From an uncultured Clostridia bacterium (GTDB lineage Bacteria > Bacillota > Clostridia > Oscillospirales > Acutalibacteraceae), in NCBI GenBank assembly GCA_947169745.1, contig CAMVQZ010000012.1, forward strand, positions 1 to 36,573: 36,573 nucleotides of DNA, read 5' to 3'. The notes under the pieces were generated by a model. It worked only from the letters and a program-made list of their open reading frames with translations. It ran no database searches and was not told the origin of the DNA. The position numbers and the translations under genes are program-made. How positions within the stretch are numbered: position 1 is the first letter of the stretch; every line of letters starts with the position of its first letter. This document shows positions 1 through 36,573 of the stretch, one piece after another.

Positions 1-2109
1 CTTCTCAGACGCATTGGGATCCGCGCCGTTTTCCAGCAGCAGACGGACTATCTCCGGATCCTTTGAATCGATTATTGCAGACAGAAGCTGGGGTCTGGTT
101 CTGAATGTATCATCACCGCATGCTATTGCATTGACTGAATTTACATTTGCGCCATACCCGATAAGAATTTTTATCAACTCAGGTCTCCTGCAATTAATCA
201 AGGCATTACAAAGAACAGAAATTGATATCTGCTGTCCTTTGTCATCAGTCCATTCTTCATATATATCCGGATCCGCGCCGTGTTCAAGCAGAATACGGAG
301 AACCTCCTCTGCACCCTCCGGATAATCAGTATTCTTAAAGAAATTAAGTATCGGTGAGCCGTATTCATCCGAAGGGAGCATATTGGCTCCTCTTTCCAGC
401 AAAAGCTGAACTATACCGGAGCTTAAGGATCTGCAGGCTGCATAGTATACTGCCGGAACGGAATACTCCTCTTCGCCCCAATCATAGCACAATGTATCCG
501 GGTCAGCTCCTTTATCCAGAAGATATTTTACAAGCTCATAATCATTATTGATTATTGCGCAGTTAAAGCATACCTCCATCTCGTAATCATCCCCCGGAAC
601 CGGAGCTGCTGCTGAATCCATCAGCAGGCGTATGATCTCCTGCCTGTCCTCTTCCTCTTCGGGGGGATTCATCAGTGCATCATACAAAACACTGAAGCTT
701 TCGTTTTCTTCTGATACTCTGAAAAACTTATTCGGATCCAGACCTATCCGGAGTAAATTTTTTATCATATCCGGATTATAATCCTGTATAATGGCAGCAT
801 GATTCATAACGGAAATGAATTCGCCGTCATCCTCCGTATTGAAATCCGACTCCACAACACCAGGAAAAGCTTTCAGGATATACTCTGCTCTTGAAAGAAA
901 TCCATAGGACAACATAATTTCAAAGAAATAAATATAATTATTGCTGTCAAATACAATTTTTTCCTCCGGCAGCATTTCCGGATATTTCCTTCTGAGATTA
1001 TCGACATAGATCTCAATATCATCCTCCAGAATATATCCGATATACAATTTGAGAAGATAGAATATGCTGCTTTCTCCTGAGGCTATCATAAGCTTATCGC
1101 AGACATCCTCCGCTTTGTCATAGTCCTCCTGTGAAAGCGCCAGAAGTATCAGCTTTACAAGTCCCTGTATATTGGAGATATTAATACCGGGGCCGTTTGA
1201 AAAGCCTGCTGTCTGTCCGGGTAAAATCTTTCCGATACCTCTCAGAAGATCCTGCAGATAACCAAGCTTACTCATATCCTGCCCCTGCATTTTCTGAAAT
1301 TCGTCCGGCAGATCATAGGGATCCATATTCAGATAGCACGGGATAAGATAACGTCCCTTGCTATTTGCCATTATTTTAAGGTAACGGCTCCATTCATTCT
1401 TCACCCACACGGAATTGACATATCTCTGTTCCGTTGTGACAACAAGCATTATTTTTGCACTGTTGAGAGCTGCAAAAATATGAGGCTCGTAATCAACGCC
1501 CAGCATACCTTCCAGTGTTATTCTGGAGAAAAACACCTTATAGCCCTTATCCGTAAGTGCGTCATATATCTCCTGCGCCTTTACGCTGTCAAGGGTACGG
1601 TCGCCCTTATCATCAGTTTCCTTGAAGCAGATGAATATATCATAGGGTTCCTCCTTACCGGAAATCTCTATTATTTTCTTCAGCACACCGTCTATATACG
1701 CCGCTTCCTTTTTATAGACATCCATCGCTACAGAGTCAGCATATTTCAAGGCATCCTTGTAGTCGATATCATCAAGTATAGGATCAAAGCTTGCACGGTG
1801 ACAGGTGGGTATTCGTTCAAAGGTATCAGGATCCTCTACATATTCAATACCATAGCGGCAGAGCACAAGAGCCCAGTGCGCCTCAGCATCCTGCGGTTTT
1901 TCATTAACGATATTTTCATAAATCTGCGCTGCCTTGTCAAATGCCAGCTTCTGCCGGAAATAATTAGCTCTGTTATATAATTCCACAAGCCGTTCATCAT
2001 CGACCCTGGGAAGAGTCTGAACAGTATCGCAATACTCACATGTGCATACACTTTGTCCCTCTTCCACAATGAGTGAACCGCCGCACATTTTACATTTGAA
2101 AACTGTCAT
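1..2109 (-). CDS. Zinc-ribbon/TIR/ankyrin-repeat protein (3' end outside window)
   Basis: The minus frame is open from ATG 2109 to the window edge (703 codons, no stop). An AGGGGG ribosome site precedes the start. Domains in order: a small zinc ribbon (Cys6, Cys9, Cys24, Cys27); a helical TPR-like stretch at about 38-90; a TIR domain at about 155-260 with YDIFICFK in strand A, FFSR, and Glu208 in DYEPHIFAAL at the position of the TIR catalytic glutamate; a helical region; then from about 430 at least six ankyrin-type units ending in GADPD, GANML, GADPD, GANVN and GADPN. TIR domains of this bacterial type can hydrolyse NAD+; here the activity is inferred from the retained Glu. The ankyrin part is probably a sensor or binding arm. 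A role in anti-phage defence is plausible but unproven. Confidence 0.88.
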   Translation of the reverse strand, partial: MTVFKCKMCGGSLIVEEGQSVCTCEYCDTVQTLPRVDDERLVELYNRANYFRQKLAFDKAAQIYENIVNEKPQDAEAHWALVLCRYGIEYVEDPDTFERIPTCHRASFDPILDDIDYKDALKYADSVAMDVYKKEAAYIDGVLKKIIEISGKEEPYDIFICFKETDDKGDRTLDSVKAQEIYDALTDKGYKVFFSRITLEGMLGVDYEPHIFAALNSAKIMLVVTTEQRYVNSVWVKNEWSRYLKIMANSKGRYLIPCYLNMDPYDLPDEFQKMQGQDMSKLGYLQDLLRGIGKILPGQTAGFSNGPGINISNIQGLVKLILLALSQEDYDKAEDVCDKLMIASGESSIFYLLKLYIGYILEDDIEIYVDNLRRKYPEMLPEEKIVFDSNNYIYFFEIMLSYGFLSRAEYILKAFPGVVESDFNTEDDGEFISVMNHAAIIQDYNPDMIKNLLRIGLDPNKFFRVSEENESFSVLYDALMNPPEEEEDRQEIIRLLMDSAAAPVPGDDYEMEVCFNCAIINNDYELVKYLLDKGADPDTLCYDWGEEEYSVPAVYYAACRSLSSGIVQLLLERGANMLPSDEYGSPILNFFKNTDYPEGAEEVLRILLEHGADPDIYEEWTDDKGQQISISVLCNALINCRRPELIKILIGYGANVNSVNAIACGDDTFRTRPQLLSAIIDSKDPEIVRLLLENGADPNASEK

Positions 2110-2194
2110 TAATGATATCCCCCTTACACTTTAACTGCAAAGCTGTGTCTTGTCTTTTCCCGCCGTGCATTACTATTAATAATTTTATACGATA

Positions 2195-2223
2195 ATAATA
2201 TCACTTTTCACACATTTTTTCAA
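2195..2223 (-). promoter_or_regulatory. SigA-type promoter of the TIR-ankyrin gene
   Basis: On the minus strand, -35 TTGAAA (2218-2223) and -10 TATTAT (2195-2200) are separated by exactly 17 bp, about 85 bp ahead of the ATG at 2109. The leader between them shows no obvious terminator. Confidence 0.65.
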
Positions 2224-2247
2224 TATTTTATCCTGTGCTCTCTATTT

Positions 2248-2305
2248 CGCGTTATCGCTCGTTTACACTCGCTCGGTAGTGCATACATATACTCTCGTGG
2301 CGCGG
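2248..2305. repeat. GC-rich repeat copy 1, in the 523-bp gene-free stretch 2110-2632
   Basis: The stretch starting CGCGTTATCGCTCG and ending near GCGCGG matches 36468-36524 in the same orientation, with shared blocks CGTTATCGCTCG, ACTCTCG/ACACTCG and ACATATACT. The rest of 2306-2632 is GC-rich for this genome and has no open frame that looks coding. It contains several short inverted words (for example CCAGCGTCACGCTGG). No tRNA or known RNA was recognised. Confidence 0.6.
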
Positions 2306-2632
2306 TTGTCAGATCTGTGTAAAAAGGATACCGACAATCTTTTTGCCGCGTGATAGGAGTACCCACACCCACGGCAGAGCGAATGGAATGAGCGAACCCC
2401 GCGAATCGGGTCCAGCGTCACGCTGGCCTTACAGGCTGCTATACGCGGCTGGCTTACTTTAACTTCTGGCTTTTCAATCTTCTGACAGCGAGCGCCTGCT
2501 TTTATGCACAGATTTATTGAAATCTGTCAGCACTACCGTCACACATAAGCTTACTATAAACAGAAACGCAGTGACAACCAGGATTTCCGCTTTTCAGTTA
2601 AATTAATTCTTATCTCAGACAGTCATGTTCCT

Positions 2633-3163
2633 TTATTCAATTACCTTCTCAAATCTGAACATTCCATCCGGAAACTGCTCGTCAATATGCTCCGACATTT
2701 CCGGATCCTTCGGGTCGGGGTGATGGCTGTTATAAAATTCCACGATGTGAAAGCCACAGCGATTTACATAGAAATGGATATTCCGCTTTTCAAAATACGG
2801 AGTTACAGTCTCCCACAGCTTGACCTCCGGATGCAGCCTCTCCACCTCACACCACGCTGCATATCCGATGCCCTTGCTGTGAATATGGGGGGAAACAAAA
2901 AGTATCTCAAGGTCTCCCCTTTCTCCCTCCGTTTTCAGTATCACACCACCCACATTATGACCGTCACACACAATGCGGTAAGCTTCGCCGTTATCTATAG
3001 ACTGCTCTATCGTGTCGTGGGAAATAATCTGACCGTCCTCCTCAAAATGATCATCACGTCTGCCGAATTCCTCCAGAGCGCCGTAATTGAATGCTTCCTG
3101 GTTATCAAGTATAAACTGGTCCCTGTCGGACTCCTGCAGCTTTACAAGTTTTATTTCTGGCAT
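2633..3163 (-). CDS. GNAT family N-acetyltransferase
   Basis: 176-residue protein. The start at 3163 (MPEIKLVKL) is chosen because GGAGG lies 7 nt upstream; the longer frame to 3202 begins inside a decayed gene. The GNAT acetyl-CoA site is seen in LEILFVSPHIHSKGIGYAAW (strand 4 followed by the K-G-I-G pyrophosphate loop), and the C-terminal block YFEKRNIHFYVNRCGFHIVE is the usual strand 5-helix 4 'N-x-x-F-Y-x-x-x-G-F' region. It transfers an acetyl group to an unknown small-molecule or protein amine. It is a single gene; no partner is evident. Confidence 0.85.
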   Translation of the reverse strand: MPEIKLVKLQESDRDQFILDNQEAFNYGALEEFGRRDDHFEEDGQIISHDTIEQSIDNGEAYRIVCDGHNVGGVILKTEGERGDLEILFVSPHIHSKGIGYAAWCEVERLHPEVKLWETVTPYFEKRNIHFYVNRCGFHIVEFYNSHHPDPKDPEMSEHIDEQFPDGMFRFEKVIE

Positions 3164-3328
3164 TACTGAACCTCCATATCTATTTTTTACAATTTCATCC
3201 ATAATTTTTCTGCCATATTCCTGTCCCCGATATTCAGGCAGAACATATATTTTTTCTTGCTCAATTTCTTTTATGATACTATCAATGCTATGCGATTTTC
3301 CAAAGAAATCCGCAGCCTCCCTTTTTCC
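3164..3328 (-). pseudogene. Remnant of a second GNAT acetyltransferase
   Basis: Directly upstream of, and in frame with, the intact GNAT gene the minus strand reads KIYVLPEYRGQEYGRKIMDE, which is the acetyl-CoA-binding motif A of another GNAT protein (V-L-P-E-Y-R-G-Q-x-Y-G). There is no in-frame ATG before it and a stop lies at about 3401-3403, so only a core fragment survives. This looks like a tandem GNAT pair in which the upstream copy decayed and its tail now abuts the ribosome site of the downstream copy. Confidence 0.55.
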
Positions 3329-3462
3329 GGAAAACGGGGTGCCCGGCGCAGAATGCCTGGGTTTCCTATTTAACAGCGGCTCGCATAACTTCTTTCCTGA
3401 TTATACCACACCTGCCGCCTCCGGGAAAAGTTTTTTACCTGATAACAGATTCCGCTTGCTAC

Positions 3463-3553
3463 AAAAAAAGTCATCCTGAGAGAAAGCGGAAGTGTCTTTA
3501 CTGAAAATGACAGTAATATAAAGCTTCTTCGTCACTTTGCTTCTCAGAATGAC
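3463..3553 (-). terminator. Long imperfect hairpin with T run, likely end of pilus operon
   Basis: GTCATCCTGAGA at 3470 pairs with TCTCAGAATGAC at 3542-3553 (11 of 12), and pairing continues inward through AAGCGGAAGTG against CACTTTGCTT. On the minus strand the hairpin is followed by seven Ts (3463-3469). It resembles the GTCATTCTGAG-type dispersed repeats common in Clostridia, so it may be a small repeat doing duty as terminator. The rest of 3329-3604 has no gene. Confidence 0.5.
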
Positions 3554-3604
3554 ATATCTGACTGTATTATTTCACAAGTTAATTATTGCGGCCTGAAAAG
3601 GTTA

Positions 3605-4159
3605 TCATCTGCACCTTACAAAAATGTATCTGGAGACATCACTCATATACGAAAACAAAACCAGATCGCCGTCATTTTTAATATCAAAATTCCGCCTGTG
3701 GACAATTGAATCCACCCTGAAGGTATACACCTTTCCTGTCATATCAGTAAATGTGACGGTCTCGCCTTTTTCAAGCCTGGTCAGAAAGTCAAAGCCTCCC
3801 GATTCCGAACCGCCTATCATAAAGGTCAGGTCGTATATACTTCCGGAATATCTGCACGGCACGCTTTTTGCTGCTTTTTCGTCCCAGCCCGAATAAACAG
3901 GCATTTTCACATTTTTTCCGGGCACCCCGATAATACCGGAATAGTCATTTCCGTCGATATTCATCACCGGCATTTCATTTTTTGTCCGTTCCCCGACAGT
4001 ACCTTCTGTACGGGGCGGCAGAATATCTTCTATTTTTTCCGTAACAGCAGGTACGTCACTCACAAAGCTTTTATTATTCTCAGTGATGATAAAAACCGTC
4101 CAGGCCAGCGCTGCTGCAATCACGAAAACTATACAGACTAAAAACTTTTTATTTATCAT
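3605..4159 (-). CDS. Sortase-fold protein lacking catalytic His and Cys
   Basis: 184 residues from ATG 4159 (MINKKFLVC); an upstream in-frame TTG at 4183 is less likely. Residues 5-25 form a membrane anchor. The fold follows sortases: DYSGIIGVPGKNVKMPVYSG matches the strand leading to the active site, MIGGSESGGFDFLTRLEKGE matches the 'GHRg...F..L..L..GD' block, and LVLFSYMSDVSRYIFVR matches the 'LTLxTC...R' block. The catalytic His is Gly117 and the Cys is Tyr171; the Arg (177) is kept. It is therefore probably a pseudoenzyme, perhaps a scaffold or pilus chaperone. It overlaps the preceding pilin gene by 11 nt, so it is translated with the pilus operon. Confidence 0.72.
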   Translation of the reverse strand: MINKKFLVCIVFVIAAALAWTVFIITENNKSFVSDVPAVTEKIEDILPPRTEGTVGERTKNEMPVMNIDGNDYSGIIGVPGKNVKMPVYSGWDEKAAKSVPCRYSGSIYDLTFMIGGSESGGFDFLTRLEKGETVTFTDMTGKVYTFRVDSIVHRRNFDIKNDGDLVLFSYMSDVSRYIFVRCR

Positions 4160-5186
4160 AACGCTTTCTTCTTCCTGAGGCAAACAGAATAAACAACAGC
4201 ATACCCGATAATGCGGCGATAGTCAGAACATAAAGCGCAGTCTCAGCGCTGTCGCCTGTTTTCAAAGGCTCAGGGGTAGTTTTTTCATCGGGATCAATGA
4301 CCGGCCGGGAGATATCCCCGTCGTATGGTTCTTTGCTTTGCTCTTTGTCATCTGAGGACTGTTCTTCTCCGGAATAGTGATTTACTATTGTAAACACATT
4401 ACCGAATTCCGATATCGTCACATTATATTTTCTGCCTGCATCAAGCTCCACTACCGTCCATTCCGAGCCGTCATCCTTTGCCTTCCAGCGGTAAGTCCAG
4501 TTATCTTTTGATGAAAGTGTATATACACCCATACTTTTTCCGTTTCTGAATATTTCTATCTGTACACTGTCAGGCCGCTGATCCTCATAGCCTCTGTCAC
4601 TCCACAGGATAACCGCCCTGTACTCGGTTTCCTTGTCGGTGGGAGTATTTTTTCCGGGCTTCGGGTAGGAGTCGATATCATATATCCAGTCACCCTTATC
4701 GTCCAGACCGGGAACAGAAATAATAAACGGCTCAAAGCCGGAAACATTATCCTTTGTCTGATTTTTAGTCCAGCGTACAAGATACAGTCCTGTTTTCAGG
4801 TCGGTAAATCTGACAACGCCGTTTTTGTCCGTGACCTTTTCCGCAGCAGGAGAAACAGACTCTGCTGTTATATACGAAGTCAGCGTAAACGCAGCCTCGT
4901 CCCACTCCGTCTGAGAGGATATCCCGTTGATATCTACAGGATATGACTGAAACTGCGGAGTAAGGGTATATTGTGTTTTCAGAGAAACATCAGCTATATG
5001 AAAGATCTGGATTCTGAGTCCCTCAAAGTATTTATTCTGTGAGTGATATGTCAGCCGAAGCGAGCATTTCCTGTTCGTATCAACAGCTTTTTCTGTTTGT
5101 ACTGCATTGGCGCAAACGGCAGTTGACATAATTATTATAGCAAGCAAAGCAAAAACCAATATCTTTAAAGAAAGTCTGTTTTTCAA
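4149..5186 (-). CDS. CnaB-domain minor pilin with atypical PLKTG sorting signal
   Basis: 345 residues. A signal peptide covers about 1-28 (LKILVFALLAIIIMSTAVCA). An N-terminal pilin-like domain ends in TGLYLVRW, followed by a Cna B-type domain at about 185-275 (YRAVILWSDRGYEDQRPDSV ... FTIVNHY), an acidic linker, then PLKTGDSAE, a hydrophobic helix and the basic tail GRRKRYDK. The cell-wall sorting motif reads PLKTG instead of LPxTG. It is probably a base or minor pilin, joined by the class C sortase or anchored by a housekeeping sortase. Its ATG overlaps the sortase stop in an ATGA junction, so the two are coupled. Confidence 0.85.
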   Translation of the reverse strand: MKNRLSLKILVFALLAIIIMSTAVCANAVQTEKAVDTNRKCSLRLTYHSQNKYFEGLRIQIFHIADVSLKTQYTLTPQFQSYPVDINGISSQTEWDEAAFTLTSYITAESVSPAAEKVTDKNGVVRFTDLKTGLYLVRWTKNQTKDNVSGFEPFIISVPGLDDKGDWIYDIDSYPKPGKNTPTDKETEYRAVILWSDRGYEDQRPDSVQIEIFRNGKSMGVYTLSSKDNWTYRWKAKDDGSEWTVVELDAGRKYNVTISEFGNVFTIVNHYSGEEQSSDDKEQSKEPYDGDISRPVIDPDEKTTPEPLKTGDSAETALYVLTIAALSGMLLFILFASGRRKRYDK

Positions 5187-6028
5187 ATCTCATCATCCTC
5201 CTCTAATTTTGGTTTTTTCCTGACTGGTTTGAATATCACATACATAATCAGCACAAAAATAATCGGCAAAGCGACTATAGGAGTAACAATAAGTCTGTTG
5301 ATAAGAAAGGCTTCTGATGTGATTTTCAGTTCCTTCTGTTCTTCTGTTTCTATCCTCCTGCCGCGCACAAGCAGACGGTGTGTATTTATCCCGTATGGCG
5401 TACAGGTCATAAGGGTGCAGTAATCCTTATTTCTGTCTATTGCCAGATCTGCAGTATCCGACGGCAGAACTATCTTGATCTGATCCACCTGATAGGTAAG
5501 CACTTCACCGAATACCGTTATGGTAAAAACATCGCCGACCTCGACCTTATCAAGATCCGTAAAAAGCTTTGAAGCAGGCAGTCCTCTGTGTGCAGAAAGT
5601 ACACAATGGGTACCAATGCCGCCAACCGGCAGGCTTGTTCCCTCAAGATGACCGCAAGCCGAATTAAGGACTGAGTCGCTTGTACCGTGATAAACAGGAA
5701 GCTGAAGCCTAAGCTTATCTATATTCAGAATACCCATCATACCGTTTCCGTCAACATTCAGGATGTCATCATACCCGCCAAGCTCCTCTGCCTCTGTAAG
5801 CGGAAAACCCAGAGACGCTATTTTTTTATTATACTCACGCGCCTTGTCCATCGTTTTCTTTATATCACTCTCGCTCAGCTTATCTGCTAACTGTTCATAT
5901 TCAACTATAGCTTTCATCTGCATACGAGAATTATAATACTGGCTTATTGCAGGATACAGCAGAATGGAGAGACCTATGAAGAAAGCAATCAAAAGAACCA
6001 ATGATACAATTTTTCTTGATTTTTTCAT
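5183..6028 (-). CDS. Class C (pilus-polymerising) sortase
   Basis: 281 residues. N-terminal membrane segment about 7-28, catalytic core, and a second C-terminal membrane helix about 245-270 followed by a charged tail; this two-anchor layout is typical of class C sortases. The active site is intact: His147 in LSAHRGLP, Cys209 in TLMTCTPYG, Arg218 in NTHRLLVRGRR. The usual GTSLPVGG and VYHGT blocks are present. It links pilin subunits by transpeptidation at the outer membrane face. GAGGGAAATCT precedes the ATG. Translation is coupled to the downstream pilin, and an intercistronic hairpin separates it from the large pilin upstream. Confidence 0.93.
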   Translation of the reverse strand: MKKSRKIVSLVLLIAFFIGLSILLYPAISQYYNSRMQMKAIVEYEQLADKLSESDIKKTMDKAREYNKKIASLGFPLTEAEELGGYDDILNVDGNGMMGILNIDKLRLQLPVYHGTSDSVLNSACGHLEGTSLPVGGIGTHCVLSAHRGLPASKLFTDLDKVEVGDVFTITVFGEVLTYQVDQIKIVLPSDTADLAIDRNKDYCTLMTCTPYGINTHRLLVRGRRIETEEQKELKITSEAFLINRLIVTPIVALPIIFVLIMYVIFKPVRKKPKLEEDDEI

Positions 6029-6043
6029 AGATTTCCCTCTCTT

Positions 6044-6077
6044 AAAAACAGAGGGGAGCGGAGAATGCCCCCTCTGT
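6044..6077 (-). terminator. Intercistronic hairpin between large pilin and sortase
   Basis: On the minus strand ACAGAGGGG (6069-6077) pairs perfectly with CCCCTCTGT (6048-6056) across a 12-nt loop and is followed by five Ts. This is an intrinsic terminator lying after the large pilin stop (6107) and just before the sortase ribosome site. It would reduce read-through into sortase and minor pilin, giving many pilin copies per enzyme. Confidence 0.75.
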
Positions 6078-6106
6078 TCTTATTTAAGCTTTAAATATTT
6101 TATAGG

Positions 6107-6511
6107 TCAGATATCTTCTTTTGACATTCTCTTGTTAGTTACAAGGAAAATACCTGTAATAATGACAACAATCATACCTACTGATACAAAGATAATTGTA
6201 CCGATACCGCCTGTTTCCGGAAGAGGTACGTTATCGCCCTTTGTATTGGAGATCTGAGCTGTACCGTTTCCATCGCTGATCGTTACAGTTGTACCGGTTG
6301 TAGCGAGAACGTAACCATTGGGAGCTTTTGTCTCCATTACTGTGTATGTACCGTTTGCAAGACCTGTCAATTCAGCGGCGCCGCTGCTGTTTGTAGTAAC
6401 TACGGTTGCATCTGACTGATCGTTTACCCATGTAACAACACCGTTTGTTAAATTATAGAATTTGTTCTGAGAATTCTTCAAAACAAACTGAGCATAAATA
6501 ATACGGATCAT
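6107..6511 (-). pseudogene. 3' part of large pilin: SpaA/CnaB domain and LPETG anchor, out of frame
   Basis: This frame carries the C-terminal part of the large surface protein: a SpaA-like isopeptide domain (AQFVLKNSQNKFYNL ... TVMETKAPNGYVLATTG, with the conserved E-T-x-A-P-x-G-Y), then VPLPETGG, a hydrophobic helix and the tail NKRMSKEDI. The nominal ATG at 6511 has no ribosome site and lies inside the upstream coding frame. Joining the two frames near 6496-6498 gives one continuous pilin. The fragment is therefore the severed 3' end of the 6453-8876 gene, not an independent gene. Confidence 0.8.
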
Positions 6512-8876
6512 GATTTGCGCTTGCCTTCAGAACCTTATTTCCCTCAGTACCATTCTGCCATGTGCCGCTTATGTAATGAGAGTACGGCCGGTTAATTACT
6601 CCGCCATGATCCAGTATCAGTTTTGCTCCTTCTGCAACTCTGATCTGGCCTATATATCCGTCGCGGCTGCCGCTTGTATCTCCCCACCATGTCAGACTGC
6701 TGTCAGTAAGGCTGTAGCCGGCTTTTGAACCGGTAGATACGACAACATCTGAACCGGTTATATTAACTGTATCAAAAAGATCAAAATAATCGAAATCATT
6801 GCTTGCAGTTACATTAAGAAGCGTATAGCCCTGAACCTGCCGTACATCTGTTGCGCTTCTTGGAGTATTTCTGTTGGGATCGCCGGCAACACAGTCAACG
6901 CTGTCTGCCTTGGCAATATTGACTGTCACATCTCCGTTTATAGGACTGTCAGCCAGAACAGAATAACTCATAGTACTGCTGTCAGTAGTATCCGAACCGC
7001 CTACTATCCGGTCTATGTGACAGGCTGAATTATTATCCGGAACATCTATATTTATATCCTCGTTGATACAAAGGGGGATTCCGTCTCCGGAAAGAAACTT
7101 ATTGCCGTTGATTGCGCTTCCTCCGAATACATTTCCCACATTACCGCCCTCTATATAGACGTTAATGCCCTGGCCTGTTCCGGGTGTGTCATTTATTCCG
7201 ACGCTGCCCTTGCGTTCACCGCCGCCGTAAACGTTTTCTACGTTTGCGTCACCGCGGATAGTGACCTGTGTACCCCGTCCGGTAGGACCTTCGCCGCCGC
7301 CGAATACATATCCCCAGTCACCGCTGGCAACAACTATATTTGTTATAACATCCGGTCTGCCCTGTCCGGTTATCGCAGAGGATGAATGCTCTGTGCCGCC
7401 GTAAAGCTTCCATGTCTTTCCGCTCTCTGTGGTGACATTTTCTCCTATTACAAACTTATTGCCCCGGCCGTAGAGATTCTGGACCCTGCTGAGAGCATTT
7501 ACCTTACAGTATTCCAGATTCAGATGGTCAAGCTTCAGCGGTGCATTCGGTGCTGTTACTCCGCTTAGTCTGCTGCCGTCCTCAAGCAAAAAGTCATTAT
7601 AATTCTGGAAATCAAGGGTACCGTTTGCGTACGTTCCGTTTGAATACTTCTCGGAGGAGATACGGAAGGGAACCTTTCCGTCCCAGTACTGCTCTGTCTG
7701 CCAGACCTTTACATCACGATTTGTCAGATTTGTTTTACCGATAAATATGGTTCCTCCCACAGCAGAACTCACATCTGACGTCCATATATTAAAATCCAGA
7801 TTATATGTTTTTGTGAAGGTATAGGGCGAATCATCATAGCCCTCTGAAAATACACCGATATCATTTGATCTGTCGGTAAGCCTGTCAGCATAATTTGCGC
7901 CGCTCCTTGCGGGAGATTTCGCAGATGCACTGCCTTTTGCCGCTCTCGTCAGTTCGGGAGAGGCTACTACAAATGTACCCATAGCTCTTGTACTTACCTG
8001 TGCTGTTCCGTCCTTGTTTTCAGTCAGTTCAAGCTGAGTTTCTTTGCCGCTGTCATCTATATGACAGACTATAGCATCACTCATCCTGATCCGGCTGCCG
8101 ATATTCCTGAATGTAAGTGTTACGTTTTCTGATGGTCCGACCTTGTTTTCACCGGACATTACACAGATATCAACGATCGTGTAGTCAAACTTTCCGCTAA
8201 GCTTGTTTTCAATAATATTCCTTATTTTTTCATCCGGCGCAGCAGTTTTCATCTGAAGCGGAGATGATACAACCGGGAACACTCCCTCATCCGCCTTCAG
8301 TTCCACCCCGAGACCGTCATATTCATTTGAGAAACTGACTGCGGGCATTTTAAAGCAGGCATCAGTGTGAACGTGTTCAACCACCTCCGGCTTTGTGCAG
8401 ATAAGACTGCCGTTTTCATCGTAGCATTCCTTGCTGTGCTTATGCAGAATGACCTCATTTTTACCGCATACAAGATTTCGTTCCTTATCCTCGCAGTTAA
8501 GATCATGGGTATGCGCTTCGATTTGAGGAAGCTTGCACACAAGCTCTCCGTCCTCACCGTAACAGCTTTTATCATGCTTATGAACGGCATAATCCGCATA
8601 TCCGCAGATAAGATTTTTATCCTTATCATAACATTTATCAGTATGTTTATGTACTTCAAAAGGACATCTGAGAACCTTTCCGCCGGAATGGAGATCCGCG
8701 CGGATATCCTCATCCGATGCGCTCTCCATCGTAACAGCAGGAAGTATGAGCGCATAGGTAGTAACAAATACCGTGATGCACGCAAGTATACTGACAATAC
8801 GATACCAGATAAGACGGATTCTGTGGTTCTTATTCAGTTTTAGTAATTCCAACTGAACATCCGTTTTCATCAGCAA
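6453..8876 (-). CDS. Large LPxTG pilin/adhesin, 5' part (frameshifted)
   Basis: 807 residues in this frame. The N-terminus has a charged stretch then a signal/anchor segment ending TTYALILPAVTME, typical of clostridial pilins. Residues about 75-170 hold five His/Cys repeats of the form HxHxxxCYxxxxxLxC. The long remainder is beta-rich adhesin sequence with glycine-rich turns (GYVFGGGEGPTGRG, NVYGGGERKG, NVFGGSAING), suggesting a beta-helix. The frame ends in an unrelated tail (SVCFEEFSEQIL) before any sorting signal; the missing SpaA domain and LPETG lie in the next frame. The start is TTG 8876 with AGGA 7 nt away, or ATG 8870. As written the product would not be wall-anchored or polymerised. 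Confidence 0.85.
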   Translation of the reverse strand: MLMKTDVQLELLKLNKNHRIRLIWYRIVSILACITVFVTTYALILPAVTMESASDEDIRADLHSGGKVLRCPFEVHKHTDKCYDKDKNLICGYADYAVHKHDKSCYGEDGELVCKLPQIEAHTHDLNCEDKERNLVCGKNEVILHKHSKECYDENGSLICTKPEVVEHVHTDACFKMPAVSFSNEYDGLGVELKADEGVFPVVSSPLQMKTAAPDEKIRNIIENKLSGKFDYTIVDICVMSGENKVGPSENVTLTFRNIGSRIRMSDAIVCHIDDSGKETQLELTENKDGTAQVSTRAMGTFVVASPELTRAAKGSASAKSPARSGANYADRLTDRSNDIGVFSEGYDDSPYTFTKTYNLDFNIWTSDVSSAVGGTIFIGKTNLTNRDVKVWQTEQYWDGKVPFRISSEKYSNGTYANGTLDFQNYNDFLLEDGSRLSGVTAPNAPLKLDHLNLEYCKVNALSRVQNLYGRGNKFVIGENVTTESGKTWKLYGGTEHSSSAITGQGRPDVITNIVVASGDWGYVFGGGEGPTGRGTQVTIRGDANVENVYGGGERKGSVGINDTPGTGQGINVYIEGGNVGNVFGGSAINGNKFLSGDGIPLCINEDINIDVPDNNSACHIDRIVGGSDTTDSSTMSYSVLADSPINGDVTVNIAKADSVDCVAGDPNRNTPRSATDVRQVQGYTLLNVTASNDFDYFDLFDTVNITGSDVVVSTGSKAGYSLTDSSLTWWGDTSGSRDGYIGQIRVAEGAKLILDHGGVINRPYSHYISGTWQNGTEGNKVLKASANHDPYYLCSVCFEEFSEQIL

Positions 8877-8888
8877 GCACCAATCCTA

Positions 8889-9476
8889 TCACTTTACAAC
8901 GCCAAAATCGCTGAGCGGCCAGACCGTAAATATTATTTTTCCTACAATTTCATCCTGAGAAATACACCCGATATCAGAATTACGCGAATCAAGGGAAGTT
9001 TCTCTGTGGTCTCCCATTACAAAAAAGGTTCCCTCCGGCACCTGACATGGAAATTCTATATCGCACTCACCAAGTGATTTTTCATTTATATATGGTTCAT
9101 CAAGAAGCTTACCGTTAACATAAACCTTTCCGCTTTCGTCAATTTCTACTGTATCAAGGGGTTTTCCGATGATCCTCTTGACCAGGATCTTATTAGCATA
9201 GTAGAAGCAGCAGACATCTCCGTAATCAAAGTTTGTTGTTTTGACGGACAAAACGATATCACCCTCATTAAGTGTAGGAGCCATTGATCCACCATATATC
9301 TGCAGAACAGGCAGGATCAGGGTCGCAACCAGAGCCGCCGCAGCCGCTGTTACGATCAGCGCAGCTATCGTACTTCTGAGAATTTTGAAATAGCGTGATT
9401 TATATTTTTCTCTTTTCAGTTCAACTGCAAGCTGCTCAGTCGTAACATCAAGTGTTACATTCTTCTTGTGTTTCAT
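8889..9476 (-). CDS. Type I signal peptidase
   Basis: 195 residues from ATG 9476, preceded by GGTGA; a GTG at 9485 would add three residues. One membrane segment covers about 34-60. The Ser/Lys dyad is visible: Ser64 in IYGGSMAPTL and Lys100 in LVKRIIGKP. The conserved MGDHRETSLDSR box follows. It removes signal peptides from exported proteins. Its position between the coiled-coil gene and the pilin gene suggests it is dedicated to pilin processing. It overlaps the upstream gene by 29 nt and ends 12 nt before the pilin start. Confidence 0.92.
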   Translation of the reverse strand: MKHKKNVTLDVTTEQLAVELKREKYKSRYFKILRSTIAALIVTAAAAALVATLILPVLQIYGGSMAPTLNEGDIVLSVKTTNFDYGDVCCFYYANKILVKRIIGKPLDTVEIDESGKVYVNGKLLDEPYINEKSLGECDIEFPCQVPEGTFFVMGDHRETSLDSRNSDIGCISQDEIVGKIIFTVWPLSDFGVVK

Positions 9477-9936
9477 CCTTATCACCGTTTAATAATTCTT
9501 CAACTTTTCCCCGGTCAAAGATCATATCAGCCATTTCCTTGAGCCTCTTATTGATGTCCGAAACTCCGCAGCCGATAATGCGTCTGGTCTGTTCAAAATA
9601 CTTATCCGCCTGTTCTTTTGCCTGTTTTTTCATTTCTTCACACTCTGCCTCAGTCTTTTCCCTGAGTATTCTGCATTCTTCCTCTGTATCAGCATGAAGA
9701 TTATGAACATTTTTCAGATACTGATCTGCTGCTATCTGGGCATCCGCAAACACATTATTGATTCTTATGGAAGCTTCTGCGATCGAACCGGATTCACTTA
9801 TTTTCAGATCTTTTTTCTCAAGCTCCCGCTGTAATTCTTCGATTTCAGACTGCATACGATCTATTTTCTTGCTTTGCAAAAGTAATATTTCCAAAAGCTC
9901 TCTCCGGTTCAGTCTCTTCAGTTCTTTTTCTGTCAT
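9448..9936 (-). CDS. Coiled-coil protein of pilus operon (DivIVA-like helices)
   Basis: 162 residues from ATG 9936, chosen for the GGAGG 5 nt upstream; the longer frame to 10002 lacks one. The N-terminus is KELKRLNRRELLEILLLQSK, then heptad-rich helix at about 25-60 (EIEELQRELEKKDLKI), a conserved-looking patch GSIAEASIRINNVFADAQIA, and a second coiled coil to about 140. There are no membrane segments, so it is cytoplasmic. Similar proteins sit beside signal peptidase and sortase genes in gut Clostridia; a role in placing the secretion/pilus machinery is inference. It is the first gene of the pilus operon. Confidence 0.8.
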   Translation of the reverse strand: MTEKELKRLNRRELLEILLLQSKKIDRMQSEIEELQRELEKKDLKISESGSIAEASIRINNVFADAQIAADQYLKNVHNLHADTEEECRILREKTEAECEEMKKQAKEQADKYFEQTRRIIGCGVSDINKRLKEMADMIFDRGKVEELLNGDKDETQEECNT

Positions 9937-10037
9937 AATTCCTCCGAATTTAAGCTTTTTGAGACTATTGTGACATTTAGGGATCTCCGCATTCTTCATC
10001 ACACGATATGTAGAATGAGGATCACTTGATTGGTGAA

Positions 10038-10066
10038 TTTTTACTTTATTATGTTTTTAACAACAA
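10038..10066 (-). promoter_or_regulatory. Possible pilus operon promoter
   Basis: On the minus strand TTGTTG (10061-10066) and TAAAAA (10038-10043) are spaced by 17 bp, about 100 bp before the first pilus gene. The -10 matches poorly, so this is tentative. Confidence 0.3.
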
Positions 10067-10152
10067 AAAACTAAATATTTGTTACTAATATATCATTTTC
10101 AGGTACTAAAGTCGATAAAAAACAATAAACTATTAAGAAATTTTTATACGCT

Positions 10153-10179
10153 CTTCCTATTATGCGACACATAACAACT
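10153..10179. other. Palindrome resembling a tyrosine-recombinase core site
   Basis: The centre TTATGCGACACATAA (10160-10174) is an inverted repeat TTATG-5-CATAA. The left arm, CTTCCTATTA, resembles the XerC arm of the Bacillus dif site; the right arm, ending AACAACT, is a weaker match to the XerD arm. The surrounding 10067-10350 holds no convincing gene. Confidence 0.25.
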
Positions 10180-10350
10180 ATTATGAGAAAACCGGCCTTG
10201 CTTTTGTTGATTTGTATTATAGTTACCACATTTTCTATTAATATAAGTCACAACAGTCGTACACAAGATCAGAGCGGTGATAAAATCCCAGCGTGCATCC
10301 GGCAGTTCCATACCCCACTCCATCCCCTGTTGTTTTTTGGGCATAGAAAT

Positions 10351-10370
10351 ACCGCTCCCGGGAGAGCGGT
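10351..10370. terminator. Short perfect stem-loop
   Basis: ACCGCTC pairs with GAGCGGT across a 6-nt loop, 8 nt beyond the stop of the decayed gene at 10378. The following Ts are sparse, so termination would be weak. Confidence 0.4.
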
Positions 10371-10377
10371 CAGTCAA

Positions 10378-10723
10378 TCAATAAATCATCCGGATTTCCC
10401 TTTGGAAGTGAAACCGTTCCATATTTTCAATGATATAATCAAAATTGTCCTTTATGCATTTATCGTTCACTTTTTTATAATCTTCAGGTGCGGGGTCCTC
10501 GTAATCAAAAAGCTCATCATATAGCAACTCACGTAATAGCCAGATTTGTCATAATACTTTTTATATTATTCAAAAGGGAAATCTACAAGTTTGTTTGCTT
10601 TTCTTCAATCCATTATGAAATACTCCCACCTGACATTTCCAGAATTTTATCACAGAAGTACACTCGGCAGGAACCGTGTGTATTTGCTGCACATAATCAA
10701 AATATTTTTCGCAGTTTAATCAT
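10378..10723 (-). pseudogene. Decayed small gene of unknown function
   Basis: ATG 10723 follows AAAGAGGTGAAAAGCG, a good ribosome site, but the frame stops after nine codons. Switching frames restores protein-like sequence: first FDYVQQIHTVPAECTSVIKF, then NIKKYYDKSGYY, then ELLYDELFDYEDPAPEDYKK and IIENMERFHFQREIRMIY with a stop at 10378. At least three frameshifts are needed. The product would be about 110 residues, acidic at its C-terminus; the family is not recognised. The intact ribosome site and readable pieces argue for a recently broken gene. Confidence 0.45.
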
Positions 10724-10845
10724 CGCTTTTCACCTCTTTATGTTCTTTATCATATTATATTACGATATTTTCACAAACACAAGACACAAAACTACAGAGA
10801 ACAATGTGCTGTACAATAAATTGCACATCAACTCGAATTCTGAAT

Positions 10846-10864
10846 GCCCCGCACAAAGCGAGGC
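10846..10864 (-). repeat. Relic terminator stem, copy of that at 16642
   Basis: The minus strand reads GCCTCGCTTTGTGCGGGGC, nearly identical to the stem downstream of the PEP-binding gene (16642-16660) but without its T-rich tail. Confidence 0.5.
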
Positions 10865-10904
10865 TGAGCAGAGTTAAGGCAAGTTGTTTTCATTCATTTT
10901 TTTA

Positions 10905-11000
10905 AGTCAAAGCTTTTTTCGTTCATTTCTATCAACCTCCTGAAATTATAATATCACATCATTTCAGGGGTGCATTGATGTATGTTAAAATTTATAAAAA
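10905..11000 (-). repeat. Relic copy of the CPBP gene 5' end and leader
   Basis: This matches 21871-21966 at roughly 90 percent, including the TATAAT-bearing leader, the AGGAGG ribosome site and the ATG (10926). The reading frame gives MNEKSFDLKK and a stop, against MNEKSFNLAK in the intact gene. The copy has no body and cannot make a protein. Confidence 0.85.
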
Positions 11001-11035
11001 ACTATTATTTTTGCTTTGTCTGTCTTTAAGAATAA

Positions 11036-11075
11036 TTATACTCCGTTTCGTTATCAGATTTTCCGGTATTATTAA
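11036..11075 (-). repeat. Relic copy of the PLD-helicase gene 5' end
   Basis: The minus strand matches the ribosome-site region of the helicase (30894-30935): GAAAA(T/C)CTGATAACGAAACG, then GGAGTATAA, followed by a reading of ATTCTTAAAGAC against ATGCTGAAAGAC. The ATG is lost. It lies directly upstream, in transcription sense, of the CPBP relic. Confidence 0.75.
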
Positions 11076-11105
11076 TTGTTTCAGCATAGCACATCTTCAC
11101 TAATT

Positions 11106-11149
11106 ATACCCGCACAGCCAAGCAATGATCTGCAATGCTATGCGGGTAT
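11106..11149 (-). terminator. Terminator hairpin of the M13/ABC operon
   Basis: ATACCCGCA (11106-11114) pairs with TGCGGGTAT (11141-11149), and pairing extends inward through AGC/GCT after one mismatch. It begins 7 nt after the ATPase stop. The tail AATTAG is A/T-rich but not a pure T run. Confidence 0.6.
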
Positions 11150-11156
11150 TATCTTA

Positions 11157-11837
11157 TCAGATTATCACACGATCCTTGAGTGTAACTATTCTGCTGCTGT
11201 ATGAAGCTGCTTCAGCCGAGTGAGTGACCTGGAGTATAGTGATCCCCTTTTCCCCATTGAGCCTTTTGAAAAGCTGCATGATCTCAGCGCCCGAAGCCGC
11301 ATCCAGATTACCTGTCGGCTCATCCGCGAGGATTATTTCAGGTTCTCCGATGACAGCTCTTGCGATCGCAACACGCTGCTGCTGACCGCCTGAGAGCTGT
11401 GCAGGATATGAACGTTTTTTATTCTGAAGTCCTGTGATAGAAAGTATCTCCTCATATTTTTCCTTGTAATCGGAAAGCTTTTTACCGCTCATTTCAAGGG
11501 ACAGAAGGATATTGTCCTCAACATTGAGATTTGCAGCAAGGTTATAGAACTGAAATACAAACCCCATCTTCTCGCTGCGCAGCTGAGAAAGCTTTGAATC
11601 GTTCAGCTTTGAGATATCCTGACCGGAAACCGTGATCTCACCCTTGAATTTTCTGTCAAGTCCTCCGATAAGATAAAGAAGTGTTGATTTACCTGTTCCT
11701 GATTCGCCCATCAGCGAAACAAAGCTGCCTTTTTCAATATCAAGCTGTGCTCCATCGAGGACGACCTGAGTGGTCTCACCCTTTCCGAATGTCTTGTGCA
11801 GGTCTTTTGCTCTTATAATATAATTATTTTCGTTCAT
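11157..11837 (-). CDS. ABC transporter ATP-binding protein (LolD/MacB type)
   Basis: 226 residues. The ATG at 11837 ([11 protein letters not shown]) is chosen because GGGAGGG lies 7 nt upstream. Walker [10 protein letters not shown] at 44-52, Q-loop [12 protein letters not shown], signature LSGGQQQR at 148-155, Walker [13 protein letters not shown], and the H-loop in ILQVTHSAE are all intact. It powers the large FtsX-type permease encoded 22 nt upstream. Enzymes of this class drive export of peptides or lipoproteins, or transmit force to surface enzymes, rather than import. It is the last gene of the three-gene operon. Confidence 0.95.
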
Positions 11838-11859
11838 CTTTATTTCCCTCCCGATCAGA

Positions 11860-14322
11860 TTAATCTGAGTCTGTTTTGATCTCTTTGACAACATCCATCT
11901 TTGAAAGCATCCTTACAGGCTTGATAACAACGATCATCATAATCAGCGATGTTATCACACCAAATATTACCGAATAAAGTACCGGGCTGGCAAGAACTAC
12001 AGTCATATTTATCATCGCAAGTGCTTTTCCGACAACATTCAGGAAGTACAGACTGAAAGCAGATGCAAATGCGACAGAAACCACGATCATAAGCGCTGCC
12101 TCGATAACGATAAGCTTTTTCAGTTTGTTCTTGCTCATTGATGAAGAATAGAATATCGCATATTTTCTTCTTGACTGCTCAAATCCCATAAGCATATTGC
12201 TTGACGTTCCCAGCAGCGACAGCACAATACCAAGAACGATTATTGAATAAAGAATAGTAAGTATGCCCTCGACCGTACTTCTGACTTCGATCATGAATTC
12301 CTCATTCGTCATAATTCTCACGGAATTGTCAGGCAGAGTTGCTCTCAGCATTTCCATGACCTCAATGGTCTTTTCGGGCTTGGAATCGATCAGAACATAT
12401 GCCGGCTCATCGTAATATATCCTCTTGTATCTGTCGAGATTTATCATCATTGTATTTCCGACATTATTGAAATAAACTGAATCTATCAGAGCGCTGACCC
12501 TTAATTTAAGTTCTTGTTTCAGGTATTTTTCATTATTCAGACCAAGTGTTACCTCGTCTCCGACTTTCAGCGAAAGCTTATCCGCAAGGGACTTGTCCAA
12601 AGCAATTTCATTATCACCGAGTTTGTCTGGAAGGCCCGAGATACCGCTTACATATTTGAATCCGCCATCAGGATAACCCATAATCAGGATTTCACACTTT
12701 TCACTATTGATCATAACAGATGAATCATACATGAGATGTTTGAAATAAAGGACTTCCACATCATTTACGCCGTCAATAGTTTTTACAATTTCATATGTTG
12801 CGCCGCTGCGTTCCGGGCTTGTGTCGATGATAGTTGTATGAAAAACAGGGTCAGATACCATCCTCACAACCGAAATGCTGAGAATCAGCACAGCGATTGT
12901 TGCCGATACAGCAGAAACAATGAGCTGAGAGGAAGAAACGCTGCTTTTTGTGCTTGAGATCTCCTTTGCTGCCAGCTTTGCAACAGGCATATTGAGCTTT
13001 GAAAACAGCTTTGCAAGCAGCTTTGAAATAAAATAGATGACCATCGGGAAAACCAGGACAAGACCGATGACCGAACAGAATACGCTCAGTATTATCATCA
13101 TAAAGTCTTCAAAGACAATGTATATAACAACACTTGCGATCAGAAGGATAGCTCCTGTCACAGCAAAAAGCCCCGACGGCATATATACTGAATCCTTTGT
13201 ACCGAAAACAATATCTCTTACAGGTGTCTTTGCCGCTTTTATGATCGCAGAGATGGAAAACAGTACCTGGATCAGTATTACCAGCACTATTACCAGACAT
13301 ATAGTTAAAATATTGACGCCATCGTTGACTTCCATACCTTCTACAGGCGGCGGAGTCATTCCGAGAGCAGAAAACTGTCTCAGCGGCAGGAACAGCAATG
13401 TTCCCAATACACCTCCGCAAAGTCCATAAAATGCGCTTTCTGCGATCAGCAGCATCCCCGTACTGAATATACTTCCGCCGATGCTGCGGAGCATTCCGAC
13501 AACGGACATTCTCTCATTGACGATGTGCTTTGACATTGAAACTATTATGAAGCATACCATCAGGAAAACAACTGCAAAGATCAGATAATAGATACTGAGC
13601 ATATTGTCGAGGGCGGCCTGCGCTTCTACTCCTGTGCTGTTCATGAAATTATACTTCTTATGCTTTGCCATTACGTCAAGTATTGTTTCATTCAGATGTT
13701 CTTCAGGTATATCTGCATATAGTGTATCGATACTGCCTGATTTTACTCCCTTTATCTCACAGCAAAGATCAGGAGTCACGATAATTGCCATCGGGGTACG
13801 TGCCAGCATCTTTGACGGTCTTTTTATTTCAAGTATTTTCAGCGAATACTTTTTCCCTTGGTAGCCGTAAAAATCCAATTTATCTCCGACCTTTTTGTCA
13901 AACTGTTTTGCAACATCGGTCGTGATAGTTGCGCCGCCTTCAGTCGGGACCTCAGATTCAAAAAGCCCCATTTCCAATGCCTTTTTTGTATCTATTCCGA
14001 TAACACTTATGTTTACATTGCTGACGTACTTAACATATTTACTATTGGGCTGAGTTATCTTTATACTCTCTGTTACCTGACTGAGAGTTCTTGTGCCCTG
14101 TGGGAATTCATCATCCTTGATATTGATATCTTTACCAATGCAGACCATATCCGCCTCACCAAACTGTGAAAAAAAGAAGGCTCTCAGGTCATTTTTCACT
14201 GAATTTATTCCTGACATACAGAATAATGCCGCAAATGCCGCTGCTGCAAGAGACAGAATAATAATAATCGTACGCAAAGGTTTTCCGACAACATTCCGGA
14301 GTATCAATTTAGCTCTTATCAT
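11860..14322 (-). CDS. ABC transporter permease, FtsX/MacB family
   Basis: 820 residues. The N-terminal membrane helix at about 17-37 is followed by a large extracytoplasmic MacB-like domain, then a three-helix FtsX block at about 240-370, further membrane helices, a second extracytoplasmic domain, and a final FtsX block at about 690-810. This is the ten-helix double-FtsX layout of Gram-positive antimicrobial-peptide and lipoprotein exporters. GGTGA precedes the ATG, which lies 4 nt after the M13 peptidase stop. The close linkage to a secreted peptidase suggests a common surface function. Confidence 0.92.
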   Translation of the reverse strand: MIRAKLILRNVVGKPLRTIIIILSLAAAAFAALFCMSGINSVKNDLRAFFFSQFGEADMVCIGKDINIKDDEFPQGTRTLSQVTESIKITQPNSKYVKYVSNVNISVIGIDTKKALEMGLFESEVPTEGGATITTDVAKQFDKKVGDKLDFYGYQGKKYSLKILEIKRPSKMLARTPMAIIVTPDLCCEIKGVKSGSIDTLYADIPEEHLNETILDVMAKHKKYNFMNSTGVEAQAALDNMLSIYYLIFAVVFLMVCFIIVSMSKHIVNERMSVVGMLRSIGGSIFSTGMLLIAESAFYGLCGGVLGTLLFLPLRQFSALGMTPPPVEGMEVNDGVNILTICLVIVLVILIQVLFSISAIIKAAKTPVRDIVFGTKDSVYMPSGLFAVTGAILLIASVVIYIVFEDFMMIILSVFCSVIGLVLVFPMVIYFISKLLAKLFSKLNMPVAKLAAKEISSTKSSVSSSQLIVSAVSATIAVLILSISVVRMVSDPVFHTTIIDTSPERSGATYEIVKTIDGVNDVEVLYFKHLMYDSSVMINSEKCEILIMGYPDGGFKYVSGISGLPDKLGDNEIALDKSLADKLSLKVGDEVTLGLNNEKYLKQELKLRVSALIDSVYFNNVGNTMMINLDRYKRIYYDEPAYVLIDSKPEKTIEVMEMLRATLPDNSVRIMTNEEFMIEVRSTVEGILTILYSIIVLGIVLSLLGTSSNMLMGFEQSRRKYAIFYSSSMSKNKLKKLIVIEAALMIVVSVAFASAFSLYFLNVVGKALAMINMTVVLASPVLYSVIFGVITSLIMMIVVIKPVRMLSKMDVVKEIKTDSD

Positions 14323-14326
14323 ATCT

Positions 14327-16297
14327 TCACCACACCTTTATTCTGTTCTCGGGAGCAACATACATTTTGTCCGATTCCTTGATGTCATATACCTCATAGA
14401 ATTTATCGACTGATGATACTACAGCATTGACTCTTGCTTCGCCCGGGCTGTGCTCATTGCTCTCGAGCTGCGTCAAAACATCAGTTATTTCGGTTAAAGC
14501 AGCCCATTCCTGAGCCTCTCCCTCGAGTATCTGCTTGATATTTTCCTTGTTGTCAGTGATATTTACAAGACACTCAATAGCACCGATATCGGCAATATTC
14601 TCTGCGAGAGTCTTTTCTCCATCAATACTGTAAATACCGAGTATCTTATAATTCTGGTAATAATCGATGACCTTTTTCTGCAGTATTTTGTATGCATCAC
14701 GGTCAGCCTTTCTGATGAATTCCGGATTATAGCATCCGTTCTTATCAAAATTTATGCCGAGGGAATCGAAGGCATGGTTTATCTCATGTGCTATTACGTG
14801 ACCGAGCATTCCGAGGTTCTTGTATTCTCCGAGTTCCGGATCAAATGCCGCCTTGCTGAGCATTGCTGCAGGTATCGTTACCGTATTCGATAACGGCGAA
14901 TAGACTGCATCGACTGTGATCGGAGTAAGTCCCCATGTACTTCTGTCAGCCTTTTTGCTGAGTTTTTTCTTTGCGAGCTTAACATTGTATTTTTTGATGC
15001 TTATAAGATTTCCGATCAGTGTTCCGCCTTTTTCTTTCGGAAGGAGATCATAGGGAGTGTGATAATCCTTGTTGTATCCCACAAGGAATATAATATTATC
15101 GAGTTTTTCTGTCAGCTTCTTCTTTGAATCACCGCTGAATCTTGAAGAGTTCTGTATCAGCTCACGGCACGACTTACTGATATCTTTCAGCATTTTATCC
15201 GCCATATTCATAACTTCATCCGTACAGATCTCTTTTCCGTAAATAATACCCAGCTCCTCGGGTAGATTGTCATAGATAAACATCTTGCCCTTTCTCTGAA
15301 GTTCCTTTTCCTTGTTTGCAAGATAAGAAAAGCCTTCCTGACTGCTTGGCGGAAGTGCATCGCCATATGTATACATCGCGCAGGCAAGTGTATAATCCTT
15401 GAGTGCTCTCAGGTTTTCAGAAGTGAATAATTCATCTACCTTTTTCGCACTTCCCTCATCATAGACGATGATCTTATCCTCGCTGAAACCGAAGGATTTG
15501 ATCATCAGATCAACATTTATATTCTTGAACATCTTTTTCAGTTGGTCTCTTGAATAAAGTTTGTAATGCTTTTCGATATTGTATTCTTCTTTTGAATCCA
15601 GCATTGCGTAAACGATATCGTTTACGATACTGACTGCTGACTGGGTTCTTTTAAGACTATTGGTTTCTTTTTCGTCTATTATTGAAATAGTGTTTTTGAT
15701 GATATCTCCGATATTTTCAATACCTTTATCAGTCTTTGTGAAGTTTTCCTTCATATTTCCCATTGTATTTATCCTGAAAAGATAAAGTCTGTTGATCGAC
15801 GTATCAGCCATATCGGGCTTTATTTCAAAATTAAAAAATGAGGAAACTCCATATTCCTGATAGAGCATTCCCATTGCGGAAATAAGCTCATCTGTGGTTT
15901 TGCACTTTTCTATCATCGCTGTGATCGGCATAAGCGGAGCAACTCCGGCAGCTTCTCTCGCATCAGTATCTGTATACTGCTCATACAGAGTCTTTATCTG
16001 AGTTTCCTCAGCGGTTTTTCCTTCTTTGCAGCAGCGATCCACGATCGAATAAATGTCATTTTCAAGTTCCTTACTGATCTGATCCATTCTGGTGTAACTT
16101 TTGCTGTCATACGGTACCTGAGCCTTTGTCAGAAAATCATAATTGACATATTCGTAAAAATCATCGCCGGGTTTCGGTCTTTCAGCTACCGCAGATGTTT
16201 GTTTTGGCTGGGGCATAACAGGTTCCTCGGGAGCGCAGGCACACAGACCCGCTGTCATGACCAGCAAAAGCAGCAGCGACACAATTTTTTTCTTCAT
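14327..16297 (-). CDS. M13 family zinc metallopeptidase, lipoprotein
   Basis: 656 residues from ATG 16297; GAGG lies 9 nt upstream, while the ATG at 16306 would touch it. A lipoprotein signal peptide ends in LCAC, giving lipidated Cys21. The neprilysin/PepO pattern is complete: HEINH at 504-508, the third ligand in ENIAD (Glu566, with Asp570), the Arg-bearing C-terminal block ARVNAVVSSVDKF, and the terminal R-x-x-x-W. It cleaves oligopeptides outside the membrane. It begins the operon with the permease and ATPase, so it may process the substrate, or be controlled by the transporter. Confidence 0.93.
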   Translation of the reverse strand: MKKKIVSLLLLLVMTAGLCACAPEEPVMPQPKQTSAVAERPKPGDDFYEYVNYDFLTKAQVPYDSKSYTRMDQISKELENDIYSIVDRCCKEGKTAEETQIKTLYEQYTDTDAREAAGVAPLMPITAMIEKCKTTDELISAMGMLYQEYGVSSFFNFEIKPDMADTSINRLYLFRINTMGNMKENFTKTDKGIENIGDIIKNTISIIDEKETNSLKRTQSAVSIVNDIVYAMLDSKEEYNIEKHYKLYSRDQLKKMFKNINVDLMIKSFGFSEDKIIVYDEGSAKKVDELFTSENLRALKDYTLACAMYTYGDALPPSSQEGFSYLANKEKELQRKGKMFIYDNLPEELGIIYGKEICTDEVMNMADKMLKDISKSCRELIQNSSRFSGDSKKKLTEKLDNIIFLVGYNKDYHTPYDLLPKEKGGTLIGNLISIKKYNVKLAKKKLSKKADRSTWGLTPITVDAVYSPLSNTVTIPAAMLSKAAFDPELGEYKNLGMLGHVIAHEINHAFDSLGINFDKNGCYNPEFIRKADRDAYKILQKKVIDYYQNYKILGIYSIDGEKTLAENIADIGAIECLVNITDNKENIKQILEGEAQEWAALTEITDVLTQLESNEHSPGEARVNAVVSSVDKFYEVYDIKESDKMYVAPENRIKVW

Positions 16298-16351
16298 TTG
16301 CAACATCCTCTCTGTCCGTTCTTTATACCATTGTCACTAAACATTACTAAA

Positions 16352-16380
16352 ATTCTATCACCTTACTCTATTTTTTTCAA
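16352..16380 (-). promoter_or_regulatory. SigA promoter of the M13/ABC operon
   Basis: TTGAAA (16375-16380) and TAGAAT (16352-16357) are spaced by 17 bp on the minus strand, 55 bp before the start codon. It is the clearest signal in the gene-free stretch 16298-16764. A 64-codon minus frame at 16363-16557 overlaps it but has no ribosome site. Confidence 0.75.
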
Positions 16381-16629
16381 TATTTTTATCAAAACTATTG
16401 TTTCTTCAATAAAGATCGGTAAAAAAGAAACGAAATAACAGAAAACATCCCACAAGGATAACTGAATCAGACAGATAAATAAAAAAATGCGGTCAGAATG
16501 TAATACATTTTGTAGGCAGTTTTTTTGAATTTCACAGTTTATTCTTTGTTTGCTCATCTGGGTCAGAATAATCTGTGTATATATTGTACTATATTTTTTT
16601 ATACCTGCGTCTATCTTTTTTCACATTTT

Positions 16630-16660
16630 CCAAAAGAAAATGCCCCGCACGAGGCGAGGC
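16630..16660 (-). terminator. Terminator of the KaiC-like/PEP-binding gene
   Basis: The minus strand reads GCCTCGC-CTCGT-GCGGGGC (six of seven pairs) followed by ATTTTCTTTT. It lies about 105 bp beyond the stop at 16765. A relic copy without the T tract is at 10846. Confidence 0.65.
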
Positions 16661-16764
16661 TAAGATGTCAAAATATTAAACTTACCTGAGTAATGGCTGT
16701 ACCGGCGGTGTATCAGGTTTTTTTCTGAAAAATTTTGTGCATTAAAAGCTCATTGCAGCACCGA

Positions 16765-19329
16765 TCACAGGGTTATGATCAGCTGCTCTTTATTTATATC
16801 ATGGTATAGCATGCAATCCTGTACTCTGAATACTCTGACTATATCGGTAAGCTCTCCGCTTTCATCAAACGTATGCGAAATATTTTCAAAGCTGTTCAGC
16901 TTTTCGGGATAGAAGGCGAGTGTCTTACTGTTGTCGAATACGGCTGTATATAGAATATCAGCCTCCACCAGATCCTGAAAAATATGGCTGCCGTAGGATA
17001 ATTCCGGATTATAGCCTGCCCGGCTTTCCTCCATCTCACAGATAACATCAAATCCGCTGATATCCGAAAACATAGTAGGTACTCCCAGTTCCTTTGATGA
17101 AGTACCTATCCGCCCCGGAACCATAAGCATAAGATGTTTGTCGCTGCCCCGGAAATGCCAGTTGATCTTTCCTATCAGACGGGCAACGGCAGATTTATTG
17201 CTGTATGGCATATTGTAGTATCCTATCGGATCAACATATACGATACAGTCAAGCTGCTCCGTCCTTGACAGTCCCATTGATGCGCCTTTTGTACGTAGCA
17301 GAATATGCTCATCTGTGATATTTCCGGGAATTGTTACCGTGCTATTCCCCTGGATAACCTGAAGCGGCCTGCACTGCAGGAGGTCTATAGTATATTCTCC
17401 GTCATCAGAAACATTGATCGTAAACTCTGTATCCACCGGGTAAGCATATTCGGATTGTATGCAGGCAAGCATCCGCCGCATACTGTCCATAAGCTTTTTG
17501 TTCTTCACAAGACCCTGACAGGAAATAAACCTGATGTCACGATCTCTTCCCATTTCTCTGAGCCTTCGCTCCGCCTCGAAATCGTGCTCCAGAAGAATAT
17601 TTCCAAGGTAGCGAGGGATCACGGGCAGCATTGCGTCAAGACTTGCTCTTTCAAGATCATGCTTTGAGGTATTGATCACCTCCGCAGTACGCTGTGAGAA
17701 TTTATGCTTTTCGGCGGCAGTCGGATAGGGCGTTCTTTCAGGCATATCAAGGCTTACAAGTCTCGGATATGACCCTTCTGTCCTGTCAACAGCCGATGTT
17801 CCCAGCCCCATGACAAGTCTTAGCATACCTGCCCCCGGATCGGCAGTCTGTAAAAATCTGTAGGGACTATAGGAATAACCGACCCCTGCCGCACAGGGCA
17901 TATAGTAAGACCCGTAATACGACCCCGAAACTCTCTGAACAAGGAGCGCCATCTGCTCGTCACGCTTGTCAAGTCCCCGGCGTTTTCTGTAATCGAGGGC
18001 AGAAAGCCCCATTGTGCTGGCATAAACGGTTTTTATTGCATTTTCAAATTCTTTGAGCCTGTCCTCATAGCTTCCTCTGTTCGCACAGAATACAGATTCA
18101 TACTTTCCGGCAAAGGCATTGCCGAAGCCGTCCTCAAGAATACTGCTGGAGCGAACTATATATGGATCCTGACCGTAGTATTCAATAATGTTTCCGAACT
18201 GCTCACGCATAACATCGGAGAATTTTCCGTTTCGCAGCAGCTCTCTGAATTCCTCCGCAAGCCTGAAATAGCCCTCCTCGGTTCTCTGCTTTATCCTCAT
18301 ATCCCAGAAGCCGTTATCAACTATATATGTGTAATAAACGTCCGAACCAACGTAAAACGAATCATGAGGTTCAAGGGTGTCGTTTATGTCCGGCTCCCTG
18401 TTGCGGATAATGGCTCTGGACAGCAGCATTCCGCAGGCCTTTCCCCCGATCATTCCAGTACCTATCATATGACTGCGGACTTCAAAATAATCCTCCGGGG
18501 TGAAGTTTTTCTTGACCATCTGACGCATTTTTGAATCACGGGTCATCATGATATTGCACATATATTCACATTCGTCTGATATGTCAGCTCCGGTACTGTG
18601 TCTGATCTTTGCATTGTTGAAAAAGCGATCCCATGAATCTGTATTTCTGTCATCCGTTCCACGGCGAAGCTTTCCGAGTATATTATAAAATCTGCTCGAT
18701 CTTACACCGTCAGTCACAGGACGGAATTTTCCTGAGTTCGGCTCAAATATATGCGGAAGAAACATAGTATCCGAATTACGGTTCCAGACTTTTTCGGGAC
18801 GAACGAAAATATCCTTTTCTCCCGTATAGACATCCAGAAACAGTTGAGTAGTATCTATGATCTTATTGACGGAATGAACCGAGTGCTTACCGCGGATAAG
18901 CGGAAAAAATGCTACCGTGTCAAGCACGAAAAGAAACGGACAGGTAACTCTGAAAAAATTACCCATCATCAGGTCTGTCGCCCATGCGGTCTGCAATTCC
19001 GAAAGACAGTCGAAAACATAAAACGCATCCCTGCCTTCTCTTTCGATTGCATTATGTATTTCCACAGTGAAGTTTTCAAAACGATGAGAAAGGGGTATCT
19101 CAATAGTTTTTACCTCTGGAATATCTGTAATGAACGGTTCGTGGGCCGCAAACCGGAAATAAATTATCTTTCGCTTATCCTTGACCGCCTGTCTGACATA
19201 CGGCTCCATAAATAATCTGAATTCACTCAGATCGGATACTCTCCACACAACATTATCACCGAGCCTGATATTGTCCAGCGCCTTATCCATCTCCGGTATT
19301 CCTGAAAGTATTCTATCAAATGCTGCCAT
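16765..19329 (-). CDS. Degenerate KaiC-like domain fused to PEP/pyruvate-binding domain
   Basis: 854 residues. ATG 19329 (MAAFDRILSG) follows GGGAGGTAATCATT. Residues 1-170 resemble a RecA/KaiC domain (SGIPEMDKALDNIRLGDNVV, FYVFDCLSEL as Walker B-like strand) but the Walker A P-loop is missing. Residues about 285-700 match the PPDK/PEP-synthase N-terminal ATP-grasp domain: GTGMIGGKACGM, YIVRSSSILEDGFGNAFAGK (Arg393), and ELLQCRPLQ-like DLLQCRPLQV near 690. There is no phosphohistidine swivel domain and no PEP-binding barrel, so it is not a complete dikinase. A signalling or nucleotide-sensing role is inference. It is monocistronic, with a leader terminator. Confidence 0.82.
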   Translation of the reverse strand: MAAFDRILSGIPEMDKALDNIRLGDNVVWRVSDLSEFRLFMEPYVRQAVKDKRKIIYFRFAAHEPFITDIPEVKTIEIPLSHRFENFTVEIHNAIEREGRDAFYVFDCLSELQTAWATDLMMGNFFRVTCPFLFVLDTVAFFPLIRGKHSVHSVNKIIDTTQLFLDVYTGEKDIFVRPEKVWNRNSDTMFLPHIFEPNSGKFRPVTDGVRSSRFYNILGKLRRGTDDRNTDSWDRFFNNAKIRHSTGADISDECEYMCNIMMTRDSKMRQMVKKNFTPEDYFEVRSHMIGTGMIGGKACGMLLSRAIIRNREPDINDTLEPHDSFYVGSDVYYTYIVDNGFWDMRIKQRTEEGYFRLAEEFRELLRNGKFSDVMREQFGNIIEYYGQDPYIVRSSSILEDGFGNAFAGKYESVFCANRGSYEDRLKEFENAIKTVYASTMGLSALDYRKRRGLDKRDEQMALLVQRVSGSYYGSYYMPCAAGVGYSYSPYRFLQTADPGAGMLRLVMGLGTSAVDRTEGSYPRLVSLDMPERTPYPTAAEKHKFSQRTAEVINTSKHDLERASLDAMLPVIPRYLGNILLEHDFEAERRLREMGRDRDIRFISCQGLVKNKKLMDSMRRMLACIQSEYAYPVDTEFTINVSDDGEYTIDLLQCRPLQVIQGNSTVTIPGNITDEHILLRTKGASMGLSRTEQLDCIVYVDPIGYYNMPYSNKSAVARLIGKINWHFRGSDKHLMLMVPGRIGTSSKELGVPTMFSDISGFDVICEMEESRAGYNPELSYGSHIFQDLVEADILYTAVFDNSKTLAFYPEKLNSFENISHTFDESGELTDIVRVFRVQDCMLYHDINKEQLIITL

Positions 19330-19345
19330 AATGATTACCTCCCTG

Positions 19346-19390
19346 CTAAAAAACAGAAAAGGGCGTTTATCCAAAACGGACAAACACCCT
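19346..19390 (-). terminator. Leader terminator/attenuator before the PEP-binding gene
   Basis: On the minus strand AGGGTGTTTGTCC pairs with GGATAAACGCCCT (11 of 13) and is followed by TTTTCTGTTTTTT, then the ribosome site GGGAGG. It lies between a strong promoter and the start codon, so most transcripts would stop unless it is overridden. No antiterminator stem or known riboswitch was recognised in the short leader. Confidence 0.75.
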
Positions 19391-19404
19391 CGTCTGATAT
19401 GTAT

Positions 19405-19433
19405 ATATTAACATATAGCTTTTAATTTGTCAA
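19405..19433 (-). promoter_or_regulatory. Strong SigA promoter of the PEP-binding gene
   Basis: Consensus TTGACA (19428-19433), 17-bp spacer, TAATAT (19405-19410). Transcription would start about 10-15 nt before the leader hairpin. Confidence 0.8.
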
Positions 19434-19491
19434 CCAATTTTGCAATTTTGTATACCTTTTCTTTCAGGAATATTTGCATTTGCGTGAATAA

Positions 19492-19540
19492 CTGAATAAT
19501 TCAGATATATAATGCAATTATTGTTATGCAATATTGCATA
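19492..19540. promoter_or_regulatory. Cluster of palindromes upstream of the promoter
   Basis: CTGAATAATTCAG (19492-19504) is a 13-bp palindrome about a central A. TATGCAATATTGCATA (19525-19540) is a perfect 16-bp palindrome, and ATGCAAT occurs again at 19512. They lie 60-110 bp upstream of the -35 box, the right place for an activator. The remainder of 19434-19661 shows nothing else. Confidence 0.4.
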
Positions 19541-19661
19541 GCCGGATATCAGAGAATTTTCATTCATTCAAACTTAAGGTCAGTTTTTTATTAAAACCAA
19601 TACCATACTTGTAATCACTGACATCATTCACATATTTATCTTATATACTGAGCCCTGAGTT

Positions 19662-20183
19662 TCACCATAAACGAGAGCTACCACCATATATTGTTTTTCC
19701 CTCAAGCTCCAGTAGGAATCTTTTCCTGTCAATACCTCCTGCATACCCTGTCATACTGCCGTCTGCACCTACTACTCTGTGGCACGGAATGATGATTGAA
19801 ATGGGATTATGCCCCACCGCACCGCCTACAGCCTGTGCGGACATTTTCTTTTTGCCCGTTTGCTGTGCAAGTATCTCCGCAATTTCACCGTAGGTAATAG
19901 TCTGCCCGTAAGGAATAGTCAGCAATATATCCCACACGGCTTTTCTGAATGGTGTGGACTGCAAATTGAGTTCCGGCGTAAAATCAGGTATTTCGCCGCC
20001 GAAATAGGTATCAAGCCAACTTATCGTATCTTCAAAAACAGGCAGGATTTTTTCTTCATAAGGCTCTGAAAGCGTTCCGGCAAAATATTTCTGACCGTCA
20101 AACCACAAGCCTGTTAGTGCTGTTCCGTCGCTTGCCATTGTCATTTTGCCGATAGGAGAATCTAATCTATAAACATAATCCAT
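19662..20183 (-). CDS. ogt: Methylated-DNA--protein-cysteine methyltransferase
   Basis: 173 residues from ATG 20183, which follows GGTGATTATAAA; the longer frame to 20264 is leader. The active-site motif IPCHRV places the acceptor at Cys134. The DNA-binding helix region (QSTPFRKAVWDILLTIPYGQ, TYGEIA, AVGGAVGHNP) and the C-terminal GYAGGIDRKRFLLELEG are complete. It repairs O6-methylguanine by suicidal transfer of the alkyl group. Its promoter and first roughly 40 codons are duplicated at 25015-25240. Confidence 0.96.
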   Translation of the reverse strand: MDYVYRLDSPIGKMTMASDGTALTGLWFDGQKYFAGTLSEPYEEKILPVFEDTISWLDTYFGGEIPDFTPELNLQSTPFRKAVWDILLTIPYGQTITYGEIAEILAQQTGKKKMSAQAVGGAVGHNPISIIIPCHRVVGADGSMTGYAGGIDRKRFLLELEGKTIYGGSSRLW

Positions 20184-20294
20184 TTTATAATCACCGGTTT
20201 TCTGATGCTTATATACAAAACGCCGCATAAAGCGGGACCGTCTTTTTGCCGTCCTCAAAACCAAATTTTTTTGATGACAGCTTTATTAGTCAAT

Positions 20295-20323
20295 ATCATA
20301 GCAGTCTTTCGTGTAAATATCAA
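20295..20323 (-). promoter_or_regulatory. ogt promoter
   Basis: TTGATA (20318-20323), 17 bp, TATGAT (20295-20300), about 110 bp before the ATG. The leader holds CCGC-TTTAT-GCGG followed by CGTTTTGT, a small hairpin also kept in the duplicate at 25.2 kb. Confidence 0.65.
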
Positions 20324-20372
20324 GGGTATGATAATATTTTATATTATTCCGCACAATTGCACTATTCCCAAT

Positions 20373-20407
20373 AAAAAAGCCGGCAGAACAGCTGATGTTT
20401 TACCGGC
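20373..20407 (-). terminator. Terminator of the CPBP-Crp operon
   Basis: On the minus strand GCCGG (20403-20407) pairs with CCGGC (20379-20383), followed by TTTTTT. The same hairpin, with GCCGGCA/TGCCGGC, recurs at 27281-27309. It is separated from the Crp stop by an inserted MITE. Confidence 0.65.
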
Positions 20408-20409
20408 AG

Positions 20410-20588
20410 TTAAGGCAACACCGCACAGAGATTGCGCGTCAGATTTCGAGCATAATTTTTTGTCAGATTGACAAAATCGACGCAGGAATACTGACGTATT
20501 TCAAGGAGATTTTGGCGAAAATGACGGAAAATTTGCCGAAAGATGGCGTGCAAAGCCGTCAGGCGGTCTTTGTGCGGTGTTGCCTTAA
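20410..20588. mobile_element. 179-bp MITE with perfect 18-bp terminal inverted repeats
   Basis: TTAAGGCAACACCGCACA at the left end is the exact reverse complement of the right end (20571-20588), and similarity runs a few bases further in. The interior has no coding potential. The element sits between the Crp stop and its terminator. The paralogous junction at 27.3 kb goes from the Crp tail to the hairpin without it, giving an empty site. TTAA at both ends may be the target duplication. It would need a transposase supplied elsewhere. Confidence 0.85.
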
Positions 20589-20591
20589 TAA

Positions 20592-21185
20592 TTATTCGTC
20601 TCTCATAGTCTTTCTGATACGGCTAAGGGATTCGGGGGTAATGCCAAGATATGTAGCAATATGCTTCTGCGGAACACGGTCGCACAGCTGCGGATGGTGC
20701 TTTCTGAAATACAGATAACGCTCCGCTGCATTTTCTGTCAGAAAGCTGCTTTCTCGATATATCTTGTATTTCAGACCGTTCTCAAGCAGAGCTATCCAGA
20801 TGGTTTTCAGGCTTTCACTGCTCATGATAAGGCTTTTCAGCTCACGGACTTCAAACAGCATAAGTGTAGATTCCTCCAAAGTCTCCCACATACATATATG
20901 CTCACTATGCCCCATCATACCTTCATCCATGCACATACCGCCGTCAAAGCCAAAACCTCGTGTAATATCGTTACCATCGCCGTCAATATAATAGCAGCGC
21001 ACAAGTCCGTCAAGAACAAAGGCGGTCTTCTGCGCCTTATCACCGATGCTTTTCAGAGTTGTTCCTTTTGGATATACCCTGAACTGTGCAAGCTCCACTG
21101 CCCTGCTCAGAATTTCTTCATCAAAGCAAACACCGTTCTGATCTGCAAGGGTTTTAAGCTGCATCATAATGCTTTCTTTATTCAT
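20592..21185 (-). CDS. Crp/Fnr family transcriptional regulator
   Basis: 197 residues from ATG 21185. The start overlaps the CPBP stop (TAATG), with GGAGG 9 nt upstream inside that gene. Residues about 20-125 form a cyclic-nucleotide-type beta barrel (YPKGTTLKSIGDKAQKTAFV, GLVRCYYIDGDGNDITRGFG). Residues 171-192 are a short helix-turn-helix (VPQKHIATYLGITPESLSRI). The Fnr cysteine set is absent, so an effector other than an iron-sulfur cluster is likely. The HTH type is that of small Crp-like regulators with a truncated wing. Co-expression with CPBP suggests a shared response. Confidence 0.9.
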   Translation of the reverse strand: MNKESIMMQLKTLADQNGVCFDEEILSRAVELAQFRVYPKGTTLKSIGDKAQKTAFVLDGLVRCYYIDGDGNDITRGFGFDGGMCMDEGMMGHSEHICMWETLEESTLMLFEVRELKSLIMSSESLKTIWIALLENGLKYKIYRESSFLTENAAERYLYFRKHHPQLCDRVPQKHIATYLGITPESLSRIRKTMRDE

Positions 21186-21886
21186 TATTTCATACCTCCG
21201 CACATAACGATAAGATAGAAAATTCCCACAAGATTAGCACCGGCATGAGGTATAATAGAAGAGATCATATGACCGCTCTTTTTGTATGCCCATATCCAGA
21301 TAAGTCCTGCGAAAAACGAAAAGCCGAAATTGTACCAGTCAAGCAAAGCAAACAGAATATTAAAAAGCAGCATTGCTTTTGTTTCACCTAAAACCGAGCC
21401 CACAAAGCATTTTGCAAAGCCTCTGAAATAAATTTCCTTGCAGATACCGCTGACGAACACCAACGAAATAATTTTCATAATGGTTGTACCAATGGAAGTA
21501 TCGGTATCATTGAATGCAAGCTCCGATCTTCCTGCGGCAAAGACAAAGCTATACCCCAGAGAGACGATCATTGATGCAGCAAGCGCCGCCACACCAAGAA
21601 GAATATCCCTGCCGAGAGTTTTTTTCTCAGCTATTTCTTTTTTCAGGCTGATGCCGCTCTGATGATAAAGCAGAATTGCAAAGGGCAGAAGTATCAGATT
21701 CGCAAGAATGAGTATCAGGCAGTAGGCATTCATATTTACGGTTGCGTAAGTGGCAATATCAAAAATATTCATCCCCGGTTTGTAGCCGTATATCGCCATT
21801 AATACTTCAAAGCCTGCAACAAAAAGAGTAAGTACGGTAGTAATTGTAAGCGCTGTTTTTGCTAAGTTAAAACTTTTTTCGTTCAT
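21185..21886 (-). CDS. CPBP-family intramembrane protease homologue with altered active site
   Basis: 233 residues from ATG 21886 behind AGGAGG. Six or more membrane helices. The CPBP (Abi/Rce1-like) motifs are partly changed: motif 1 is KEIYFRG, with Lys for the first Glu of EExxxR; motif 2 is FALLDW, with Asp where His is usual; motif 3 HAGAN is intact. It may be a non-proteolytic or altered-metal homologue. CPBP proteins act in peptide maturation or bacteriocin self-immunity. It is followed by, and coupled to, a Crp/Fnr regulator. Confidence 0.87.
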   Translation of the reverse strand: MNEKSFNLAKTALTITTVLTLFVAGFEVLMAIYGYKPGMNIFDIATYATVNMNAYCLILILANLILLPFAILLYHQSGISLKKEIAEKKTLGRDILLGVAALAASMIVSLGYSFVFAAGRSELAFNDTDTSIGTTIMKIISLVFVSGICKEIYFRGFAKCFVGSVLGETKAMLLFNILFALLDWYNFGFSFFAGLIWIWAYKKSGHMISSIIPHAGANLVGIFYLIVMCGGMK

Positions 21887-21971
21887 TCCTATCAACCTCC
21901 TGGAATTATAATAACATATCATTTCAGGGGACGCATTGATGTATGTTAAGATTTATAAAATTTTTTTCTTC

Positions 21972-21998
21972 TTTCAGAATACGTATTATCTCCTCATC
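21972..21998 (-). pseudogene. Relic of a NUDIX gene 3' end
   Basis: The minus strand reads GATGAGGAGATAATA, then a short variable part and CTGAAA, translating to DEEIIRILK. The intact NUDIX gene ends FCPADEEIIRILKNG with nearly the same codons (27371-27397). The relic lies just upstream of the CPBP leader; only about nine codons are recognisable. Confidence 0.5.
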
Positions 21999-22058
21999 AG
22001 TAAGTGTCAAACTTCCATCAGAATAATCACCGATTAAGTGTACGCATTATCATCAGTT

Positions 22059-22541
22059 TCACTTTGTATAACAGGTACAGCTTTCTTGGTCTATAGATGT
22101 ATATTTTACAAAAGAACCTGATAAAAAAGAAGCCACAAACACATTCTTCTTGTTGTCAGTGTTTTCCAACTTATACTGCGATTGATTTTTTTCGCTATTT
22201 ATTATAATATGTTCGTTCGTTGGTTCTATATTTGTCGAAAGAATAAATGTCCGCCCTTTTAGTTCACTAAAGAAATATTTTGCTATATTAAACCTATGCT
22301 CAGTATCTATTCTTGCAAACGGAGTATCAATCACGAACGAAATCTCATAATTTTCCGGTTTTACTGGAGCAAAATATAGTGACATAATGAATATCTGTTT
22401 TTCTCCGTTTGAGAAAGATTCTTTATCTATTTCCAAAGGAAGGACATATATATCTTTATCATTGATCCTATATACAATATCATTAAAAAGAGTTTTACCA
22501 AAAATGATTTTAAGGCATACAGGAGCTCGGTCTCCAAGCAT
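22059..22541 (-). pseudogene. C-terminal remnant of a DndD/SMC-like ATPase
   Basis: 160 residues. SFSNGEKQIFIMSLYFA is the ABC signature region of DndD-type ATPases (usually S-A-G-E-K-Q). FVIDTPFARIDTEHRFNIAK is Walker B and D-loop, and FILSTNIE the H-loop region. The N-terminal Walker A half and the coiled coils are missing, and stops precede the ATG at 22541, which has only a distant AGAGG. The family occurs in DNA phosphorothioation restriction and other anti-phage systems. This is a broken defence gene; it cannot be an active ATPase alone. Confidence 0.75.
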
Positions 22542-22645
22542 TGATACAAACTGTCCCTCTTAAATTATAAACGACTCACTTTATGTCATTTTTTTGCATA
22601 AGGATTTATTAATTCTGGTTAAAATTTCCTTTACGATAAAGTACT

Positions 22646-23302
22646 TTATAAAAGCTGATTCTCGTTAATCATAAGCTTAAACTGTAATCCGAGTTTTTCG
22701 GCGGCTTTGCGGCAGAGAATCATTCTGCCCATGAAGATTTCAAAGTATTCCATAACACTGCTGAAGTGTGTGTCAACCTGAAGCTTAAGCTTAATAATTG
22801 TATGTGCGGAATTGATTTTCAGCTCTGCCTTCGTAACAGAGTAGTTCACACGGTCATGAATATCAAAGCTTGCTATTTCGGTATTGCGGACACGGTTGCG
22901 GCGGACATCCGATTTATCCGCCAATATCAATGCCGCCGCAAGCGGACTGACAGGCACGCCCGTTCCTTCATCGTGATTACCGATAGCGGAGACTATCATT
23001 GCTGTTTCTTCCGCAGGAAAACCAAGATGGTCAAGAATACGGAATGCCATCATTGCGCCGCTCTGGCTATGGTCATCACGGTTGATCAGATTGCCGATAT
23101 CGTGCAGATATCCTGCGATTTTTCCAAGCTCAACCATACGCTCGTCGTAACCGAGTGTTTGCAGAATATAGCCGGTTTTTTCGGCAACAGTGGTTACATG
23201 GGCATAGCTATGCTCCGTATAGCCGAGTGCTTGTAAACACTCATCTGCCGCCTTTATGTAAATATTGACATCAGTATTCTTTTTAATTTCTTCATAAGTC
23301 AT
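22646..23302 (-). CDS. HD-domain phosphohydrolase
   Basis: 218 residues from ATG 23302, preceded by AAAGGAC. The HD metal site is visible: His35 in EHSYAHVTTVA, His67-Asp68 in GYLHDIGN, His110 in AIGNHDEG and Asp129 in LADKSDVRR. The extra conserved histidines fit the larger HD families that act on nucleotides or phospho-compounds. The substrate is unknown. It is probably transcribed from its own promoter at 23327. Confidence 0.88.
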   Translation of the reverse strand: MTYEEIKKNTDVNIYIKAADECLQALGYTEHSYAHVTTVAEKTGYILQTLGYDERMVELGKIAGYLHDIGNLINRDDHSQSGAMMAFRILDHLGFPAEETAMIVSAIGNHDEGTGVPVSPLAAALILADKSDVRRNRVRNTEIASFDIHDRVNYSVTKAELKINSAHTIIKLKLQVDTHFSSVMEYFEIFMGRMILCRKAAEKLGLQFKLMINENQLL

Positions 23303-23326
23303 GTTTTTTGTCCTTTCTGAAACAGT

Positions 23327-23355
23327 ATTCTTATTTTCATATCCTTATCGGTCAA
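23327..23355 (-). promoter_or_regulatory. Likely promoter of the HD gene
   Basis: TTGACC (23350-23355), 17 bp, AAGAAT (23327-23332), 25 bp before the start codon. Confidence 0.4.
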
Positions 23356-23415
23356 TAAAACGATCCAAGGGCATTCTGAGCGATATTTGTTTTGGAACAC
23401 TATAATAATATTCAC

Positions 23416-24219
23416 TTATCTCTGATTTCCGATTTTTACTATTGATTTAAAGAATTCCTTCGCCCAACCGTATACTCCCTGCTGAACGACCCCTTGTTTA
23501 ACTAATATGAGTTTACCACTCTCCAATAGGTGATAAAGCCGATAGTTTGTAAAAGCAAGCATTCTTGGCAAGTCTTCACTAAGTATCGTTCCGACGATCT
23601 TATAAACCGGAACTTCCTCATTTCCGATCAACTGAAAGATTTTATTATCAATATAATCTTCGGGCATATTTTGAATCTTTCCATCTTTCATAATCCTTAG
23701 TTCTGCATTGACTGCTTTTAATTCATTCAGTTCCCGTATATACTGTTGATATTCCGCCATGCTAAGTATTGTTTTTTCCGGAAGTGTATCAATAACCAAT
23801 TCGTTTTTTATTATTTCGTCATTGTCCGTTATAGTATAATTATCGTGATATAGCATTAGTTCAAAAATATCTGTATAATCGCATAAATATATAGTTTTTC
23901 CTTTACCGCTGAGGTACTCGATCACAGCAAGCATTCCAAGATATTCATCTGCATCTTTTTTTGAGAACCATATACAAACAGAATTCTCTTTTTTCAAATA
24001 TTTTTTTAATCTTCGTATTTCTTCCGAGACAATCCCGAAATATCCGTCAAAATAAGCATCATAAACTTTTTTTCTTGAATGTACGGACATAGGAACGGAA
24101 ATATTTCCTGCATGAAGGAATAATTCAAGTGACATCATGTTTTCGCCTTCAAGACCAAGCTGTTTTTTGAAGCAGTGTGCCGTCCCCTCGACAGATCCTC
24201 TGAAAAAAATGTTCAACAT
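23416..24219 (-). CDS. DUF1835-like protein
   Basis: 267 residues from ATG 24219; AAAGGGA lies about 9 nt upstream, while the ATG at 24228 would touch it. The N-terminal block LNIFFRGSVEGTAHCFKKQL and the strand-loop VCIWFSKKDADEYLGMLAVI resemble the DUF1835 fold. A C-terminal helical part (PRMLAFTNYRLYHLLESGKL) resembles the companion winged-helix region of that family. The function is unknown. It lies 24 nt after the ATP-grasp gene and is probably co-transcribed. Confidence 0.65.
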   Translation of the reverse strand: MLNIFFRGSVEGTAHCFKKQLGLEGENMMSLELFLHAGNISVPMSVHSRKKVYDAYFDGYFGIVSEEIRRLKKYLKKENSVCIWFSKKDADEYLGMLAVIEYLSGKGKTIYLCDYTDIFELMLYHDNYTITDNDEIIKNELVIDTLPEKTILSMAEYQQYIRELNELKAVNAELRIMKDGKIQNMPEDYIDNKIFQLIGNEEVPVYKIVGTILSEDLPRMLAFTNYRLYHLLESGKLILVKQGVVQQGVYGWAKEFFKSIVKIGNQR

Positions 24220-24243
24220 TAATATCATTCCCTTTCCGCTGAT

Positions 24244-25014
24244 TCATATATCATAAATCAACGACAGTTTTCTGTAAAAGCTTTCTGCGTTCTGAAAGTC
24301 AGAAAATCCCGACACCTGACCGTCTCCGGCTTCAATGATTTTCCAGCTTCCGTCTGCTGTCTCGGCATAATCTACTGTATAGAACGGACTATTCAAGTTG
24401 CTGTATTCTTGTATAAGTGCCTCCGGAGGTTCGGGCAGGTATTCCGACTGACCAGAATTTCTGCTTATCGTTATCGCCTGATTATTACAGTAGAACACAC
24501 GATATTCATTCGTCTTTTCGCCATACCGTTTCAGTTCCAGAAACTCTTTGATACATATTCCTCCGGTATAAAGATTTCCTCTGTAAGAAAGGAATTTTCT
24601 GATCAGACTTCTGAATTCATCCTCCCCTATTTCAGTGCTGATACACTTCGGGAAATCCGTACCTTTGACAGATTTTACATAATCTTTTACCATACATTTT
24701 CTGAAAGTTTTCCTGATCTGTTCATAATCAATTTTTTCAGGAGCATCATAGACGATCATAGGTGCAGTATCCTCAATCAATTCAGGATATATTTCCGGAA
24801 ATGAATGCATTCTTTTATATTCAGAAGGAGTTGTTATAAGCTGCAAATCCACGTTCTGAAGCTTATCATATAATTCAGCATATTTTTCAGGCTTCAGCAT
24901 CCATCCTCTGTATATCACAGGACAAGCCAAAGATGTATCACCTTTCAGCCGCAGCTTTCCTTCTTCGAGAAATGTATCATATGAAAACAGAAGCACATTG
25001 AGATTATTCTCCAT
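24244..25014 (-). CDS. R2K-type ATP-grasp protein
   Basis: 256 residues from ATG 25014. Motifs of the small R2K ATP-grasp clade are visible: MVKDYVKSVKGTDFPKCI (lysines for ATP), EYRVFYCNNQAITISRNSGQ, and WKIIEAGDGQVSGF with the metal-binding Glu and the D-G-Q-V. Such enzymes ligate an amino group or amino acid to a carboxylate, often on peptides; the substrate here is unknown. AGGG precedes the start. The ribosome site and promoter belong to a duplicated ogt 5' end, so the gene appears to have captured that promoter. Confidence 0.8.
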   Translation of the reverse strand: MENNLNVLLFSYDTFLEEGKLRLKGDTSLACPVIYRGWMLKPEKYAELYDKLQNVDLQLITTPSEYKRMHSFPEIYPELIEDTAPMIVYDAPEKIDYEQIRKTFRKCMVKDYVKSVKGTDFPKCISTEIGEDEFRSLIRKFLSYRGNLYTGGICIKEFLELKRYGEKTNEYRVFYCNNQAITISRNSGQSEYLPEPPEALIQEYSNLNSPFYTVDYAETADGSWKIIEAGDGQVSGFSDFQNAESFYRKLSLIYDI

Positions 25015-25139
25015 TGCGGCCCTGAAAATGCCTGTGCATAATATTTCTGCCCGTCAAACCACAAGCCTGTTAGTGCTGTTCCGTCGCTTGCAATTGTCAT
25101 GCTCCCGATGGGAGAATCGTATCTATAAACACAGTCCAT
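25015..25139 (-). pseudogene. Truncated ogt 5' copy ahead of the ATP-grasp gene
   Basis: ATG 25139 begins MDCVYRYDSPIGSMTIASDG and continues GLWFDGQKYYAQAFSGP, matching residues 1-41 of the intact ogt. The match ends exactly at the ATP-grasp start codon. Beyond it the frame runs 64 codons in total, out of frame over the ATP-grasp gene. The gene-free stretch 25015-25356 holds this relic, its promoter and the divergent promoter of the Sel1 gene, plus an AGTACAA-TTTT-TTGTACT hairpin at 25254. Confidence 0.88.
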
Positions 25140-25208
25140 TTTATAATCACCGGTTTTCTGATGCTTCTATACAAAACGCCGCATAAAGCGGGACTGTCTT
25201 TATTAAAT

Positions 25209-25237
25209 ATCATAGCAATCATTCATGTATAATTCAA
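25209..25237 (-). promoter_or_regulatory. Duplicated ogt promoter driving the ATP-grasp gene
   Basis: TTGAAT (25232-25237), 17 bp, TATGAT (25209-25214). The spacing and -10 are preserved from the ogt promoter despite spacer changes, which suggests it still works. Confidence 0.6.
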
Positions 25238-25289
25238 GGGTATTTATATACATAGTACAATTTTTTGTACTGACTAAAGATTGATTTTA

Positions 25290-25318
25290 TTGCATTTATT
25301 TCAACATGGATTTATAAT
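25290..25318 (+). promoter_or_regulatory. Promoter of the Sel1-repeat gene
   Basis: TTGCAT (25290-25295), 17 bp, consensus TATAAT (25313-25318), 39 bp before the ATG. Confidence 0.6.
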
Positions 25319-25356
25319 ATAAATAATAGATTTTTTCACTTCCGGGAGGTAATGTT

Positions 25357-27246
25357 ATGCGTAAGTTAAAACAATGGGATGATGTTAGCTATCAGATCAA
25401 AGGAAAAAAATGTCAGGGCATAATAAGAGAAATAAACGGCAAAACTGCCGAGGTTTATGAATATATCACCTCAAAAATAAGAAATCTTCCTCTTTCAGGA
25501 CTAACATATGTACCGCCGCTCTATATCATCGATGAACAATTAAAAAAGCTTTGTCGTTTTGAGATCGGATGGAGTGATATCAAAGACGAGGAACACTCCC
25601 TGTTTCATTATGAATCAGATGATACTTATTGCTTTACTCTTGATGATATGCTTGATGCACTGAAAAAGATCGCTTCATCCGATATGGATAATGAAACAAT
25701 CTTCAGAGAATGGTATGCTCCGACTTCACAGTTTCTTCATGATGATCAAATAATTCTCTTTGACGAAGAAACGCCTGATAATATTGAAACTCTTCCGGCT
25801 CTTCCTGATCGCAGCGATAAGCTTTACACTATCTGCGAAAATATAGAATTTATGCTTGAACCGGAGCAACCGCCATTTATCGAAAAGGTTAACAGCATTA
25901 TCAAAGAAATAGAGGATTATTTTGAGGATGAAAATAAGCCTGTCACACAGAGACGTTATACAGATGAAGAAAAAGAGGATTTCATAAAATATCATCATCA
26001 TGAAAATAATCTGAAATATGCTGATGAAAAAGTTTTGTCTTTATATCGTCAATTTGTAAATGAGCTGTGTGATATAGACAACCAAAAAGCACTGAAATAC
26101 AAAGGCTATGGCTGTTACGGCGGAGATCCTGCCTTTGAATGCGACTGGCACACATCACTGTCCTGTATAAAAAAGCTTTACGAACTGACCGGAGAGCCTT
26201 ATCTTGCCAATACACTTGGATACATTTATTACTATGGCCGCTGTTGGGATGGTCAGCCTCAGTATGATGAAGCCTTTCGTTATTTTTCTGTTGGCGCGGC
26301 AGGCGGTATTTATGAATCACGCTACAAACTGGCTGATATGTTTGCAAAAGGATACGGTGTTGTTCAGAATAAAAACATAGCTGTAGGAATTATCGAGGAA
26401 CTGTATGAACAAAATCTTGAATATATGCTTGATGGGAATTTTGAATGCAAGTTTGCCGATATTGCCCTCCGTCTCGGAGGTTATATAGAAAAAGGTTATG
26501 TTGAATATACATCCAAAAGCAATGCACTCGGATTATATATGCAGGCAGATTTTGCCATCAGGCAGCGTCTGAAATACGATCATTACGGAGATCTCTCCGT
26601 TGCAGACAGTATCCGTACAGCACTTTACAGACTGCTTTCCGACGAAGACATCACAAAGCCCAAAAGAACCTGCCGTATATACATTTCATATCTGCTCAGG
26701 AACTATCTGAAAAAATACCGTAAAATACAAATGAAGATCAGGCACCTCAAAAATGGTGAGCTCAGTCTGACCTTCCGTATAACCCCGTTCATTAACGAAA
26801 AATATCATCCGAAAATGTTCATCACCGAGCCTGAAGCAGGCTTCTGCGGTATGGTAGAAAAGCTGAATATCCATGTTAAAAATCCTGAAATATCAGAAAT
26901 GGATATTACTGATGATACCGTTGAATTTGATAATATAGAGGGATGTGAATACTATCTTGGTGATGAAAAAGTAGCAGAGATCAGAGGAGAATATTATTTT
27001 ACCTCACCTGAGAAAAAATCGGGAAAAACATATTGCATTGCCTCGGTTTATTTTTCTCCCGGCGGACATCTTTACGATTATATTCTTGAAACAGAGGGTG
27101 TTTCCGTTGGTGATAAGGTTATTGTAGTCACGGATATGGGAGAAACAGAAGTGACTGTTGCTGCGATAAACAACAAATCCGAATCGGAGCTTGCTTTGCC
27201 TGTCAGCAAGTACAAAAAGATAATCAGAAAGGCAGAAAACGGATAA
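25357..27246 (+). CDS. Sel1-repeat-containing protein of unknown function
   Basis: 629 residues; ATG 25357 follows GGGAGGTAATGTT. The N-terminus (1-50) resembles a small beta domain (WDDVSYQIKGKKCQGIIREI). An acidic helical region follows. At about 280-355 there are Sel1/TPR-like units (YDEAFRYFSVGAAGGIYESR, YKLADMFAKGYGVVQNKNIA). The C-terminal 100 residues form another beta domain ending VSVGDKVIVVTDMGETEVTV. There is no signal peptide or membrane segment. It is the only plus-strand gene, with its own promoter and terminator, set inside a defence-like region. A scaffold or sensing role is inference. Confidence 0.82.
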   Translation: MRKLKQWDDVSYQIKGKKCQGIIREINGKTAEVYEYITSKIRNLPLSGLTYVPPLYIIDEQLKKLCRFEIGWSDIKDEEHSLFHYESDDTYCFTLDDMLDALKKIASSDMDNETIFREWYAPTSQFLHDDQIILFDEETPDNIETLPALPDRSDKLYTICENIEFMLEPEQPPFIEKVNSIIKEIEDYFEDENKPVTQRRYTDEEKEDFIKYHHHENNLKYADEKVLSLYRQFVNELCDIDNQKALKYKGYGCYGGDPAFECDWHTSLSCIKKLYELTGEPYLANTLGYIYYYGRCWDGQPQYDEAFRYFSVGAAGGIYESRYKLADMFAKGYGVVQNKNIAVGIIEELYEQNLEYMLDGNFECKFADIALRLGGYIEKGYVEYTSKSNALGLYMQADFAIRQRLKYDHYGDLSVADSIRTALYRLLSDEDITKPKRTCRIYISYLLRNYLKKYRKIQMKIRHLKNGELSLTFRITPFINEKYHPKMFITEPEAGFCGMVEKLNIHVKNPEISEMDITDDTVEFDNIEGCEYYLGDEKVAEIRGEYYFTSPEKKSGKTYCIASVYFSPGGHLYDYILETEGVSVGDKVIVVTDMGETEVTVAAINNKSESELALPVSKYKKIIRKAENG

Positions 27247-27280
27247 AAAAGCATTTTGTATCGTTTGTTTATAAGAAACC

Positions 27281-27317
27281 GCCGGCAGAACAGATCACGT
27301 TTTGCCGGCATTTTTTT
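27281..27317 (+). terminator. Terminator of the Sel1 gene, also serving the NUDIX side
   Basis: GCCGGCA (27281-27287) pairs perfectly with TGCCGGC (27303-27309), followed on the plus strand by seven Ts. It is a paralogue of the hairpin at 20373-20407. On the minus strand the same stem follows the NUDIX gene. Confidence 0.85.
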
Positions 27318-27319
27318 AA

Positions 27320-27357
27320 TTATTCATCTCTCATAGTCTTTCTGATACGGCTAAGGG
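27320..27357 (-). pseudogene. Relic of the Crp gene 3' end
   Basis: It matches the last 38 bp of the Crp gene (20592-20629) with one difference, reading LSRIRKTMRDE and a stop. It lies between the NUDIX stop (27365) and the shared terminator, showing that a CPBP-Crp-like stretch was once here and was mostly deleted. Confidence 0.8.
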
Positions 27358-27364
27358 TTTCACC

Positions 27365-27745
27365 TTATCCGTTTTTCAGGATCCTTATTATCTCCTCATC
27401 CGCCGGACAAAACTCAAATTCAGAAAGTTCAGAAACAGTTATCCACTTCATATCATTGTGTTCAAGCAGCTTCGGTTCACCTTCTGAAATTATCGCATTA
27501 AACAACGTCAGATATACGGTGATGTCCGGATATTCGTGGGTAACTTCTGTAACGACACTGCCAACTTCAAGGAGAACATCAAGCTCCTCTCTGCATTCAC
27601 GGACAAGAGCCTGCTCTCTTGTCTCACCCGGTTCTACCTTTCCGCCGACAAATTCCCATAGCAGTCCTCGTGCTTTGTTTGCCGGTCTCTGACAGATCAG
27701 AAAACGTTCTTTATCCCATATCAGCGCTGCAACTACCTCTGTCAT
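27365..27745 (-). CDS. NUDIX hydrolase, MutT-like
   Basis: 126 residues from ATG 27745, which overlaps the helicase stop (TAATG) with GGTGGTGGG just upstream. The NUDIX box GGKVEPGETREQ ... RECREEL is intact (Gly35, Glu41, Arg49-Glu50, Glu53-Glu54); the late Gly is Asp56. The QRPANKARGLLWEFVGGK stretch is that of (deoxy)nucleoside triphosphate pyrophosphohydrolases. Strict coupling to a PLD-helicase suggests it acts with it, for example by hydrolysing a nucleotide in defence, rather than as general MutT. The gene is followed by a Crp 3' relic and a terminator. Confidence 0.92.
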   Translation of the reverse strand: MTEVVAALIWDKERFLICQRPANKARGLLWEFVGGKVEPGETREQALVRECREELDVLLEVGSVVTEVTHEYPDITVYLTLFNAIISEGEPKLLEHNDMKWITVSELSEFEFCPADEEIIRILKNG

Positions 27746-30700
27746 TATCCCACCACCAGTTTGTTTGTCTTTTTCAGATATTTTGCCGGTATCGGCTGAT
27801 CCAGACTCCATGTAATATTCATCGGACGTGAGCCCTCATGTTTCACATAATTTGCTGTTCCAAGATATGTATAAGCCTGTGCTCCGCCTGTTATTCTGTC
27901 CGTTTTGAATTCACGCACTAACAATAGGACCTTGCTGCCTCTCTCACGGTGATGAATGTATCTCTGACCTGTAGGAGAGGTGTCTGCTGTTGTGCTCTGA
28001 CTCTGCCAGTGAAACAGGCGTTCATTTATCGAATAATCATTATACATCGTTGTGGGAGAATAGTCCTTATCAGACTTATTCAGCGTAACAAAGAAAACAT
28101 CAATTTTCTTTTCCGGCAGCCATTTGACACCCTCCCTGACGGTTGACGGCTTCATAAAATCAAGCGCAACAAGAAGTTGATCGCGGGTATAGGTACAGTG
28201 CAGATCAAGCGGACATTCAAAGCCCAGATCAACAGGTGAATCAATAAAATCTATACGGCTGTATTGATATTTCAGCAGTTCTATAATCTCGGACAGCATA
28301 ACCGTACTGTCAGCAAGTGCATAGAGATTATCAAGTACCTCATCACTTCCGAGATCCTCCACAGCAGTTCCCCATACAGTGATATAAAACATTTGCAGCA
28401 TACGCTTCTCGACAGGAGTAAGCTTGTTTAAATCAGTGTTGTCAAGCTCCGGCAGCAAGCGCAGCAAAAAGCCTATCCATCTTCGTGAATCGATCACAGC
28501 CAGCTTTGCAAGCGCCTTTGTCAGCACTTCCTCCATAGGTTCGGAAAAGTTGTCGATCTTATCCGCACGGGCACACAGCCGTGAGAATGACGAAAACTTA
28601 TAGATCGAACGCGCGTCAATATGATAATAGTCGAGAAAGCTTGCAAGACTGAGTGTCAGTCCTGTATCCTCTTCAAAGCTTGCTATGCGTGAAATAAGTC
28701 CGGCAGTATTGCCGTAGGAAGCTCGGATATTATCAAGAATATACTTTGCCGCCTTCTTTTCAAGCTGAATGTAACAGCCCTTTGGCAGAGAAATAAAACC
28801 GTCCTTTATCTCCCTTGTGACACTTCGGGTCGTATTTGAAAGCAACGCTGCAAATTTATCTTCAAAGTTGTATTTTCGGTTAGCCTGACCGATAAAGTCA
28901 AGCACTGTCAGACAATCCTTATTTTCGCAAAGTCTCAGCCCACGGCCAAGCTGCTGTAAAAAAACCGTCAGCGATTCCGTAGGACGAAGAAAAAGAACCG
29001 TATTGATCTCCGGAATATCAACACCCTCGTTATAGATATCGACAACGAAAATAAAACTCACCTTTCCTGAAACAATGTCTTTGCTTGCCTGTTTACGCTC
29101 ATCATCAGGAGAGTTTCCTGTCAGGAACATAGACGGAATACCATGCTGATTAAAATAATCGGACATAAATTCAGCGTGTGCCACAGAAACACAGAATCCC
29201 AGTCCCTTGACCTCATCAATATCCGTAACGTATTTGAGCAGCGATGAAATGACAAGATCGGCTCTGCGGTTTGCTTCAATTCCACTCATGGTATAGATAT
29301 TCGACAGTTCAGTTTTATCATAGCCGCCGGCACTCCATTTCAGATCGTTCAGGTCAATGGTATCGGTCACACCGAAATACTGAAACGGGCAAAGCAGCTT
29401 TCTGTCGATAGCTTCCGGCAGACGGATCTCTGCAGCAATACGATTATTGAAATAAGTCAGAATACTCTTTCCGTCCATACGCTCCGGCGTTGCAGTAAGT
29501 CCTAAAAGCATCGCCGGCTGATAATAAGAAAGCAGCTTCTGATATGTGGGCGCTGCGGCATGGTGGAATTCATCGACGACAATATAATCGTAATAACCTG
29601 GTGTGGTCTTTTCGGTAAATGCCTGAGAATTGAAGGTCTGTATGGAAACAAAAAGATAGTCCATGCTTTCCGGCTTATAATTGCCAACAAACAACTCTCC
29701 GAAATTAGCGTCCTTCAGCACAGCACGGAAGGTATACAGGCTCTGACGAAGTATTTCCTCACGATGTGCCACAAAAAGCAGTCTGCATGGCTTATCTGGA
29801 TGTCGTTTTCTGAAGCTTTTATAATCAAGTGCCGATATGACGGTTTTACCCGTACCGGTTGCCGCAACAACAAGATTACGCATATTGCCGCGAACTGCAC
29901 GCTCCGCATCCAGCTTATCAAGTATCTCCTGCTGATATGAATATGGCATGATATCCAGTGTATACATTCCGGAATCATTGCTGTCAAAGTATTTTTCAGC
30001 TTTAAGCGCATGAGCCAGACGCTCACGCTCTCCCTCGTTGTAATATTCAAATTCGGTAGAATTCCAGTAGCTTTCAAAGGTCGCGGCGATCTTATCTATC
30101 GTTTCGGGAAGATCCTTTTTCGTCACCTTGACATTCCATTCCAGACCGCTTGAAATAGCTGCATTGGAAAGATTTGAAGAACCCACATAAGCAGTGGTAA
30201 AGCCTGTGCCGCGATAAAAAACATAGGTCTTGGCATGAAGCCGTGTGCGCTTTGTGTCGTAGCTCACTTTTATCTTTGTATTCGGAAGAATCCGAAGCTC
30301 CTCTATTGCCTTTATATCAGTAGCACCCATATATGATGTTGTGATGATACGAAGCTTGCCGCCATTCATGGTAAACTCCCGAAGCTCATCAATAATAAGC
30401 CGCAGACCGCTCCACTTGATGAACGACACAAGCATATCAATACGATTGCAAGAGACTATCTCTTTTTTAAGCTCCGTAAACATCTGCGGTTCGTGGATCG
30501 CTCCGGTGAACAGTGAACTTTGTGCGATAGATGTCTCCGGACGTATGATCTCCGCCTTTTCATTCAGAGCATGGATCTCGTTTTTTCTTTCGATCAATGC
30601 AAGAAGCATTTCAGCACGCTCTGCAACGGACATAGAATCAAAGCTTGTTTCCTGCGTTCCTGAAACAACGGAGGATATTATCTTATTTACAAGCTCCACC

Positions 30701-30894
30701 TGAGATGAAACATCTCCGCCGTTATCTCTGACATTTTGCAGTCCCTTTTCCACTACCTCTGAGATATATTGTGAAAGGATCTTCGCCGCCTCTGCCGGAT
30801 CAATTGCAGCAGTCTGAATGAGCTTGTCTGTTTCGGCAAGCTCATTATCAAGGGATTTATTTATTACCTGTTCGTAAAGTCCGTCTTTCAGCAT
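27745..30894 (-). CDS. PLD-nuclease/superfamily 2 helicase (DUF3427 type)
   Basis: 1049 residues from ATG 30894, chosen for GGAG 7 nt upstream; the in-frame TTG at 30927 lacks a ribosome site. An N-terminal helical region is followed by a PLD domain at about 135-260 with His220-x-Lys222 and VGSSNLSNAAISSG. The helicase domain has ATGTGKT (345-351), DEFHH (441-445), LTATPERMDG, and the C-terminal RecA lobe with YNEGVDIPE and QQLGRGLR. The last 300 residues match DUF3427 (RDQLLVALDF, EGVKWLPEKKIDVFFVTLNK). It probably binds and cleaves or remodels foreign DNA. TTGACA at 30995 may be its -35. The McrC gene lies 160 bp upstream. Confidence 0.93.
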   Translation of the reverse strand: MLKDGLYEQVINKSLDNELAETDKLIQTAAIDPAEAAKILSQYISEVVEKGLQNVRDNGGDVSSQVELVNKIISSVVSGTQETSFDSMSVAERAEMLLALIERKNEIHALNEKAEIIRPETSIAQSSLFTGAIHEPQMFTELKKEIVSCNRIDMLVSFIKWSGLRLIIDELREFTMNGGKLRIITTSYMGATDIKAIEELRILPNTKIKVSYDTKRTRLHAKTYVFYRGTGFTTAYVGSSNLSNAAISSGLEWNVKVTKKDLPETIDKIAATFESYWNSTEFEYYNEGERERLAHALKAEKYFDSNDSGMYTLDIMPYSYQQEILDKLDAERAVRGNMRNLVVAATGTGKTVISALDYKSFRKRHPDKPCRLLFVAHREEILRQSLYTFRAVLKDANFGELFVGNYKPESMDYLFVSIQTFNSQAFTEKTTPGYYDYIVVDEFHHAAAPTYQKLLSYYQPAMLLGLTATPERMDGKSILTYFNNRIAAEIRLPEAIDRKLLCPFQYFGVTDTIDLNDLKWSAGGYDKTELSNIYTMSGIEANRRADLVISSLLKYVTDIDEVKGLGFCVSVAHAEFMSDYFNQHGIPSMFLTGNSPDDERKQASKDIVSGKVSFIFVVDIYNEGVDIPEINTVLFLRPTESLTVFLQQLGRGLRLCENKDCLTVLDFIGQANRKYNFEDKFAALLSNTTRSVTREIKDGFISLPKGCYIQLEKKAAKYILDNIRASYGNTAGLISRIASFEEDTGLTLSLASFLDYYHIDARSIYKFSSFSRLCARADKIDNFSEPMEEVLTKALAKLAVIDSRRWIGFLLRLLPELDNTDLNKLTPVEKRMLQMFYITVWGTAVEDLGSDEVLDNLYALADSTVMLSEIIELLKYQYSRIDFIDSPVDLGFECPLDLHCTYTRDQLLVALDFMKPSTVREGVKWLPEKKIDVFFVTLNKSDKDYSPTTMYNDYSINERLFHWQSQSTTADTSPTGQRYIHHRERGSKVLLLVREFKTDRITGGAQAYTYLGTANYVKHEGSRPMNITWSLDQPIPAKYLKKTNKLVVG

Positions 30895-31054
30895 TTTTAT
30901 ACTCCGTTTCGTTATCAGGTTTTCCAATAATCATTAATCAGATCAGTCGAAGAGTCCTGGCGGACACAATTACATTTTGATCCGTTATTTACTTTGTCAA
31001 TGTCTGAAGAAAGAATAATAAATTTGTGATGCATCTGTTATCTTATTTTTCCTT

Positions 31055-32080
31055 TCAGATATTATCAGCTATTTTATCCAGTTGCTCCCTGATTGCATCA
31101 AATCCACAATTCAGATCCAGAGTTTTGACACTGATCCGGTTTCCGCTCATATGATAAGTATTATCTGGAACAACGCTTTCGTCTGTTTTGGCATAAAGCA
31201 GCATACCTGAAACACTGCACTGTGAATTTTTCAATTCTTCCTGTTTGTTTTTGACATAGGTGAAGATCTGATAAAGGTTTGCAGAATGGATCGTTGACTT
31301 ATTAAATCTGTTCTGTACAGAATGGGCATAGTATTTTGCATCAATAATCAGAACCCTGCTTTCCTGTTGCAGCATAATATCAGACTGCATGACCGGAAGC
31401 ATATCACTGTTTTCATCGTCAAGCTGCCATGGAATCTGAGGTGATGCGACAATCAGCTCCGGATGCTCTTTCTTGTAGTATTCAAGGATAAACTTTTCAT
31501 ACAAGCGGTGCATTCTCTGTTCATCAAGAAAATCCATCAGCTTCGTTGTTCCGTCCGACTGGGTTTGCAGCAAACCTTTTATTACAAGATAGCATATCGC
31601 AATAAGCATCCTGTATGTCTGATTATTCCGGTCATATCGCAGATTCCAGTTGATGGAGTGAAGCTCCAATGGCTGTACATTGCTCAGAAATACCAGAAGT
31701 TTTTTCAATTCCTTTTTACGGTTCTTATCAATATCAGCAGTCATCAACCGCATCATGGTTGTTTTTATTATGCGGTTCATATAGGCATTTTCTGAAAACT
31801 CATCGTATGAACAGACGATCTGTCTTTTAACCATAGTATTGGTTTTCAGCGTTTCTGATATTTCCGGCTTGCCGCGGAGTGCACTCAGCGGTTCTCTCTG
31901 CGGAATATAATCTCTCATAAGACCTCGTTTGATAAGCTTGGACAGCCCCTTTATGAGAATAGCGGAACAGAGGTCGGCTACATTATCAAATTCTTCTGTT
32001 GCAACATTTTTATATCCCTGTTCGTTCAGCACCTGAAAGGCATAGGACAGCATATAATAAACATTTTGAATCGGTATCAC
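31055..32080 (-). CDS. mcrC: McrC nuclease subunit of McrBC restriction
   Basis: 341 residues. The GTG start at 32080 overlaps the McrB stop by four bases. The N-terminal half (IPIQNVYYMLSYAFQVLNEQ) is the McrC partner domain that contacts McrB. A PD-(D/E)xK nuclease follows: Asp234 in VMQSDIML, Asp247-Ala-Lys249 in VLIIDAKYY, and the downstream NLYQIFTYV helix. It cleaves DNA when driven by the McrB GTPase ring. Translation coupling fixes the stoichiometry with McrB. Confidence 0.93.
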   Translation of the reverse strand: MIPIQNVYYMLSYAFQVLNEQGYKNVATEEFDNVADLCSAILIKGLSKLIKRGLMRDYIPQREPLSALRGKPEISETLKTNTMVKRQIVCSYDEFSENAYMNRIIKTTMMRLMTADIDKNRKKELKKLLVFLSNVQPLELHSINWNLRYDRNNQTYRMLIAICYLVIKGLLQTQSDGTTKLMDFLDEQRMHRLYEKFILEYYKKEHPELIVASPQIPWQLDDENSDMLPVMQSDIMLQQESRVLIIDAKYYAHSVQNRFNKSTIHSANLYQIFTYVKNKQEELKNSQCSVSGMLLYAKTDESVVPDNTYHMSGNRISVKTLDLNCGFDAIREQLDKIADNI

Positions 32081-34611
32081 TTGACAGCACTCCTAAGACG
32101 ATCAGACCAGTCCCTCTCTTTAGCAGGCTCGTCAAACCAGTATTCCCTGAGCATAGGAATGATCTCATACTCAACAATATCAGACAAAGCCTTATCGTCA
32201 ATTTCTTCCAGATTACAGAAATAGCTGTGTCCAATGCAGAAGCCTTCTCCGAGAGTTTCATCATCTGTGATAGTCTGATTCATGCTGATTATGCAGTTTA
32301 TAAGATCATTGAACTTCTTATTGCTGAGGCTCTCCTGATACTTTCTGAACCCGTCAGATTCAAAAGCAGGCTTCATTTCAAAGAACGCAAAGCGTCTGCG
32401 CAGAGCATAGTCGATCATTGCAAGGCTACGGTCGGCAGTGTTCATCATGCCGATTATGAAGAGATTATTCGGAACAGAGAATTTATCTGATGAATATAGC
32501 AGCTGAATATCATTATCTCTTTTATCCGCTTCGATCAGCATAAACAATTCGCCGAAAATTTTGCTCAGATTTCCACGGTTAATTTCATCAATAATAAAGA
32601 AATAATCATTTTCATTGTCATCATGTGCTTTCTTACAGAAATTATAAAATGTTCCCTTTTTGATTTCAAAACCTGCACCTGTACTTGACGGGCGGAATCC
32701 CTCTATAAAATCTTCATATGTATAGCTTTGATGAAACTGAACCAACTGTACCCTTTCCGGATCCTTAACGCCCATTATAGAATATGCAAGCCGTTTTGCA
32801 GCATAAGTCTTGCCTACTCCGGGAGCACCCTGGAGAATAACATTCTTTTTCTTTCTGAGCAACCCAACTAATGTATCATAGCTTTCACCGCTGATATAGA
32901 CATCTTCAAGAAAGTCAGATTTATCATATGTGTTTAACTGTGTTTCCTTAGTCTGAAGTTCGTCCTCTTCATCATCAGTATCGAAGAGTGCGTTCAGTTT
33001 ATCCACATAGTCAGTATATGAAGTTATATCTGTCAGAGTTTTCATGGCTGCCTGACCGGGATGCTGCCAATTCCCAATATCAGTCCACTTTACTTTCCGG
33101 ATGTTTTTGTATTCATCCTCAACACTTTCGTCATAAAGATAATCTGATTCAACAATGCCTCTACCAATAACAGTATCTCTGCCCTTTTTGGCAAATACGA
33201 TGTCTCCCGGTTTCATCTCAAACGCAAACTGCCAGGTTGCAAGGGCAGTATTTTTATATGACACACTATTTCCAAAGATCTCTTTCATAGAAGCTTTCAT
33301 TTCGCCTTTTGAAGCAAAACCACTTAAATCTCCTATTTCACCCCATCCGATAGCCATTAATCCGCTTTTTGATAACTCATCCCATTTTTCAGCGTTATGA
33401 CCCGGAGAGTAAATCCAATATCGTTTTGTATCTACATTTTCATCAGCAAGGGCTGAACCTTTTTGTGTTTTACCCTGCTGATTTTCTTTTATAACTGTCT
33501 TAAACAGCTCAGATGCCAGCTCATCTGTCATGTCAACAGTCCATCCAGTCTCGGTCAGTTTCCAGATTCCCCGGATGCTGTTATCCAGATAACCTCCTCG
33601 AACCAGATATTGTCTTGCCCACGCAACATCGTTATTAAATTCAGATGTTTTTGTTTTACCAATTACATTGTCCGTGTCTTTATCTGTCAGTTTTTCGTTT
33701 TCCTTTATCTTTTCTCGTACATCCCTTGGTGTTGCTGAACCTCCCAGATCACGAAGTGCCTGTAGCAACGGCTTGAACCAATGGAGAAATTTAGCACTGG
33801 ATTTTGAGCTGTCATCCTCACTGATTTTCTCATACTCATCATCCTGCTTTGAAACCAACCATGCACTATATGATAATTCTACAATAGAGTTATAAGCACT
33901 ATTGTCCGAGTGAATAATAGATAAACATTCATCGCAGATCATTAAGTATTCATCGGCAGAGGGAACTGTCTTTAACTTACTTATCTTAGCAGCAAATGCA
34001 TCCGGTAAGCTGTCATTGTTTTTGATAAACCATCTGTTTCTGGAATCCAAATTCAAAAATCTCTTAGGGCGAATCCAGTAAAGTCCCATTGTGAGATTCC
34101 AGCGAATTCCTCTCTGATTTTTAACAGCATTATAATAATCAGCAAAATCATTTCTGATTATTTCTGTGTCATTTTCTGATAAAAGAATTGCATTTTCAAA
34201 GAGTTTCCAGAGGTTCTGAATATCATTTTTGTTGCGCATTCCTTCAGATCTGTTACTGGAAATAAAATAATAGAAGGTCGCACTCATATTATTCAAAACA
34301 GGTATGCCATTAAAACTGTCGGGTATATCTGCTTTTACAGAAAAAAGACTTTTAATTGAGCTGATTATTCTAATTCTGTTTTCGTCTGATATCTGCTTGT
34401 TAAATAAACCAAATACAGTAAACGGATCAATGTCAACCAGTTCATTACTCCCGTCAGCATTTCTTTCTAAAGTTGGCATTTTTATTCCGGTATCTGTGTA
34501 AACCTGCTTTATTATGTTTATCAGTTCCTGCCGTCTATCTTTATAAGTAAGCAAAATATCTGCAAACTCTTCGTAAAATACGATCCAGCCGAATCGATTG
34601 TTTTCACTCAT
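32077..34611 (-). CDS. mcrB: McrB GTPase with winged-helix and EVE-like domains
   Basis: 844 residues from ATG 34611 behind GGGAGG. An N-terminal region (1-270) of unknown fold is followed by a winged helix at about 275-356 (LRDLGGSATPRDVREKI), an EVE-like modified-base reader at about 397-540 (RYWIYSPGHNAEKW, MAIGWGEIGDLSGF, GDIVFAKKGRDTVIGRGIV), and a McrB AAA+ domain from about 570: GAPGVGKT at 595, FHQSYTYEDFIEGFRP, FFIIDEINRGNLSKIFGELF, GMMNTADRSLAMIDYALRRR. It recognises modified DNA and translocates with GTP, then activates McrC. The EVE-like module suggests methyl- or hydroxymethyl-base specificity. Confidence 0.94.
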   Translation of the reverse strand: MSENNRFGWIVFYEEFADILLTYKDRRQELINIIKQVYTDTGIKMPTLERNADGSNELVDIDPFTVFGLFNKQISDENRIRIISSIKSLFSVKADIPDSFNGIPVLNNMSATFYYFISSNRSEGMRNKNDIQNLWKLFENAILLSENDTEIIRNDFADYYNAVKNQRGIRWNLTMGLYWIRPKRFLNLDSRNRWFIKNNDSLPDAFAAKISKLKTVPSADEYLMICDECLSIIHSDNSAYNSIVELSYSAWLVSKQDDEYEKISEDDSSKSSAKFLHWFKPLLQALRDLGGSATPRDVREKIKENEKLTDKDTDNVIGKTKTSEFNNDVAWARQYLVRGGYLDNSIRGIWKLTETGWTVDMTDELASELFKTVIKENQQGKTQKGSALADENVDTKRYWIYSPGHNAEKWDELSKSGLMAIGWGEIGDLSGFASKGEMKASMKEIFGNSVSYKNTALATWQFAFEMKPGDIVFAKKGRDTVIGRGIVESDYLYDESVEDEYKNIRKVKWTDIGNWQHPGQAAMKTLTDITSYTDYVDKLNALFDTDDEEDELQTKETQLNTYDKSDFLEDVYISGESYDTLVGLLRKKKNVILQGAPGVGKTYAAKRLAYSIMGVKDPERVQLVQFHQSYTYEDFIEGFRPSSTGAGFEIKKGTFYNFCKKAHDDNENDYFFIIDEINRGNLSKIFGELFMLIEADKRDNDIQLLYSSDKFSVPNNLFIIGMMNTADRSLAMIDYALRRRFAFFEMKPAFESDGFRKYQESLSNKKFNDLINCIISMNQTITDDETLGEGFCIGHSYFCNLEEIDDKALSDIVEYEIIPMLREYWFDEPAKERDWSDRLRSAVK

Positions 34612-34654
34612 GACATAACCTCCCGAAAAGCATATCCAAAATATATACATCATA

Positions 34655-34683
34655 ATTTTACCACATAATTCACAATTCAACAA
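34655..34683 (-). promoter_or_regulatory. McrBC operon promoter
   Basis: TTGTTG (34678-34683), 17 bp, extended -10 TGGTAAAAT (TAAAAT 34655-34660), about 45 bp before the McrB ATG. Confidence 0.55.
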
Positions 34684-34720
34684 TACTAAACAGTAATTTT
34701 ATGTGCATTATATATACATT

Positions 34721-35062
34721 TTATTGTACATACAGCCCACAAACGCAGACAGCGACCGAAAGTCCAAACCACATTTTATATCCGATATCAATTTCCGCTG
34801 CTGTGATACCGCTGTATATCAGATAGTCCATACCCATACCTACCACTATCAGACCCATATACCCTACTTTTTTTACGATGCCTCTGATCCCGATTCTGCT
34901 GGACAACTGGGAATGCGTCCAGGCTACACACATACCGCTGAGATAATCAACGATCATAATTACGATAAGCACTATTATCGGCACTGTCAATATATCCGCA
35001 TACACCGCCAGCGCCCCCAGGGAAGCGGATATGCTCCCCTGCATTATTATCTTTTCTTTCAT
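34721..35062 (-). CDS. Phage-type holin, C-terminally truncated
   Basis: 113 residues. Membrane helices at about 20-45, 65-82 and 92-112. The block VIMIVDYLSGMCVAWTHSQL followed by SSRIGIRGIVKKVGYMGLIV is characteristic of the toxin-secretion/phage-lysis holin family. The family usually continues some 20-30 residues beyond the last helix with an NEL-type tail; here it stops at CGLYVQ. AAAGGAG precedes the start. Part of a prophage remnant that ends at the McrBC promoter. Confidence 0.8.
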   Translation of the reverse strand: MKEKIIMQGSISASLGALAVYADILTVPIIVLIVIMIVDYLSGMCVAWTHSQLSSRIGIRGIVKKVGYMGLIVVGMGMDYLIYSGITAAEIDIGYKMWFGLSVAVCVCGLYVQ

Positions 35063-35079
35063 TCATTTTGTCTCCTTTA

Positions 35080-35430
35080 TTACGTTACCACTGTCACTAT
35101 TTTTATGTCATAATAATCCGCTGCTGTATTGCCGGCCTGCCTGATTTTTGCAGCGGAATCCGCCGCACCTGTAATTTTCAGGGGTACAGCCTCACCACCC
35201 TCGCTGTAGAGCTGTGTATCAATAGCCTCTGAATACAATTCTGCGGCTGTTTTTTCAATGTATCCGGATGCTGCCCTGTACCGCTGTTTGTCAACCTGAC
35301 GCCAGTTTTCCGGGTCGCCGTACTTCTCACAGCCATATTCCCTGACCCTTGCGATATCTGTTATTATCTGACGGGGTACAAGAGTGAGTTTAGGCTTGCC
35401 GCTGTCGGCTTTGGCTTCTTGTTTGTTCAT
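35080..35430 (-). CDS. Chimeric phage ORF: DUF5664-like N-terminus, tail-protein-like C-terminus
   Basis: 116 residues. Residues 1-55 (GKPKLTLVPRQIITDIARVR, YGDPENWRQVDKQRYR) match the start of phage dATP/dGTP pyrophosphohydrolase-like DUF5664 proteins, which normally run to over 100 residues. Residues 56-116 (LYSEGGEAVPLKITGAADSA, AKIRQAGNTAADYYDIKIVT) instead look like the end of a phage tail or baseplate protein. No ribosome site precedes the ATG. It is probably a deletion fusion in decaying prophage and unlikely to function. Confidence 0.6.
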   Translation of the reverse strand: MNKQEAKADSGKPKLTLVPRQIITDIARVREYGCEKYGDPENWRQVDKQRYRAASGYIEKTAAELYSEAIDTQLYSEGGEAVPLKITGAADSAAKIRQAGNTAADYYDIKIVTVVT

Positions 35431-35433
35431 AGC

Positions 35434-35493
35434 TTATTTAATTGCTTTATAAATGTTTTTCTCGATTTCGACGTTAGCATTTGCGATGTACAT
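35434..35493 (-). CDS. 19-residue phage peptide with strong ribosome site
   Basis: The peptide MYIANANVEIEKNIYKAIK has AAAGGAG 7 nt before its ATG (35493) and stops at 35434, 3 nt before the next ORF. The spacing and ribosome site are those of a real start, but it may be the head of a longer gene that was cut away. The family is not recognised. Confidence 0.4.
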   Translation of the reverse strand: MYIANANVEIEKNIYKAIK

Positions 35494-35515
35494 TTTCATT
35501 CTCCTTTCCGGGCAT

Positions 35516-35542
35516 AAAAAAACCGCCCTCAGTGAGAGCGGG
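35516..35542 (-). terminator. Terminator of the toxin-immunity pair
   Basis: CCGCTCTC pairs with GAGGGCGG (one T-G pair) across a 3-nt loop, followed on the minus strand by seven Ts (35516-35522). It lies just beyond the immunity stop at 35549. Confidence 0.8.
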
Positions 35543-35548
35543 TAAGTA

Positions 35549-35860
35549 CTATTCAGTTTTGCTTAATACGTGTTGCAGGAAATCCTCCGGCAGCCTGATC
35601 GGGTATCGGTCAATGTGATAAATCAAAAAATCAGGCCAGCAATACTGCCCATCATCATTTACAGCAAACGAGGTTGAAATAATTTTACCGGTAATACAAT
35701 CAATAGCGCTTCTGGGACAAACTGCCTGTCTGCCAAAGGTCAGAAGGTACTTAATGATCCGCTTCTTATCATAATTCACTGTATCTGTAATGTAATCATT
35801 GATGCTGCCGTTATCTGCCATGGTAACATTCATTTCAGAAAAAAAACCAACGAATTTCAT
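35549..35860 (-). CDS. Probable immunity protein of the adjacent toxin
   Basis: 103 residues. ATG 35860 overlaps the toxin stop (ATGA), with GGAG and GAGG just upstream. The C-terminal pattern VNDDGQYCWPDFLIYHIDRY followed by LPEDFLQHV resembles a family of small immunity proteins paired with contact or phage-borne toxins. There is no signal peptide or membrane segment, so it acts in the cytoplasm, probably by binding the toxin domain. The assignment rests on this pattern and on strict coupling. Confidence 0.7.
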   Translation of the reverse strand: MKFVGFFSEMNVTMADNGSINDYITDTVNYDKKRIIKYLLTFGRQAVCPRSAIDCITGKIISTSFAVNDDGQYCWPDFLIYHIDRYPIRLPEDFLQHVLSKTE

Positions 35861-36387
35861 AATACCTCAACTCCTTTGTCAAATACACGCCATTCACCAA
35901 GATTCGTATATTTCGAACCTATCCTGAGAATACCTTCCTCCGGAATATAATAAACATCATCGTCCGGTGCTTTAACCTTGTTTCCTAAAGCCTTTGAAAG
36001 CTGCTGCGCAAAGGAATTATCACCTTGTCCTGTAGAGCAGGCCGCAAGACGCAAATCTCCGCCCTGATAGCCGTTTGCTTTCAGATAATCGGCAAACTCA
36101 TCAGCGTTCATCTGAGTTCTATTACCTTTCACTGAAACTTCAATAGCCTGTGATGAACCATGCGAGCAGATATCCTCAAATCCTGCTTCTTCCTCGATGC
36201 TGAAAGCCTCAGAGCGCAATGGATCGCCCTGATCAAAAAGGTTAATTCTCAACTTTACTGCTCCGCTGCCTCCCCCTCCCGAACCGCCGCCGCGGGGAAC
36301 GCTTCCGGTAAATCTGCCGTGCTCATCCTTGGTGTAGTGGCTGCCGTCATTGCTTCTTTCCTCAATTATACCACCCCTGCGCAGCAA
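35857..36387 (-). CDS. C-terminal toxin module of a MuF-like phage head protein (5' truncated)
   Basis: 176 residues from TTG 36387; the open frame runs upstream only to a stop at 36412, so the N-terminus is lost. SNDGSHYTKDEHGRFTGS followed by a Gly/Ser linker is the tail of phage MuF-type capsid proteins. The C-terminal domain from about 45 has CSHGSSQ (His76) and LRLAACSTGQGDNSFAQQLS (Cys117), a His-Gly and Ala-Cys pairing like clan CD (caspase-like) peptidases, then KVKAPDD. Such modules are carried as polymorphic toxins on MuF and Rhs proteins. Catalysis is inferred. Confidence 0.68.
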   Translation of the reverse strand: MLRRGGIIEERSNDGSHYTKDEHGRFTGSVPRGGGSGGGGSGAVKLRINLFDQGDPLRSEAFSIEEEAGFEDICSHGSSQAIEVSVKGNRTQMNADEFADYLKANGYQGGDLRLAACSTGQGDNSFAQQLSKALGNKVKAPDDDVYYIPEEGILRIGSKYTNLGEWRVFDKGVEVL

Positions 36388-36465
36388 GTCAATCCTCTCC
36401 GCGGTGCGTGCTCACACCAGCGTCGACGCTGCACCCGTGTTCGGTGCGTGCTCGCACTGAGCGTG

Positions 36466-36524
36466 TTCGCGTTATCGCTCGCTACTCTCGCTCTGTCGTG
36501 CGTACATATACTTTCATCGCGCGG
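36466..36524. repeat. GC-rich repeat copy 2
   Basis: TTCGCGTTATCGCTCG onward matches 2246-2305 in direct orientation. The whole stretch 36400-36573 is GC-rich with short internal repeats (GTGCGTGCTC twice) and has no supported gene. It begins where the MuF-like frame is broken. Confidence 0.6.
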
Positions 36525-36573
36525 CATCCGGCGCTCACCGCCTCAGACAATGCTCCCACCCCTCGCCGCCGCA

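Follow-up and report, generated by a model that had tools for sequence, protein, structure and literature searches.

The 36,573 nucleotides of clostridial DNA analysed here (the window) carry two two-gene units that were probably independent of each other, probably once lay side by side, and are now each kept in only one of two decayed copies. Unit 1 would consist of a SauUSI-type type IV restriction enzyme (hereafter helicase) and a NUDIX hydrolase whose start codon overlaps the helicase stop, here located after McrBC. Unit 2 would consist of a CPBP-type membrane protein and a Crp/Fnr-type regulator (CPBP-crp) and be transcribed on its own, from a promoter that contains an Fnr-like site. We posit that a stretch reading helicase-NUDIX-CPBP-crp-terminator-MGMT start gave rise to two related decayed copies in this genome, either by duplication or by the arrival of two related islands, and that unit 1 has since disappeared from copy A and unit 2 from copy B, which leaves one surviving example of each; a piece at 11 kb (scrap C) would be a third remnant. 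This history, like all of the biochemistry discussed below, is what we infer from the observed sequences, junctions, linkage counts and identities. The order helicase-NUDIX-CPBP-crp-terminator probably existed, because the relic junctions, the MGMT start common to copies A and B, and a corresponding stretch in a related genome (G073) agree; contiguity is read from relics, the complete stretch being present in none of the genomes.

Copy B (25.0-30.9 kb; features are on the minus strand unless stated otherwise) comprises helicase (27745..30894) and NUDIX (27365..27745) genes followed by the last 45 nt of crp and a terminator. The crp relic (27317..27361), consisting of the last codons and stop, is identical to 20589-20633 at 43 of 45 nt (95.6%, E 3.4e-14), and the terminator-like hairpin (27281..27313) is matched in G073, in a further relative (G075) and in copy A (20379..20411; 85% over 33 nt). 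Copy A (20.06-22.0 kb) contains a short NUDIX 3' tail relic (21972..21998) upstream of the CPBP promoter, then CPBP (21185..21886), crp (20592..21185) and the similar terminator. At 27 nt and 89% identity to the NUDIX end this tail is weak alone (E 0.004), and it gains credibility because G073 has one at the equivalent position before CPBP (40 nt, 83%, E 8.9e-5). Scrap C (10897..11076, at 10.9-11.08 kb) joins helicase leader, via a probable NUDIX-tail/spacer remnant, to the CPBP promoter and ten CPBP codons followed by a stop (translation MNEKSFDLKK*). Its CPBP 5' part (10897-10999) is 89% identical to copy A (E 1.1e-32), its helicase part is 83% identical to the leader at 30879-30938 (E 2.5e-10), and the inner portion of this helicase part can likewise be aligned to the spacer between NUDIX tail and CPBP in G073. 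Judged by E-values computed for one genome, with at most 12 or 13 candidates scored per genome in the relic DNA searches, the main repeat matches (crp tail, CPBP 5' part and helicase leader) are far beyond chance.

The gene-end relics listed in an earlier note on this DNA are thus real, all pieces having been found on the strand and in the order claimed, including helicase and NUDIX followed by the Crp 3' relic and terminator at 27.3-30.9 kb, and the TAATG stop-start overlaps at both the helicase/NUDIX and CPBP/crp junctions. Two of its descriptions need amending. At 11.0 kb the junction of a helicase 5' relic with a CPBP 5' relic is genuine, but the former is mostly untranslated leader and reads ATT at the position of the helicase ATG; at 20.4-22.0 kb NUDIX 3' relic, CPBP, Crp and terminator are all present, but a repeat of ~178 bp parts crp from the terminator. 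This high-copy inverted-repeat (MITE-like) element, at TTAA (20411..20588), is one of 32 near-full copies in the genome (95-100% identity) and is absent in G073. As a cause of scrap C it was dropped, the gapped alignment being weak (score 36).

A repeat that the earlier note had missed covers 184 nt of the MGMT (O6-methylguanine-DNA methyltransferase) gene start common to copies A and B (20062-20245 versus 25018-25201; 163 of 184 nt, 88.6%). The open reading frame is intact in copy A (19662..20264; Pfam DNA_binding_1, 2.7e-33) and reduced to a 5' relic with leader in copy B (25018..25243). G073, which carries NUDIX tail, CPBP, crp, terminator and MGMT start, is 78.8-81.5% identical over the MGMT start and 91.1% over the crp tail, compared with 88.6% and 95.6% between A and B. 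Four junctions fit the proposed order: helicase leader/CPBP 5', NUDIX 3'/CPBP (also in G073), NUDIX/crp 3', and crp-terminator-MGMT (also in G073 and G075). In copy B the MGMT relic is separated from the terminator by a 629-aa gene (25357..27246, plus strand) with no match in Pfam, PADLOC or NCBIfam and one weak PHROG match (4.3e-5) of unknown function; no counterpart was found at the equivalent spot in copy A or G073.

Scraps are plentiful in this neighbourhood, including a truncated DndD/PbeC-like gene, the MGMT fragment and the high-copy element, and in another genome (G083) helicase pieces in opposite orientations flank 24 nt that are identical to part of the CPBP promoter. Both observations would suit a rearrangement hot spot at which fragments of a CPBP-crp locus and of a defence module were joined independently several times without ancestral contiguity. 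We regard this as unlikely, given that the NUDIX-tail/CPBP junction in two genomes together with the shared crp-terminator-MGMT flank would need repeated coincidence. Far less probable still is that helicase and NUDIX were excised together through imperfect direct repeats at the two ends of the pair, leaving scrap C and the tail in copy A as scars: the helicase start and NUDIX end do align over ~28 nt, and scrap C does read from helicase leader into CPBP spacer, but when one end was shuffled 2000 times the alignment score was equalled 87 times, placing the repeat barely above chance, and Pfam scans of 27 ORFs of the window revealed no recombinase.

The earlier note had named absence of the contiguous four-gene set from every genome as refuting its module, and within the genomes searched this is the outcome. 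None of 64 genus genomes has the four genes contiguous, nor has any of the 24 helicase loci with fetched flanks from the order (24 of 31 places, excluding the own locus and short matches) or any of 80 helicase loci in a wider contig set, the latter two samples overlapping partly (same contigs under other names). CPBP and crp are adjacent in 13 of the 64 genus genomes including this one, and a 14th has both in decayed form. For the 12 pairs outside this genome, the flanks retrieved contained neither helicase nor NUDIX matches, but fragmentation is common among the genus genomes and a number of the CPBP-crp contigs stop within a few kb. Some matches may be damaged: in-frame stops occur in G008 (Crp and CPBP), G022 and G085 (both CPBP), where they may precede the true start or mark damage, and the CPBP of G012 matches in two pieces. 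A second, damaged CPBP locus of G073 (L209) has a weak NUDIX match (28%, E 0.001) ~1.3 kb away on the opposite strand. Intact helicase-NUDIX was found in one other genus genome (G007), beside Wadjet-like genes. A NUDIX match lies beside the helicase in 15 of the 24 order loci, at two of them (L198, L205) as short stretches only. Across the wider set, searched with a clean profile grown from those same 80 loci, 36 loci have a NUDIX match on the helicase strand at a distance of up to 2.5 kb (30 downstream, 6 upstream), and the ~858 kb of flank gave no match farther away. The NUDIX partner is therefore not an obligate one: none lies within reach of the other 44 of the 80 helicases, and 35 of these have 600 nt or more of sequence on either side. 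With seven good seeds each, and one extra CPBP seed of 2 residues, Crp was found near the helicase at none of the 80 loci and CPBP at one, 5.8 kb away.

The CPBP-crp promoter is placed between the NUDIX tail and CPBP, and contains an Fnr/Crp-like dyad, TTAACATACATCAA (21936..21949), that is kept upstream of CPBP across genomes, also in those without a helicase match. Crp/Fnr-regulated class II promoters provide the comparison for its spacing. The centre of the 14-bp dyad would lie ~41 bp upstream of the expected transcription start, as in class II promoters, if the hexamer 22-23 nt past the box is the -10 element; copy A and G006, however, have a better hexamer 25 nt beyond the box, and with that one as the -10 the centre would be near -44. 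Distances from box to ATG were read by eye in G002, G007, G012 (where the automatic pick was a weaker upstream match) and G017 (no ATG picked automatically). The 233-aa CPBP protein, read from the ATG at 21886 in an ORF opening at 21922, matches Pfam Rce1-like (PF02517; 1.1e-10, 42.1 bits against a cut-off of 22.4). The protease active-site motif of CPBP (Rce1-like) proteins is EExxxR. This motif is absent here, KExxxR being present in 10 of 10 aligned orthologues; the protein is CPBP-type by sequence and a protease role is doubtful. The crp gene, whose ATG overlaps the CPBP stop, encodes a cNMP-binding domain (PF00027, 4.3e-7, above cut-off) and an HTH_Crp_2 match (PF13545) with E 1.9e-4, yet at 21.8 bits against a cut-off of 27. 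CPBP-crp is probably a membrane-protein/regulator pair separate from helicase-NUDIX and predicted to be self-activating.

Protein identities indicate that both pairs travel between species, and do so separately. Between this genome (G000) and G007, helicase and NUDIX are 94% and 92% identical, compared with 60% for CPBP, 66% for Crp and 69% for UvrC. Between G000 and G073, in which no helicase match was found, CPBP and Crp are both 91% identical and UvrC 68%; among G000, G073 and G075 the identity of CPBP-crp is 87-93% and that of UvrC 68-74%, and a composite island may have travelled whole between these genomes. CPBP and Crp identities rise together (rho 0.89, 55 genome pairs), whereas UvrC is uncorrelated with either (rho -0.05 for Crp and -0.07 for CPBP; 11 genomes, 55 pairs, one marker). 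CPBP-crp is therefore mobile too, because its identity does not track UvrC, and the idea of its vertical inheritance, with helicase-NUDIX alone mobile, was abandoned.

These results bear on whether the four genes formed one functional operon, pairing a DNA-cutting enzyme with a nucleotide hydrolase, a membrane effector and a regulator, of which each copy decayed differently. Agreement of the relics in order and strand, stop-start coupling at both surviving junctions, and the exchange among G000, G073 and G075 of CPBP-crp with terminator and MGMT start (in G073 with the NUDIX tail too) speak for such an operon. We nonetheless consider it improbable: contiguity is lacking elsewhere, Crp and CPBP are all but missing near other helicases, CPBP has its own promoter, and the pairs are shared with different relatives, G007 sharing only unit 1 and G073 and G075 only unit 2. 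The one ancestral module of the earlier note therefore survives as a historical order supported by four junctions and not as a single operon; past contiguity is likely, and four genes working as one system are not supported. The would-be four-gene defence operon is better replaced by two separately mobile pairs that met, each decayed copy having kept a different pair.

The partnership of restriction enzyme and NUDIX is frequent (the 36 of 80 loci above), and no paper on it was found in the open-licence literature. By homology the helicase would cut DNA containing 5-methyl- or 5-hydroxymethyl-cytosine, and the most likely role of the NUDIX protein is hydrolysis of dNTPs that are modified or damaged, which would keep them from marking host DNA for cutting. 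A bolder and rather doubtful extension is that SauUSI-type enzymes often have a NUDIX protein of their own as a sanitiser, clearing away modified dCTP. Its substrates would be 5-methyl- and 5-hydroxymethyl-dCTP, whether recovered from phage DNA after cutting or produced by a phage; the host would be kept from building the enzyme's target mark into its own DNA, or the phage starved of modified dCTP. If true, a restriction system policing the nucleotide pool for self-protection would represent a new form of self/non-self control, and whether type IV systems guard the nucleotide pool is a testable question.

The NUDIX protein matches several known families, among them a candidate defence gene. 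Its ATG overlaps the helicase stop, its domain is recognised by PF00293 (1.6e-18) and NUDIX_4 (PF14815, 8.1e-22), and it matches 125 of 135 positions of PADLOC PDC-S07 (3.6e-44), a type already known to PADLOC as a candidate. Resemblance to MutT/NudG-like enzymes extends to PDB 5x1x (MutT, 1.4e-22) and 2rrk (CTP pyrophosphohydrolase, 2.3e-19), but the curated NCBIfam cut-offs for equivalog status are not reached by the match to NudG (3.1e-26, 91.8 bits against 156), in E. coli a pyrimidine dNTP diphosphatase, or by that to MutT (3.5e-24, 85.3 bits against 97.9). The strict Nudix box is GX5EX7REUXEEXGU; the protein gives no exact regular-expression match to it, and by eye GKVEPGETREQALVRECREELDV keeps the REXXEE core with the last Gly replaced by Asp.

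The helicase, with its ATG at 30894 (the ORF opening at 30927 starts inside the leader), is identified from its domains as a type IV restriction enzyme of the SauUSI type, with McrBC as its neighbour, and its activity on modified cytosine is predicted accordingly from homology. PLDc_2, ResIII, Helicase_C and DUF3427 each score above their Pfam cut-offs in one chain, PADLOC mREase_IV (PDLC03659) matches at 1.7e-233, residues 140-1022 match PDB 7clg (2.9e-88), and the motifs HAK (220), ATGTGKT (345) and DEFH (441) are present. Directly 5' lies McrC (31055..32080; NCBIfam NF007277 above cut-off, Pfam McrBC); a McrB-type GTPase with an Mrr_N domain occupies 32077..34683 (NF008457 at 8e-87, below its cut-off; Pfam Mrr_N and AAA_5). 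As in SauUSI, for which the comparison is drawn from PMC7913695 and PMC3874153, a PLD-type nuclease, an SF2 ATPase and a C-terminal target-recognition region are combined in a single chain, with the HAK motif aligned. Unlike SauUSI, the helicase of the window has an N-terminus ~100 residues longer (residue 140 aligns with 42), sits behind McrBC and is accompanied by a NUDIX partner with an overlapping start codon.

The repeats that an earlier note took for the remains of one helicase–NUDIX–CPBP–Crp operon, differently deleted in each copy, are present in the sequence, all on the minus strand. Copy B (25.0–30.9 kb), preceded by McrB and McrC, carries a SauUSI-type helicase (ATG at 30894) and NUDIX followed by the last 45 nt of crp and a terminator-like hairpin. 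Copy A (20.06–22.0 kb) comprises a NUDIX-like 3′ tail, CPBP (a membrane protein), crp (a regulator) and a hairpin similar to that of copy B, and in scrap C (10897–11076) a helicase leader runs into the promoter and first ten codons of CPBP. One-genome searches matched the crp tail at E 3.4e-14, the CPBP 5′ end at 1.1e-32 and the helicase leader at 2.5e-10; the NUDIX tail of copy A is weak by itself (27 nt, E 0.004). A search of 64 genomes of the genus, with at most 13 scored candidates per genome, returned a 40-nt NUDIX tail in genome G073, positioned as in copy A (E 8.9e-5); the other matches listed for the NUDIX end were the NUDIX genes of the window's own genome (G000) and of G007, and two of 19–22 nt in G013 and G008 (E 0.004–0.006). 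Next to copy A lies a decayed defence gene, the C-terminal remnant of a DndD/PbeC-like ATPase (22059–22541; PADLOC 9.5e-18), and the window also holds a gene truncated at its edge (1–2109) that has a TIR domain and ankyrin repeats and weakly matches TPR, and a DUF1835/DUF3658 gene adjoining an R2K ATP-grasp gene (23416–25014).

Downstream of the terminator, copies A and B have the start of an MGMT gene in common (163/184 nt). The order crp–terminator–MGMT start recurs in G073 and G075, with other genes interposed in G075 and likewise in copy B, where the gene for a 629-aa protein without Pfam, PADLOC or NCBIfam match (25357–27246) separates the terminator from the MGMT relic. Identity between A and B (MGMT start 88.6%, crp tail 95.6%) exceeds that of either to G073 (78.8–81.5% and 91.1%), and scrap C is equidistant, at 89.9% to A and 88.8% to G073, with A and G073 themselves at 89.9%. 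The simplest history is that A and B stem from one ancestral stretch, helicase–NUDIX–CPBP–crp–terminator–MGMT start, of which copy A would have lost helicase–NUDIX (unit 1) and copy B CPBP–crp (unit 2). They may have originated by duplication in the G000 lineage or, because the island is exchanged between species, by separate arrival of two related islands. In G083, a genus genome with no CPBP match, two oppositely oriented helicase pieces at locus L110 (contig C174, 6546–6911) enclose 24 nt identical to the region of the CPBP promoter box; this locus may be a further remnant of the composite stretch that an inversion has rearranged. Copy A also contains, at a TTAA between crp and the terminator, a ~178-bp inverted-repeat element (20411–20588) with ends TTAAGGCAACACCGCACA, absent from the corresponding spot in G073. 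Among 40 scored of 66 candidates in its own genome, at least 32 copies, that of copy A included, are 95–100% identical and at least 8 further copies 72–76%; the element is non-coding and recently active.

Of the 64 genus genomes, all searched, three gave a match to the helicase C terminus (G000, G007 and, as fragments, G083) and 14 a CPBP orthologue. CPBP and crp adjoin in 13 of the latter (G000, G002, G003, G007, G008, G012, G017, G022, G028, G073, G075, G084 and G085), some perhaps damaged, and have decayed together in G006. Outside the genus the pair occurs in G310 and G274, and in G438 and G181 a profile matched a Crp relative and no CPBP. No helicase or NUDIX was detected in the fetched flanks of the 12 other CPBP–crp pairs (tblastn E 1e-3), some on short contigs (G073 3.1 kb, G003 3.7 kb); G073 also contains a further CPBP, broken, with a weak NUDIX match (E 0.001) 1.3 kb off on the opposite strand. 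G007 holds both pairs on different contigs, its helicase–NUDIX followed by JetD-, JetA-, JetB- and JetC-like (Wadjet) genes.

Among the best 80 of 216 helicase relatives from a scan of genome_contigs, 36 have a same-strand NUDIX no more than 2.5 kb away (30 downstream, 6 upstream), and none was found farther off or on the opposite strand in ~858 kb of flank. NUDIX was not found at the other 44 loci, 35 of which are flanked on each side by 600 nt or more, and is thus a common but not obligate partner. Near these 80 helicases Crp was found at no locus, CPBP at one (5.8 kb away) and McrC at five; at order level, a NUDIX match (two of them short) stood beside 15 of 24 fetched helicase loci, and CPBP or Crp beside none. 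A collection of 50,697 phage records held four with a helicase relative at ≥80% coverage, the best (56% identity) from human faecal samples. Ancestral adjacency of the two units, in the order first proposed, is likely from the relics; a functional operon of all four genes is unsupported. The lasting result is the pairing of the type IV enzyme with NUDIX.

Judged by a single marker of species relatedness, UvrC, with which their identities are out of step, the two units seem to pass between species, the genes of each travelling together and the partner genomes differing from one unit to the other. Helicase and NUDIX are 94% and 92% identical between G000 and G007 (UvrC 69%, CPBP 60%, Crp 66%), which have unit 1 in common and no recent unit 2. 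CPBP and Crp are 91% identical between G000 and G073 (UvrC 68%) and 87–90% between G000 and G075 (UvrC 73%); these genomes have unit 2 in common, with unit 1 unmatched in G073 and G075 except for the G073 NUDIX tail. A composite island could also have moved whole among these three genomes and lost unit 1 later. In 55 pairwise comparisons of 11 genus genomes, the identities of CPBP and Crp covary (rho 0.89), with rho about −0.05 against UvrC, and judged by these comparisons the CPBP–crp pair seems to behave like a mobile cassette. A prophage may be a carrier, given that the surroundings of McrB are phage-derived: just upstream of it, at the right end of the window (34721–35430), lie a holin-like gene and one whose N-terminal domain is of the phage dATP/dGTP pyrophosphohydrolase type.

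Fifteen compared sequences, among them scrap C and a broken locus, share a 14-bp box, TTAACATACATCAA, identical in nine and retained at 10–13 of 14 positions in six. The box starts 60–65 nt before the CPBP start, four of these distances having been read by eye. With a 12-nt search range allowed, a TATAAT-like hexamer (4 or 5 of 6) lies 22–23 nt past the box in 14 of the 15 and 21 nt past it in scrap C; a perfect TATAAT lies at 25 nt in copy A and G006. With the hexamer at 22–23 nt the centre of the box falls near −41, with that at 25 nt near −44, about where class II activators of the Crp/Fnr family sit. The more divergent members approach perfect dyad symmetry, TTAACATNTGTTAA. Crp is naturally read as the activator of its own operon, which it would bind at this box. 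CPBP itself (21185–21886) lacks the first Glu of EExxxR, with KExxxR in 10/10 aligned orthologues, and has LDW, equally conserved, where the family presumably has a His-containing motif; from these motifs, it is probably not a protease.

In the open-licence literature, SauUSI or DUF3427 together with Nudix led to one paper, PMC7159879, passages of which mention the two domains separately, in contexts of other systems. No paper came up for Nudix and 5-methylcytosine in type IV restriction, Nudix hydrolase with defense island, or CPBP family with Crp family and Ruminococc-. The helicase aligns with SauUSI over most of its length, HAK nuclease motif included. SauUSI, in the passages describing it, recognizes 5-methylcytosine by a C-terminal SRA domain, translocates and cuts, and also cuts 5hmC DNA (PMC7913695, PMC3874153). 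NUDIX is closest to MutT/NudG types, with scores under curated cut-offs. A cutter of modified-cytosine DNA would endanger its host if modified dCTP entered host DNA, and NUDIX might then act as a sanitiser of modified dCTP; it could equally be a general nucleotide cleaner. As for McrB and McrC, which accompany the helicase and its putative sanitiser in copy B, the target range of McrBC overlaps that of SauUSI according to a table in PMC3874153.
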